Shown here: piece by piece, positions 1 to 64,000 of the stretch | Numbering within the stretch: the first letter of the stretch is position 1 | Layout of the letters: each line of letters opens with the position of its first letter | NCBI GenBank assembly: GCA_024220505.1 | Contig: JAKZZE010000003.1 | Span: 1,612,001 to 1,676,000 of the forward strand | Reading direction: 5' to 3' | Source of the DNA: Rhizopus arrhizus | Taxonomy: Eukaryota; Mucoromycota; Mucoromycetes; Mucorales; Rhizopodaceae | Length of the DNA stretch: 64,000 nt | Translations under genes and position numbers: made by a program | Notes under the pieces: generated by a model | Databases searched by the model: none | What the model was told of the DNA's origin: nothing | Seen by the model: the letters and a program-made list of their open reading frames with translations, nothing else

Positions 1-310
1 CTTTCATTCAAATGAACTTTTTACACGCCAGCATAGTTTTTCTTGTCTAGATATGCACAACCGCCTTCAGATGCCCAAATCTATCGACGATCCGCTTTCC
101 TACCTTTTGAACCTCTTACCACCAACACTCCACACCAAGAAAGCGAGAAAATCAATTGATGCATGGCTCATTCGTTGGCCCTCCATATGTGCGATATTAC
201 TCGAAATGGACTACTTAGCCCACTCTCAGTTTCCTGAAGCTTCAACCCATCTTGGTGAGCCCTTTGTCAAACATCTTCATTACATTCAGCAAAAATTTTC
301 AGATAGTTAA
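1..310 (+). CDS. 3' end of an unidentified ORF, cut by the window edge
   Basis: The frame is open from base 2 to a TAA at 308-310, about 102 codons; the first Met in the window is at 53. No domain is recognised. It lies 258 bases before the nuclease start codon in the same orientation and order as the coiled-coil ORF at 48722-49480 lies before the nuclease fragment at 49749. Both are followed by a tail with an ACCCGGGCAAT box. By position it may be the 3' end of a diverged relative of that ORF, but the protein similarity is too weak to assert. Confidence 0.45.
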   Translation, partial: FHSNELFTRQHSFSCLDMHNRLQMPKSIDDPLSYLLNLLPPTLHTKKARKSIDAWLIRWPSICAILLEMDYLAHSQFPEASTHLGEPFVKHLHYIQQKFSDS

Positions 311-498
311 TTATCATCTCTAATACACAATACTTTTACGTTTTCCCTTTAATCCCAAAAGGGGTTTTCACTCCTTTTCACTGCGATCTGACCCGGGCAA
401 TACAGCATGAAAATGCTATGTGCTCATCGGTCATTAAAAATTATTATCAAATAAAAATTATTCTTATTAATTAAAATGATGACGTATCAATCACTTAG
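311..498 (+). other. 3' flank with ACCCGGGCAAT box
   Basis: No gene. An ACCCGGGCAAT box (391-401) and an AATAAA (450-455) follow the ORF. The same box follows the coiled-coil ORFs near 1886 (-), 49570 (+) and 51066 (-), although the surrounding bases differ strongly here. This left arm is therefore an older, diverged version of the arm seen in the 50-kb palindrome. Confidence 0.4.
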
Positions 499-542
499 GT
501 TTCGCTTTGGTTTCGCTCTGGTTTCGCTTTGGTTTCGCTCTG
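499..542 (+). repeat. Four tandem 11-bp repeats upstream of the nuclease
   Basis: GTTTCGCTTTG and GTTTCGCTCTG alternate four times with no spacer, 25 bases before the nuclease ATG. The equivalent sites at 1728-1740 and near 49710 carry one copy. Probably a local expansion next to, or inside, the promoter or 5' leader. Confidence 0.75.
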
Positions 543-567
543 TTTCTGTTTAACTTATTTTTTACAG

Positions 568-1452
568 ATGTCTCTCTCCATTCTACCAGCTTCACTACGT
601 CCAGGAACTGACTTAATGTCAAAGATTGTAGCGCGTAATCCTAAAGTTATAAACATAATTACAAAAGCCTTGAACAACTCGCAAGATGAGTACATTGTGG
701 CAGAAAGCGAGTGGAACGATGGAACGCGCTCAGACTTAGTTTTGGAACCACAAAGTCAAAATCTTTCACCAATAATCATTGAATTTCAACACAGAGTAGA
801 TGAATTATTTCTCAAAAGGGCAGTCAACTATTGTCTTGAAGCATATGAAAGATACAAAAAAGAGCCCATTTTATTAATGATATGCATTGAAACTTTGTCC
901 GATGGTATTTATAGCGAAACAAAACTAAGCCGTGTTCCAGGTTGTGTAATTCACCCTTCAAGAGGTTGGGCTTCACAGTGTTTTATTTTGTGTCAGGCAG
1001 GTCTCAGCAACTATAGTATCGATGTACCTTTAGAGCCATTTGTTGCATTTGGGTTGTTCCTGACTCAACAAGCCCGCTCAATTATAAGCGCTCCTTGTAA
1101 TGATGATCCTACGATAAAATTATTGTATAACTTGGCCAACGAACATTATGAAAATATTACTGGCAACCAACTACATTTAGTCGAAGCCATAGGCCAAATG
1201 TGCGATTATCAAAATAGTGAATATGAAAAACTCCTGGAATTGATAGATAAAGTGCCAGCTTCGTTGTTGATTCAAACCATTAAGAGCGCTCAGTCAAGAA
1301 TCCACAATTTGAAAAGAAAGTATGTAGAAATTGATGAGACAGATGCTGATATTTCAGAAGCAACAACAGCCGTAACAGCAGCCGCAACAGAAGCAGAATC
1401 CTCATCACAACAAATACAATCCCCTTCTTCCTTATCCTATGAACAAGAATAG
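568..1452 (+). CDS. Rpn-like PD-(D/E)XK nuclease, copy 1 (294 aa)
   Basis: Predicted PD-(D/E)XK nuclease resembling the bacterial Rpn/YhgA (COG5464) recombination-promoting nucleases. The core shows SEWNDGTRSD (catalytic Asp at residue 56), then IIIEFQ (Glu72-x-Gln74), then a downstream Arg and Tyr (RAVNY), the order expected of Rpn proteins. After residue 250 the tail is rich in Thr, Ala, Ser and Gln. ATG 568 is chosen over an upstream TTG because TTTTTACAG, a possible 3' splice site, directly precedes it. Codons 1-88 lie in an inverted repeat; the rest lies in the 615-bp loop. The TAG stop (1450-1452) is supplied by the inverted copy of the gene's own beginning. The frame is intact. The function in a fungus is unknown; the fold assignment rests on motifs only. 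Confidence 0.65.
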   Translation: MSLSILPASLRPGTDLMSKIVARNPKVINIITKALNNSQDEYIVAESEWNDGTRSDLVLEPQSQNLSPIIIEFQHRVDELFLKRAVNYCLEAYERYKKEPILLMICIETLSDGIYSETKLSRVPGCVIHPSRGWASQCFILCQAGLSNYSIDVPLEPFVAFGLFLTQQARSIISAPCNDDPTIKLLYNLANEHYENITGNQLHLVEAIGQMCDYQNSEYEKLLELIDKVPASLLIQTIKSAQSRIHNLKRKYVEIDETDADISEATTAVTAAATEAESSSQQIQSPSSLSYEQE

Positions 1453-1712
1453 TTGACTGCCCTTTTGAGAAATAATTCATCTACTCTGTGTTGAAATTCA
1501 ATGATTATTGGTGAAAGATTTTGACTTTGTGGTTCCAAAACTAAGTCTGAGCGCGTTCCATCGTTCCACTCGCTTTCTGCCACAATGTACTCATCTTGCG
1601 AGTTGTTCAAGGCTTTTGTAATTATGTTTATAACTTTAGGATTACGCGCTACAATCTTTGACATTAAGTCAGTTCCTGGACGTAGTGAAGCTGGTAGAAT
1701 GGAGAGAGACAT
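1448..1712 (-). pseudogene. Inverted copy of the nuclease 5' end
   Basis: Reverse complement of 568-832. Read on the - strand it gives the first 88 nuclease residues, then a few unrelated codons before a stop. The catalytic Asp and Glu are present but the C-terminal two thirds is missing. It would become the start of the complete gene if the 833-1447 loop were inverted. Confidence 0.85.
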
Positions 1713-1981
1713 CTGTAAAAAATAAGTTAAACAGAACCAGAGCGAAACCCATGCGACATTGATACGTTATCATTTTAATTAATACAGTAAAAATAAATTG
1801 AGACGAATTACGATTAAAGATTATTTTTATTTATAAAAATTAAAAACCCCATGTGAGCACATAATCACTTTTAGGATTGCATTGCCCGGGTTAGATCAAA
1901 AAGAGGATTAAATGAACGAAAAACCTTTTTGATAGTCAAAAAGGGAAAAAGGAAAGGGAAGGGAAGAGGTAGAAAAGAGCT
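1713..1981. other. Nuclease upstream / coiled-coil gene 3' flank
   Basis: No ORF. It carries AT-rich sequence, one GGTTTCGCTCTGG (reverse strand) and, in reverse, the ACCCGGGCAAT box at about 1886. It is the shared 3' flank of the coiled-coil ORF and 5' flank of the nuclease fragment. Confidence 0.5.
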
Positions 1982-2740
1982 CTAGATCTTGTCTAGGAGA
2001 GGGTTGTGATAGTTGTGAGGGGGAGCGAGATCAAAAGACTCCAAGAAATTGAGGTCTATGAGTCCAGATTGGAGAAAGTAGTTAGTGACAGCGTTGTAAA
2101 GAGGAGCCTTGAGACGGCGGAAAGCAGAACCAAGTCGTTGGAGGAATACATGACGAGCAAGTTTAGTTTTTCTTTCAATGGATTCATTGAGAAGTGTAGG
2201 ATCACGAATGATGGAGGGGCTCAGAGGGTCAAAGTCGTCACGAATAGTGATTTTGTGTTTGTACAGCTGAGAACGGAGCTCAGGTTCGAAACCGGTATGG
2301 ATAAGGAAGCTGACCACATTTCGATCTGAATATTGAATATCCAGAATGCGGCGTGTGTTAATGTGCAACTCACGAAGGTTAGCACGGAGTTGATGGATGG
2401 GGAGGCGACGGTGAATGGGAATGTGAATAAACTTGAAGCTGGAAGGAGCAGTAGGAGAGGAAAATTGCCGAGCAATGGCAGCTAAACTGTGTTTGGGTTT
2501 GGGATTCGGAAGCTTAGATACCTTGGTTGTGGGAGGAGCAGCATCATTGCTGGGGGAGCGTGGACGTTTGGAGGAGGGGGGAGTAGATTCAGAAGGAGGA
2601 CTGGAGTTTGCAGCTGGTGTGGGTTCAGAGGATACTTGCTTCCGCAAAGAAGCGTTTTCCTGTTGCAACTGGTGTATCTTGGCATTAGCGATTGCGAGTT
2701 CATTTTGTAATCGTTGAATGGTTTGAAGGTGGGTGGACAT
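1982..2740 (-). CDS. Coiled-coil ORF of unknown function, copy 1 (252 aa)
   Basis: Residues 1-40 form a leucine-zipper-like coiled coil (heptads through LQTIQRLQNELAIANAK and beyond). Residues 42-85 are Pro/Ser-rich with a basic SSKRPRSPS stretch that could be a nuclear signal. Residues 95-200 form a compact region containing HIPIHRRLPIHQLR and IRDDFDPLSP. I believe this last region resembles ORFs that accompany LINE-type elements in Mucorales genomes, but I cannot confirm this here. The frame is intact in all three copies in the window (also 48722-49480 and 51162-51920), with a handful of substitutions between this copy and the other two. Its start faces the 5' end of transposon A about 75 bases away. 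No enzymatic motif is visible. Confidence 0.55.
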   Translation of the reverse strand: MSTHLQTIQRLQNELAIANAKIHQLQQENASLRKQVSSEPTPAANSSPPSESTPPSSKRPRSPSNDAAPPTTKVSKLPNPKPKHSLAAIARQFSSPTAPSSFKFIHIPIHRRLPIHQLRANLRELHINTRRILDIQYSDRNVVSFLIHTGFEPELRSQLYKHKITIRDDFDPLSPSIIRDPTLLNESIERKTKLARHVFLQRLGSAFRRLKAPLYNAVTNYFLQSGLIDLNFLESFDLAPPHNYHNPLLDKI

Positions 2741-2815
2741 GATGAATTATTTCCTTAAAAGGAAAAATTATCAAAAGTGTTGGGGAAGCGAAAGAGATCC
2801 TCTTGAGACGAATTA

Positions 2816-4250
2816 CAGTGCTTCCAGTCCCAATTGGCAACTTTTTGAACCCAATTAGTCACTTTTTTTAACTTCATTTGGTTGCTTTTTTTGAGTTTCA
2901 TTTGGTCATTTCACAATTCAATAGTAACGCTCAATGACTTCTAATATATTATACTGAAGATGGCCAAGGAAACCTTTACGATGATAGCGGCAGAGAAGCT
3001 ATGTCGGTTGATGAGTCACTCTCTTTTCGCTTATCAAAACTTAAGACTTTGCAAAAGTTTATTAAACATACGCCAGTTGATATGTCAAGACTTCTTCAAG
3101 ACAGTGCTGATGTTGTTATGAAGGATGCAGCAGTAGTTGAAAATGATACTAGGAGTACAGAATATACAAAGTATACCAGCTTTCAACGGGAGATGTATGT
3201 CCATTACGCGTTTGAAAAGAACTTGAAGAACAACGCTGCAGCTAAACTTGCCAACGTTAACACGCACACGGCTCGTAAGTGGAAAGCAGAATACATAGCT
3301 AACCCTGAAGCAGATGTTCCCCTCCCCCCCCCAAAAAAAAAAAAAATAAGACCAGAAGGCAACAGGCCTCACAACTAAACGATCAACATAAGAAACAATT
3401 AGTAGATTTTTACGATGAGAAGCCTACAGCAACTATTGAGGATGGTGTAGAAGAATTGATTAAAATTTTCGAAGGGCTCGCCATTAAAAATTCAAGGGTT
3501 GCTGAGTTTATGAAAGATGAATGTAACCTTAGTATAAAAAGTGTTACTCGTCATTCAGCTGAAAGAAATAGTCCTAAAACTATTAAAGCTCGCGCAGTTT
3601 GGGTTGCTGAATGGAGTGCTAAAGAAATTGACTATTATAATAATTGTATATTCATCGATGAATCCGGTTTTAACTTGAATATGACAAGAGGGAAGGTCTG
3701 GTCTAGACGTGACGAGCCAGCAATTGTTGCTTCTTCGTCTACCAGAGTCATCTCAAAAACCGCTCTTGGTGCAGTGTCGTCTTCTAGTATTATCAACGTA
3801 AGTGTCAAAGAACCTGGCAATTTGAAAATAAGAAGAGTAGCTGGCGCTACAAAAAGAAAAGCTCCTGGAGATCGGTTAAACGTGCCCAAAGGGTCCACTG
3901 GAGGGCATTTTATGCAATTCATTGCTGGTACGATGGATATTATGGACCAGTTTCCATAGATGAAAGGGTATCATCTAGTGATGGATAATGCTCCAATTCA
4001 CGTTCATAGCATCGTTGATCCTCTCATTGCCAGTCGTGGATATATACCTGTATACCTCCCGCCTTATCCAGAATTAAACCCAATTAAGCAGTTCTGGAAA
4101 GACTTAAAAGACTACGTTAAGAGAGAAAAGCTTCAGAACAATAAGACACTTACCTCTCAAATGATAGATGTCTGTGAGCAAGTGCCACTAAAAAAATATA
4201 CAAAATTATGTTCAGCATTCCATCAGTACTTTCCCCAGGTGCATAAATAA
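2816..4250 (+). mobile_element. Tc1/mariner-like transposon A, copy 1 (decayed)
   Basis: The 5' end starts CAGTGCTTCCAGTCCC after a TA dinucleotide (2814-2815), as Tc1 elements do. No matching inverted 3' terminus was found before 7389, so the element is probably truncated. Only the transposase-bearing part is delimited here. Confidence 0.6.
2941..4250 (+). pseudogene. Tc1-like DDE transposase A, copy 1
   Basis: Homologous to transposase B of this window. An N-terminal helix-turn-helix region ends in HTARKWKAEY. The DDE domain shows CIFIDESGFNLNM, YHLVMDNAPIH and PELNPIKQFW. Defects: no in-frame start codon (the position aligned with the B start reads CTA), a frameshift at the C9/A14 run near 3326-3348, a TAG (3958-3960) where B has Glu, loss of the Ser codon in the PPYSPELNP motif, and Lys instead of the third catalytic acid (NPIK for NPIE). 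It cannot be active. Confidence 0.85.
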
Positions 4251-4547
4251 ATTACCCATCGGGGAACAGAGAAAGAGATTGCAGCATCTATAAAGACAAT
4301 AGCAGAGCAGATAAGCAAGGTCAAGCTGGCTATATCGTCAAGAAACATTGAAGATATGCCTAAAGGATTTTTCTCCTCAAATGATTTAAATATAATCTGT
4401 AATCTTTTTGATTCATATTCGACGGATTATCGATTTGCGAAAGGCTCGATCTATTACGACTGCAAATCTAACCCTCTCAAACACATAAAAGCATACTATA
4501 GACTGTCAAGCAAATTTATTTTATTAAATCGTCTCATTTTAGATTAA
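4251..4547 (+). pseudogene. Open fragment of unknown origin
   Basis: The frame of transposase A reopens after its TAA and runs 98 codons to 4547 (KEIAASIKTIAEQISK, then DMPKGFFSSND, then YYDCKSNPLKHIKAYY). The part from ATG 4356 (63 codons) is retained in all three copies with only N/D and S/N changes. I recognise no family; it may be a fragment of an unrelated gene captured downstream of transposon A. Confidence 0.3.
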
Positions 4548-7389
4548 AACACTGTGCCCGCTACCCGTGAAAACAATTGGTTCACGTACAACATAAACCT
4601 ATCAAATTATAACTGTAATTTGGCGCACTAATTTTGATTTCGATAAAGGACAAAAAAAGTTGAATATCAATGCTCATACATCTCATAATGGAATTAATGT
4701 AATAAAAAGCTTTATCTTTTGTTCCCGATCAATCTCTTGATTCTACAGCTTAGCATCCAATGAAGTATTCTTCAACATGCAAATTCTTTCATCTAATCCA
4801 TAATACAGATGAAGAATATTTCTTGGTACGTTGCTATCATCCCTTCCGTACTTTTAGCCTGGTATTTTTCTACAATTCTATTTTGTTTTGAAAACTTTTT
4901 TGGGCTGACTTCAGTATCACCAAGGCAACATGGTGAAATAATTTTAAATTCATTCAATTATCGCCATTTTTTGCATTGTCATAATTGGCTAATGTGAATG
5001 TGATGTATAGAAAGGAGTAGGGCTGCCTCACATTGCAGTCAGATGTTCGATATAGCATATAGCTGAAACAATGATGAAAATTGAATTCTATCTGTCCAAG
5101 CTAATAAAGAAAATAAAAAAGCTCAAGACATTGGATTTTTCCTTTAGAATCTATTATCTAAATAGATTATTGTTATCATGGGTGATTCTTTATCTTGCAA
5201 AACAAAACATGTTATTGATGCCCTTTTGATTATCCCTAAATTTCAATCAATGCGTAATGATAATATTAATAATGTATCGAATGAGCGTGTGTCAACTTTC
5301 AGTTTTGTACCATCACTGTCATTAATGGTCATTGCAAATGCCATGGCACCTTAGTTGGATAGGAAGCAATGATGTATATAGTACAGCACCTTTTTGAGAG
5401 CCAAAGGATCATAATATATGTATCGATTTCATATGGCTGTAAAATTCAGCGCAATTCATGGCAACAGCTTGTTTATTGATCTCATTTATTATGATGGTAC
5501 CAGTATAAATTTGAGAACAGTAAAAGCCCATTTATTATTTTGGGGGCAAGTCTTCATTCAAAGAAGACATATATCTAGGTTCAATTTCACATGTTTTCCG
5601 GTTCTAATACAGTACGATAGGGAGAAGGACATGCAGTATTCTATAAATTCATCACTATCGTATCTTCAAAATTAAATCGTCCAATTTTAATTTTATTTTA
5701 AATTTGATCAAGAAAATCAGCTGTCTTGAATCTGTGGTCTTTGATCTCATTTCTCACTTTGATTTTTAAAGTGTTATTTGCTGCATGTTATGATAACCTT
5801 TGGCTAATAAATTTGAACGTTATCAATCATCGGATTCTAATGAAGTAATACCTTTTTTTTTCCATCAAATTGCCTTAAAAAGTAGTAGTAACATATTGTT
5901 CTTGACTTGCAATACTGATGGCAATTATAATTGTTGCATTAGAATTCATAAAAGTTATACTGAAGCCATGTGAACAAAGCCAAATTTATAATGCTTCTTA
6001 GCTTTGCCAATTCAAGATTTTTCTTTTTTTACTATTTTCCATACAGATGAGATAAAGTCCCTACTATCATAATAATAAAAACATTTATCTAATTCTTTCT
6101 TTTCATTTGAACTTGTATAAGTACTCAGTCATCTAGTTGTAACCTGATCAACAACCTTTTCATTTAGGCCGAGAGGTTCTCAATCCAGTCAATCTTTTTC
6201 CTCAAACACAAAATGATTATTTTCATCAGTTTTCATTCTCTTGTATACCTCTTGTGATTTTATTGGGACAAACACATTCGACGGATGTCAAGAAGAAAAA
6301 GAAGAACAGAAAGATAGTGGAAGTCCGCGTTACACAATTAACGTAATCAAGAGAGTATGAATGTGGGTTATTTTAATTACGCCCTTGATCAATTACTTTT
6401 CTGTCAAACAATCTATCCTCTGAGAAACTTTAAAGTCTTTAGGCTATTGTTGTGTCATGAGAAACATGATCTTAATCTGAAAGTGCTATTGCAAATACCT
6501 TTCTATGTAATCTTATGAAAAAAAAAAGAGCAAGTTTTCAGCCAAAAATAAAAGTTTTATCTTTTTTTTCAGACTTTCAGGAAAATTTGAACAGTTTGAG
6601 CTTATAAACATTATAACACCCAGAAAAGAAAAGAAAAAAAAAACTTATCAAACTTTGTACGCAAGTGTACAGAGTGACAAAGAAAAGTAAAATGAATTTC
6701 CTTGTGCTGTTAATACATACTACTAGTTCTGATTGGCTAGTGTAGTTTGTACTGTGTAGGGAATTCTATTTAATTTGTCGTGGGGCTGCAACTGCAAGGT
6801 GTAACAACCGGATAAATCAATCCTCTCATCAGAGAGATGTCTTGTATTTATCCTTGTATCTATCCTTGCATTCAATAGATATCTTATATGTGTTGATACT
6901 TGTTGATTATGTCATATTATGAGCAAGAAGGCTTTTGTAGACACTACTTGTATTTGAGTTAATCTCTTAAAGAACTCTTGCATATAATTAATTTATATAG
7001 TTTAATACAAAAGAAAGTCATTATATTTTATCATCATGCGTGTGTGTGTTTTTTTCTTCTTCTTTTTACAGACATTAGAGTGGTCAACATATAAAATAAG
7101 ATTACTTTCAGTATTGAATATATATGCAACCAAGAAGAAATCTATATAAAAATATCATCTGTTTGACTGTAAATCGAAGCTTTCTTTGCTGTAAAAGAGC
7201 AGCTCAATGCAGATCTTTACCCCACATTTTGAATGTGGGTAAAAACAAATGATTTTAGCTCCGACTAAATAAAAGAGGGGTGGATGGACAAGACGAAGGC
7301 TTAAGCGTCATTTTTAATTTGTGTAAAAAACCATCGATTATGCCCCTGATATCAAAAGGTAAAACCTATTTAGTATTTTTGACACTGTA
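4548..7389. other. 2.8-kb non-coding arm segment
   Basis: AT-rich and present three times (also 44052-46921 and 53721-56591). It holds scattered short frames, for example 85 codons at 5418-5675, identical in all copies but without a recognisable domain. It also has oligo(A/T) runs, CTCTCATCAGAGAG near 6826, and a hairpin at 7221-7239 (CCCACATT, loop TTG, AATGTGGG). The segment ends ..GACACTG just before the TA and terminus of transposon B. Confidence 0.5.
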
Positions 7390-8898
7390 CAGTCGTTCCA
7401 CCATCAATTGGACATTTTTTCGAAAATTAGGGTCGGGTTTTAGAAAAAAAATTATTGCTTTTTTTGGATAGTTTGATCCAAAAGAAGAAATTTATTTGCG
7501 CGCTTTCTTGAAAATTAATTGGTCAAGAATTTTATTTTACTTGGTCAAAAAAAATAAATTACTTGATCACATTTCAAAAGTTGACCAAGGCAAGATTATA
7601 TTGGGAGTTTATTCAAGCAATTCTCAAATTGATTTACTGAATGTTGAACGAAGTTATGAAGATATTCCGCAGGTACATTTTCACTAGCCTCTATAATTCT
7701 AGAAGTGAGACTATCCGTATTCGTGAATTTACTTCGTTTGACTTTTCCCTTTAAAATAGCCCAGAACTGTTCAATCGGATTTAATTCAGGTGAATATGGT
7801 GGAAGATATACAGGTTTATAACCTCTTTTTTCGATAATAGGATCAATTGAGTCTGGGACGTGAATTGGTGCGTTATCCATAACGATAAAAAACCCTCTCA
7901 TCTCAGGAAACTCATCCATGATATCCATGGTATCGTTAATAAAATTGAGATAGTGACCTGAAGTAGTCCCTTTAGGGACAGATATCCTATCCTCAGGTGA
8001 TTTTCTTTTGGTGGCACCCACAACCTTCCTTCTCTTAACATTACCTGGTTCCTTTAAACTTATGTTCACGACACCAAAAGCAGAGATTGCACCAATAATT
8101 GTGTGTGATACAGCTCTTGCTGAAGGGGTTGTAATAACTGCTGGTGAACCACGAGCTGCCCAACCTCGACTTCGACGCATATTGATATCAAAGCCAGATT
8201 CATTAATAAAAATGCAATTCTTTAAATAATCCATGCCGTCATTGATCCACTTTTGAACCCATTCAGCGCGTTCCTGCATAGTCTTTTCACTATTTCTTGC
8301 AACAGGATGACGACTTACAGTCTTAATGCTAAGATTATACTCTTCCTTCATAAACTCTGCTACTCTCGACTTTCTAATTTCTAGGCCAGCAAAGCTCGTG
8401 GTCAAATCATCTACTGCATCTTGAATATAAGCTGAAGGATTTTCATCAAAAAAGCTGATCAAATGTTTCTTGTGGTTCTCGTTAAGCTGACTAACCGGTC
8501 TATTAGGTGTGCGGTTGGTTTTTTTTTAGAGGAATATTCTTCTCTGGATCTCTGTCGTATATCTGCTTCCATTTGCGTGCAGTATCATAGTTTACATTCG
8601 CAGCTTTAGCTGCCTCCTTCGGTTTCATAAGCTTTTCTGACATAAAATAAAAATACCTTCGACGATCTTCATCAGTATAAATATTGTACTGAGTAGCTCT
8701 TTCTTTCTTAGGAGGCGTTTCCTCCATCATTATGTCTTCAGGTTCTTCTAATTCAAAATGAACTTCTGTATTTTTTATATACTTTCGAAGATCAGTTAGT
8801 TTTCTCAATCTAAATGACTTTTCCTCAATAAATGTCGTTGCTTCATCGCCTTTCTCATCAAATATATTGCCTGTACCATCCTCATAAAAATACTGCAT

Positions 8899-8899
<1 letters not shown>
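7390..8899 (-). mobile_element. Tc1/mariner-like transposon B, copy 1
   Basis: The 3' terminus CAGTCGTTCCACCATC begins right after TA (7388-7389). The 5' end was lost to the LINE fragment whose poly(T) abuts the transposase start at 8900. The terminal sequence CAATTGGACATTTTTTCG resembles the terminus of transposon A (CAATTGGCAACTTTTTGA), so A and B are related families. Confidence 0.75.
7596..8898 (-). pseudogene. Tc1-like DD34E transposase B, copy 1 (double defect)
   Basis: Two frames, 8503-8898 and 7596-8462, together cover the 433-aa protein that is intact at 56753-58054. One extra T in a T9 run (8519-8527; T8 in the intact copy) shifts the frame after the N-terminal HTH region. The first catalytic residue is Asn (CIFINESGF) where the intact copy has Asp. 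The other catalytic motifs, FFIVMDNAPIH and PYSPELNPIEQFW, are kept. Both defects recur in the copy at 13526. Confidence 0.9.
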
Positions 8900-8932
<33 letters not shown>

Positions 8933-9429
8933 TAAAAGGAGGATTTTATTCCGGTGCCGCAAGGCGTACACCTTTGTAAGCAATAAATAAATTATAATCG
9001 AGGGGGGTTTGTTCATTTTTGTTATTTTGTTTTGTAATCCGTGCGAAGTTTGATACTGGCAACAAAATCTGAGGTAGAGAACTGAGCAGAAACGTATGGA
9101 TTAGCTGTTTGGTGATCGACTGCTGTTTTCTTTGTGAATCTTGAGAATTTGCCTAGTGGCTCTTGCTACTACTTCTTGAGGCCAGAATTGATATTCATCG
9201 AAAATAAATTTCCAGTGAAGTTGCCATAAAGAGAGCAGCACAGAAGCTATGATATCCAAGTAGGTCACCGAAAGTGAAGGAGCGACTTCAATGCCAGAGG
9301 AAGAAGGGAGTTTAATGAGGCTGTAAGTCAACCTGGCAGGGTCAACGAAAAAGCGAGAAGCAATTGTTTGCCAGATTTCATGTTTCAAAGGACAAGACCA
9401 GACAAAGTGTTCTTCAGAGTCGATACCGC
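8900..9429 (-). mobile_element. 5'-truncated LINE 3' end
   Basis: Poly(T) at 8900-8931, then the reverse complement of the last 0.5 kb of the LINE at 30314-35745: the end of ORF2 from GGIDSEEHFVWSC, and the 3' tail ending GGAATAAAATCCTCC. The 5' truncation point is next to a SINE target duplication. On the transposon B side the poly(T) directly joins CATGCAG; about 25 bases present at 58055-58080 are missing, so the insertion or a later event deleted target DNA. Confidence 0.9.
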
Positions 9430-9653
9430 CTGTAACTATTTTTTTTTTTTTTTTTTTTTGTATAAGGATTTTATTCGGATGCCGCATATTTAGCTGGTCA
9501 TCATAAGAAACATTTTAATAACAGGGCTTAAACCCACAAACAAACACAGAAAAACGGTCATGGAGATTTGAACTAGTGTCGCCAGACGAGAGACTAAACT
9601 AGCAGAAAGAACTTTGACTACTTCGCTAGGGGGCTTTGCCCCCCTGTAACTAT
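9430..9653 (-). mobile_element. tRNA-derived SINE, copy 1
   Basis: Mirror of the copy at 12768-12994, where the evidence is given. It is flanked by CTGTAACTAT at 9430-9439 and 9644-9653. The A-tail (poly(T) here) is slightly shorter than in the partner copy. Confidence 0.8.
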
Positions 9654-9692
9654 TTTTAAGAAAGAGACCAAGTACACCTTTTGCAAAAACGA

Positions 9693-9806
9693 TGTCTCAA
9701 GAAAAGAAACTAAAGTGCCGCATTTTACATAAATTAGTGTCGTATACTTTTAAAAAAGAGTGCCGCACAATTCGGAGAGATACTGTCGTGCTTTTCAAAA
9801 AAAAAA
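9693..9806 (+). repeat. Five 23-bp phased repeats
   Basis: TGTCKC/TGCCGC cores start at 9693, 9716, 9738, 9761 and 9784 (spacing 23, 22, 23, 23), separated by A/T-rich spacers. The arrangement is iteron-like and lies directly before the 12-bp minisatellite and the recombinase-like gene. Confidence 0.8.
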
Positions 9807-9833
9807 AAAGACATGTCACATATATTGTTCTGT

Positions 9834-9892
9834 CACCGTGGTCATCACCGTGGTCATCACCGTGGTCATTACCGTGGTCATCACCGTGGTCA
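9834..9892 (+). repeat. 12-bp minisatellite, short allele (5 units)
   Basis: ACCGTGGTCATC units, about five copies, followed by ACGCCTAGG. The opposite arm (12290-12592) has about 25 units of the same repeat. Each unit contains ACCGTGGT, a near-palindrome with ACC/GGT arms. Confidence 0.9.
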
Positions 9893-9981
9893 CGCCTAGG
9901 TTTTTTTGTTAACCAATCGAAGTCTGAGTGATTTCAAATAAAAACTATTTTTTTTTTTTAAATTTGCACTCTCTTCTCGCC
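9893..9981 (+). promoter_or_regulatory. Conserved leader/promoter of the recombinase-like gene
   Basis: 89 bases between the minisatellite and the ATG, kept in every copy: CCTAGGTTTTTTTGTTAACC, a CCAAT element, AAGTCTGAGTGATTTCAAA, an A/T run and TTTGCACTCTCTTCTCGCC before the start codon. A promoter role is inferred from position and conservation only. Confidence 0.5.
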
Positions 9982-11259
9982 ATGGTTTTTATAAGTCGTA
10001 ATCAAGCACTTTGCATTTTTTTTCAACTAAAGTTCAATGAAGAAAACAGCGTTCAAGCTTTAGAAAAGTTCCAAGCATTAAGCGATCAATTTGAGGTGTG
10101 CTATTTAACTGATCCGGCAGTTCCTGTACTGGTGTTGAAATCAAGATTATATGGCAACCCTTTTGTGTTCAAAGAATATATTAAAGAAGTGCCAAACGAA
10201 AACTTTTCCGATGAATCTGTAACCAAACTGGGTATGATTTTGAAGTTTTAATGGTGATAGCTTTACTAATTTGCAATACAGAAACAAAAGCTCAAGTATT
10301 AAAATTTATTGGTGAAGTATACTCTACCGAACCTGTTCTCGATGATATATATACCTTAAAAATAGTATCACTCTCAGAAATATTTGCCAAAATGATACAA
10401 TGTTCAACATATTTTAGCAGAAAATCACTCAACAGCTTCAGCTCGTTCTGCGGTAAAAACAAATTAGACTTTATGAAAGATGAAGATTCACGAAAAAGAT
10501 CGAAAAACGAAACTGGTTCTTATACTCGACTTTGGAGTCTTTATGTTTTAGAAGACAAATACCATGGTAAAGTGAAGGTGTTTCGTATTGACTTCCTTAT
10601 TGACTTTTTGTTTGTAGCAAATGTGATTAAAAATATATTAGAATATAATGAGAAATATCAAGAATTCTTGAAGACGCAGAAGGAATTAGGTGTAGAAATA
10701 GTGGGATACGTCAGAAAGTCATCCTGTGACAAAAACGAACAAAACAGAATAAGACTCATAAAAGAATGGTTGATAACCTACGAAGTCGGTCGATAGTTGA
10801 TAAAGTCTTTGTCTCGAAAACTTCCGATGCCGATCAGCCATTTCACAAACGAGACATCAATGCGGACACCATAGAGGAGACAGATGGCACCACGACAGGT
10901 AATAGGCAGTACATGCTGAAGATAATCTTGAATTAATATATTCTGCCTTTTAGATTTTATTGAGTTTTTAAACGCGACCAAAAAAGAAGTGATTTTAGTC
11001 GTCTTGGATTACGCAGGTTTAACGACAAACGTTGAAGATTTGAAGGAATTTCTCAGGTAAAAAGCAAGTAAATATTACATAAATTGACACCTGATTGATC
11101 TATTGTGTTAGCGAGCAAAGAAACATCACAAAAATAATAGTTGACAGACTCCCTATCACAACCGAAGTTGAAATTTTTGAAACAGAGCTGTTACTTCAAG
11201 ACCCAAAGGCTATTAAGAAGTTCGATTGCAGAACACGGCCGATCCAAAGATCCCTATAA
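9982..11259 (+). pseudogene. Serine-recombinase-like gene, copy 1 (frameshifted)
   Basis: Same five-exon structure as the intact copy at 27581-28858: exons 9982-10231, 10282-10566, 10618-10898, 10954-11056 and 11112-11259, with introns of 50, 51, 55 and 55 nt (GTATGA, GTAAAG, GTAATA and GTAAAA starts, all ending AG). Exon 3 is 281 nt against 282 in the intact copy because one base is missing near 10763. The frame therefore fails just after the YVRKSSCDKNEQNR segment, leaving a stop at 10794-10796. The first 149 bases of coding sequence are in the inverted arm; the rest is in the loop. Confidence 0.75.
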
Positions 11260-11351
11260 AACTATACCAATTCCATTATCATCTTTCTTTTCTTCATATT
11301 ACTATTATTAGCAGAAGATATTTATTTCCACTAGCCAAGAATGGTGTTCGT
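11260..11351. other. Loop sequence downstream of the recombinase-like gene
   Basis: 3' flank without ORF, matching 27535-27580 and 26580-26605 of the other loop in reverse. The LTR target TTCGT is at 11347-11351. Confidence 0.5.
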
Positions 11352-11651
11352 TGTGGAATAGGCGTGTTGTTTCTCTCGATTAATAAAATTAACAAATAAA
11401 TCAAATAATCGATGAGTCTCTTGAACCTCTTTATTGAGTAAGGACGAGAGAGAGAGCCCATTCAATACAAACTACGTCTTAGAATATAACAATATGATTT
11501 AGGGTCCGAGGTAGTACGGTATAAATTGTGTGGGCTGTTTATCGTACATAGCACGAAGTGCTATATATAATATACAGTCAAATTATTAATTTTAAGAATC
11601 TTTTGAGTGATCTCACACGACATTAAGGAAATTATTAGAGTAAATACGACA
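11352..11651. mobile_element. Solo LTR (300 bp)
   Basis: Begins TGTGGAATAGG and ends TACGACA (TG..CA), with a 5-bp target duplication TTCGT at 11347-11351 and 11652-11656. The corresponding loop at 26570-26580 reads straight through (AAAACGAACACC on the + strand), giving the empty site. No internal retrotransposon sequence remains. Confidence 0.8.
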
Positions 11652-11982
11652 TTCGTTTTATTTAACTTGAAAATTACCTTTAGGTAGCCTATGTTGGTGC
11701 TTGTAACTTAAATCTTCCCATAGCGCGAATAACCCCGTGAATTGATGCATTCTTATTTTTTTACGACAGCATATCCTGCAGTTTTTCTTTGACAAAGCTC
11801 GATGTTTTTATAACCATCTGTGAATAAAGATAACATTTTTCGATAGTCAACTAGTCAGACCACATATTAAATTTTTATTTTATAGAGTATTTGTGTTTCA
11901 AAAAGAAGAATTAAGAGCAATAAGTAGCTCGACTTAAGCCCTTCGTATTAAGGTGCTTGTATGTACTTATAGGTGCCACTGG
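11652..11982. other. Loop sequence next to the truncated first exon
   Basis: No intact gene. In reverse it matches 60816-61131 and part of 26333-26580. On the - strand at about 11765-11840 a short frame LSLFTDGYKN..AGYAVV resembles the first strand of an RNase H domain; it is too short for a firm call. Confidence 0.4.
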
Positions 11983-12198
11983 TTATAGTTCACAGGACTT
12001 GTAGGTGTAAAAGATTAACGGATACTTTGAAATCTGTAATTTAGTTGCAAGTACGGGAACTGCCGGATCAGTTAAATAGCACACCTCAAATTGATCGCTT
12101 AATGCTTGGAACTTTTCTAAAGCTTGAACGCTGTTTTCTTCATTGAACTTTAGTTGAAAAAAAATGCAAAGTGCTTGATTACGACTTATAAAAACCAT
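11983..12198 (-). pseudogene. First-exon fragment of the recombinase-like gene
   Basis: 71 codons from the ATG at 12198. The first 49 match exon 1 of the gene (to VPVL), then the sequence changes to ATKLQISKYPLIF and stops. The change marks the arm/loop border at 12051. An alternative short product cannot be excluded because the same C-terminal extension is open in all three fragments in the window. Confidence 0.7.
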
Positions 12199-12289
12199 GG
12201 CGAGAAGAGAGTGCAAATTTAAAAAAAAAAAAATAGTTTTTATTTGAAATCACTCAGACTTCGATTGGTTAACAAAAAAACCTAGGCGT

Positions 12290-12592
12290 GACCACGGTGA
12301 TGACCACGGTGATGACCACGGTGATGACCACGGTGATGACCACGGTGATGACCACGGTAATGACCACGGTTACGACCATGGTGTTGACCACGGTAATGAC
12401 CACGGTGATGACCATGGTATTGACCACGGTGATGACCACGGTGATGACCACGGTGATGACCATGGTATTGACCACGGTGGTGACCACGGTGATGACCACG
12501 GTGATGACCATGGTATTGACCACGGTGGTGACCACGGTGATGACCACGGTAATGACCACGGTGATGACCACGGTGATGACCACGGTGACAGA
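12290..12592 (-). repeat. 12-bp minisatellite, long allele (about 25 units)
   Basis: Mostly TGACCACGGTGA-type units with variants (CCATGGTATTG, GGTTACGACCATGG). Long apparent ORFs in several frames (His-Arg-Gly or Met-Thr-Val repeats) are by-products of a repeat length divisible by three. Confidence 0.95.
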
Positions 12593-12610
12593 ACAATATA
12601 TGTGACATGT

Positions 12611-12729
12611 CTTTTTTTTTTTTTGAAAAGCACGACAGTATCTCTCCGAATTGTGCGGCACTCTTTTTTAAAAGTATACGACACTAATTTATGTAAAATG
12701 CGGCACTTTAGTTTCTTTTCTTGAGACAT
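12611..12729 (-). repeat. Five 23-bp phased repeats
   Basis: CGACA/CGGCA cores on the + strand at 12633, 12656, 12679, 12701 and 12724, mirroring 9693-9806 including the single 22-bp interval. Confidence 0.8.
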
Positions 12730-12767
12730 CGTTTTTGCAAAAGGTGTACTTGGTCTCTTTCTTAAAA

Positions 12768-12994
12768 ATAGTTACAGGGGGGCAAAGCCCCCTAGCGAAG
12801 TAGTCAAAGTTCTTTCTGCTAGTTTAGTCTCTCGTCTGGCGACACTAGTTCAAATCTCCATGACCGTTTTTCTGTGTTTGTTTGTGGGTTTAAGCCCTGT
12901 TATTAAAATGTTTCTTATGATGACCAGCTAAATATGCGGCATCCGAATAAAATCCTTATACAAAAAAAAAAAAAAAAAAAAAAAATAGTTACAG
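12768..12994 (+). mobile_element. tRNA-derived SINE, copy 2
   Basis: Target duplication ATAGTTACAG at 12768-12777 and 12985-12994. The head starts GGGGGCAAAGCCCCC (a 5-bp stem) and contains a pol III A box TAGCGAAGTAGTC (12793-12805) and a B box GTTCAAATC (12848-12856), 43 bp apart. The tRNA cloverleaf is degenerate, so it is not a tRNA gene. After a body of about 75 bp, the last bases before the A-tail (GCGGCATCCGAATAAAATCC) closely match the 3' end of the LINE at 30314-35745 (GCGGCACCGGAATAAAATCC). The SINE is therefore probably mobilised by that LINE. Confidence 0.82.
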
Positions 12995-13491
12995 GCGGTA
13001 TCGACTCTGAAGAACACTTTGTCTGGTCTTGTCCTTTGAAACATGAAATCTGGCAAACAATTGCTTCTCGCTTTTTCGTTGACCCTGCCAGGTTGACTTA
13101 CAGCCTCATTAAACTCCCTTCTTCCTCTGGCATTGAAGTCGCTCCTTCACTTTCGGTGACCTACTTGGATATCATAGCTTCTGTGCTGCTCTCTTTATGG
13201 CAACTTCACTGGAAATTTATTTTCGATGAATATCAATTCTGGCCTCAAGAAGTAGTAGCAAGAGCCACTAGGCAAATTCTCAAGATTCACAAAGAAAACA
13301 GCAGTCGATCACCAAACAGCTAATCCATACGTTTCTGCTCAGTTCTCTACCTCAGATTTTGTTGCCAGTATCAAACTTCGCACGGATTACAAAACAAAAT
13401 AACAAAAATGAACAAACCCCCCTCGATTATAATTTATTTATTGCTTACAAAGGTGTACGCCTTGCGGCACCGGAATAAAATCCTCCTTTTA

Positions 13492-13524
<33 letters not shown>
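12995..13524 (+). mobile_element. 5'-truncated LINE 3' end, copy 2
   Basis: Mirror of 8900-9429. It encodes the final 110 residues of LINE ORF2 (zinc-finger tail HFVWSCPLKHEIW onward, stop at 13321-13323), about 150 bp of 3' UTR and a 32-base A-tail. Confidence 0.9.
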
Positions 13525-13525
<1 letters not shown>

Positions 13526-14905
13526 ATGCAGTATTTTTATGAGGATGGTACAGGCAATATATTTGATGAGAAAGGCGATGAAGCAACGACATTTATTGAG
13601 GAAAAGTCATTTAGATTGAGAAAACTAACTGATCTTCGAAAGTATATAAAAAATACAGAAGTTCATTTTGAATTAGAAGAACCTGAAGACATAATGATGG
13701 AGGAAACGCCTCCTAAGAAAGAAAGAGCTACTCAGTACAATATTTATACTGATGAAGATCGTCGAAGGTATTTTTATTTTATGTCAGAAAAGCTTATGAA
13801 ACCGAAGGAGGCAGCTAAAGCTGCGAATGTAAACTATGATACTGCACGCAAATGGAAGCAGATATACGACAGAGATCCAGAGAAGAATATTCCTCTAAAA
13901 AAAAACCAACCGCACACCTAATAGACCGGTTAGTCAGCTTAACGAGAACCACAAGAAACATTTGATCAGCTTTTTTGATGAAAATCCTTCAGCTTATATT
14001 CAAGATGCAGTAGATGATTTGACCACGAGCTTTGCTGGCCTAGAAATTAGAAAGTCGAGAGTAGCAGAGTTTATGAAGGAAGAGTATAATCTTAGCATTA
14101 AGACTGTAAGTCGTCATCCTGTTGCAAGAAATAGTGAAAAGACTATGCAGGAACGCGCTGAATGGGTTCAAAAGTGGATCAATGACGGCATGGATTATTT
14201 AAAGAATTGCATTTTTATTAATGAATCTGGCTTTGATATCAATATGCGTCGAAGTCGAGGTTGGGCAGCTCGTGGTTCACCAGCAGTTATTACAACCCCT
14301 TCAGCAAGAGCTGTATCACACACAATTATTGGTGCAATCTCTGCTTTTGGTGTCGTGAACATAAGTTTAAAGGAACCAGGTAATGTTAAGAGAAGGAAGG
14401 TTGTGGGTGCCACCAAAAGAAAATCACCTGAGGATAGGATATCTGTCCCTAAAGGGACTACTTCAGGTCACTATCTCAATTTTATTAACGATACCATGGA
14501 TATCATGGATGAGTTTCCTGAGATGAGAGGGTTTTTTATCGTTATGGATAACGCACCAATTCACGTCCCAGACTCAATTGATCCTATTATCGAAAAAAGA
14601 GGTTATAAACCTGTATATCTTCCACCATATTCACCTGAATTAAATCCGATTGAACAGTTCTGGGCTATTTTAAAGGGAAAAGTCAAACGAAGTAAATTCA
14701 CGAATACGGATAGTCTCACTTCTAGAATTATAGAGGCTAGTGAAAATGTACCTGCGGAATATCTTCATAACTTCGTTCAACATTCAGTAAATCAATTTGA
14801 GAATTGCTTGAATAAACTCCCAATATAATCTTGCCTTGGTCAACTTTTGAAATGTGATCAAGTAATTTATTTTTTTTGACTAAGTAAAATAAAATTCTTG
14901 ACCAA
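13525..14905 (+). mobile_element. Tc1-like transposon B, copy 2, split by DIRS 1
   Basis: Runs from the transposase start to ..AAAATTCTTGACCAAT, where DIRS copy 1 interrupts it. The missing 3' terminal segment lies at 43924-44051, on the far side of DIRS copy 2. Confidence 0.85.
13526..14828 (+). pseudogene. Tc1-like DD34E transposase B, copy 2
   Basis: The protein halves 13526-13921 and 13962-14828 are identical to the copy at 7596-8898, including the A9 frameshift and the Asp-to-Asn change (INESGF) at the first catalytic position. Confidence 0.9.
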
Positions 14906-14943
14906 TCCTTATGTTGGCGAAACGAAGTCGAAAAATGTGATAG

Positions 14944-15030
14944 ATGCTCTCAGAGCCACGCTTTATTTTCCTTTTAAGTATAATAATAATAGTAATATTC
15001 TTTTTTCCCTTTTCTTCCCTATATCTTTCT
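14944..15030 (+). repeat. DIRS 1 terminal inverted repeat (3' side)
   Basis: Matches 19131-19225 in reverse complement; ends CCCTATATCTTTC. Followed by an A/T stretch and T22 before the recombinase stop. Confidence 0.9.
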
Positions 15031-15138
15031 TGCCTAAGCATAATTCAATTTTTTTTTTTTTTTTTTTTTTTTGGGTTGGGAAAAGTATATAAATATATAA
15101 TTAATAATGGTGAGATAAAGATAAACGTATAGATTGCC

Positions 15139-16272
15139 CTAGAAGAAGCGACGATACCAAGGGTGGGCATCTATCACATTTTTCGACTTCGTTTCGCCAA
15201 CATAAGGATTGTTTGTCGTTCCTAATACAATCTCAGTTGGCTCCACTCCGTCTGCAAATGTGATAGTGTTTTCCGGTTGAGAAAAAATTGAATGATTAAT
15301 GGCCGTACTTGAATGGTCTTGATGCCTTGGCTTATAATAGAAGTTTTCGAAGGTGTTTGAGTTTAGACTCCAGTTTGCATGTTTCTTAACTTCTGGGATA
15401 GAGTGTCCTTTTTCGATAGCTTTTGTGCTTGATGCTGAGCGGATTGAGTGTGCTTTGAATTTAGTGGTATCGACACCAGATTTGTCCATTAAGAGTTTCA
15501 CCCAGTTGGATAACGTTGAAGGTCGAATCGAAGAGACTTGTGCAGGTTTATCAATGTAAGCTAGAAATAGAGTATGATCCACAGGAAGAGATTCTCTTAG
15601 ATGATTAGTTTTTTGAATAAAGAGATGTAAGGTTGAAGCTGGACATAACCGAGTGTCTTGTAAAACGCCAAATTTTGAAGTTTTCACTTGTGTTTCTTTT
15701 GGTTTTCGAAAGTGGATTGTGACACCGGTGAGAGCGGAAGAACTAGATGTCGAGCAGTCTTGAAATGTGAAAATGATATCGCGATGTTGTAAACGGCCTA
15801 TGTCAGATCGAGGTCTAGCCATGGTGGCTAAGCAAAGTAGTGCAATTGTCTTCAGTTGGAGATCATATAAGGATAAAAGGCTTGAGTCAGCCCAGGTGGA
15901 AAGCAAGAAAAGTACCATCTTGTCCGTATCCCAGGTTTCTAGTTGCGAGGTTGATGGAATGTGTACTTCAGATCTGCGCTTGGTGGCGAAGAAAGCCTGA
16001 ATCTGTTCTTGATTTGCTATTGGCATGTGTTCCGGGTAAAGTACTCGAAAAACTGAAGCAATTGAAGAACGAAAACTGTTGAGGTGACTGACGCTAAATC
16101 TTTGGTGGGCAACCAAGAAATTTAGAACATTCGTTTGATTATACTCTGTTGGATCTACTTGTGGGACTTGCTGTGTGCACCAGAGTTGCCAACGCCTCCA
16201 GCCATGATCGTAATTTTCCGCTGTTTTGGACCGAGTTGTGTCTTGGAGGTAACTGACACTGGTTTCATTCAT
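15139..16272 (-). CDS. DIRS 1 tyrosine recombinase (377 aa)
   Basis: Tyrosine recombinase that would integrate the circular cDNA. Visible catalytic set: Arg in MARPRSDIGRL, His-x-x-Arg in AHSIRSASS, the HANWSLNSNTF block and Tyr in FENFYYKP. An N-terminal SAM-like region contains WRRWQLWCTQQV. ATG 16270-16272 overlaps the RT stop as TAATG, suggesting termination-reinitiation. The same frame stays open upstream to 19083 across RT and gag, but that part shows no domain and is not annotated as protein. Confidence 0.88.
   Translation of the reverse strand: MNETSVSYLQDTTRSKTAENYDHGWRRWQLWCTQQVPQVDPTEYNQTNVLNFLVAHQRFSVSHLNSFRSSIASVFRVLYPEHMPIANQEQIQAFFATKRRSEVHIPSTSQLETWDTDKMVLFLLSTWADSSLLSLYDLQLKTIALLCLATMARPRSDIGRLQHRDIIFTFQDCSTSSSSALTGVTIHFRKPKETQVKTSKFGVLQDTRLCPASTLHLFIQKTNHLRESLPVDHTLFLAYIDKPAQVSSIRPSTLSNWVKLLMDKSGVDTTKFKAHSIRSASSTKAIEKGHSIPEVKKHANWSLNSNTFENFYYKPRHQDHSSTAINHSIFSQPENTITFADGVEPTEIVLGTTNNPYVGETKSKNVIDAHPWYRRFF
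15169..15266 (-). repeat. DIRS 1 internal complementary region
   Basis: Its first 40 bases are the reverse complement of the left end extension and its last 55 that of the right end extension, meeting at AAGGATT/GTTTGTCG (15204-15218). This equals the junction of a circularised element and allows the ends to be rebuilt during reverse transcription. It overlaps the last codons of the recombinase frame. Confidence 0.9.
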
Positions 16273-18350
16273 TAAGCCAGACTGGTTCCTTGCTTTGTTG
16301 ATAATATCCATGCGACTAGGGAGAACTTGTTGACTTTCATGATCATGGGATGGTCTAGGTGTTTCATTCGTAGGATCATCGGCCACCAGTATTGACTCGG
16401 CCAGAGTGGAGTCACCAGAACTGCTTGTTGTACACGGGACTTCTTTAGTTTTTGAAGCACCTTCGGAATCAATTTCCACGGTGGGTTCAGGTACATACCC
16501 TTCTTCAACCATTTCTGACAGAAGGCATCCTGAGCTGCTGCGGATGGATCGGGATGGAGACTCCAATATTTTCTTAGTTGGTTGTTGTGAGACGCTGCAA
16601 AGGCGTCGATCTTTAGCGGTCCCCACGTCTGTTGAATTTGTTGAAAGAGTTTCTTTGGAATCGTCCATTCGTATAGAGGTATGTGTTTCCGTGATAACCT
16701 GTCGGCTTGTGTGTTCTTCAGACCGGCAATGTGTTGGTAAGTTACTTTGAGGTGGTGCTGATTGCATAAGTCCTGGATTTGGACTGCTAACTCCTGAAGC
16801 TGTAGTGATGCTGTCCCTCCACCTTTCGTTGTATATTTTAGGGCTGTAGTGTTGTCGGTGAATACCTTGATTGTGCAGTTTTCGAATCTTGTTGCATGTA
16901 TCTTCAGTGCATAGTAAACTGCTTTCAACTCGCGGACGTTTATTGAATGTGTTTTGTCCGTCTCGCTCCAAAACCCGAATGTCTCTATAAACGGCGAACT
17001 GATTCCCCATCCTGTTTCCGAACTGTCTGTGTAGATGGTAATTTGAGGCGTGGGTACTTCCATTGTTTGAATTGGTAGGCCGTTCTTCATTGATACTGAT
17101 TCCTTCCACCATAGGAGTTCTTGTAGACTCTGCCGAGACAGGTAACAGGGTCTTTCCCAATTCTGATGATTCAACTGGAGACTCTTCGCTAGATCTCGTT
17201 GAAGATAACGAATATGAAGTAGGGCTTCTCCAATTGCTGGAATCATCGAGGTGACTTTCCCCAGTAGGCCTGCGATCCATCGGCATGATCTCTGGACAGG
17301 TTGTGAAGCTTGTTTGATACGTTGTAACAGTCTGTTGATCTTTTGAATTGGGACTGTGATTTTCATCTTTTTCGTGTTGAATTGGAATCCCAGGAATTCC
17401 TGCATTTGAGATGGAATGAGGACACTTTTTTCCATATTGATGATGAACCCCAGTTTTTGTAGATGTGCAATTACCTTTTGAGAGGTAGTGGTGAGTTCTT
17501 CTTTTGATTTTCCTAGCAGGCAGATGTCGTCCAAATAGTAGACTAGACGGATTCCTTCTTGACGGAGAGGTTCGATTGCATAGCGCATCAGTTTTGAAAA
17601 TAATCTGGGTGCGACATTGAGACCGAAAGCGAGGGATCGATACTGATACACAATTCCTTCGTTTTTGAAAGTGAGAAATCTTCGAGAATCTTGGTGAATA
17701 GGGACGACTGTGTAGGCGTCTTTTAAGTCGATTTTGCACAAGAAATCGTCTTTTTCGATTATTTCTCTCAGTGCCGGGACTCCTTCCATCTTGAAGTGTT
17801 CGCACTGGATGTGCTGATTCAATCTTTGGCAATCCAATATTGGTCTTCGTTTGGTGCTTTCTTGAATTGTGAAGAATTTTGAAAGATAGTTTTCTGATTG
17901 ATTTGGCATATATTCGATTATTCCTGCTGTAAGGAATTTGTTCACCGCCTCGTTTACTGCTTGTTGGTCTGATTGATTCAGTGGTGTTGATTTCTTGAGT
18001 TTCCATGGTGCTGGTTTTGAAGCGAATTGAATCTTGTAACCCTCTTTCACAATAGAGAGCGGCCATTTGTGTGACGTTATTTGGGTCCAATAGTGGTAAA
18101 ATTTTCCCAGGCGACCACCTGGTAAGAGGCCATCCTGAGGGATCGTGTAGTTTTGAGACGAGGTTGTTGTTTTGTTCCTTTTGGGTGTTGTTGTTGGTTG
18201 TTGAGGGGCAGTAGATATTGTTATTGGTTGTTGTTGGATCTTGATTCGGTTGTCTGATAAGGCTGAGGTGGTTGGTGGTTGGAAGTTGAGGTGCCTCGTC
18301 CTCGACCTCCAGATTGAAAAGGGTTGCCTCGTGACCAATTCCCACGCCAA
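16272..18350 (-). CDS. DIRS 1 reverse transcriptase / RNase H / methyltransferase-like ORF
   Basis: About 690 codons. RT motifs: KIDLKDAYTVVPIHQ, LAFGLNVAPRLFSKLM and the catalytic YYLDDICLLG. RNase H acidic residues: IYTDSSETGWG, NVRELKAVYYAL, VFTDNTTAL, QADRLSR. The C-terminal third has KIDAFAASHNNQL and YLNPPWKLIP, the DNA-adenine-methylase-like domain typical of DIRS RT proteins. It starts inside the gag ORF (overlap 130 bp) in the -1 frame without an early ATG, so a -1 frameshift or reinitiation is likely. The frame is intact. Confidence 0.9.
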   Translation of the reverse strand: MAWELVTRQPFSIWRSRTRHLNFQPPTTSALSDNRIKIQQQPITISTAPQQPTTTPKRNKTTTSSQNYTIPQDGLLPGGRLGKFYHYWTQITSHKWPLSIVKEGYKIQFASKPAPWKLKKSTPLNQSDQQAVNEAVNKFLTAGIIEYMPNQSENYLSKFFTIQESTKRRPILDCQRLNQHIQCEHFKMEGVPALREIIEKDDFLCKIDLKDAYTVVPIHQDSRRFLTFKNEGIVYQYRSLAFGLNVAPRLFSKLMRYAIEPLRQEGIRLVYYLDDICLLGKSKEELTTTSQKVIAHLQKLGFIINMEKSVLIPSQMQEFLGFQFNTKKMKITVPIQKINRLLQRIKQASQPVQRSCRWIAGLLGKVTSMIPAIGEALLHIRYLQRDLAKSLQLNHQNWERPCYLSRQSLQELLWWKESVSMKNGLPIQTMEVPTPQITIYTDSSETGWGISSPFIETFGFWSETDKTHSINVRELKAVYYALKIHATRFENCTIKVFTDNTTALKYTTKGGGTASLQLQELAVQIQDLCNQHHLKVTYQHIAGLKNTQADRLSRKHIPLYEWTIPKKLFQQIQQTWGPLKIDAFAASHNNQLRKYWSLHPDPSAAAQDAFCQKWLKKGMYLNPPWKLIPKVLQKLKKSRVQQAVLVTPLWPSQYWWPMILRMKHLDHPMIMKVNKFSLVAWILSTKQGTSLA

Positions 18351-19105
18351 TATCCACCTCGTGATCCTCCTCGACCTCGTGATCCACTAAATCCACGATT
18401 GGTGTTGAAGCTTCCCCTTCTAAACGAAGATGCGTCTCTAAGGACTTTGTCTTCAAAGCGAGCTTTTTGTAGTTGTTCAACAAAGTTTCGATCGAAACTA
18501 TTCGTTTTTCCATCATCCTCTGCCGTATATTCCAAGTGCTTGATGCTTGCAGGTAACTTGAGCGCTTTGAGGGAGACTTCTTTTGCTTCTCGTTCTTGTT
18601 GTTTTGCTGAACCAAAACCGAAGATGGAAAGACGTTGGGCTTGTTCGATAGTGTTGTTAAAGATTTCACTATCTTTTTCTGAGATAAATGCTGCTTTGCT
18701 TTGCAGGTATTGAAGTTGTTCGTATATTTCTGTACTGGCTCTGGCTTGGAGTCGAGTTGTTTCAGTGATCTTATGTATGGTACTGACGAGTTGATAGGCG
18801 TCCACCTTCCAGTTTTTGAGGTCTGGAACAAATTCTTTGTTGATCTGTTCTGCCTTTGTCCAAGTGTCATGGTTGTAACGCTGGATGGTTCTTTTATATT
18901 GTTTAAAATCGTCCTTGAGCTGTGCTGAAGATGCATTGTCCAAGGCTTCGCTAATAACCAAGGGGAGTTCAGTCCCGTTGGCTTGGATTTCTCTTTCTCT
19001 TGCCCGTTGTTCTTCAAATTCTCTGAACAGGGCTTCCACTTGTGCATGAGTGGTGTTTGATTGTTGGTTAAATTCTTGGTCATTTGTAATATCGATATTA
19101 TTCAT
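18221..19105 (-). CDS. DIRS 1 gag-like protein (294 aa)
   Basis: First ORF of the element. The N-terminal half is acidic and helical (coiled-coil-like HAQVEALFREFEEQRARERE). The C-terminal 60 residues are an RGG/Gly-Arg-Ser-rich tail (SRGRGGSRGGYWRGNW) suited to RNA binding in place of a zinc knuckle. ATG 19105 is used; an upstream in-frame GTG is not needed. The ATG lies about 25 bases inside the right inverted repeat. Confidence 0.85.
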   Translation of the reverse strand: MNNIDITNDQEFNQQSNTTHAQVEALFREFEEQRAREREIQANGTELPLVISEALDNASSAQLKDDFKQYKRTIQRYNHDTWTKAEQINKEFVPDLKNWKVDAYQLVSTIHKITETTRLQARASTEIYEQLQYLQSKAAFISEKDSEIFNNTIEQAQRLSIFGFGSAKQQEREAKEVSLKALKLPASIKHLEYTAEDDGKTNSFDRNFVEQLQKARFEDKVLRDASSFRRGSFNTNRGFSGSRGRGGSRGGYWRGNWSRGNPFQSGGRGRGTSTSNHQPPQPYQTTESRSNNNQ

Positions 19106-19130
19106 AGTTGACTCCACGATGCGTGGCTTT

Positions 19131-19225
19131 GAAAGATATAGGGAAGAAAAGGGAAAAAAAGAATATTACTATTATTATTATACTTAAAAGGAAAATAAAG
19201 CGTGGCTCTGAGAGCATCTATCACA
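19131..19225 (-). repeat. DIRS 1 terminal inverted repeat (5' side)
   Basis: Reverse complement of 14944-15030 with a small length difference in the A/T part. It contains the presumed promoter for the genomic RNA. Confidence 0.88.
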
Positions 19226-19276
19226 TTTGCAGACGGAGTGGAGCCAACTGAGATTGTATTAGGAACGACAAACAAT

Positions 19277-19328
19277 TCTTGAGAGGCTTGATTGTCTTAA
19301 AAAACCCAATTTGGGTTTTCTTTGATTT

Positions 19329-19368
<40 letters not shown>

Positions 19369-20561
19369 CCCTCCCACTTTTGAACTGGTATCATACAGCG
19401 TAAGAAGTCGATAGATAATAAGTCAATCATAAAATGGCAACTGAAAAAACAGTAGACTAGGGATTTTTCTTTTTTGTTTATAGGACGGACATGCAAAAGA
19501 CTAAAATTAAAGGTTGTTTGTTTACAATTTGATGAGTTAAACATAAAAAAAAAAGGCAAGAAACCAGTTAAATACCAGCTAATTTTGTAAGCATCCTTTT
19601 ATGTAAAATAAGGAGGCTTCACATGTTTACTTTAAGGAATAAATTAAGTTATACAAACGATCATCTTTTTGTAAATGTGGAGAAGTATTCTCAATTGTGT
19701 CAATTCAATAAAGAATATGTTCAAGGTGGCTGATTTTTTTTTGTTTATTTTAAAAAGAAATGTCATTTGAGAGATGGTACTTGTGAGAAAATGATGTAAC
19801 TTGAAATTCAAAGTATAAACTGATCAAGTTTTTCTTTTTTTAAAAAAAAGATTTCGCTAAAGATGCGAGGATATCTGTGATATTTATTTTTAATATTACA
19901 AGTCAAATGAATGCAATTGTGAGAATTTGGAATATCAAATAAGGATTGTATAACATACTATGTGGCATATATTTGATAAATTATATTCAGGGCACTCTTA
20001 TTTTATGAATTTACGCCAAAGGAACCTCCTCTTTTTGTTTTAAAGAAAAAGTAATTCAAACAACAAATACAGTTTAAATATATGAGTGAACCGAATAAAA
20101 GTTTATAAAACACGTATAAGAATAAAGTTCAGAAGCTTCTATTTTCATATAAACAATGTATTAAACCCAAATTTAAGTCTTTTTTGATATATTATTAAGC
20201 AATCATCACTTGTCATAAAATAAGAAATTATCGTGTGCAACATACCATTGACGACTATACTGCAATCAATTATGTCTGTACACCCCTTATGTATATGATA
20301 TGCTGCATATTGTGCCGAAAAGGGGAGAGGGGAGGAAACTGTTCAAAGAAGTGTGCTAATAAAACAAAAATAACAAACCTAGTGAAATAGTCGAATATGA
20401 CAACCTGAGTAGTGAAATAGTTGATACTATTTTCTTGAACTAGAAATGAATCAAAAAGAAAAATGAATACTTAATAAAATAAAATCAACTTTTTTGCTCG
20501 TAATGATTTTTTATTAATTTCCAAGTTCCCACTGGAATCGGCAGTGATGGTCATTCTTATG
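19277..20561. other. Single-copy spacer between DIRS 1 and transposon C
   Basis: 1.3 kb without a convincing gene and without a partner in the right arm of palindrome P3. Visible: a short inverted repeat AAAACCCAATTTGGGTTTT (19302-19320), a T36 run (19333-19368) and AT-rich sequence. Open frames are short and low in complexity. Confidence 0.5.
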
Positions 20562-20563
20562 TA

Positions 20564-22151
20564 CAGTCGACGAAAAAAGGTTGGCCCAATAAAAAAAATA
20601 ATTGGTCAGCTTGAAATGAAAATGGGCCACCGATTTTGAAAATGGGTCATAATTTTGAAAATGGGTCGCTAAGACAAAAAATGGGTCACTGTTTTGAAAA
20701 TGGATCATTTAATACGAAAATGGGCCACCAATAAAGAAATTTAATGCATGCTTTTTATTTTGCCTCTTATAATCCTTTTTCACAATTCAAGCATCTCTGC
20801 CAGAACGTCAAAGAATGCTTTATCCAATTCTCGCAGTCTTCTCTGCTGATGTAAAATGATGCGTTGCGAATACGATCAGAGATTTTTTCATTCTGCCTGA
20901 CAGAAGAGGGATCGTTATTTACAACAGTCTTCAGCTTGGACTAAAACTCTTCGATTGGATTCAAAAAAGGAGAATAAGGGGGCAAAAAGAGAAGTTAATA
21001 GCCACGTTGACCAACCCAATCTTCAATAAGTGCAGCCTTGTGAATGGATGCATTGTCAAGAACTAGATATTTGTAGCTCATGTTAGCCGTATCAAGTGTC
21101 GTGAGGACTTGCTCTATGTATTCAAGGAAGTCGCTGCTGGTAGTACCCTTTTTCTTGAGGGCCTGAGATTTCTCACCAGTTCGAGTTCGCTTTCCACTCC
21201 TAGCACCAAGTATAACTTCTTTTCTGGATAATGTGATTAAACCACTTTTACAAATAGCACCCAAGATGCTGACATTTGCTCCCTTCGTTTGAACATCAAT
21301 TTTGCAAGGTGTTCCAGCCTCAGACCATCCATATGAGCGATGCATACTCCTATTAAATCCAGCTTTATCTAAGAACACGCATTCATTCATAAAATCTATG
21401 TTCTGGCTGACCCAGTATGCTACCGCATCTCGTCTTTTGGCAACAGTCTCATCCGTGTTCCTGCCATAATATCTAGGAATGATACGCTTGTAGGCTAGGC
21501 GACACTTCTTCTTCATATAATTTTCCACTGATCTAAAGGTGATCTGTATATCTCTAAATTCTTTTGACAGGCTGTCTGTAACAGCTTCAACTGTCAATGT
21601 TGGCTCATTAGCCAGCAGCTCAAAGATAAATACAGTATGTTCGTCTTTGAGTATTGCTGGTCGTCCCTTTCCTACTTTGGTTGCGATAGAATCAGGGAAT
21701 CCCTTTTCAACTATTTCGCTTGTCATTTGATTCCACTGCTTGACTTTACGAATAGCTGTTGATTTGGAGAGCCCTACTTTTTTACCCGCTTCACTGATAG
21801 ACATATTCTCAAATTCTTGCAATAAATTGATCAAATTGACTACCTTTGCTTCGTTCTTGATGATGTATGATCCCCTTTCCTTTTTTACTACATCAAGGGG
21901 TAGGTTTGGTCTTCCTCTTAGCTTCTTTTTGTGCTGCATTTACTGCTGCAGTCTCTTCCCAGTCCATATATGATCGTATCATCACAGGTACTGTCTCACT
22001 GTCAAAATTGTATTTTTCGTTCATGTTAAGCAATATAAAAAATTCAAGAAGAGAAAAAGAAGAGAGAATTTGGCTAGTCCTCATATTGCATTTCTTTATT
22101 GGCAAGCTGACCAATTTTTTTTTTATTGGGCCAACCTTTTTTCGTCAACTG
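20564..22151 (-). mobile_element. Tc1-like transposon C, copy 1 (complete ends)
   Basis: 1588 bp bounded by TA duplications (20562-20563, 22152-22153). Terminal inverted repeats of about 48 bp start CAGTCGACGAAAAAAGGTTG on the left and CAGTTGACGAAAAAAGGTTG on the right. The left end is followed by at least five degenerate direct repeats of AAAATGGGYCAY (20627-20730), likely subterminal transposase sites. Confidence 0.9.
20767..22024 (-). pseudogene. Tc1-like DD34E transposase C, copy 1
   Basis: ATG 22024, helix-turn-helix region MSISEAGKKVGLSKSTAIRK, then DDE motifs VFLDKAGFNRSM, YLVLDNASIH and SPFLNPIEEF with 34 residues between the last two acids. Broken by a frameshift near 21900 (end of the KEAKRK stretch), a TAA after VGQRGY (20992-20994) and a TAG in place of the Trp codon after NPIEEF. 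The 3' part then runs in frame to TAA at 20767. Confidence 0.85.
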
Positions 22152-22153
22152 TA

Positions 22154-22509
22154 GAAACTAAATCTCGAATCCTTTTGATATAGTACGAATTCGGTAGCTT
22201 ATCGTTCCCTTTAGTTTATTTTCATTTATTTCAAAGTATCGATAGAATAATACTAACTTGTGCTTTCGATTAGACCGTAGTCAAATTCAACATCGCGATC
22301 TCATTGCAAATTTACAGCATCAAGATATGGTTTTGTTACGTTACAGCGGAATTTAAACGTTACGGTTTTGTTACTGTTACGTTACGGCTTTGTTACGCTT
22401 TTTTTTTTTTTTACGAAATGACTGATAATCGTAAGTCTATATAACCTTCTAGTTCTTTTCAACTAGAAAAGTTATTAATTTACTGTTAAATAGAATCCCT
22501 GTTAACATC
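22154..22509. other. Spacer with GTTACG cluster
   Basis: At 22335-22400 GTTACG or a one-base variant occurs about seven times within 65 bp, followed by T14. It lies about 120 bp before the decayed nuclease and is duplicated in the other arm at 37757-37822. Confidence 0.5.
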
Positions 22510-23487
22510 AATAATTCCATTTACCGAGCGCCCTGGTACTGACAAGACCAGTAAAACTATTTTAAAACATCCTTTCGTAAAAAACATCATTACGGTTGCC
22601 ATTTTGGATGTTAATGGTGATAATTACAGAGTTGGAGATGCAGAATGGGCTGACGGATCAAGATCAGACGTTTTATATGAACCATTAGATAGATCCCTGA
22701 AGCAATCACCTATAATAGTTGAAGTTCAGAGAACAGTTGATGTCAATTTCATGGCAAGAGTTGTTCACTACTGTGTAATGGCTTATCGTCGATATCAAGT
22801 CTTCCCTGTACTACTGGTATTCGCTCCCGAACATGTATAAATACCTACTGAAAATATGCGCCTATCAAATGTTAATGGTGCTTTATCACTTAACTGTGAA
22901 TATTGGGCCAGAAAAGGATATTTGATCAGACTTAAAGATGTTTCTACGCTTACCAGCTCAACTGATCCATTTGCTGCAGTTTCAAATTTTATACTTCAGC
23001 AACAGACTAGTTTATTGGAAAATAACTCGTTGGAAAATCTGACTATTAGACAACTATTTTCAATTGCAACAGAAGTCTTACGAGAAAATATTGATCGAGA
23101 GCAACAATTACTTAATGCTATCAACTGTGCTTGTGATGTGGGAGTTAAACATTACCAACAAATCCTAGAGATAGCGGAACGTTTACAATATGATCCCCCT
23201 GTATTCAAAATGAAGCTCTACTTGGAATATCAAAGTTAAAGCAAGTAAAACGATCAGCTGACGATGCGAGTATTGATGAGGAGGAGCCAGAAAATACTCA
23301 ACTGGTTAGCCAAGATGAAGAGAGATTTGAAAACACCATGGATTTTGTTCAGCGGTACAAGGAAACTAGAAATCGAATGAACTGGCGTGGTTGTCATGAT
23401 ATGCTAAAGAAACAAACCAACGTTATCCATTACAAAACCTCAGAAGTGTTGCGCACAGTGTATAACAGATTCAAGACAAGAAGTTAA
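22510..23487 (+). pseudogene. Rpn-like nuclease family 2, copy 1 (decayed)
   Basis: Collinear with the nuclease at 568-1452: RPGTDKTSK, then VGDAEWADGSRSDVLYEP (catalytic Asp), then PIIVEVQ (Glu-x-Gln), then RVVHYCVMAYRRY, then DPFAAVSNFILQQQ. No Met codon at the equivalent start, a TAA at 22838-22840 and a frameshift at a C5 run (23197-23201). After the frameshift a charged tail (DEEEPENTQLVSQDEERFENT) continues to TAA 23485-23487, making it longer than family 1. It has the same defects as the copy at 36670-37647. Confidence 0.75.
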
Positions 23488-24440
23488 AATGTGTCTTTCT
23501 TAACCATCGTATCCACTATAATTATGAATATGTTTGTCATAAACTCGATACCTATAGCAATTCCTTATTCATAACACCGTATTTATCATTTAACAAAATT
23601 CACGTAAAAAAAATAAAAAATCCCTTTGTTCTTTACTTGCATTATTTGTTCATATTTCGTAAGAAACATTAAAATTATCTGCTACTATGAATGGTTTTCA
23701 CCAAACTTAAGAGTCAAAAGTGAATTCTTTGATTGTGCTTTTATTTTCAAATATGTTCTTTCAATTGAAAAGAAAAGATAAAAAACATTGTTACCATATT
23801 CATTGAAATAAGTTGCAGTTAATGAAGGGATGTTGTATACACAGTGCTTAGATAGCTAGATTATAGATCTGATTCATGATCTATATTTAGTGTCATTATC
23901 AACACATCTATAATAACTTCATTTTAGCATCGTTGATACAGGGGTCTTTTACATATATAATAACTATTATAACAGACGTTATCTGAGTAGTCAAGTTTAA
24001 CATCTTTACCATTAATAGAAACTCAAGTCTCAATCAGTGTCTTAATTTTGTAAATAAAGATTTCTCTTTAGTTTTACTTTAAAAAACACTTTTACATGAC
24101 AATTTAACCTGGTTATATAATTGTTTTTTTAAAGTCTTTGTTTTTATTTTTCATTTTTTTATTTTATTTTATAAATACTGTCATCCCTGTTAATATTTAA
24201 CAAGGAGATTAATCAAAATAAAAAATATTTTTGCATTTAATGTACAGTTCCTGAGTGACAGGGTCTTTCGATTTCCCAATCTTTGCTATTGACTGATTTT
24301 CTTGGAGAAGAAACATTGATAGAACGGCAAGTCCATTAATATTTTTGTCGTCACCGATATTTCGTTTGAAAGAGTGTTCGGATATTAATAGACATTTCTG
24401 TGACCAGAAAGTGTCTGGTAAATAATACACCTTTTGCCAA
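23488..24440. other. Non-coding arm segment
   Basis: About 950 bp, AT-rich, duplicated in reverse at 35757-36669. It ends at 24400-24425 with the uninterrupted form of the LINE target (ACTTTCTGGTCACAG on the - strand). No gene seen. Confidence 0.5.
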
Positions 24441-24443
24441 AAC

Positions 24444-24510
24444 GATGTCGCAAGAAAAGAAATTAAAGTGTCGCACTTTTACAAAAATTAGTGTCGTATA
24501 TTTTTAGGAA
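24444..24510 (+). repeat. 23-bp phased repeats, three remaining
   Basis: TGTCGCAAG, TGTCGCACT and TGTCGTATA cores 23 bp apart. The last two units and the spacer present in the other arm (30141-30192) are deleted; the minisatellite joins directly after TTTTTAGGAA. Confidence 0.8.
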
Positions 24511-24511
24511 A

Positions 24512-26037
24512 CAATGACCATGGCAATGACCATGGTAATGACCGTGGCAATGACCGTGGTTAGCACCGTGGCAATGACCGTGGTAATGACCGTGGTAATG
24601 ACCGTGGTAATGACCGTGGTAATGACCGTGGTTAGCACCGTGGTAATGACCGTGGTAATGACCGTGGTTAGCACCGTGGTAATGACCGTGGTAATGACCG
24701 TGGTTAGCACCGTGGTAATGACCGTGGCAATGACCGTGGCAATGACCGTGGCAATGACCGTGGCAATGACCGTGGTAATGACCGTGGCAATGACCGTGGC
24801 AATGACCGTGGCAATGACCGTGGCAATGACCGTGGCAATGACCGTGGCAATGACCGTGGTAATGACCGTGGCAATGACCGTGGCAATGACCGTGGTAATG
24901 ACCGTGGCAATGACCGTGGCAATGACCGTGGCAATGACCGTGGCAATGACCGTGGTAATGACCGTGGCAATGACCGTGGCAATGACCGTGGCAATGACCG
25001 TGGCAATGACCGTGGCAATGACCGTGGCAATGACCGTGGTTAGCACCGTGGTAATGACCGTGGCAATGACCGTGGTTAGCACCGTGGTAATGACCGTGGT
25101 AATGACCGTGGCAATGACCATGGTAATGACCGTGGCAATGACCGTGGTTAGCACCGTGGCAATGACCGTGGTAATGACCATGGTAATGACCGTGGCAATG
25201 ACCGTGGTTAGCACCGTGGCAATGATCGTGGTAATGACCGTGGTAATGACCGTGGTAATGACCGTGGCAATGACCGTGGTTAGCACCGTGGCAATGACCG
25301 TGGTAATGACCGTGGTAATGACCGTGGTAATGACCGTGGTAATGACCGTGGTAATGACCGTGGTTAGCACCGTGGTAATGACCGTGGTAATGACCGTGGC
25401 AATGACCGTGGCAATGACCGTGGCAATGACCGTGGCAATGACCGTGGCAATGACCGTGGCAATGACCGTGGTAATGACCGTGGCAATGACCGTGGTTAGC
25501 ACCGTGGTAATGACCGTGGTAATGACCGTGGCAATGACCGTGGCAATGACCGTGGTTAGCACCGTGGCAATGACCGTGGCAATGACCGTGGTAATGACCG
25601 TGGCAATGACCGTGGTTAGCACCGTGGTAATGACCGTGGCAATGACCGTGGCAATGACCGTGGCAATGACCGTGGTTAGCACCGTGGCAATGACCGTGGT
25701 TAGCACCGTGGCAATGACCGTGGTAATGACCGTGGCAATGACCGTGGCAATGACCGTGGTAATGACCGTGGTAATGACCGTGGCAATGACCGTGGTTAGC
25801 ACCGTGGTAATGACCGTGGTAATGACCGTGGCAATGACCATGGTAATGACCGTGGCAATGACCGTGGTTAGCACCGTGGCAATGACCGTGGTAATGACCG
25901 TGGCAATGACCGTGGCAATGACCGTGGTAATGACCGTGGCAATGACCGTGGCAATGACCGTGGCAATGACCGTGGTAATGACCGTGGCAATGACCGTGGT
26001 TAGCACCGTGGTTAGCACTGTGGCAATGACCGTGGTG
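24512..26037 (+). repeat. 12-bp minisatellite, 1.5 kb
   Basis: About 127 units of ACCGTGGTAATG, ACCGTGGCAATG, ACCGTGGTTAGC and rare ACCATGG variants. The three main unit types are interspersed in higher-order blocks such as GGTAATG-GGTTAGC-GGCAATG. It ends at GACGTCTAGG, the border of the recombinase-like promoter. Confidence 0.97.
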
Positions 26038-26116
26038 ACGTCTAGGTTTTTCGTTACCAATTAAAGTCTGAGTGATTTCAAAAATAAACTTGAAAAATTT
26101 GCACTCTCTTTTCTTT

Positions 26117-26332
26117 ATGGTTTTTATAAGTCGAAATCAAGCACTCTGCATCTTTTACCAGCTAAAGTATAACGAAGAAAACAGCGTTCAAGCTTTAGAC
26201 AAGTTCAAAGCATTGGGCGATGAATTTGAAATTTGCTATTTAACTGAACCGACAGTTCCCGTAGTTGCAACCAAATCACAGATTTCAAAGTATCCGTTGA
26301 AATTTAACACCTACCAGTCCTGCGAACTATAG
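26117..26332 (+). pseudogene. First-exon fragment of the recombinase-like gene (P3)
   Basis: 71 codons; the first 50 match the intact gene at 28858, then ATKSQISKYPL and a stop after CEL. The arm/loop border is at 26267. Confidence 0.7.
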
Positions 26333-26605
26333 TCAATGAAACTTATAAGGACATACAAGCACCTTAATACAAAGGGCTTAAGTCGAGCTACTTATTACTT
26401 TTTTTTGAAACATAAATACTCTATATAAAATAAAAATTTAATATCTGGTCTGAATAATTGACTATCGAAAAATGTTATTTTTATTTGCCGTGAAGAAATA
26501 AGAATGCTATGGAAAGGTCTAAGTTACGAGCACCAACATAGGTTACCAAAAGGTAATTTTCAAGTTAAATAAAACGAACACCATTGTTGACTAGTGGAAA
26601 TAAAT
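26333..26605. other. Loop sequence of P3
   Basis: Non-coding, homologous to 60816-61131 and, in reverse, to 11652-11982, with a deletion that removes the RNase H-like fragment near 26488. It contains the empty site of the solo LTR found at 11352. Confidence 0.5.
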
Positions 26606-27539
26606 ATCTTTCAATAATATCACAAATCACACAGTCTCTCTGCTCGATGTGGTATGGGACCATATCATAACCGCTCCTGCTGCCTCAAATGCCGCATGGT
26701 CGTCTAATAGTGTTGTATTGTCCGCAATTCGGGAATCCACATACTGGGCATCGTTCACCCCACAAAAACTTCGACTTTTCTATCAAGACCCAAAACTCGG
26801 GGGACACAATTTCACACCATCCGTAGTTCGCAACTTTTGGCGATGTACACTATATTCGAATGCAAGAACTGTTTATTATCGTACTCTACAAGGGCGAATT
26901 CCTACTCAACTTTCCATTCATAAGTACAACCCTCTCGTCAACGCAACTTGCAGCATATGTGGTCAAGCAGATGACACATTTCGACACTTCGTCATAGACT
27001 GTCCGAAGAAATGGGAGGTGTGGCAAGCCGTGCTTCACCATCACTATCCGTCCGTTCGCTTCTCTCCAGAACTCATTTATGGCGCCTTACGATATCTGCA
27101 CGTTCCGCCAATACCTCGAGGCTCCAAGACGTTCTTCACAATTATTGGCACTACTCACTGGCAATTATGGAATATGTACTGGACCCATGGCAACACTACT
27201 ACTCGACCCATCTCGGCCTCGTCTATTCAAGCTGTCCTTCGTCGTATATTGAATTTCCTACAAATATTACTGTCCACCAGTTAATTCAAGCGATATATAT
27301 TTGGGTGCCTCAATGTTATTCTCATTCCACATTTCAAGACGCATTCCACAAATGACAACAATACTGAAACAGAAAGACAAAAACCAAAAATTTAATTTTA
27401 AATATCCCACTCCATTAGTTTATATTCTCCGTATCCGTTTCACCGAGTATCACCTCTCAGCATGACGTGCTCACTCAAAATTTTAATCATAAATAAAATT
27501 TATTTACAAAAAAAAAAAAAAAAAAAATCTTTCAATAAT
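26606..27539 (+). mobile_element. 5'-truncated LINE, second family
   Basis: Target duplication ATCTTTCAATAAT at 26606-26618 and 27527-27539. It encodes the C-terminal part of a LINE ORF2 (26649-27284) with the terminal zinc finger CSICGQADDTFRHFVIDC and the HWQLWNMYW block, then an A-tail preceded by TTTATTTAC. It is inserted in the loop, in the 3' flank of the recombinase-like gene. Confidence 0.85.
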
Positions 27540-27580
27540 AATATAAAGAAAAGAAAGATGATCATGAAGCTGGTATAGTT

Positions 27581-28858
27581 TTAAAGGGATCTTTGAACGG
27601 GCTGTGTTCTGCAATCGAACTTGTTGATAGCCTTTTGGTCTCGCAGTAACAGCTCTGTTTCATATATTTCTACTTCCGTTGTGATAGGGAGTCTATCAAC
27701 TATTATTTTTTTGATGGCTTTTTGGTTGCTAACACAATAGATCAATTAGATGTCCATTTGTGTAATATTAACTTGCTTTTTACCTTAAAAATTCTTTTAA
27801 ATCTTCAACGTTGGTCGTTAAACCAGCGTAATCCAATACGACTAGAATAACTCCTTTTTGAGTCTTGTTTAAAAATTCAATAAAATCTGAAAGGTAAAAT
27901 ATATTAATTCAAGATGATCTTCAGTATGTACTGCCTATTACCTTTTGTTGTCCCGTTTGTTCCCTCTGTAATGGTTGCATTACTGTCTCTCGTATCAAAT
28001 GGCTGACTTGCAGCTGAACTCTTCGAAACAAAGACTTTATCAACTATAGATCTATTGCGTAGGTTGTGAACCATTTTTTGTATAAGCCTTGTTCTGTTAT
28101 CTTCATCTTTTCCACATGGTGACTTTCTGACATAGCCAACTATTTCTACACCTAATTTTTTTTGCTCCTTCAAGTATCCTTGATATTTCTCATTGTATTG
28201 AAGGATGTTTTGAAGTACGTTTGCTACAAACAAAAGTCAATAAGGAAGTCAATACGAAACAACTTCACTTTACCGTGGTATTTTTCTTCGAGAACATAGA
28301 GATTCCATTGTTTTGAATAAGAGCCAGCTTCATTCTTCAATCTCTTTGACGGATTTCCTCCTTCCATGAAGTTTAACTTGTTTTTCCCGCAAAACGAACT
28401 GAAACTGTTTAGTGTCTTGTTGTTAAAATAGTTCGAACATTGTAAAATATTTGCAAATATGTCAGAGAGAAATATTGCTTTTGAGGTGTATAAATCATCC
28501 TCGACGGGTCCAAGAGAGTAAACTTCATTAATAAACTTTAAGACTTGGGGTTTTGTTTCTGTATTGCAAATTAGTAAAGCTATCACCGTTAAAACCTCAA
28601 AACTATACCTAGTTTGAATATGTTTTTATCTGAGACGTTTTCTTTTGGTGCTCCATTAAGATATTCTTTGAATAAAAAAGTGTTGCCGTATAATCTTGTT
28701 TTTAGCACAACTACGGGAACTGTCGGTTCAGTTAAATAGCAAATTTCAAATTCATCGCCCAATGCTTTGAACTTGTCTAAAGCTTGAACGCTGTTTTCTT
28801 CGTTATACTTTAGCTGGTAAAAGATGCAGAGTGCTTGATTTCGACTTATAAAAACCAT
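27581..28858 (-). CDS. Serine-recombinase-like protein, intact five-exon copy (355 aa)
   Basis: Exons 28858-28609, 28558-28274, 28223-27942, 27886-27784 and 27728-27581 sum to 1068 nt, exactly 356 codons; introns are 50, 50, 55 and 55 nt. The intron model is supported by comparison: intron 2 is 51 nt here-equivalent at 10567 and 50 nt in this copy, so the frame is kept only if it is spliced out. Residues 1-178 match nothing I know. Residues 204-330 look like a resolvase fold: VEIVGYVRKS (Tyr209-x-Arg211-x-Ser213, the serine recombinase signature), a helix with ENR/RLIQKMVHNLRNRS, the strand VILVVLDYAGLTTN, then KKIIVDRLPITTE. The DRxxR arginines usual after the VLD strand are replaced (DYAGL), so catalysis is doubtful or altered. 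The C-terminus FDCRTQPVQRSL is shared with copy 1. Function is inferred. Confidence 0.55.
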
Positions 28859-28935
28859 AAAGAAAAGAGAGTGCAAATTTTTCAAGTTTATTTTTGAAAT
28901 CACTCAGACTTTAATTGGTAACGAAAAACCTAGAC
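28859..28935 (-). promoter_or_regulatory. Leader/promoter of the intact recombinase-like gene
   Basis: Same conserved elements as 9893-9981 (CTAGGTTTTTCGTTACCAAT, AGTCTGAGTGATTTCAAA, GCACTCTCTT). The minisatellite ends immediately upstream. Confidence 0.5.
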
Positions 28936-30120
28936 GTCACCACGGTCATTGCCACAGTGCTAACCACGGTGCTAACCACGGTCATTGCCACGGTCATTAC
29001 CACGGTCATTACCACGGTCATTACCACGGTCATTGCCACGGTGCTAACCACGGTCATTGCCACGGTCATTACCACGGTCATTACCACGGTCATTGCCACG
29101 GTGCTAACCACGGTCATTGCCACGGTCATTACCACGGTCATTACCACGGTGCTAACCACGGTCATTGCCACGGTCATTGCCACGGTGCTAACCACGGTCA
29201 TTGCCACGGTCATTACCATGGTCATTACCACGGTCATTGCCACGGTCATTGCCACGGTCATTGCCACGGTCATTGCCACGGTCATTACCACGGTCATTAC
29301 CACGGTGCTAACCACGGTCATTACCACGGTCATTACCACGGTCATTACCACGGTCATTACCACGGTCATTGCCACGGTGCTAACCACGGTCATTGCCACG
29401 GTCATTACCACGGTGCTAACCACGGTCATTGCCACGGTCATTACCATGGTCATTACCACGGTCATTACCACGGTGCTAACCACGGTCATTGCCACGGTCA
29501 TTACCACGGTCATTACCACGGTCATTACCACGGTCATTACCACGGTCATTGCCACGGTGCTAACCACGGTCATTGCCACGGTCATTACCACGGTCATTAC
29601 CACGGTCATTGCCACGGTGCTAACCACGGTCATTGCCACGGTCATTGCCACGGTCATTGCCACGGTCATTGCCACGGTCATTGCCACGGTCATTGCCACG
29701 GTCATTGCCACGGTCATTACCACGGTCATTACCACGGTGCTAACCACGGTCATTACCACGGTCATTACCACGGTGCTAACCACGGTCATTACCACGGTCA
29801 TTACCACGGTCATTACCACGGTCATTACCACGGTGCTAACCACGGTCATTACCACGGTCATTACCACGGTCATTACCACGGTCATTACCACGGTCATTGC
29901 CACGGTGCTAACCACGGTCATTGCCACGGTGCTAACCACGGTCATTGCCACGGTCATTACCATGGTCATTGCCATGGTCATTGCCACGGTCATTACCATG
30001 GTCATTACCACGGTCATTGCCACGGTCATTGCCACGGTCATTACCACGGTGCTAACCACGGTCATTGCCACGGTCATTACCACGGTCATTGCCACGGTGC
30101 TAACCACGGTTATGACCATG
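28936..30120 (-). repeat. 12-bp minisatellite, 1.2 kb
   Basis: About 98 units of the same three variants as 24512-26037, in reverse, with a different order and 20-30 fewer units. It runs up to the inverted repeat GTCAC..GTGAC at 30121-30140. Confidence 0.97.
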
Positions 30121-30140
30121 GTCACAAAATAATATGTGAC

Positions 30141-30285
30141 ACGTCCCTTTTTTTTTTCTTGAAAAGCACGACACTGTTTCTCTGAATTGTGCGACACTCT
30201 TTCCTAAAAATATACGACACTAATTTTTGTAAAAGTGCGACACTTTAATTTCTTTTCTTGCGACATCGTTTTGGCAAAAGGTGTA
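30141..30285 (-). repeat. Five 23-bp phased repeats
   Basis: CGACA cores (TGTCG in reverse) at 30169, 30192, 30215, 30238 and 30261, exactly 23 bp apart each time; flanks alternate TGTCGC and TGTCGT. Followed by GTTTTGGCAAAAGGTGTA, common to all copies. Confidence 0.85.
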
Positions 30286-30334
30286 TTATTTACCAGACAC
30301 TTTCTGGTCACAGGGGGCTCTTTTCTCTAAACTA

Positions 30335-31759
30335 ATGTTACACGGAGAATTAACCAATCAAAACACACCACCACCTTCTAATGAAGGTACACACAATATA
30401 AGATCTCAAACGACATCAGGACAAAATTCAGCAGCGCTTTGGCAAACCTTCACTGCGTATTCTAAAGCAATCAGAGGTCCCACTGTAAAGACTTTCGAAG
30501 ATCCAGCTGCCAAAATGGCATCGCGACAACGGCGCCAGGCTCGTATATGGATAAGATCAGCCGAGAAAAACAGCGTCGCTTTTGAAATGCCAAAAGCAGT
30601 TTTACCTGCAACCTTTCTTAAAGCATTAGCAGCACAATTCCCAACTGCGATTGGTGTTGTTCCTGTTAAACAGGGGGACCACCATGGCGCGATTGTGGCA
30701 TTCGACACAGTTGAGGCTCAAACCAAAGCTTGCTTGATTGGCGTTCAAGTAGGAAGCTTAACTATTATCGGCACGCAGACTTTATCTAGCGATAACTCCA
30801 TCTATCGTATTTCACTTGATCGTTTACCCATTCTGCGACCTGAGGAACTGACGCCTCTTGTGCGACAAATGTTAGAGCCTTATGGCAAAGTCCTGCATGT
30901 AGGCCTCTTGTTTGATCCTGCCACGAATTTGTTTTTTGGGAAAGGTTTTGCGTTCCTAGATACTTCTACCACAGAGGGTCCCGCATTTCGCGAATTGTCA
31001 CATGAAATGCATTTAGATAACCACCGTCTCGTCTTCGCCTCTTGGAGAGGCATGGAAACCCATTGCTTTTACTGTCACAAACCTGGACATACCAAAGCCA
31101 CCTGTCCAATACTTGAAAGTCGTAAGCTCAAGACCTGCTATGGATGCCAGAGTCCACAGCACCTCTTTAGGGATTGCCCAGAACAGAGAAATAACAAAAT
31201 TGGGTCTAAGCGACCTCGCGTGGACGCTGTAACCCATCGTGAAGATAACACAACAAAAGCAAGACATAGCAATGAAATGCAACAAGGTAAACCTGCTACC
31301 TCCACAATTGACAATACAATCCCAGTGGAGAGCAAGATGCTTACTGGCAGCACGGTTTCCTCAGAAGAGCTCCAAGACCAAGTTGAAAACCATACATCAC
31401 AAGCCAAAGCCCAAGATTTGCACCACATGGATAATACGACCGAGGTTTCTGTATCACGCTATGAAGTCTCCAAGGCTCACAGTATAAATTTAACTCACTC
31501 CATGTCTACTCACGAAAACAATTACAATATCATGAAGCAACCGAATGACTTGGCCATAAAAGATCTTGATAATTCTGAAGATACCGAGTCTGACTCTGAT
31601 TACCAACCATCCGCTGGGGATCAGTCCGATGTTACAGAGAGTGATACAGAAGAACACGGATCCGAGGATGGAATGGACCTAGACGAAGAGGTTCGTATTC
31701 TTCAAGAGGAGGCTCGGGCAGCCCAAAATAGTCCAACCCCCTCCTCTGATCAATTATGA
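30335..31759 (+). CDS. LINE ORF1, RNA-binding zinc-knuckle protein (474 aa)
   Basis: ATG 30335 is the first Met inside the element; an upstream GTG would lie in flanking DNA. Residues 60-235 contain RRM-like strands (VLHVGLLFDPATN, FFGKGFAFLD). Two CCHC zinc knuckles follow: CFYCHKPGHTKATC (about 244-257) and CYGCQSPQHLFRDC (about 268-281). The C-terminal third is acidic and low in complexity. It probably coats LINE RNA. Its TGA overlaps the ORF2 start as ATGA, fitting termination-reinitiation. Confidence 0.88.
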   Translation: MLHGELTNQNTPPPSNEGTHNIRSQTTSGQNSAALWQTFTAYSKAIRGPTVKTFEDPAAKMASRQRRQARIWIRSAEKNSVAFEMPKAVLPATFLKALAAQFPTAIGVVPVKQGDHHGAIVAFDTVEAQTKACLIGVQVGSLTIIGTQTLSSDNSIYRISLDRLPILRPEELTPLVRQMLEPYGKVLHVGLLFDPATNLFFGKGFAFLDTSTTEGPAFRELSHEMHLDNHRLVFASWRGMETHCFYCHKPGHTKATCPILESRKLKTCYGCQSPQHLFRDCPEQRNNKIGSKRPRVDAVTHREDNTTKARHSNEMQQGKPATSTIDNTIPVESKMLTGSTVSSEELQDQVENHTSQAKAQDLHHMDNTTEVSVSRYEVSKAHSINLTHSMSTHENNYNIMKQPNDLAIKDLDNSEDTESDSDYQPSAGDQSDVTESDTEEHGSEDGMDLDEEVRILQEEARAAQNSPTPSSDQL

Positions 31760-34700
31760 GAGTCCCCTCTCGTATATCCTTGGCCTCACTAAACTGCAGA
31801 GGCCTCAAAAAAATACTAACACCGTCGGGCAATTCTTTTGCTCGACATATACGCTCCTTAAAATACGATATTATTGCTCTTCAAGAAACTCATGCCTCTT
31901 CTCTCTTACTACAATCTCGCTTTAACCAGTGTCTCCAGGTTTCATCCAGCACCTGGACTCAACACTGCGGCCTACTCTCATTCAACCCTATGCTGAACAT
32001 TATTCCCCTATGGTCTTCGATAGATGGTAGACTTCTCGCTACCAAAGTTTCTCATATATCAGGTTTGTATGATCCTGTTAATATTTTTGTAATTTACGTT
32101 CCTGCCCAACACCGAGAACGAATCGAATTCCTTCGCTCTTTTCTGACTACCATGCCTTTTGATCAACTACTGACCTCGCGCAGTGTCTTCTTAGGTGACT
32201 TCAATCACAACATCCACACAAGACAATCCAATCCATCTTTAGCTCAATGGTTTCAATGGATTCACCTCAATTGGCATGACCCAATTAATGCTGATCCAGA
32301 ACATAACAATATACCCACGTTTCGCAACATCTCAACCATTGATTTTTTGCTCATCACTGCAGATTTGATTGATATGGTGGACAACCACGATATTAAATAT
32401 GTTGCTCGCTGCGACCATTCTGCGATCTCAACATATCTTACACTAGGATGTCCTCGTACAGGTCCAGGGATTTGGCGCTGTAATCCTTATCTTGCACAAG
32501 ATCCTCACTTTCGCGCAGAATTAACTGCTTTCTGTACTAACGCCGAACATTTTCTACCTGACTTAGACACTCCTTTACTGTGGGATATATTCAAATGTCG
32601 CCTCAAAAGCTTCATTCAATCCTTTTCTAACAAAGCGGCTGCTCAACGTCGCCACAATCTTAATAAACTACAAAGAATGCGCAAATGGTTACTACGTCAA
32701 CCAACTGATGATGAAACTAACGCTCAAATCGCCTCAGTTGAATCACAACTAGAACTTCAGTATGAACATTCCTCTTCTGTGCTGGCACTTCGCTCTGGTC
32801 AACGGTGGAGAGAGCAAGGAGAGAGATCGAATACCTATTTCTATCGATGCCTGCGTCAACGACAGCAGCAACAATATATCAGCTCAATAAGAACCGATAC
32901 AGGAACAGTCGTCACCGAGCCTTTAGATCTTACAGAGACTGCACGCGAATATTATGAACAGTTGTACTCTCCAGAACCTATGGATGAACAAGCTACATCA
33001 GATTTACTCGCTCATGTGCCAGACTCTGCTTCCATCAGCCCTGATGTCCACGAGAGCCTTAACAACTATTGGACAGTGGACGAAGTAAGTAAATGCCTCC
33101 AACGCACACCTACCAAGAGTAGCCCTGGAGTGGACGGGATCCCATATGTCATACTGAGACTACTATTCGATCACCCGTTTATTCGTCAACTTTTTCTTCG
33201 TGTTCTTAATACAGCACTTCGAGAGGGCAAGTATCCACCAACTTGGCAACGCTCAGTAATTATCCTTCTTCCTAAGAAAGGTGATCGAAGTCAACTAAAG
33301 AATTGGAGACCTATTTCTTTAATCTGTGCGGATGCCAAAATATTTACACGACTTCTTACCACACGCCTCACTCCATATCTCTCAGATTTGATTGATCCAC
33401 ATCAAACTGGCTTTATGGCTGGTAGGTTTATTGGAGACAACGGTTTGTGCGCTCGAATGATTATGGATATCGCCAGGCAGTACAAACTTCCTGGAGTCAG
33501 TTTGTTATTAGACCAAGAAAAGGCGTACGATCGGGTTCATCCAGATTATCTTCATGCCTGTCTAACGCGTTTTGGTCTACCTCCTCGGTTGATCAATTGC
33601 ATAACCTCCTTATTCTTCAATACTTCCATTTGCGTCAATGTCAACGGTTTCCTCTCAATTCCCTTTGCACAGAGTCGTGGACTTCGCCAGGGAGACCCTC
33701 TTTCGCCGCTGCTTTTTAATCTTGCTATTGAACCTCTTTTGCGTACCATATATGCTTCTCCCTCTATTACTGGTTTTTCTTTTCAAGTGGGATCCGACTC
33801 ACGGTTGACAAATCCACTGGCTCAAGTACCCATCCTTAAAAGTATGGCGTACGCCGATGATATAGCTGTATTTCTAGTCGATCCTGGTGAGCTTCATGCT
33901 TTACTTGATATCCTGGCTTTATATTCTCGGGCATCCAATGCTCGCCTAAACCGTCACAAAACTCTGGCAATTTCGCTATCTGGACAACCACAGCAATCAT
34001 GGCAATCTGCCTTGTCTTCCCATGGTATAACACAGTGGCATGATCGATCAAACTCCACAGCGGCCATATACCTTGGATACCCACTCACCAGCACCAATCA
34101 CCAGCTTTCTAGCTTCCTTGATAACATCCTGCTTAAGCTACAGCAACGTGCTCAAATGCTCGCTCAACGAAACTTGTCAATCCTTGGCCGCAGTTTAGTC
34201 ACTAATACACTCTTGCTTGGTCCGCTCTGGCATGCTATTCGCGTTCTTGCTGTTCCACAATCTTACCTTGGTAAGATTCGTTCAACTATAATTCAATTTC
34301 TTGCACGCAAAAACTTTCCTGCAGTCAGCTTCCAAACCTGCCAACGATCACGCAAGGAAGGCGGACTTGCCACTCTTGACCCTGGAATACAACATGCAGC
34401 TCTACAACTTCGATGGTTGCAGCCATTACTTCTTCCTTCCTCTGATCCACCTTATTATGATACCTTCATTAGTGATATTCTTCGTCATTGTTTGCGTCTT
34501 TTCTCAGTTTCACCTTCTCATATTTTACCTCTGCTGCTTCCTAACATGCGTTCAAACATAATCAAGTCCTTTGGTTGTTTCAGCTCATTGTTCAAAACAA
34601 TGGATAAAATTGATTATAAAATTGATTGGCAAGCCTTTGATATTCGCATGATCAATGAATTACCACTGACACAAGTCTGTCCTTATCTGCTCCTGCCAAA

Positions 34701-35562
34701 TCAGGATTTCAAGGCCTCATACTGGTCTGGAATCCTTGTCAAGCATGTATATGAATTTGGTATGGCATGTGGTAAGTTTCGACGTAGATCCCCAACGCCT
34801 ATGGATCCTTTTCGCTTTAAGAACAAGAACTACTTTAGACAGCTTCAACTATGTCGTATACAGGAAACCACCTTCTTCCAGCGGTTCAAATGCCCACACA
34901 ATTCGATCCACATGATCTCGTCAGTACTACCACTTCCTGCACTTACGGAAACAGACTTTGACAACATCCTAGATTCAATTTTACCAGACGGAACACCTAT
35001 TGCTTCTTTGAATACAAAATGGTTTCGTGAATCTCAACTCTCCCACTTATCCACGTTGCCAACAGCATATCCGCGTGCAAGCCCTCTTGCCTGGCGCCGA
35101 TTCTGGAAGGCGTCTTTCCCACACAGAGCCCATACACTACTCTGGAGACTTTATCATCACAAAATGCCGTGTAAGGAACGTCTTCACCAGCTAATCCCAA
35201 ACCGATTTCCAGACCCTGGTTGTGTATATTGTGGTGGTATCGACTCTGAAGAACACTTTGTCTGGTCTTGTCCTTTCAAACATGAAATCTGGCAAACAAT
35301 TGCTTCTCGCTTTTTCGTTGACCCTGCCAGGTTGACTTACAGCCTCATCCAACTCCCTTCTTCCTCTGGCATTGAAGTCGCTCCTTCACTTTCGGTGACC
35401 TACTTGGATATCATAGCTTCTGTGCTGCTCTCTTTATGGCAACTCCACTGGAAATTTATTTTCGATGAATATCAATTCTGGCCTCAAGAAGTAGTAGCAA
35501 GAGCCACTAGACAAATCCTCAAGATTCACAAAGAAAACAGTAGTCGATCACTAAACAGCTAA
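31756..35562 (+). CDS. LINE ORF2, endonuclease and reverse transcriptase (1268 aa)
   Basis: N-terminal APE-type endonuclease: SLASLNCRGLKK, ALQETHASS, FLGDFNHNIH and the CDHSAIS block. RT: LPKKGDRSQLKNWRPISL, LLLDQEKAYDRVHPDYL, RGLRQGDPLSPLLFNLAIEP and catalytic MAYADDIAVFL. The C-terminal zinc finger CVYCGGIDSEEHFVWSC is followed by the HEIWQTIASRFF tail. No RNase H domain. The frame is complete from ATG 31756 to TAA 35562. The last 110 codons match the truncated copies at 9101-9429 and 12995-13323 with few changes. Confidence 0.93.
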   Translation: MRVPSRISLASLNCRGLKKILTPSGNSFARHIRSLKYDIIALQETHASSLLLQSRFNQCLQVSSSTWTQHCGLLSFNPMLNIIPLWSSIDGRLLATKVSHISGLYDPVNIFVIYVPAQHRERIEFLRSFLTTMPFDQLLTSRSVFLGDFNHNIHTRQSNPSLAQWFQWIHLNWHDPINADPEHNNIPTFRNISTIDFLLITADLIDMVDNHDIKYVARCDHSAISTYLTLGCPRTGPGIWRCNPYLAQDPHFRAELTAFCTNAEHFLPDLDTPLLWDIFKCRLKSFIQSFSNKAAAQRRHNLNKLQRMRKWLLRQPTDDETNAQIASVESQLELQYEHSSSVLALRSGQRWREQGERSNTYFYRCLRQRQQQQYISSIRTDTGTVVTEPLDLTETAREYYEQLYSPEPMDEQATSDLLAHVPDSASISPDVHESLNNYWTVDEVSKCLQRTPTKSSPGVDGIPYVILRLLFDHPFIRQLFLRVLNTALREGKYPPTWQRSVIILLPKKGDRSQLKNWRPISLICADAKIFTRLLTTRLTPYLSDLIDPHQTGFMAGRFIGDNGLCARMIMDIARQYKLPGVSLLLDQEKAYDRVHPDYLHACLTRFGLPPRLINCITSLFFNTSICVNVNGFLSIPFAQSRGLRQGDPLSPLLFNLAIEPLLRTIYASPSITGFSFQVGSDSRLTNPLAQVPILKSMAYADDIAVFLVDPGELHALLDILALYSRASNARLNRHKTLAISLSGQPQQSWQSALSSHGITQWHDRSNSTAAIYLGYPLTSTNHQLSSFLDNILLKLQQRAQMLAQRNLSILGRSLVTNTLLLGPLWHAIRVLAVPQSYLGKIRSTIIQFLARKNFPAVSFQTCQRSRKEGGLATLDPGIQHAALQLRWLQPLLLPSSDPPYYDTFISDILRHCLRLFSVSPSHILPLLLPNMRSNIIKSFGCFSSLFKTMDKIDYKIDWQAFDIRMINELPLTQVCPYLLLPNQDFKASYWSGILVKHVYEFGMACGKFRRRSPTPMDPFRFKNKNYFRQLQLCRIQETTFFQRFKCPHNSIHMISSVLPLPALTETDFDNILDSILPDGTPIASLNTKWFRESQLSHLSTLPTAYPRASPLAWRRFWKASFPHRAHTLLWRLYHHKMPCKERLHQLIPNRFPDPGCVYCGGIDSEEHFVWSCPFKHEIWQTIASRFFVDPARLTYSLIQLPSSSGIEVAPSLSVTYLDIIASVLLSLWQLHWKFIFDEYQFWPQEVVARATRQILKIHKENSSRSLNS

Positions 35563-35745
35563 TCCATACGTTTCTGCTCAGTTCTCTACCTCAGATTTTG
35601 TTGCCAGTATCAAACTTCGCACGGATTACAAAACAAAATAACAAAAATGAACAAACCCCCCTCGATTATAATTTATTTATTGCTTACAAAGGTGTACGCC
35701 TTGCGGCACCGGAATAAAATCCTCCTACAAAAAAAAAAAAAAAAA
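35563..35745 (+). other. LINE 3' UTR and A-tail
   Basis: About 165 bp ending ..GCGGCACCGGAATAAAATCC and A17. It includes the AATAAA signal and the tail shared with the SINE. Confidence 0.85.
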
Positions 35746-35759
35746 CTTTCTGGTCACAG

Positions 35760-36669
35760 AAATGTCTATTAATATCCGAACACTCTTTCAAACGAAATAT
35801 CGGTGACGACAAAAATATTAATGGACTTGCCGTTCTATCAATGTTTCTTCTCCAAGAAAATCAGTCAATAGCAAAGATTGGGAAATCGAAAGACCCTGTC
35901 ACTCAGGAACTGTACATTAAATGCAAAAATATTTTTTATTTTGATTAATCTCCTTGTTAAATATTAACAGGGATGACAGTATTTATAAAATAAAATAAAA
36001 AAATGAAAAATAAAAACAAAGACTTTAAAAAAACAATTATATAACCAGGTTAAATTGTCATGTAAAAGTGTTTTTTAAAGTAAAACTAAAGAGAAATCTT
36101 TATTTACAAAATTAAGACACTGATTGAGACTTGAGTTTCTATTAATGGTAAAGATGTTAAACTTGACTACTCAGATAACGTCTGTTATAATAGTTATTAT
36201 ATATGTAAAAGACCCCTGTATCAACGATGCTAAAATGAAGTTATTATAGATGTGTTGATAATGACACTAAATATAGATCATGAATCAGATCTATAATCTA
36301 GCTATCTAAGCACTGTGTATACAACATCCCTTCATTAACTGCAACTTATTTCAATGAATATGGTAACAATGTTTTTTATCTTTTCTTTTCAATTGAAAGA
36401 ACATATTTGAAAATAAAAGCACAATCAAAGAATTCACTTTTGACTCTTAAGTTTGGTGAAAACCATTCATAGTAGCAGATAATTTTAATGTTTCTTACGA
36501 AATATGAACAAATAATGCAAGTAAAGAACAAAGGGATTTTTTATTTTTTTTACGTGAATTTTGTTAAATGATAAATACGGTGTTATGAATAAGGAATTGC
36601 TATAGGTATCGAGTTTATGACAAACATATTCATAATTATAGTGGATACGATGGTTAAGAAAGACACATT
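35760..36669. other. Non-coding arm segment (mirror of 23488-24400)
   Basis: Reverse complement of the left-arm segment; nothing beyond AT-rich sequence seen. Confidence 0.5.
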
Positions 36670-37647
36670 TTAACTTCTTGTCTTGAATCTGTTATACACT
36701 GTGCGCAACACTTCTGAGGTTTTGTAATGGATAACGTTGGTTTGTTTCTTTAGCATATCATGACAACCACGCCAGTTCATTCGATTTCTAGTTTCCTTGT
36801 ACCGCTGAACAAAATCCATGGTGTTTTCAAATCTCTCTTCATCTTGGCTAACCAGTTGAGTATTTTCTGGCTCCTCCTCATCAATACTCGCATCGTCAGC
36901 TGATCGTTTTACTTGCTTTAACTTTGATATTCCAAGTAGAGCTTCATTTTGAATACAGGGGGATCATATTGTAAACGTTCCGCTATCTCTAGGATTTGTT
37001 GGTAATGTTTAACTCCCACATCACAAGCACAGTTGATAGCATTAAGTAATTGTTGCTCTCGATCAATATTTTCTCGTAAGACTTCTGTTGCAATTGAAAA
37101 TAGTTGTCTAATAGTCAGATTTTCCAACGAGTTATTTTCCAATAAACTAGTCTGTTGCTGAAGTATAAAATTTGAAACTGCAGCAAATGGATCAGTTGAG
37201 CTGGTAAGCGTAGAAACATCTTTAAGTCTGATCAAATATCCTTTTCTGGCCCAATATTCACAGTTAAGTGATAAAGCACCATTAACATTTGATAGGCGCA
37301 TATTTTCAGTAGGTATTTATACATGTTCGGGAGCGAATACCAGTAGTACAGGGAAGACTTGATATCGACGATAAGCCATTACACAGTAGTGAACAACTCT
37401 TGCCATGAAATTGACATCAACTGTTCTCTGAACTTCAACTATTATAGGTGATTGCTTCAGGGATCTATCTAATGGTTCATATAAAACGTCTGATCTTGAT
37501 CCGTCAGCCCATTCTGCATCTCCAACTCTGTAATTATCACCATTAACATCCAAAATGGCAACCGTAATGATGTTTTTTACGAAAGGATGTTTTAAAATAG
37601 TTTTACTGGTCTTGTCAGTACCAGGGCGCTCGGTAAATGGAATTATT
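36670..37647 (-). pseudogene. Rpn-like nuclease family 2, copy 2 (decayed)
   Basis: Mirror of 22510-23487 (coordinates sum to 60157) with the same nonsense codon and C5 frameshift; the two readable halves are identical at protein level. Confidence 0.75.
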
Positions 37648-38003
37648 GATGTTAACAGGGATTCTATTTAACAGTAAATTAATAACTTTTCTAGTTGAAA
37701 AGAACTAGAAGGTTATATAGACTTACGATTATCAGTCATTTCGTAAAAAAAAAAAAAAGCGTAACAAAGCCGTAACGTAACAGTAACAAAACCGTAACGT
37801 TTAAATTCCGCTGTAACGTAACAAAACCATATCTTGATGCTGTAAATTTGCAATGAGATCGCGATGTTGAATTTGACTACGGTCTAATCGAAAGCACAAG
37901 TTAGTATTATTCTATCGATACTTTGAAATAAATGAAAATAAACTAAAGGGAACGATAAGCTACCGAATTCGTACTATATCAAAAGGATTCGAGATTTAGT
38001 TTC
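37648..38003. other. Spacer with GTTACG cluster, copy 2
   Basis: Mirror of 22154-22509; CGTAAC motifs at 37757-37822. Confidence 0.5.
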
Positions 38004-38005
38004 TA

Positions 38006-39553
38006 CAGTTGACGAAAAAAGGTTGGCCCAATAAAAAAAAAATTGGTCAGCTTGCCAATAAAGAAATGCAATATGAGGACTAGCCAAATTCTCTCTTCTT
38101 TTTCTCTTCTTGAATTTTTTATATTGCTTAACATGAACGAAAAATACAATTTTGACAGTGAGACAGTACCTGTGATGATACGATCATATATGGACTGGGA
38201 AGAGACTGCAGCAGTAAATGCAGCACAAAAAGAAGCTAAGAGGAAGACCAAACCTACCCCTTGATGTAGTAAAAAAGGAAAGGGGATCATACATCATCAA
38301 GAACGAAGCAAAGGTAGTCAATTTGATCAATTTATTGCAAGAATTTGAGAATATGTCTATCAGTGAAGCGGGTAAAAAAGTAGGGCTCTCCAAATCAACA
38401 GCTATTCGTAAAGTCAAGCAGTGGAATCAAATGACAAGCGAAATAGTTGAAAAGGGATTCCCTGATTCTATCGCAACCAAAGTAGGAAAGGGACGACCAG
38501 CAATACTCAAAGACGAACATACTGTATTTATCTTTGAGCTGCTGGCTAATGAGCCAACATTGACAGTTGAAGCTGTTACAGACAGCCTGTCAAAAGAATT
38601 TAGAGATATACAGATCACCTTTAGATCAGTGGAAAATTATATGAAGAAGAAGTGTCGCCTAGCCTACAAGCGTATCATTCCTAGATATTATGGCAGGAAC
38701 ACGGATGAGACTGTTGCCAAAAGACGAGATGCGGTAGCATACTGGGTCAGCCAGAACATAGATTTTATGAATGAATGCGTGTTCTTAGATAAAGCTGGAT
38801 TTAATAGGAGTATGCATCGCTCATATGGATGGTCTGAGGCTGGAACACCTTGCAAAATTGATGTTCAAACGAAGGGAGCAAATGTCAGCATCTTGGGTGC
38901 TATTTGTAAAAGTGGTTTAATCACATTATCCAGAAAAGAAGTTATACTTGGTGCTAGGAGTGGAAAGCGAACTCGAACTGGTGAGAAATCTCAGGCCCTC
39001 AAGAAAAAGGGTACTACCAGCAGCGACTTCCTTGAATACATAGAGCAAGTCCTCACGACACTTGATACGGCTAACATGAGCTACAAATATCTAGTTCTTG
39101 ACAATGCATCCATTCACAAGGCTGCACTTATTGAAGATTGGGTTGGTCAACGTGGCTATTAACTTCTCTTTTTGCCCCCTTATTCTCCTTTTTTGAATCC
39201 AATCGAAGAGTTTTAGTCCAAGCTGAAGACTGTTGTAAATAACGATCCCTCTTCTGTCAGGCAGAATGAAAAAAATCTCTGATCGTATTCGCAACGCATC
39301 ATTTTACATCAGCAGAGAAGACTGCGAGAATTGGATAAAGCATTCTTTGACGTTCTGGCAGAGATGCTTGAATTGTGAAAAAGGATTATAAGAGGCAAAA
39401 TAAAAAGCATGCATTAAATTTCTTTATTGGTGGCCCATTTTCGTATTAAATGATCCATTTTCAAAACAGTGACCCATTTTTTGTCTTAGCGACCCATTTT
39501 CAAAATTATGACCCATTTTCATTGGCCGACCCATTTTCAAAATCGGTGGCCCA
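38006..39553 (+). mobile_element. Tc1-like transposon C, copy 2, cut by DIRS 2
   Basis: Starts CAGTTGACGAAAAAAGGTTG after TA (38004-38005). The distal end lacks its inverted terminus: the subterminal AAAATGGG repeats run straight into the DIRS 2 end at ..GTGGCCCATT. One extra subterminal repeat unit relative to copy 1. Confidence 0.88.
38133..39391 (+). pseudogene. Tc1-like DD34E transposase C, copy 2
   Basis: Same frameshift and stops as 20767-22024, with one further frameshift near 39270 (A7 instead of A6 after GTCAGGCAGAATG). Confidence 0.85.
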
Positions 39554-39785
39554 TTCCTTATGTTGGCGAAACGAAGTCGAAAAATGTGATAGATGCTCTC
39601 AGAGCCACGCTTTATTTTCCTTTTAAGTATAATAATAATAGTAATATTCTTTTTTCCCTTTTCTTCCCTATATCTTTCTTGCCTAAGCATAATTCAATTT
39701 TTTTTTTTTTTTTTTTTTTGGGTTGGGAAAAGTATATAAATATATAATTAATAATGGTGAGATAAAGATAAACGTATAGATTGCC

Positions 39786-40919
39786 CTAGAAGAAGCGACG
39801 ATACCAAGGGTGGGCATCTATCACATTTTTCGACTTCGTTTCGCCAACATAAGGATTGTTTGTCGTTCCTAATACAATCTCAGTTGGCTCCACTCCGTCT
39901 GCAAATGTGATAGTGTTTTCCGGTTGAGAAAAAATTGAATGATTAATGGCCGTACTTGAATGGTCTTGATGCCTTGGCTTATAATAGAAGTTTTCGAAGG
40001 TGTTTGAGTTTAGACTCCAGTTTGCATGTTTCTTAACTTCTGGGATAGAGTGTCCTTTTTCGATAGCTTTTGTGCTTGATGCTGAGCGGATTGAGTGTGC
40101 TTTGAATTTAGTGGTATCGACACCAGATTTGTCCATTAAGAGTTTCACCCAGTTGGATAACGTTGAAGGTCGAATCGAAGAGACTTGTGCAGGTTTATCA
40201 ATGTAAGCTAGAAATAGAGTATGATCCACAGGAAGAGATTCTCTTAGATGATTAGTTTTTTGAATAAAGAGATGTAAGGTTGAAGCTGGACATAACCGAG
40301 TGTCTTGTAAAACGCCAAATTTTGAAGTTTTCACTTGTGTTTCTTTTGGTTTTCGAAAGTGGATTGTGACACCGGTGAGAGCGGAAGAACTAGATGTCGA
40401 GCAGTCTTGAAATGTGAAAATGATATCGCGATGTTGTAAACGGCCTATGTCAGATCGAGGTCTAGCCATGGTGGCTAAGCAAAGTAGTGCAATTGTCTTC
40501 AGTTGGAGATCATATAAGGATAAAAGGCTTGAGTCAGCCCAGGTGGAAAGCAAGAAAAGTACCATCTTGTCCGTATCCCAGGTTTCTAGTTGCGAGGTTG
40601 ATGGAATGTGTACTTCAGATCTGCGCTTGGTGGCGAAGAAAGCCTGAATCTGTTCTTGATTTGCTATTGGCATGTGTTCCGGGTAAAGTACTCGAAAAAC
40701 TGAAGCAATTGAAGAACGAAAACTGTTGAGGTGACTGACGCTAAATCTTTGGTGGGCAACCAAGAAATTTAGAACATTCGTTTGATTATACTCTGTTGGA
40801 TCTACTTGTGGGACTTGCTGTGTGCACCAGAGTTGCCAACGCCTCCAGCCATGATCGTAATTTTCCGCTGTTTTGGACCGAGTTGTGTCTTGGAGGTAAC
40901 TGACACTGGTTTCATTCAT
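39786..40919 (-). CDS. DIRS 2 tyrosine recombinase (377 aa)
   Basis: Identical in sequence features to 15139-16272, with the same TAATG overlap to the upstream RT frame. Confidence 0.88.
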   Translation of the reverse strand: MNETSVSYLQDTTRSKTAENYDHGWRRWQLWCTQQVPQVDPTEYNQTNVLNFLVAHQRFSVSHLNSFRSSIASVFRVLYPEHMPIANQEQIQAFFATKRRSEVHIPSTSQLETWDTDKMVLFLLSTWADSSLLSLYDLQLKTIALLCLATMARPRSDIGRLQHRDIIFTFQDCSTSSSSALTGVTIHFRKPKETQVKTSKFGVLQDTRLCPASTLHLFIQKTNHLRESLPVDHTLFLAYIDKPAQVSSIRPSTLSNWVKLLMDKSGVDTTKFKAHSIRSASSTKAIEKGHSIPEVKKHANWSLNSNTFENFYYKPRHQDHSSTAINHSIFSQPENTITFADGVEPTEIVLGTTNNPYVGETKSKNVIDAHPWYRRFF

Positions 40920-42997
40920 TAAGCCAGACTGGTTCCTTGCTTTGTTGATAATATCCATGCGACTAGGGAGAACTTGTTGACTTTCATGATCATGGGATGG
41001 TCTAGGTGTTTCATTCGTAGGATCATCGGCCACCAGTATTGACTCGGCCAGAGTGGAGTCACCAGAACTGCTTGTTGTACACGGGACTTCTTTAGTTTTT
41101 GAAGCACCTTCGGAATCAATTTCCACGGTGGGTTCAGGTACATACCCTTCTTCAACCATTTCTGACAGAAGGCATCCTGAGCTGCTGCGGATGGATCGGG
41201 ATGGAGACTCCAATATTTTCTTAGTTGGTTGTTGTGAGACGCTGCAAAGGCGTCGATCTTTAGCGGTCCCCACGTCTGTTGAATTTGTTGAAAGAGTTTC
41301 TTTGGAATCGTCCATTCGTATAGAGGTATGTGTTTCCGTGATAACCTGTCGGCTTGTGTGTTCTTCAGACCGGCAATGTGTTGGTAAGTTACTTTGAGGT
41401 GGTGCTGATTGCATAAGTCCTGGATTTGGACTGCTAACTCCTGAAGCTGTAGTGATGCTGTCCCTCCACCTTTCGTTGTATATTTTAGGGCTGTAGTGTT
41501 GTCGGTGAATACCTTGATTGTGCAGTTTTCGAATCTTGTTGCATGTATCTTCAGTGCATAGTAAACTGCTTTCAACTCGCGGACGTTTATTGAATGTGTT
41601 TTGTCCGTCTCGCTCCAAAACCCGAATGTCTCTATAAACGGCGAACTGATTCCCCATCCTGTTTCCGAACTGTCTGTGTAGATGGTAATTTGAGGCGTGG
41701 GTACTTCCATTGTTTGAATTGGTAGGCCGTTCTTCATTGATACTGATTCCTTCCACCATAGGAGTTCTTGTAGACTCTGCCGAGACAGGTAACAGGGTCT
41801 TTCCCAATTCTGATGATTCAACTGGAGACTCTTCGCTAGATCTCGTTGAAGATAACGAATATGAAGTAGGGCTTCTCCAATTGCTGGAATCATCGAGGTG
41901 ACTTTCCCCAGTAGGCCTGCGATCCATCGGCATGATCTCTGGACAGGTTGTGAAGCTTGTTTGATACGTTGTAACAGTCTGTTGATCTTTTGAATTGGGA
42001 CTGTGATTTTCATCTTTTTCGTGTTGAATTGGAATCCCAGGAATTCCTGCATTTGAGATGGAATGAGGACACTTTTTTCCATATTGATGATGAACCCCAG
42101 TTTTTGTAGATGTGCAATTACCTTTTGAGAGGTAGTGGTGAGTTCTTCTTTTGATTTTCCTAGCAGGCAGATGTCGTCCAAATAGTAGACTAGACGGATT
42201 CCTTCTTGACGGAGAGGTTCGATTGCATAGCGCATCAGTTTTGAAAATAATCTGGGTGCGACATTGAGACCGAAAGCGAGGGATCGATACTGATACACAA
42301 TTCCTTCGTTTTTGAAAGTGAGAAATCTTCGAGAATCTTGGTGAATAGGGACGACTGTGTAGGCGTCTTTTAAGTCGATTTTGCACAAGAAATCGTCTTT
42401 TTCGATTATTTCTCTCAGTGCCGGGACTCCTTCCATCTTGAAGTGTTCGCACTGGATGTGCTGATTCAATCTTTGACAATCCAATATTGGTCTTCGTTTG
42501 GTGCTTTCTTGAATTGTGAAGAATTTTGAAAGATAGTTTTCTGATTGATTTGGCATATATTCGATTATTCCTGCTGTAAGGAATTTGTTCACCGCCTCGT
42601 TTACTGCTTGTTGGTCTGATTGATTCAGTGGTGTTGATTTCTTGAGTTTCCATGGTGCTGGTTTTGAAGCGAATTGAATCTTGTAACCCTCTTTCACAAT
42701 AGAGAGCGGCCATTTGTGTGACGTTATTTGGGTCCAATAGTGGTAAAATTTTCCCAGGCGACCACCTGGTAAGAGGCCATCCTGAGGGATCGTGTAGTTT
42801 TGAGACGAGGTTGTTGTTTTGTTCCTTTTGGGTGTTGTTGTTGGTTGTTGAGGGGCAGTAGATATTGTTATTGGTTGTTGTTGGATCTTGATTCGGTTGT
42901 CTGATAAGGCTGAGGTGGTTGGTGGTTGGAAGTTGAGGTGCCTCGTCCTCGACCTCCAGATTGAAAAGGGTTGCCTCGTGACCAATTCCCACGCCAA
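40919..42997 (-). CDS. DIRS 2 RT / RNase H / methyltransferase-like ORF
   Basis: Same 692-codon frame as 16272-18350; the RT (YYLDDICLLG), RNase H and NPPW motifs are intact. Confidence 0.9.
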   Translation of the reverse strand: MAWELVTRQPFSIWRSRTRHLNFQPPTTSALSDNRIKIQQQPITISTAPQQPTTTPKRNKTTTSSQNYTIPQDGLLPGGRLGKFYHYWTQITSHKWPLSIVKEGYKIQFASKPAPWKLKKSTPLNQSDQQAVNEAVNKFLTAGIIEYMPNQSENYLSKFFTIQESTKRRPILDCQRLNQHIQCEHFKMEGVPALREIIEKDDFLCKIDLKDAYTVVPIHQDSRRFLTFKNEGIVYQYRSLAFGLNVAPRLFSKLMRYAIEPLRQEGIRLVYYLDDICLLGKSKEELTTTSQKVIAHLQKLGFIINMEKSVLIPSQMQEFLGFQFNTKKMKITVPIQKINRLLQRIKQASQPVQRSCRWIAGLLGKVTSMIPAIGEALLHIRYLQRDLAKSLQLNHQNWERPCYLSRQSLQELLWWKESVSMKNGLPIQTMEVPTPQITIYTDSSETGWGISSPFIETFGFWSETDKTHSINVRELKAVYYALKIHATRFENCTIKVFTDNTTALKYTTKGGGTASLQLQELAVQIQDLCNQHHLKVTYQHIAGLKNTQADRLSRKHIPLYEWTIPKKLFQQIQQTWGPLKIDAFAASHNNQLRKYWSLHPDPSAAAQDAFCQKWLKKGMYLNPPWKLIPKVLQKLKKSRVQQAVLVTPLWPSQYWWPMILRMKHLDHPMIMKVNKFSLVAWILSTKQGTSLA

Positions 42998-43752
42998 TAT
43001 CCACCTCGTGATCCTCCTCGACCTCGTGATCCACTAAATCCACGATTGGTGTTGAAGCTTCCCCTTCTAAACGAAGATGCGTCTCTAAGGACTTTGTCTT
43101 CAAAGCGAGCTTTTTGTAGTTGTTCAACAAAGTTTCGATCGAAACTATTCGTTTTTCCATCATCCTCTGCCGTATATTCCAAGTGCTTGATGCTTGCAGG
43201 TAACTTGAGCGCTTTGAGGGAGACTTCTTTTGCTTCTCGTTCTTGTTGTTTTGCTGAACCAAAACCGAAGATGGAAAGACGTTGGGCTTGTTCGATAGTG
43301 TTGTTAAAGATTTCACTATCTTTTTCTGAGATAAATGCTGCTTTGCTTTGCAGGTATTGAAGTTGTTCGTATATTTCTGTACTGGCTCTGGCTTGGAGTC
43401 GAGTTGTTTCAGTGATCTTATGTATGGTACTGACGAGTTGATAGGCGTCCACCTTCCAGTTTTTGAGGTCTGGAACAAATTCTTTGTTGATCTGTTCTGC
43501 CTTTGTCCAAGTGTCATGGTTGTAACGCTGGATGGTTCTTTTATATTGTTTAAAATCGTCCTTGAGCTGTGCTGAAGATGCATTGTCCAAGGCTTCGCTA
43601 ATAACCAAGGGGAGTTCAGTCCCGTTGGCTTGGATTTCTCTTTCTCTTGCCCGTTGTTCTTCAAATTCTCTGAACAGGGCTTCCACTTGTGCATGAGTGG
43701 TGTTTGATTGTTGGTTAAATTCTTGGTCATTTGTAATATCGATATTATTCAT
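42868..43752 (-). CDS. DIRS 2 gag-like protein (294 aa)
   Basis: Same protein as 18221-19105; ATG at 43752. Confidence 0.85.
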   Translation of the reverse strand: MNNIDITNDQEFNQQSNTTHAQVEALFREFEEQRAREREIQANGTELPLVISEALDNASSAQLKDDFKQYKRTIQRYNHDTWTKAEQINKEFVPDLKNWKVDAYQLVSTIHKITETTRLQARASTEIYEQLQYLQSKAAFISEKDSEIFNNTIEQAQRLSIFGFGSAKQQEREAKEVSLKALKLPASIKHLEYTAEDDGKTNSFDRNFVEQLQKARFEDKVLRDASSFRRGSFNTNRGFSGSRGRGGSRGGYWRGNWSRGNPFQSGGRGRGTSTSNHQPPQPYQTTESRSNNNQ

Positions 43753-43923
43753 AGTTGACTCCACGATGCGTGGCTTTGAAAGATATAGGGAAGAAAAGGG
43801 AAAAAAAGAATATTACTATTATTATTATACTTAAAAGGAAAATAAAGCGTGGCTCTGAGAGCATCTATCACATTTGCAGACGGAGTGGAGCCAACTGAGA
43901 TTGTATTAGGAACGACAAACAAT

Positions 43924-44051
43924 TAATTTTCAAAAAAGCGCGCAAATAAATTTCTTTTTTTGGATCAAACTATCCAAAAAAAGCAATAATTTTTTTTCTA
44001 AAACCCGACCCTAATTTTCGAAAAAATGTCCAATTGATGGTGGAACGACTG
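43924..44051 (+). mobile_element. 3' terminal piece of transposon B, separated by the DIRS insertion
   Basis: TAATTTTCAA..GGAACGACTG, ending at TA 44052-44053. It continues the sequence interrupted at 14905. The joined order is preserved, in reverse, at 7390-7540. Confidence 0.88.
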
Positions 44052-46921
44052 TACAGTGTCAAAAATACTAAATAGGTTTTACCTTTTGATATCAGGGGCA
44101 TAATCGATGGTTTTTTACACAAATCAAAAATTACGCTTAAGCCTTCGTCTTGTCCATCCACCCCTCTTTTATTTAGTCGGAGCTAAAATCATTTGTTTTT
44201 ACCCACATTCAAAATGTGGGGTAAAGATCTGCATTGAGCTGCTCTTTTACAGCAAAGAAAGCTTCGATTTACAGTCAAACAGATGATATTTGTATATAGA
44301 TTTCTTCTTGGTTGCATATATATTCAATACTGAAAGTAATCTTATTTTATATGTTGACCACTCTAATGTCTGTAAAAAGAAGAAGAAAAAAACACACACA
44401 CGCATGATGATAAAATATAATGACTTTCTTTTGTATTAAACTATATAAATTAATTATATGCAAGAGTTCTTTAAGAGATTAACTCAAATACAAGTAGTGT
44501 CTACAAAAGCCTTCTTGCTCATAATATGACATAATCAACAAGTATCAACACATATAAGATATCTATTGAATGCAAGGATAGATACAAGGATAAATACAAG
44601 ACATCTCTCTGATGAGAGGATTGATTTATCCGGTTGTTACACCTTGCAGTTGCAGCCCCACGACAAATTAAATAGAATTCCCTACACAGTACAAACTACA
44701 CTAGCCAATCAGAACTAGTAGTATGTATTAACAGCACAAGGAAATTCATTTTACTTTTCTTTGTCACTCTGTACACTTGCGTACAAAGTTTGATAAGTTT
44801 TTTTTTTTTCTTTTCTTTTCTGGGTGTTATAATGTTTATAAGCTCAAACTGTTCAGATTTTCCTGAAAGTCTGAAAAAAAAAAGATAAAACTTTTGTTTT
44901 TGGCTGAAAACTTGCTGTTTTTTTTTTCATAAGATTACATAGAAAGGTATTTGCAATAGCACTTTCAGATTAAGATCATGTTTCTCATGACACAACAATA
45001 GCCTAAAGACTTTAAAGTTGCTCAGAGGATAGATTGTTTGACAGAAAAGTAATTGATCAAGGGCGTAATTAAAATAACCCACATTCATACTCTATTGATT
45101 ACGTTGATTGTGTAACGCGGACTTCCATCCAATCAAGATCTGCTTGGTCCACTATCCTTCTGTTCTTCTTTTTCTTCTTGACATCCGTCGAATGTGTTTG
45201 TCCCAATAAAATCACAAGAGGTATACAAGAGAATGAAAACTGATGAAAATAATCATTTTGTGTTTGAGGAAAAAGATAGACTGGATTGAGAACCTCTCGG
45301 CCTAAATGAAAAGGTTGTTGATCAGGTTACAACTAGGTGACTGAGTACTTATACAAGTTCAAATGAAAAGAAAGAATTAGATAAATGTTTTTATTATTAT
45401 GATAGTAGGGACTTTATCTCATCTGTATGGAAAATAGTAAAAAAAGAAAAATCTTGAATTGGCAAAGCTAAGAAGCATTATAAATTTGGCTTTGTTCACA
45501 TGGCTTCAGTATAACTTTTATGAATTCTAATGCAACAATTATAATTGCCATCAGTATTGCAAGTCAAGAACAATATGTTACTACTACTTTTTAAGGCAAT
45601 TTGATGAAAAAAAAAAGGTATTACTTCATTAGAATCCGATGATTGATAACGTTCAAATTTATTAGCCAAAGGTTATCATAACATGCAGCAAATAACACTT
45701 TAAAAATCAAAGTGAGAAATGAGATCAAAGACCACAGATTCAAGACAGCTGATTTTCTTGATCAAATTTAAAATAAAATTAAAATTGGACGATTTAATTT
45801 TGAAGATACGATAGTGATGAATTTATAGAATACTGCATGTCCTTCTCCCTATCGTACTGTATTAGAACCGGAAAACATGTGAAATTGAACCTAGATATAT
45901 GTCTTCTTTGAATGAAGACTTGCCCCCAAAATAATAAATGGGCTTTTACTGTTCTCAAATTTATACTGGTACCATCATAATAAATGAGATCAATAAACAA
46001 GCTGTTGCCATGAATTGCGCTGAATTTTACAGCCATATGAAATCGATACATATATTATGATCCTTTGGCTCTCAAAAAGGTGCTGTACTATATACATCAC
46101 TGCTTCCTATCCAACTAAGGTGCCATGGCATTTGCAATGACCATTAATGACAGTGATGGTACAAAACTGAAAGTTGACACACGCTCATTCGATACATTAT
46201 TAATATTATCATTACGCATTGATTGAAATTTAGGGATAATCAAAAGGGCATCAGTAACTTGTTTTGTTTTGCAAGATAAAGAATCACCCACGATAACAAT
46301 AATCTATTTAAATAGTAGATTATAAAGGGAAAAATCCAATGTCTTGAGCTTTTTTATTTTCTTTATTAGCTTGGACAGATAGAATTCAATTCTCATCATT
46401 GTTTCAGCTATATGCTATATCGAACATCTGACTGCAATGTGAGGCAGCCCTACTCCTTTCTATACATCACATTCACATTAGCCAATTATGACAATGCAAA
46501 AAATGGCGATAATTGAATGAATTTAAAATTATTTCACCATGTTGCCTTGGTGATACTGAAGTCAGCCCAAAAAAGTTTTCAAAACAAAATAGAATTGTAG
46601 AAAAATACAGGCTAAAAGTACGGAAGGGATGATAGCAACGTACCAAGAAATATTCTTCATCTGTATTATGGATTAGATGAAAGAATTTGCATGTTGAAGA
46701 ATACTTCATTGGATGCTAAGCTGTAGAATCAAGAGATTGATCGGGAACAAAAGATAAAGCTTTTTATTACATTAATTCCATTATGAGATGTATGAGCATT
46801 GATATTCAACTTTTTTTGTCCTTTATCGAAATCAAAATTAGTGCGCCAAATTACAGTTATAATTTGATAGGTTTATGCTGTACGTGAACCAATTGTTTTC
46901 ACGGGTAGCGGGCACAGTGTT
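44052..46921. other. Non-coding arm segment, copy 2
   Basis: Reverse of 4548-7389 with small indels; includes the CCCACATT hairpin (about 44203-44221). Confidence 0.5.
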
Positions 46922-47218
46922 TTAATCTAAAATGAGACGATTTAATAAAATAAATTTGTTTGACAGTCTATAGTATGCTTTTATGTGTTTGAGAGGGTTA
47001 GATTTGCAGTCGTAATAGATCGAGCCTTTCGCAAATCGATAATCCGTCGAATATGAATCAAAAAGATTACAGATTATATCTAAATCATTTGAGGAGAAAA
47101 ATCCTTTAGGCATATCTTCAATGTTTCTTGACGATATAGCCAGCTTGACCTTGCTTATCTGCTCTGCTATTGTCTTTATAGATGCTGCAATCTCTTTCTC
47201 TGTTCCCCGATGGGTAAT
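46922..47218 (-). pseudogene. Open fragment of unknown origin, copy 2
   Basis: Mirror of 53424-53720; differs from 4251-4547 by D for N and N for S. Confidence 0.3.
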
Positions 47219-48521
47219 TTATTTATGCACCTGGGGAAAGTACTGATGGAATGCTGAACATAATTTTGTATATTTTTTTAGTGGCACTTGCTCACAGACA
47301 TCTATCATTTGAGAGGTAAGTGTCTTATTGTTCTGAAGCTTTTCTCTCTTAACGTAGTCTTTTAAGTCTTTCCAGAACTGCTTAATTGGGTTTAATTCTG
47401 GATAAGGCGGGAGGTATACAGGTATATATCCACGACTGGCAATGAGAGGATCAACGATGCTATGAAAGTGAATTGGAGCATTATCCATCACTAGATGATA
47501 CCCTTTCATCTATGGAAACTGGTCCATAATATCCATCGTACCAGCAATGAATTGCATAAAATGCCCTCCAGTGGATCCTTTGGGCACGTTCAATCGATCT
47601 CCAGGAGCTTTTCTTTTTGTAGCGCCAGCTACTCTTCTTATTTTCAAATTGCCAGGTTCTTTGACACTTACGTTGATAATACTAGAAGACGACACTGCAC
47701 CAAGAGCGGTTTTTGAGATGGCTCTGGTAGACGAAGAAGCAACAATTGCTGGCTCGTCACGTCTAGACCAGACCTTCCCTCTTGTCATATTCAAGTTAAA
47801 ACCGGATTCATCGATGAATATACAATTATTATAATAGTCAATTTCTTTAGCACTCCATTCAGCAACCCAAACTGCGCGAGCTTTAATAGTTTTAGGACTA
47901 TTTCTTTCAGCTGAATGACGAGTAACACTTTTTATACTAAGGTTACATTCATCTTTCATAAACTCAGCAACCCTTGAATTTTTAATGGCGAGCCCTTCGA
48001 AAATTTTAATCAATTCTTCTACACCATCCTCAATAGTTGCTGTAGGCTTCTCATCGTAAAAATCTACTAATTGTTTCTTATGTTGATCGTTTAGTTGTGA
48101 GGCCTGTTGCCTTCCGGTCTTATTTTTTTTTTGGGGGGAGGGGAACATCTGCTTCAGGGTTAGCTATGTATTCTGCCTTCCACTTATGAGCCGTGTGCGT
48201 GTTAACGTTGGCAAGTTTAGCTGCAGCGTTGTTCTTCAAGTTCTTTTCAAACGCGTAATAGACATACATCTCCCGTTGAAAGTTGGTATACTTTGTATAT
48301 TCTGTACTCCTAGTATCATTTTCAACTACTGCTGCATCCTTCATAACAACATCAGCACTGTCTTGAAGAGGTCTTGACATATCAACTGGCGTATGTTTAA
48401 TAAACTTTTGCAAAGTCTTAAGTTTTGATAAGCGAAAAGAGAGTGACTCATCAACCGACATAGCTTCTCTGCCGCTATCATCGTAAAGGTTTCCTTGGCC
48501 ATCTTCAGTATAATATATTAG
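47219..48521 (-). pseudogene. Tc1-like transposase A, copy 2
   Basis: Same missing start, in-frame TAG and NPIK change as copy 1. The homopolymer frameshift differs in length (shorter C and A runs near 48121-48140), so the run has mutated independently from a common broken ancestor. Confidence 0.85.
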
Positions 48522-48721
48522 AAGTCATTGAGCGTTACTATTGAATTGTGAAATGACCAAATGAAACTCAAAAAAAGCAACCAAATGAAGTTAAAAAAAG
48601 TGACTAATTGGGTTCAAAAAGTTGCCAATTGGGACTGGAAGCACTGTAATTCGTCTCAAGAGGATCTCTTTCGCTTCCCCAACACTTTTGATAATTTTTC
48701 CTTTTAAGGAAATAATTCATC

Positions 48722-49480
48722 ATGTCCACCCACCTTCAAACCATTCAACGATTACAAAATGAACTCGCAATCGCTAATGCCAAGATACACCAGTTGCAAC
48801 AGGAAAACGCTTCTTTGCGGAAGCAAGTATCCTCTGAACCCACACCAGCTGCAAACTTCAGTCCTCCTTCTGAATCTACTCCCCCCTCCTCCAAACGTCC
48901 ACGCTCCCCCAGCAAAGATGCTGCTCCTCCCACAACCAAGGTATCTAAGCTTCCGAATCCCAAACCTAAACACAGTTTAGCTGCCATTGCTCAGCAATTT
49001 TCCTCTCCTACTGCTCCTTCCAGCTTCAAGTTTATTCACGTTCCCATTCACCGTCGCCTCCCCATCCATCAACTCCGTGCTGACCTTCGTGAGTTGCACA
49101 TTAACACACGCCGCATTCTGAATATTCAATATTCAGATCGAAATGTGGTCAGCTTCCTTATCCATACCGGTTTCGAACCTGAGCTCCGTTCTCAGCTGTA
49201 CAAACACAAAATCACTATTCGTGACGACTTTGACCCTCTGAGCCCCTCCATCATTCGTGATCCTACACTTCTCAATGAATCCATTGAAAGAAAAACTAAA
49301 CTTGCTCGTCATGTATTCCTCCAACGACTTGATTCTGCTTTCCGCCGTCTCAAGGCTCCTCTTTACAACTCTGTCACTAACTACTTTCTCCAATCTGGAC
49401 TCATAGACCTCAATTTCTTGGAGTCTTTTGATCTCGCTCCCCCTCACAACTATCACAACCCTCTCCTAGACAAGATCTAG
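48722..49480 (+). CDS. Coiled-coil ORF, copy 2 (252 aa)
   Basis: Intact. Protein identical to 51162-51920; differs from copy 1 at about nine residues (for example NFSPPS, SKDAAPP, LRADLRELH). Confidence 0.55.
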   Translation: MSTHLQTIQRLQNELAIANAKIHQLQQENASLRKQVSSEPTPAANFSPPSESTPPSSKRPRSPSKDAAPPTTKVSKLPNPKPKHSLAAIAQQFSSPTAPSSFKFIHVPIHRRLPIHQLRADLRELHINTRRILNIQYSDRNVVSFLIHTGFEPELRSQLYKHKITIRDDFDPLSPSIIRDPTLLNESIERKTKLARHVFLQRLDSAFRRLKAPLYNSVTNYFLQSGLIDLNFLESFDLAPPHNYHNPLLDKI

Positions 49481-49748
49481 AGCTCTTTTCTACCTCTTCC
49501 CTTCCCTTTCCTTTTTCCCTTTTTGACTATCAAAAAGGTTTTTCGTTCATTTAATCCTCTTTTTGATCTAACCCGGGCAATGCAATTCTAAAAGTGATTA
49601 TGTGCTCACATGGGGTTTTAATTTTTATAAATAAAAATAATCTTTAATCGTAATTCGTCTCAATTTATTTTTATTGTATTAATTAAAATGATGACATATC
49701 AATGTCGCATGGGTTTCGCTCTGGTTCTGTTTAACTTATTTTTTACAG
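49481..49748 (+). other. Coiled-coil gene 3' flank / nuclease upstream
   Basis: Carries the ACCCGGGCAAT box at about 49570 and a single GGTTTCGCTCTGG before TTTTTACAG-ATG. Confidence 0.5.
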
Positions 49749-50024
49749 ATGTCTCTCTCCATTCTACCAGCTTCACTACGTCCAGGAACTGACTTAATGT
49801 CAAAGATTGTAGCGCGTGATCCTAAAGTTACAAACATCATTACAAAAGCCTTGAACAACTCGCAAGATGAGTACATTGTGGCAGAAAGCGAGTGGAACGA
49901 TGGAACACGATCAGACTTGGTTTTGGAACCACAAAGTCAAAATCTTTCACCAATAATCATTGAATTTCAACACAGAGTAGATGAATTATTTCTCAAAAGG
50001 GCAGTCAACTATTCTTGTTCATAG
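49749..50024 (+). pseudogene. Nuclease 5' fragment in the left arm of P4
   Basis: 88 nuclease codons then SCS and a stop, matching the truncated copy at 1448-1712. The arm ends at 50013. Confidence 0.85.
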
Positions 50025-50893
50025 GATAAGGAAGAAGGGGATTGTATTTGTTGTGATGAGGATTCTGCTTCTGTTGTGGCTGCTGTTGCGGCTGTTGTTG
50101 CTTCTGAAATATCGGTATCTGTCTCATCAATTTCTACATACTTTCTTTTCAAATTGTGGATTCTTGACTGAGCGCTCTTAATGGTTTGAATCAACAACGA
50201 AGCTGGCACTTTATCTATCAATTCCAGGAGTTTTTCATATTCACTATTTTGATAATCGCACATTTGGCCTATGGCTTCGACTAAATGTAGTTGGTTGTCA
50301 GTAATATTTTCATAATGTTCGTTGGCCAAGTTATACAATAATTTTATCGTAGGATCATCATTACAAGGAGCGCTTATAATTGAGCGGGCTTGTTGAGTCA
50401 GGAACAACCCAAATGCAACAAATGGCTCTAAAGGTACATCGATACTATAGTTGCTAAGACCTGCCTGACACAAAATAAAACACTGTGAAGCCCAACCTCT
50501 TGAAGGGTGAATTACACAACCCGGAACACGGCTTAGTTTTGTTTCGCTATAAATACCATCGGACAAAGTTTCAATGCATATCATTAATAAAATGGGCTCT
50601 TTTTTGTATCTTTCATATGCTTCAAGACAATAGTTGACTGCCCTTTTGAGAAATAATTCATCTACTCTGTGTTGAAATTCAATGATTATTGGTGAAAGAT
50701 TTTGACTTTGTGGTTCCAAAACCAAGTCTGATCGTGTTCCATCGTTCCACTCGCTTTCTGCCACAATGTACTCATCTTGCGAGTTGTTCAAGGCTTTTGT
50801 AATGATGTTTGTAACTTTAGGATCACGCGCTACAATCTTTGACATTAAGTCAGTTCCTGGACGTAGTGAAGCTGGTAGAATGGAGAGAGACAT
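50009..50893 (-). CDS. Rpn-like PD-(D/E)XK nuclease, copy 2 (294 aa)
   Basis: Intact, with the same catalytic motifs as copy 1 (DGTRSD, IIIEFQ). It differs at a few residues (Asp for Asn24, Thr for Ile28, tail substitutions). Retention of two intact frames with conserved catalytic residues among dead transposons suggests recent activity or selection. The coding direction relative to unit 3 is opposite to that of copy 1 relative to unit 1. Confidence 0.65.
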   Translation of the reverse strand: MSLSILPASLRPGTDLMSKIVARDPKVTNIITKALNNSQDEYIVAESEWNDGTRSDLVLEPQSQNLSPIIIEFQHRVDELFLKRAVNYCLEAYERYKKEPILLMICIETLSDGIYSETKLSRVPGCVIHPSRGWASQCFILCQAGLSNYSIDVPLEPFVAFGLFLTQQARSIISAPCNDDPTIKLLYNLANEHYENITDNQLHLVEAIGQMCDYQNSEYEKLLELIDKVPASLLIQTIKSAQSRIHNLKRKYVEIDETDTDISEATTAATAATTEAESSSQQIQSPSSLSYEQE

Positions 50894-51161
50894 CTGTAAA
50901 AAATAAGTTAAACAGAACCAGAGCGAAACCCATGCGACATTGATATGTCATCATTTTAATTAATACAATAAAAATAAATTGAGACGAATTACGATTAAAG
51001 ATTATTTTTATTTATAAAATTAAAAACCCCATGTGAGCACATAATCACTTTTAGAATTGCATTGCCCGGGTTAGATCAAAAAGAGGATTAAATGAACGAA
51101 AAACCTTTTTGATAGTCAAAAAGGGAAAAAGGAAAGGGAAGGGAAGAGGTAGAAAAGAGCT

Positions 51162-51920
51162 CTAGATCTTGTCTAGGAGAGGGTTGTGATAGTTGTGAGG
51201 GGGAGCGAGATCAAAAGACTCCAAGAAATTGAGGTCTATGAGTCCAGATTGGAGAAAGTAGTTAGTGACAGAGTTGTAAAGAGGAGCCTTGAGACGGCGG
51301 AAAGCAGAATCAAGTCGTTGGAGGAATACATGACGAGCAAGTTTAGTTTTTCTTTCAATGGATTCATTGAGAAGTGTAGGATCACGAATGATGGAGGGGC
51401 TCAGAGGGTCAAAGTCGTCACGAATAGTGATTTTGTGTTTGTACAGCTGAGAACGGAGCTCAGGTTCGAAACCGGTATGGATAAGGAAGCTGACCACATT
51501 TCGATCTGAATATTGAATATTCAGAATGCGGCGTGTGTTAATGTGCAACTCACGAAGGTCAGCACGGAGTTGATGGATGGGGAGGCGACGGTGAATGGGA
51601 ACGTGAATAAACTTGAAGCTGGAAGGAGCAGTAGGAGAGGAAAATTGCTGAGCAATGGCAGCTAAACTGTGTTTAGGTTTGGGATTCGGAAGCTTAGATA
51701 CCTTGGTTGTGGGAGGAGCAGCATCTTTGCTGGGGGAGCGTGGACGTTTGGAGGAGGGGGGAGTAGATTCAGAAGGAGGACTGAAGTTTGCAGCTGGTGT
51801 GGGTTCAGAGGATACTTGCTTCCGCAAAGAAGCGTTTTCCTGTTGCAACTGGTGTATCTTGGCATTAGCGATTGCGAGTTCATTTTGTAATCGTTGAATG
51901 GTTTGAAGGTGGGTGGACAT
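51162..51920 (-). CDS. Coiled-coil ORF, copy 3 (252 aa)
   Basis: Mirror of 48722-49480; intact. Confidence 0.55.
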   Translation of the reverse strand: MSTHLQTIQRLQNELAIANAKIHQLQQENASLRKQVSSEPTPAANFSPPSESTPPSSKRPRSPSKDAAPPTTKVSKLPNPKPKHSLAAIAQQFSSPTAPSSFKFIHVPIHRRLPIHQLRADLRELHINTRRILNIQYSDRNVVSFLIHTGFEPELRSQLYKHKITIRDDFDPLSPSIIRDPTLLNESIERKTKLARHVFLQRLDSAFRRLKAPLYNSVTNYFLQSGLIDLNFLESFDLAPPHNYHNPLLDKI

Positions 51921-52120
51921 GATGAATTATTTCCTTAAAAGGAAAAATTATCAAAAGTGTTGGGGAAGCGAAAGAGATCCTCTTGAGACGAATTACAGTG
52001 CTTCCAGTCCCAATTGGCAACTTTTTGAACCCAATTAGTCACTTTTTTTAACTTCATTTGGTTGCTTTTTTTGAGTTTCATTTGGTCATTTCACAATTCA
52101 ATAGTAACGCTCAATGACTT

Positions 52121-53423
52121 CTAATATATTATACTGAAGATGGCCAAGGAAACCTTTACGATGATAGCGGCAGAGAAGCTATGTCGGTTGATGAGTCACT
52201 CTCTTTTCGCTTATCAAAACTTAAGACTTTGCAAAAGTTTATTAAACATACGCCAGTTGATATGTCAAGACCTCTTCAAGACAGTGCTGATGTTGTTATG
52301 AAGGATGCAGCAGTAGTTGAAAATGATACTAGGAGTACAGAATATACAAAGTATACCAACTTTCAACGGGAGATGTATGTCTATTACGCGTTTGAAAAGA
52401 ACTTGAAGAACAACGCTGCAGCTAAACTTGCCAACGTTAACACGCACACGGCTCATAAGTGGAAGGCAGAATACATAGCTAACCCTGAAGCAGATGTTCC
52501 CCTCCCCCCAAAAAAAAAATAAGACCGGAAGGCAACAGGCCTCACAACTAAACGATCAACATAAGAAACAATTAGTAGATTTTTACGATGAGAAGCCTAC
52601 AGCAACTATTGAGGATGGTGTAGAAGAATTGATTAAAATTTTCGAAGGGCTCGCCATTAAAAATTCAAGGGTTGCTGAGTTTATGAAAGATGAATGTAAC
52701 CTTAGTATAAAAAGTGTTACTCGTCATTCAGCTGAAAGAAATAGTCCTAAAACTATTAAAGCTCGCGCAGTTTGGGTTGCTGAATGGAGTGCTAAAGAAA
52801 TTGACTATTATAATAATTGTATATTCATCGATGAATCCGGTTTTAACTTGAATATGACAAGAGGGAAGGTCTGGTCTAGACGTGACGAGCCAGCAATTGT
52901 TGCTTCTTCGTCTACCAGAGCCATCTCAAAAACCGCTCTTGGTGCAGTGTCGTCTTCTAGTATTATCAACGTAAGTGTCAAAGAACCTGGCAATTTGAAA
53001 ATAAGAAGAGTAGCTGGCGCTACAAAAAGAAAAGCTCCTGGAGATCGATTGAACGTGCCCAAAGGATCCACTGGAGGGCATTTTATGCAATTCATTGCTG
53101 GTACGATGGATATTATGGACCAGTTTCCATAGATGAAAGGGTATCATCTAGTGATGGATAATGCTCCAATTCACTTTCATAGCATCGTTGATCCTCTCAT
53201 TGCCAGTCGTGGATATATACCTGTATACCTCCCGCCTTATCCAGAATTAAACCCAATTAAGCAGTTCTGGAAAGACTTAAAAGACTACGTTAAGAGAGAA
53301 AAGCTTCAGAACAATAAGACACTTACCTCTCAAATGATAGATGTCTGTGAGCAAGTGCCACTAAAAAAATATACAAAATTATGTTCAGCATTCCATCAGT
53401 ACTTTCCCCAGGTGCATAAATAA
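52121..53423 (+). pseudogene. Tc1-like transposase A, copy 3
   Basis: Mirror of 47219-48521 with all its defects; 5' terminus CAGTGCTTCCAGTCCC near 51996. Confidence 0.85.
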
Positions 53424-53720
53424 ATTACCCATCGGGGAACAGAGAAAGAGATTGCAGCATCTATAAAGACAATAGCAGAGCAGATAAGCAAGGTCAAGCT
53501 GGCTATATCGTCAAGAAACATTGAAGATATGCCTAAAGGATTTTTCTCCTCAAATGATTTAGATATAATCTGTAATCTTTTTGATTCATATTCGACGGAT
53601 TATCGATTTGCGAAAGGCTCGATCTATTACGACTGCAAATCTAACCCTCTCAAACACATAAAAGCATACTATAGACTGTCAAACAAATTTATTTTATTAA
53701 ATCGTCTCATTTTAGATTAA
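53424..53720 (+). pseudogene. Open fragment of unknown origin, copy 3
   Basis: Mirror of 46922-47218. Confidence 0.3.
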
Positions 53721-56591
53721 AACACTGTGCCCGCTACCCGTGAAAACAATTGGTTCACGTACAGCATAAACCTATCAAATTATAACTGTAATTTGGCGCA
53801 CTAATTTTGATTTCGATAAAGGACAAAAAAAAGTTGAATATCAATGCTCATACATCTCATAATGGAATTAATGTAATAAAAAGCTTTATCTTTTGTTCCC
53901 GATCAATCTCTTGATTCTACAGCTTAGCATCCAATGAAGTATTCTTCAACATGCAAATTCTTTCATCTAATCCATAATACAGATGAAGAATATTTCTTGG
54001 TACGTTGCTATCATCCCTTCCGTACTTTTAGCCTGTATTTTTCTACAATTCTATTTTGTTTTGAAAACTTTTTTGGGCTGACTTCAGTATCACCAAGGCA
54101 ACATGGTGAAATAATTTTAAATTCATTCAATTATCGCCATTTTTTGCATTGTCATAATTGGCTAATGTGAATGTGATGTATAGAAAGGAGTAGGGCTGCC
54201 TCACATTGCAGTCAGATGTTCGATATAGCATATAGCTGAAACAATGATGAGAATTGAATTCTATCTGTCCAAGCTAATAAAGAAAATAAAAAAGCTCAAG
54301 ACATTGGATTTTTCCCTTTATAATCTACTATTTAAATAGATTATTGTTATCGTGGGTGATTCTTTATCTTGCAAAACAAAACAAGTTACTGATGCCCTTT
54401 TGATTATCCCTAAATTTCAATCAATGCGTAATGATAATATTAATAATGTATCGAATGAGCGTGTGTCAACTTTCAGTTTTGTACCATCACTGTCATTAAT
54501 GGTCATTGCAAATGCCATGGCACCTTAGTTGGATAGGAAGCAGTGATGTATATAGTACAGCACCTTTTTGAGAGCCAAAGGATCATAATATATGTATCGA
54601 TTTCATATGGCTGTAAAATTCAGCGCAATTCATGGCAACAGTTTGTTTATTGATCTCATTTATTATGATGGTACCAGTATAAATTTGAGAACAGTAAAAG
54701 CCCATTTATTATTTTGGGGGCAAGTCTTCATTCAAAGAAGACATATATCTAGGTTCAATTTCACATGTTTTCCGGTTCTAATACAGTACGATAGGGAGAA
54801 GGACATGCAGTATTCTATAAATTCATCACTATCGTATCTTCAAAATTAAATCGTCCAATTTTAATTTTATTTTAAATTTGATCAAGAAAATCAGCTGTCT
54901 TGAATCTGTGGTCTTTGATCTCATTTCTCACTTTGATTTTTAAAGTGTTATTTGCTGCATGTTATGATAACCTTTGGCTAATAAATTTGAACGTTATCAA
55001 TCATCGGATTCTAATGAAGTAATACCTTTTTTTTTTCATCAAATTGCCTTAAAAAGTAGTAGTAACATATTGTTCTTGACTTGCAATACTGATGGCAATT
55101 ATAATTGTTGCATTAGAATTCATAAAAGTTATACTGAAGCCATGTGAACAAAGCCAAATTTATAATGCTTCTTAGCTTTGCCAATTCAAGATTTTTCTTT
55201 TTTTACTATTTTCCATACAGATGAGATAAAGTCCCTACTATCATAATAATAAAAACATTTATCTAATTCTTTCTTTTCATTTGAACTTGTATAAGTACTC
55301 AGTCACCTAGTTGTAACCTGATCAACAACCTTTTCATTTAGGCCGAGAGGTTCTCAATCCAGTCTATCTTTTTCCTCAAACACAAAATGATTATTTTCAT
55401 CAGTTTTCATTCTCTTGTATACCTCTTGTGATTTTATTGGGACAAACACATTCGACGGATGTCAAGAAGAAAAAGAAGAACAGAAGGATAGTGGACCAAG
55501 CAGATCTTGATTGGATGGAAGTCCGCGTTACACAATCAACGTAATCAATAGAGTATGAATGTGGGTTATTTTAATTACGCCCTTGATCAATTACTTTTCT
55601 GTCAAACAATCTATCCTCTGAGCAACTTTAAAGTCTTTAGGCTATTGTTGTGTCATGAGAAACATGATCTTAATCTGAAAGTGCTATTGCAAATACCTTT
55701 CTATGTAATCTTATGAAAAAAAAAACAGCAAGTTTTCAGCCAAAAACAAAAGTTTTATCTTTTTTTTTTCAGACTTTCAGGAAAATCTGAACAGTTTGAG
55801 CTTATAAACATTATAACACCCAGAAAAGAAAAGAAAAAAAAAAAACTTATCAAACTTTGTACGCAAGTGTACAGAGTGACAAAGAAAAGTAAAATGAATT
55901 TCCTTGTGCTGTTAATACATACTACTAGTTCTGATTGGCTAGTGTAGTTTGTACTGTGTAGGGAATTCTATTTAATTTGTCGTGGGGCTGCAACTGCAAG
56001 GTGTAACAACCGGATAAATCAATCCTCTCATCAGAGAGATGTCTTGTATTTATCCTTGTATCTATCCTTGCATTCAATAGATATCTTATATGTGTTGATA
56101 CTTGTTGATTATGTCATATTATGAGCAAGAAGGCTTTTGTAGACACTACTTGTATTTGAGTTAATCTCTTAAAGAACTCTTGCATATAATTAATTTATAT
56201 AGTTTAATACAAAAGAAAGTCATTATATTTTATCATCATGCGTGTGTGTGTTTTTTTCTTCTTCTTTTTACAGACATTAGAGTGGTCAACATATAAAATA
56301 AGATTACTTTCAGTATTGAATATATATGCAACCAAGAAGAAATCTATATACAAATATCATCTGTTTGACTGTAAATCGAAGCTTTCTTTGCTGTAAAAGA
56401 GCAGCTCAATGCAGATCTTTACCCCACATTTTGAATGTGGGTAAAAACAAATGATTTTAGCTCCGACTAAATAAAAGAGGGGTGGATGGACAAGACGAAG
56501 GCTTAAGCGTAATTTTTGATTTGTGTAAAAAACCATCGATTATGCCCCTGATATCAAAAGGTAAAACCTATTTAGTATTTTTGACACTGTA
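53721..56591. other. Non-coding arm segment, copy 3
   Basis: As 4548-7389. It retains the 23 bp (GACCAAGCAGATCTTGATTG region, about 55494) missing from unit 1. Confidence 0.5.
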
Positions 56592-58073
56592 CAGTCGTTC
56601 CACCATCAATTGGACATTTTTTCGAAAATTAGGGTCGGGTTTTAGAAAAAAAATTATTGCTTTTTTGAAAATTAATTGGTCAAGAATTTTATTTTACTTG
56701 GTCAAAAAAAATAAATTACTTGATCACATTTCAAAAGTTGACCAAGGCAAGATTATATTGGGAGTTTATTCAAGCAATTCTCAAATTGATTTACTGAATG
56801 TTGAACGAAGTTATGAAGATATTCCGCAGGTACATTTTCACTAGCCTCTATAATTCTAGAAGTGAGACTATCCGTATTCGTGAATTTACTTCGTTTGACT
56901 TTTCCCTTTAAAATAGCCCAGAACTGTTCAATCGGATTTAATTCAGGTGAATATGGTGGAAGATATACAGGTTTATAACCTCTTTTTTCGATAATAGGAT
57001 CAATTGAGTCTGGGACGTGAATTGGTGCGTTATCCATAACGATAAAAAACCCTCTCATCTCAGGAAACTCATCCATGATATCCATGGTATCGTTAATAAA
57101 ATTGAGATAGTGACCTGAAGTAGTCCCTTTAGGGACAGATATCCTATCCTCAGGTGATTTTCTTTTGGTGGCACCCACAACCTTCCTTCTCTTAACATTA
57201 CCTGGTTCCCTTAAATTTATGTTCACGACACCAAAAGCAGAGATTGCACCAATAATTGTGTGTGATACAGCTCTTGCTGAAGGGGTTGTAATAACTGCTG
57301 GTGAACCACGAGCTGCCCAACCTCGACTTCGACGCATATTGATATCAAAGCCAGATTCATCAATAAAAATGCAATTCTTTAAATAATCCATGCCGTCATT
57401 GATCCACTTTTGAACCCATTCAGCGCGTTCCTGCATAGTCTTTTCACTATTTCTTGCAACAGGATGACGACTTACAGTCTTAATGCTAAGATTATACTCT
57501 TCCTTCATAAACTCTGCTACTCTCGACTTTCTAATTTCTAGGCCAGCAAAGCTCGTGGTCAAATCATCTACTGCATCTTGAATATAAGCTGAAGGATTTT
57601 CATCAAAAAAGCTGATCAAATGTTTCTTGTGGTTCTCGTTAAGCTGACTAACCGGTCTATTAGGTGTGCGGTTGGTTTTTTTTAGAGGAATATTCTTCTC
57701 TGGATCTCTGTCGTATATCTGCTTCCATTTGCGTGCAGTATCATAGTTTACATTCGCAGCTTTAGCTGCCTCCTTCGGTTTCATAAGCTTTTCTGACATA
57801 AAATAAAAATACCTTCGGCGATCTTCATCAGTATAAATATTGTACTGAGTAGCTCTTTCTTTCTTAGGAGGCGTTTCCTCCATCATTATGTCTTCAGGTT
57901 CTTCTAATTCAAAATGAACTTCTGTATTTTTTATATACTTTCGAAGATCAGTTAGTTTTCTCAATCTAAATGACTTTTCCTCAATAAATGTCGTTGCTTC
58001 ATCGCCTTTCTCATCAAATATATTGCCTGTACCATCCTCATAAAAATACTGCATGTTTAAATTCAAAGTGCTG
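56592..58073 (-). mobile_element. Tc1-like transposon B, copy 3 (intact transposase)
   Basis: 3' terminus CAGTCGTTCCACCATC after TA (56590-56591). On the 5' side the sequence CAGCACTTTGAATTTAAAC runs up to another TA (58074-58075). The two ends share little beyond CAG, so the 5' terminus may be truncated or the true boundary lost. Confidence 0.75.
56753..58054 (-). CDS. Tc1-like DD34E transposase B (433 aa, intact)
   Basis: Cut-and-paste transposase. The N-terminal half has a helix-turn-helix region ending AANVNYDTARKWKQIY. A second DNA-binding part contains LEIRKSRVAEFMKEEYNLS. The catalytic domain has CIFIDESGFDINM (Asp), FFIVMDNAPIH (Asp) and PYSPELNPIEQFW (Glu) with 34 residues between the last two acids. 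ATG 58054 is used; a TTG four codons upstream also lies in frame. It is the only one of seven transposase copies in the window with an open frame and all three acids. Confidence 0.92.
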   Translation of the reverse strand: MQYFYEDGTGNIFDEKGDEATTFIEEKSFRLRKLTDLRKYIKNTEVHFELEEPEDIMMEETPPKKERATQYNIYTDEDRRRYFYFMSEKLMKPKEAAKAANVNYDTARKWKQIYDRDPEKNIPLKKTNRTPNRPVSQLNENHKKHLISFFDENPSAYIQDAVDDLTTSFAGLEIRKSRVAEFMKEEYNLSIKTVSRHPVARNSEKTMQERAEWVQKWINDGMDYLKNCIFIDESGFDINMRRSRGWAARGSPAVITTPSARAVSHTIIGAISAFGVVNINLREPGNVKRRKVVGATKRKSPEDRISVPKGTTSGHYLNFINDTMDIMDEFPEMRGFFIVMDNAPIHVPDSIDPIIEKRGYKPVYLPPYSPELNPIEQFWAILKGKVKRSKFTNTDSLTSRIIEASENVPAEYLHNFVQHSVNQFENCLNKLPI

Positions 58074-58119
58074 TAACTATTTTTTTTTTTTTTTTTTTTT
58101 TTTGTAAAACTGTAACTAT
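58071..58119 (-). mobile_element. Extremely 5'-truncated retroinsertion (A-tail only)
   Basis: CTGTAACTAT at 58071-58080 and 58110-58119 flanks T23 plus GTAAAA, that is, the last bases of a LINE-like tail (TTTTAC) and its A-tail in reverse. It is at the same site used by the SINE in units 1 and 2. Confidence 0.7.
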
Positions 58120-58123
58120 TTTT

Positions 58124-59690
58124 AAGAAAGAGACCAAGTTTTCCCCTGATTCAGTCTTTTCATCAGCGTCGTTATCTAGAACAACAGTTGTTACAGACAG
58201 TGAAATCTCAATGTATCATCTACTCTCAACGTAAATTTTCTATCAAAGGACGCGTTACCATAGTGAATGCATTAATACTTTCTAAATTGTGGTATGTTCT
58301 GCGGATGGTTCATTTGCCGAGTACCTTCTTTCGACGGCTCAATTCTGCGATTTATCAGTTTGTCTGGCATAATTGCAAACCTAAGATCAAATACACGCAG
58401 TTGTGTTTAGATCCAAAGTTAGGTGGGTTAGGTCTTTTGGATCCACAAATTCAACGACACAACCTACAGATACGCTGGCTTCGTCAAGTTCTGGAAGATA
58501 ACCACCCTCAGTCTTGTAGTCAACCTATATTGCTAGATCATATACGTCGTTTCCATTCAGGAAATACTGGAACAAGACTAGCTCTCTTTTTCCCTCTTTT
58601 GCGATTGCGTCCTGCTGCTCACGCCAATAACTTTATGCAAAACATATATGAGGCAGTTGATTCTTTCAGACATGCAGATACAGAACAGGCAAAGTGTACT
58701 CCTGCCACACTTCTCCGTTTGCCCCTGTCTGCTATATTCGCTATGATTCCTACTGATTATTGGATCACTCGATCACGACACAAAAAACTCAAGGTGTCTC
58801 AATTTTTTACGTATGATCACCACTTTGGATGTATACGACCTTTATTGTCATCTGACCAGCCTTCCTCCCCTCGTCTGGTTTCTAAGTTAAGCCGAGATAT
58901 TCATAATCGTACCATCAAGCTAAATCAGCTTATCTGGCCTCATATATTGAATCAAAATCAACCATTGGGTGAAGTAGACGATTCAGCGTTCATCGATGCC
59001 TTCTGTTCGCAGCCCCAATGGATCAATTACAAACCTAAACCATTTCGGTTGTCTCTCATACAGCGATCTCTACCATCATCGCAATGTCACCACTACCAAC
59101 TTCCAAGTGGTCACTTTTTTGGAAAATGCCTGTTTCGCCTGAAAGCCGGTCTTTATGGTATCGTCTATTCCATCGTAAACTCTATAGCCAATCACTTCTT
59201 TCAAGATTTGATAATGGTTTGACCTCTTCACAATGTAAATTTTGTTCTGCTAATGCTGAAGACTTACAACACCTCTTCGTGCGCTGTCCTATGAAATGGA
59301 GAGTATGGATAGATGCCTTCAATTTCTTTAGTCCACACCTCACTTTCACTCAAGACGATGTATGCTCAATTCTCTGGTCTTTCCAGCAGTTTACTTTTGT
59401 TGACAACACTGATCTCTGGGCTCTCAGCTGCTGTGTGCTTTCCGTTATCTGGCGTGCCCACTGGAGATTTACTATTGACGGCTTTCCTTTTATTGATAAA
59501 CAGCTGGTCACTCGTGCTATGTCGCAGTTTGCCACCCTCAAAAGGGGCAGACTTGACCTTGACTAGCATGTTCAATCGCCTACACTCTGTTCCGTTTGGT
59601 TCATACCGCTCTCAGACGTGTGACTCCTATTATAATTTATAAATAAAAATAAACTATTTATTTACAAAAAAAAAAAAGAAAGAGACCAAG
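58124..59690 (+). mobile_element. 5'-truncated LINE, third copy class
   Basis: Target duplication AAGAAAGAGACCAAG at 58124-58138 and 59676-59690; the empty site is intact at about 9657-9672. It covers the ORF2 C-terminal part in two frames (58188-59222 and 59084-59566) with a frameshift in the overlap. Motifs: GRVTIVNALILSKLWY, LCLDPKLGGLGLLDPQIQ and zinc finger CKFCSANAEDLQHLFVRC. The 3' tail TATTTAC plus A-run resembles the LINE at 26619. Confidence 0.88.
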
Positions 59691-59710
59691 TACACCTTTT
59701 GCCAAAACGA

Positions 59711-59818
59711 TGTCGCAAAAAAAGAAATTAAAGTGTCGCATTTTTACAAAAAATAGTGTCGTATGCTTTTAGAAAAGAGAGTCGCAAAATTCGAAGAAAT
59801 AGTGTCGTGCTTTTCAAA
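59711..59818 (+). repeat. Five 23-bp phased repeats
   Basis: TGTCG/AGTCG cores at 59711, 59734, 59757, 59780 and 59803, all 23 bp apart. Confidence 0.85.
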
Positions 59819-59845
59819 AAAAAAAGACATGTCACATATTGTTCT

Positions 59846-60227
59846 GTCACCATGGTCATTACCATGGTCAACACCGTGGTCATCACCGTGGTCAACACCG
59901 TGGTCATCATCGTGGTCATCACCGTGGTCATCACCGTGGTCATCACCGTGGTCATTACCATGGTCAACACCGTGGTCATCACCGTGGTCATTACCATGGT
60001 CAACACCGTGGTCATCACCGTGGTCATTACCATGGTCAACACCGTGGTCATCACCGTGGTCATTACCATGGTCAACACCGTGGTCATCACCGTGGTCATC
60101 ACCGTGGTCATCACCGTGGTCGTAACCGTGGTCATCACCGTGGTCATCACCGTGGTCGTAACCGTGGTCATCACCGTGGTCGTAACCGTGGTCATTACGG
60201 TGGTTATACCGTGGTCATACTAAAATA
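59846..60227 (+). repeat. 12-bp minisatellite, unit 3
   Basis: About 30 units (ACCGTGGTCATC, ACCGTGGTCAAC, ACCATGGTCAAC, ACCGTGGTCGTA), degenerating at 60200-60227. Two further units at 60488-60511 follow the LTR-like insertion. Confidence 0.95.
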
Positions 60228-60487
60228 TGTCTTGAAGTCGGGGTTTGATAAGTAGCCTAAATGGGCAGGAGACTTCAAGTAGAAAGAAGAATAAAACAAA
60301 TAGTTATTCTAGATAAAAGATAATCTTTATTCATATAAGAAAATGTCGAGATATTTATAGTTTCTGTATAGTAGCCGCAGTAGTGGCGTAGTGATCGCGC
60401 AGTACTCAATCCATTTGATACGAAGTGGTTGCCGTAGCAACGACTCGACCTGAGCCTGAATTGGAGAATGAATTGAGGCTCGCAACA
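60228..60487. mobile_element. LTR-like insertion inside the minisatellite
   Basis: 260 bp from TGTCTTGAAGTC to GCTCGCAACA (TGT..ACA ends), with GAATAAAG on the - strand as a possible poly(A) signal. A clean 5-bp duplication is not seen. ATACCGTGGTCA occurs on both sides, but it may simply be the minisatellite. Solo LTR is the best guess. Confidence 0.45.
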
Positions 60488-60599
60488 ATACCGTGGTCAA
60501 CACCGTGGTCACGCCTAGGTTTTTTTGTTAACCAATCAAAGTCTGAGTGATTTCAAATAAAAATCATTTTTTTTTTTAAATTTGCACTCTCTTCTCGCC

Positions 60600-60815
60600 A
60601 TGGTTTTTATAAGTCGTAATCAAGCACTTTGCATTTTTTTTCAACTAAAGTTCAATGAAGAAAACAGCGTTCAAGCTTTAGAAAAGTTCCAAGCATTAAG
60701 CGATCAATTTGAGGTGTGCTATTTAACTGATCCGGCAGTTCCCGTACTTGCAACTAAATTACAGATTTCAAAGTATCCGTTAATCTTTTACACCTACAAG
60801 TCCTTTGAACTATAA
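60600..60815 (+). pseudogene. First-exon fragment of the recombinase-like gene (unit 3)
   Basis: 71 codons, matching the fragment at 11983-12198 except Phe for Cys near the end. Here the fragment form, not the gene form, adjoins the forward unit, the reverse of the situation at 9982. Confidence 0.7.
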
Positions 60816-61150
60816 CCAGTGGCACCTATAAGTACATACAAGCACCTTAATACGAAGGGCTTAAGTCGAGCTACTTATTGCTCTTAATTCTTCTTTTTGA
60901 AACACAAATACTCTATAAAATAAAAATTTAATATGTGGTCTGACTAGTTGACTATCGAAAAATGTTATCTTTATTCACAGATGGTTATAAAAACAGCGAG
61001 CTTTGTCAAAGGAAAACTGCAGGATATGCTGTCGTAAAAAAATAAGAATGCATCAATTCACGGGGTTATTCGCGCTATGGGAAGATTTAAGTTACAAGCA
61101 CCAACATAGGTTACCTAAAGGTAATTTTCAAGTTACATGGTTCTTTCCAA
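60816..61150. other. Loop sequence of the third recombinase-like locus
   Basis: Homologous to the reverse of 11660-11982. A frame at about 60965-61037 (+) reads LFTDGYKNSELCQRKTAGY, RNase H-like but too short to assign. It is cut after CAAGTTA by the LINE. Confidence 0.4.
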
Positions 61151-64000
61151 TTTTTTTTTAAAGGTTTTTATTTATTGCTCCGCGTTACCCAAAAGGATTG
61201 GTTTCGGTAAGAGGCGGGCGCAAATTAAAAGGATTAATGATAATAAGAATGTGTACAATAAAAAAAACAAAAAAGGTAAAGTTGATAGAGGAGTACTAGT
61301 CGATGTCACCTTCTTCAGCGATATGTTGTTGGACATTGTTGCGGATAGCCTGTAGTACAGTGCTTGACAAGAACGGTTGTTGGTTGAAAATGCTTTGCCA
61401 GTGGCATTTCCAAACTTGGCCAAGGGCAATGATGAGGACTGATTCTGCGGCGATATCGGAGGATTGACAGTAGGAAACAGAGTAGTAGTCTAATGTGGTA
61501 AAAGCTTTAAAAATATCTTGCGTGTCCACCGTTGGCCATAGGAATTCGCGAACAAGACCTTGCCAAACGACTTGTTTGGCCGGGCAATCGAAGAGAAAGT
61601 GTTGCAAGGAATCGACAGTAGGTGCACAAAATGAACAATTAGGAGTATCGAATTTGTCGGGAAAGAATTTGTGAAGTATATCTTTATGCGGTATTTTTTT
61701 GTTGATAAGCCGATAAATAACATTTCGTTGTGTTGCAGTAAGATGAAGACTCCAAAAGGCCAACCAACGCTGAGGAAGAATATCTGTCAAGTATTTCGGT
61801 GCAGTGTTGAGTTGGTTGCAGGTTTTGCGAAATATTTTTGTTGTCACATCGGTGAAGCTTTTGGTGGAAGGAAGTGTGAATTGCAAGCAGTCGACGAATG
61901 GAGTAAAACTGAGCTGTGGTGGATCCTCGTCGATAGATGTATCTATTTGTTGAGGGCGAGATGCATCTGGTATGCAATGCTTACCAAAGAAGTAACTGAG
62001 GAACAACTTGCTGGCTTCGACACCACGGTAGATCTTGTTGGCAGCTCGTTTAAATCGGTTGTCCATATCAGCATGTGGGATTCTTGCAATCGTGTGTGTT
62101 TGAGGATTGTACTGAAATAGATCTTGTAGTTTCATCTGACCACAGATCGAAGGAAACTTGAAACGTTGTTCAGGATGCATGAAAATGTCTTGGATGGGCA
62201 ATAGTAAACATGTGTGTGGATTGAGCTCCATTGTGCTGAAATTCCTTGGAATTAGATCAATTGACTTGGTTAGCAGGTTGCAAATGTTGAATAAACGAAG
62301 TTGAGTTGACTTCCGTCCATCTTGAAACAAAAGAGGTATTTCATGGTGCTGCGTGTTGTATGTGTTTTTCAAGTGTATTCGTAGCAATCTTGTAACTTTC
62401 GAAGGACGAGATCGTTGTCTGGTAACCAATAGTGGTTGGATCCATCGAAAGTATAAGGCAGCTTGCTGAATGTGAGGGTCAATCAGGTTAAGACCACCAA
62501 GATGCTTTGGAAGTGTCAATATGGTCCATTTTATCCGCGGGAAGATTCCTTGGTTCATAAATTTGGATACTACTGAGCGAATTTTGGAGATATCTGCTTT
62601 CGTTATAGGAGTTACCCGGAACAGATACCAGCACATAGAGAGTATCAGAGAATTGACAATTGTTGCTCGACCAAGTATCGATAAGGAACGAGTTGAGTGC
62701 AGTAAAGCAATCTGTTTGATCTTGTTGGCAAATTGAGACATGAATGTGCGACGTTGGAGGCTGGACTGTATCAATGGGAAATCAAGATACACGATAGGAT
62801 CTGGATTTGTTGGTAGATGAATTCGAGGCATATTCATATCAGTTAGATCTCGCCCCCAATAGCTAGAGTGGTCGCGACCTGATAGCGAGATGGTTTCCAC
62901 TTTGTTGTAATTGATGCGAGCATTAGAAGATCGACTATAAACTTCTATATGATGTTTTAACCTGGAGAGATCCTGTAAGTTCTTGATGAATACGAGCGTA
63001 TCATCAGCATAGCAAAGGATCTTGACGTTCACCGAAGTGTCAGTAGAGCCGCCAGTAACAAGATGAGGTTGTAAATCCATAGTGTAGCCAGAGTAGGTAG
63101 AGTCTTGTAGGACTGACCGTAAAAATGGCTCCAAAGCAAAATTGTACAGGATGGGTGATATGGGGTCGCCCTGTTTCAAGCCTCTTCGTTTAAAAACGTC
63201 AGCTGAGATAAACCCATTAACGTTGATCTTGATACGGTTGTTGGCAAGCATGGTGATGATGCTGTTCACAATTGAAGCTGGAAAGCCCCAAGTAAGCATG
63301 ACTTGCTCCAAGTAATGTAAATTATCCGATCATACGCTTTCTCCTGATCTAGTAGTAAGGCTAGGCTCTTATCGTCAGAGGAAGATTGGCAGGCGGCGTG
63401 TTCCATTATGACTTGGGTGATCATTCCATTTTCTGCAATATAGCGACCAGGTATGAAGCCAATTTGATTCTCATTGACAATCTTGCGAGAGACACGCATA
63501 ACCCGGCTGTTGACAAGCCGAGTAAATATCTTTGTATCAGTATTGAGCAATGAAATCGGACGGTAATTTTTCATTTGAGTCAAGTCTCCTTTTTTGGGGA
63601 GTAAGCTCATCAGTGATTCGTCCCAAGAAGCTGGAAATACACCGTGGTCTAAGGCATCGTTATAGACGCGACAGATCAACGAGTGGAAAGGCTCGAAGGT
63701 CACGATCAAGTTCAAGATTTCATAGGGCAAGCCGTCTGGGTCAGGGCTACTTTTTTTTGGCGAGCGTTTGCTATAAAGGAGTACATCCTCGATAGTAATC
63801 GGTCCCGTCAAGATTGCTTTTTGAGTGTCAGTAAGTTTGCATGAATCGGGGATGTGAGTCAAGATGGAAGTCATCGCAGAGTCATCCACAGGATCTGGAT
63901 CGTACAGCTGATCATAAAACGCTTCCACAATATTCATCTTCTCTTCTTTGGAGGAACACATAGTCTCCGTTACTGGGTCGGTTAAGTTTGGTATATACCT
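61151..64000 (-). mobile_element. LINE, further family, running off the window
   Basis: Short A-tail (T9 at 61151-61159), then a 3' UTR with AATAAATAAAAACC on the - strand, then ORF2. No 5' end in the window, so the target duplication cannot be checked. Confidence 0.85.
61296..64000 (-). pseudogene. LINE ORF2 (partial, one frameshift)
   Basis: The N-terminal side continues beyond the edge. RT motifs: LPKKGDLTQMKNYRPISLL, LLLDQEKAYDR, RRGLKQGDPISPILYNFALEP and the catalytic CYADDTLVFI. C-terminal zinc finger: CSFCAPTVDSLQHFLFDC. One base is missing near 63330, just after the KAYDR block, splitting the frame into 63266-64000 and 61296-63311. Otherwise well preserved. Confidence 0.88.

Follow-up and report, generated by a model that had tools for sequence, protein, structure and literature searches.

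How three units of about 9 kb came to lie in alternating orientation on a chromosome of Rhizopus arrhizus, joined through gene-bearing loops, is the question raised by this locus (64,000 nucleotides, the whole stretch of DNA analysed, hereafter the window). Self-alignment placed the array at 524-61138 in the order U1(+)-F-U2(-)-N-U3(+)-F, with an odd number of copies (U1+, U2-, U3+) and multi-kilobase identities far above chance. An earlier sequence-only reading had described an array of alternating orientation joined by two kinds of loop, and both points were borne out by the self-alignment (N and F loops). We consider that the array is probably a chromosomal inverted amplification, ODIRA-like or fold-back, which was seeded at two pre-existing inverted repeats and whose arms were later homogenised.

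U1 (524-9893, +) was resolved by self-alignment, own-genome searches, open reading frames and Pfam into the N inverted-repeat block (524-1756), a dispersed repeat (1809-2803), an IS630/mariner-like element (2803-4555), the unit body (4560-7386), a second IS630-like tail (7519-8937) and a LINE 3' fragment (8915-9430). U2 (-) is present as a tail half (12528-14906) and a body half (43920-50013), both identified by self-alignment, and U3 (50629-58109, +; self-alignment and open reading frames) is followed by a different LINE fragment. Full-length copies of the unit body were found only in this cluster in the own-genome search, and the rest of the unit consists of ordinary transposons and dispersed repeats, a composition that supports a chromosomal origin. 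The array runs past the window, where a tail-only U4(-) and the right half of a third F loop lie at window coordinates 71860-75609. Because U4 stops at the border of the second IS630-like element, it may be part of an earlier F inverted repeat. A further 150 bp (79951-80100), located after a DIRS-like element, match 7387-7536, a stretch that is itself mostly a dispersed repeat.

The DNA of the N loop occurs just twice in the genome, with the same loop junction at both places. Copy 1 (833-1447; self-alignment) lies between 309-bp arms (524-832 and 1448-1756), beyond which there are only ~50 bp at 86% and 137 columns at 69% identity, so that this outermost inverted repeat stands without long arms. 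Copy 2 (50014-50628) is exactly the 615 bp that had been read and forms the centre of a 6-kb palindrome with arms of ~6,038 bp each that are 99.93% identical by self-alignment. A nuclease-like gene, N1, resembling the PD-(D/E)XK type with a D...E-x-Q motif is found at both copies (568-1452, +; 50009-50893, -), with 13 of 882 bases different. The loop genes have their 5' ends inside the arms, as had been proposed. N1 stops after SYEQ at the arm junction and is 3'-truncated and incomplete, because the homologs P0010, P0016 and P0018 continue for at least 50 residues past this stop, which corrects the earlier reading of a complete nuclease gene. All profile matches of the nuclease were below the curated cut-off (PDDEXK_2, E = 0.0022; DUF2887, E = 0.0046; TIGR01784, E = 0.035), several homologs gave no profile match, and the structure model was poor (pLDDT 42). 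These weak matches, an Rpn match among them, hint at a possible kinship to Rpn nucleases. A sequence search of solved structures returned no relevant match for the nuclease or the R family.

F palindrome A (9646-12775; self-alignment) has arms of 2,379 bp (99.83% identical) about a loop at 10131-12049, together with inner inverted repeats of ~299 bp (9833-10130 and 12050-12348; 99.0% identical) and inward-pointing 12-bp arrays (9833-9892, +; 12289-12588, -). It holds a serine-recombinase-like R gene (9982-11259, +) with four introns of 50-55 nt, and a short convergent R' gene (11983-12198, -; 71 codons) whose first ~50 codons are common with R. F palindrome B (24398-30313), located inside the U2 insert, is diverged (~80% identical to A) and carries arrays at 24512-26036 and 28939-30124, an R gene whose model has no frame break (28858-27581, -) and an R' gene (26117-26332, +). 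It has its own 3.8-kb palindromic flanks, of which the left (20617-24412) holds an IS630-like gene and a nuclease-family gene (22505-23185) and the right lies at 35745-39539. The left half of F palindrome C (59676-61138), comprising an array and the R' side, is in the window, and the R-gene half is outside it (71860-75609), this third F loop being split by a 10.7-kb LINE-bearing insert.

The R family has a serine-recombinase catalytic-domain fold (homolog P0004) and keeps the Ser of YARKS. The stretch of the DRxGR motif reads DYAGL, DYSGF, DYASL or GYAGL, and both arginines are absent in all seven homologs holding that stretch; these correspond to R68 and R71 of the serine-recombinase catalytic motif. 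A reading of the R copies as dead genes was rejected, the apparent frame breaks being introns. The exceptions are 1-bp breaks in A runs of copies A (a deletion near 10767) and C3, and a stop plus an insertion in copy D; P0001, from a public assembly, is without the A-run break of copy A. Between copies A and B the introns are 93% identical and the synonymous sites 48% different.

The splitting of U2 by a real insertion, also part of the earlier reading, was confirmed, as the two halves of U2 lie directly against the outer ends of a pair of DIRS copies and jointly match the uninterrupted U1. The two direct DIRS-like retrotransposons (14902-19277 and 39551-43924; 99.9% identical) carry reverse transcriptase, RNase H, Dam and weak tyrosine recombinase matches in Pfam and bound a 29-kb insert (14907-43919). 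Among ten window proteins scanned with Pfam, the tyrosine-recombinase match was confined to the DIRS element. A LINE with a 15-bp target-site duplication (30314-35744, +) is present in the right arm of palindrome B only, and array lengths are unequal between palindrome arms. The array lies in the interior of its contig (C23, 1.61-1.69 of 2.43 Mb) in LINE-rich surroundings; a centromere reading was dropped, as members of the LINE family are spread across many contigs (37 of 1,438 candidates scored).

Similarity between the units follows the palindromes. At 60 sites in the body, U2 agreed with U3 at 54, U2 with U1 at four, and U1 with U3 at two. Across 14 variable sites in the tail, four grouped (U1,U2) against (U3,U4), nine were private to U4, one was private to U2 and none joined U2 with U3. 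U2 thus changes partner where the insert splits it, its body siding with U3 and its tail with U1. Counted in substitutions alone, the palindromes differ from one another by about 1%, the alignment identity of ~98% also including gaps. We infer that the arms were homogenised by gene conversion within each palindrome, and the partner switch supports an inverted amplification combined with such conversion, although only four of the 14 variable tail sites back the tail grouping, which counts against this explanation.

Under a chromosomal inverted amplification, the first seed would be the N block, in which the 5' end of a nuclease-family gene is repeated as a 309-bp inverted copy across the 615-bp loop, and the second the F block, a convergent R/R' pair with inward 12-bp arrays, inverted 5' ends and a loop of ~2 kb. 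Template switching at the two seeds, at the replication fork or by fold-back, would have copied the intervening segment with orientation alternating; in the ODIRA-like route, closed forks at the interrupted inverted repeats would lead to a hairpin-capped intermediate, then an inverted dimer and finally re-integration by homology. Later on, the two arms of each palindrome would have been kept alike by gene conversion, while LINE, DIRS and IS630-type elements inserted at scattered points. The joining of alternating copies exactly at the two loops supports this account. That the repeats preceded the array is suggested by the outer N copy without long arms and by C3, a diverged R locus on a different contig with the same inverted arrays and R/R' order; no unit array was present in the 16 kb read at this locus, which suggests that the F inverted repeat did not arise from the array. 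Successive independent fold-backs could also lead to this order, as could an unequal exchange following a single inversion. A hairpin-ended molecule, as had been suggested, retains a kinship to this mechanism, the ODIRA 'dog bone' yielding this order, but the autonomous element with two core genes that went with it was not upheld.

The two loop genes are members of large chromosomal families with dispersed copies (106 and 128 matched stretches), and both families form convergent long/short paralog pairs (13 convergent and one divergent outside the cluster). The catalytic Asp was missing from the short nuclease partners in five of five fair cases, and the long partners kept D and E-x-Q in eight of eight sequences (seven of seven without C1). 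Flanking inverted repeats did not prove to be a constant feature of the loop genes: at nine other pairs, inverted 5' ends were short at four and not found at five, the longest arms being about 1 kb, at C3. A nuclease pair on C15, whose sequence itself lies outside those nine, is accompanied by repeats mirror-spaced 2,259 bp to both sides, which suggests that this pair has long arms too. Long palindromes may accordingly be a recurrent property of these genes and not the outcome of a single event, and the C15 repeats, together with a result on a repeat adjacent to the nuclease, put slightly less weight on inverted amplification and slightly more on an autonomous element. Outside the cluster the two families did not co-localise above chance, with eight of 74 merged R loci no more than 20 kb from an N locus (shuffle mean 5.5, p = 0.19; same outcome at 10 and 40 kb).

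It appears unlikely that F, perhaps together with N, belongs to the foldback class of DNA transposons (FB, Galileo, Tetris), with palindromes produced by transposition and ectopic recombination between copies. At R loci A, B, C/D and C3 the gene sits between inverted 12-bp arrays, and repeats of this kind are described for Galileo and foldback elements in the available parts of two papers (PMC3573991, PMC3688188). Exact matches to three array repeats, however, are confined to two genomic places. At C3, a single isolated copy, inspection by eye showed no target-site duplication, and the arms end within what looks like a neighbouring gene; the inverted repeat of C40 begins ~30 bp before the ATG and has no array, and a DDE transposase was not recognised in the loop. 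Searches of the available literature found no paper on foldback transposons in Mucorales and none on serine recombinases with transposable elements in Mucoromycota.

The explanation first put forward, an integrated multimer of an autonomous element (2-micron-like or hairpin-ended) with the nuclease and the recombinase-like gene as its core and the recombinase flipping the loops, is improbable. Besides the mirror repeats at C15, the opposite orientation of the loops might seem to favour it, but that is equally expected from a simple inverted duplication. Its 2-micron form is not supported, as the loop genes are dispersed families and the unit is unique DNA with generic transposons, in which no partition or replication gene was recognised by inspection. 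The absence of both DRxGR arginines from the seven homologs, the truncated nuclease gene and an N loop found only twice also argue against it. An assembly artefact, with palindromes made by fold-back chimeric reads or mis-joined repeats, is highly improbable, as the arm identity of up to 99.93% and the A-run breaks in R copies A and C3, which resemble homopolymer errors (that of A being absent from P0001), are opposed by one-sided insertions with clean borders (the LINE with its duplication in one B arm, the DIRS elements in U2), unequal array lengths, the ~1% divergence between palindromes and the recurrence of the same N loop junction.

Inverted amplifications and palindromes are mostly known from newly formed laboratory cases or from sex chromosomes. 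In this natural fungal array the seed repeats, two junctions, one-sided insertions and the signature of arm conversion are all readable, so that the locus offers a natural case of the origin and persistence of large DNA palindromes. It also raises the testable question of why two unrelated families each have a long gene facing a shortened copy, sometimes with a near-identical start. As a speculative reading, two unrelated Mucorales families, an Rpn-like nuclease and an arginine-less serine-recombinase-like protein, might independently have become a new two-gene selfish or self-regulating module, in which a convergent long gene and its shortened paralog would have promoter and 5' end in common as an inverted repeat. 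If so, an active nuclease would have a dead partner as restraint or antidote, the recombinase-like protein would have its N-domain alone as a regulator bound at the 12-bp arrays, and the palindromic locus would feed RNAi and seed inverted amplification; the difference between A and B of 48% at synonymous sites against 7% in introns would then reflect an escape of spliced mRNA from cross-silencing. By title and the start of the abstract, nothing relevant appeared on Mucorales palindromes or on Rhizopus convergent inverted repeats with gene conversion, nor among the matches listed for toxin-antidote systems. The convergent long/short paralog pairs, the Asp loss in short nuclease partners and the intron/synonymous contrast are new here.

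The 2-micron-family plasmids use a tyrosine (Flp-type) recombinase acting on sites in inverted repeats, whereas the loop protein here has a serine-recombinase fold. Foldback and Galileo elements resemble the F block, in the portions of those papers available, in having a gene-bearing loop enclosed by long inverted repeats that consist of short tandem repeats, and differ from it in that no transposase was recognised here, exact arrays are at two places and no target duplication was seen. Rpn systems, according to the accessible part of their description, have an intragenic antitoxin, RpnS, the C-terminal domain made from an internal start (PMC10327210). They share with the N family, given the weak profile matches, a PD-(D/E)XK nuclease and a short related protein beside the long one, whereas the short partner here appears from its sequence to be a separate convergent gene keeping the nuclease domain minus the catalytic Asp. 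Actively maintained inverted repeats of homologous gene pairs are described for nematodes in the text available (PMC1803023); these too are convergent and stay alike while the sequence changes, but here one partner is shortened, the short nuclease is without its catalytic Asp, many dispersed copies exist and just the 5' ends stay alike. Human Y palindromes, in the part of the source at hand (PMC3723533), undergo arm-to-arm gene conversion and likewise have arms alike within a palindrome and less so between palindromes, whereas the setting here is a transposon-rich fungal contig with small loops containing gene pairs. Closest are the ODIRA inverted triplications of yeast SUL1, for which the available portion of the paper gives loops at interrupted inverted repeats and a predicted hairpin-capped intermediate (PMC4689423). 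Both have alternating inverted copies with junction loops at interrupted inverted repeats, but ODIRA is described at short interrupted repeats, whereas the seeds here are gene-bearing and 309 bp or more, and the fungal array appears older and decayed, with a tail-only fourth copy.

The window occupies C23:1612001-1676000, on a contig of 2,431,692 bp in a genome of 50.26 Mb and 41 contigs. The window, extended by 40 kb on its left and 20 kb on its right, was compared with itself, which resolved the array into units of alternating orientation (positions below 0 or above 64000 lie outside the window). Unit U1 (524-9893; +) is followed by F palindrome A, which carries the serine-recombinase-like gene R and its short convergent partner R', and by U2, in two pieces (12528-14906 and 43920-50013; -). 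The nuclease-bearing N loop (50014-50628) separates U2 from U3 (50629-58109; +). Beyond U3 lies F palindrome C, with its left half at 59676-61138 and its right half outside the window (71860-73893), as is the tail-only U4 (73893-75609; -). Past a second DIRS-like element, 150 bp (79951-80100) matched 7387-7536 at 97%; as 7387-7520 is a dispersed repeat in its own right, U4 need not include any unit body. An 857-bp inverted pair (99.8%) left of the array (-15255 to -12287) is separate from it, with no array match in the self-comparison.

The units combine unique DNA with ordinary transposons. Positions 1809-2803 are a dispersed repeat found in at least 34 further places by own-genome search, and 2803-4555 an IS630/mariner-like element, which recurs at -6066 to -4314. 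For the body (4560-7386), own-genome search found full-length copies only in this cluster; besides these there were one partial copy (94%) at C23:1579004 and two weak matches of short length. In the tail are a LINE fragment and a further element of IS630-like type. No plasmid replication or partition gene was recognised in the units. A dispersed repeat of about 466 bp (1-466), whose end adjoins the array, is distantly akin to the start of the 1809-2803 repeat (69%, inverted orientation). A 300-bp repeat at 11352-11651, which the other F loops did not show, occurs in at least 36 other genome places at 97-99% and is perhaps a solo LTR or SINE of recent spread.

A 29-kb insert splits U2. It has DIRS-like copies at both ends (same direction, 99.9% identical), and its flanking bases rejoin to U1 sequence. 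The DIRS-like element at U4 has only distant similarity to these and is positioned about 20 bp away, indicating a separate insertion. Both insertions (14906; 75609) fall where one and the same IS630-like element ends, a hint that DIRS-like elements may favour this target. F palindrome B lies inside the insert with its own flanks of 3.8 kb, and its right arm alone contains a LINE with a perfect 15-bp target duplication. A further nuclease-family gene (36% identical) is present in each of its arms (22505-23185 and 36972-37652), so that N- and R-family genes are again found in one palindrome.

Named homologs of the loop genes came from Thamnidium, Rhizopus, Cunninghamella, Absidia, Cokeromyces, Mucor, Backusella and Helicostylum, all of them Mucorales. 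A genome protein search gave at least 128 matched stretches (84 same-strand loci) for the R family and at least 106 (96 same-strand loci) for the N family, most of these listed loci having no opposite-strand partner. When opposite-strand neighbours of one family no more than 3.5 kb apart were counted as pairs, R pairs were convergent in five cases and divergent in none, and N pairs in 12 and one, respectively; with the C23 cluster left out, 13 were convergent and one divergent (one-sided binomial 0.0009, hand calculation). Two unrelated gene families both occur genome-wide as convergent long/short pairs. Nine of the 13 convergent pairs were read (C3, C40, C7, C9, two on C39, C37, C21, C1). An inverted repeat lay at or just before both 5' ends in four, on C3 (556 bp, 91%), C40 (175 bp, 98%), C39 (80 bp, 96%) and C9 (41 bp, 93%), and was not found in the other five read.

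Long nuclease partners kept the catalytic Asp and Glu in all eight sequences (six pairs and the two window types), versus none of six short partners for Asp and two of six for Glu. The C1 partners had been labelled by the motif itself, and fair Asp counts, leaving them out, are 7/7 for long and 0/5 for short. Several nuclease-family members are broken: stops were present in the long copy of C1 and in the palindrome-B copy of the window, a single in-frame stop in the C39 short partner, and a frame change in the C37 long copy. Short partners of different loci clustered in the domain tree (C9s with C39s, 100, joined by C21s, 94; C37s with C39bs, 99), so these are old pairs whose two members moved together. 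Support for C1 with C1s, the C1 sequence being entered with an error, was only 59.

R' matches R over its first ~50 codons and differs thereafter, its end being similar between A and B and recognisable by eye at C3. Exact three-repeat matches to the 12-bp array were confined to two places, C3 and the present cluster (left +, right -). The C3 locus has the F arrangement with arms of about 1 kb and ordinary genes alongside, one resembling TFIIF alpha by eye; the unit array was absent within the 16 kb read. The R copies of A (9982-11259) and B (27581-28858) have four short introns each, every one 91-98% identical between them. Differences affected 15/210 intron sites (12/174 without splice ends) and 48.5% of synonymous sites (Fisher p 8e-23). 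The trend holds against C3, where introns differed at 60/208 sites for A and 67/207 for B, and synonymous sites at 63% for both. Introns are better conserved than synonymous sites, the opposite of the neutral expectation; one idea is that the spliced mRNA is under pressure to escape palindrome-fed RNAi.

The array likely arose by inverted amplification resembling the ODIRA model of yeast SUL1, followed by homogenisation within palindromes. The N and F inverted repeats would have given closed forks, from which the segment between them was copied in alternating orientation. The outer N copy would be the original boundary, a role that fits its short arms (309 bp ahead of weak homology), and U4 the original right arm of F. 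Arms would later have been homogenised within each palindrome. At 60 informative body sites, U2 agreed with U3 at 54, U2 with U1 at four and U1 with U3 at two; of 14 variable tail sites, four grouped U1 and U2 against U3 and U4, nine were private to U4 and one to U2. The change of U2 partner coincides with the cut point of the insert, which conversion confined to each palindrome would explain without coincidence, the tail part of this support being thin.

Several separate fold-back steps are a possible alternative origin. Long palindromes may also be a recurring feature of these genes, as C15 hints. Among the 34 listed matches of the 1809-2803 repeat, five had a nuclease-family gene no more than 3 kb away (shuffle mean 0.44; 0/2,000 as high), as did two of 12 for the 1-466 repeat (mean 0.10; p 0.0065). 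The latter two flank a convergent nuclease pair at C15:475428-484630, one on either side in opposite orientation and at an equal distance of 2,259 bp. This mirror spacing suggests another palindrome, its arms some 3 kb long, and counts against long arms being peculiar to this cluster. Assembly faults could lie concealed in the 99.9% identical arms, but the one-sided insertions and unequal arrays speak against them.

For the favoured ODIRA-like amplification, the substrate described is two small-loop inverted repeats with an intervening segment, and the product carries this segment in copies of alternating orientation that are linked through both loops (PMC4689423).
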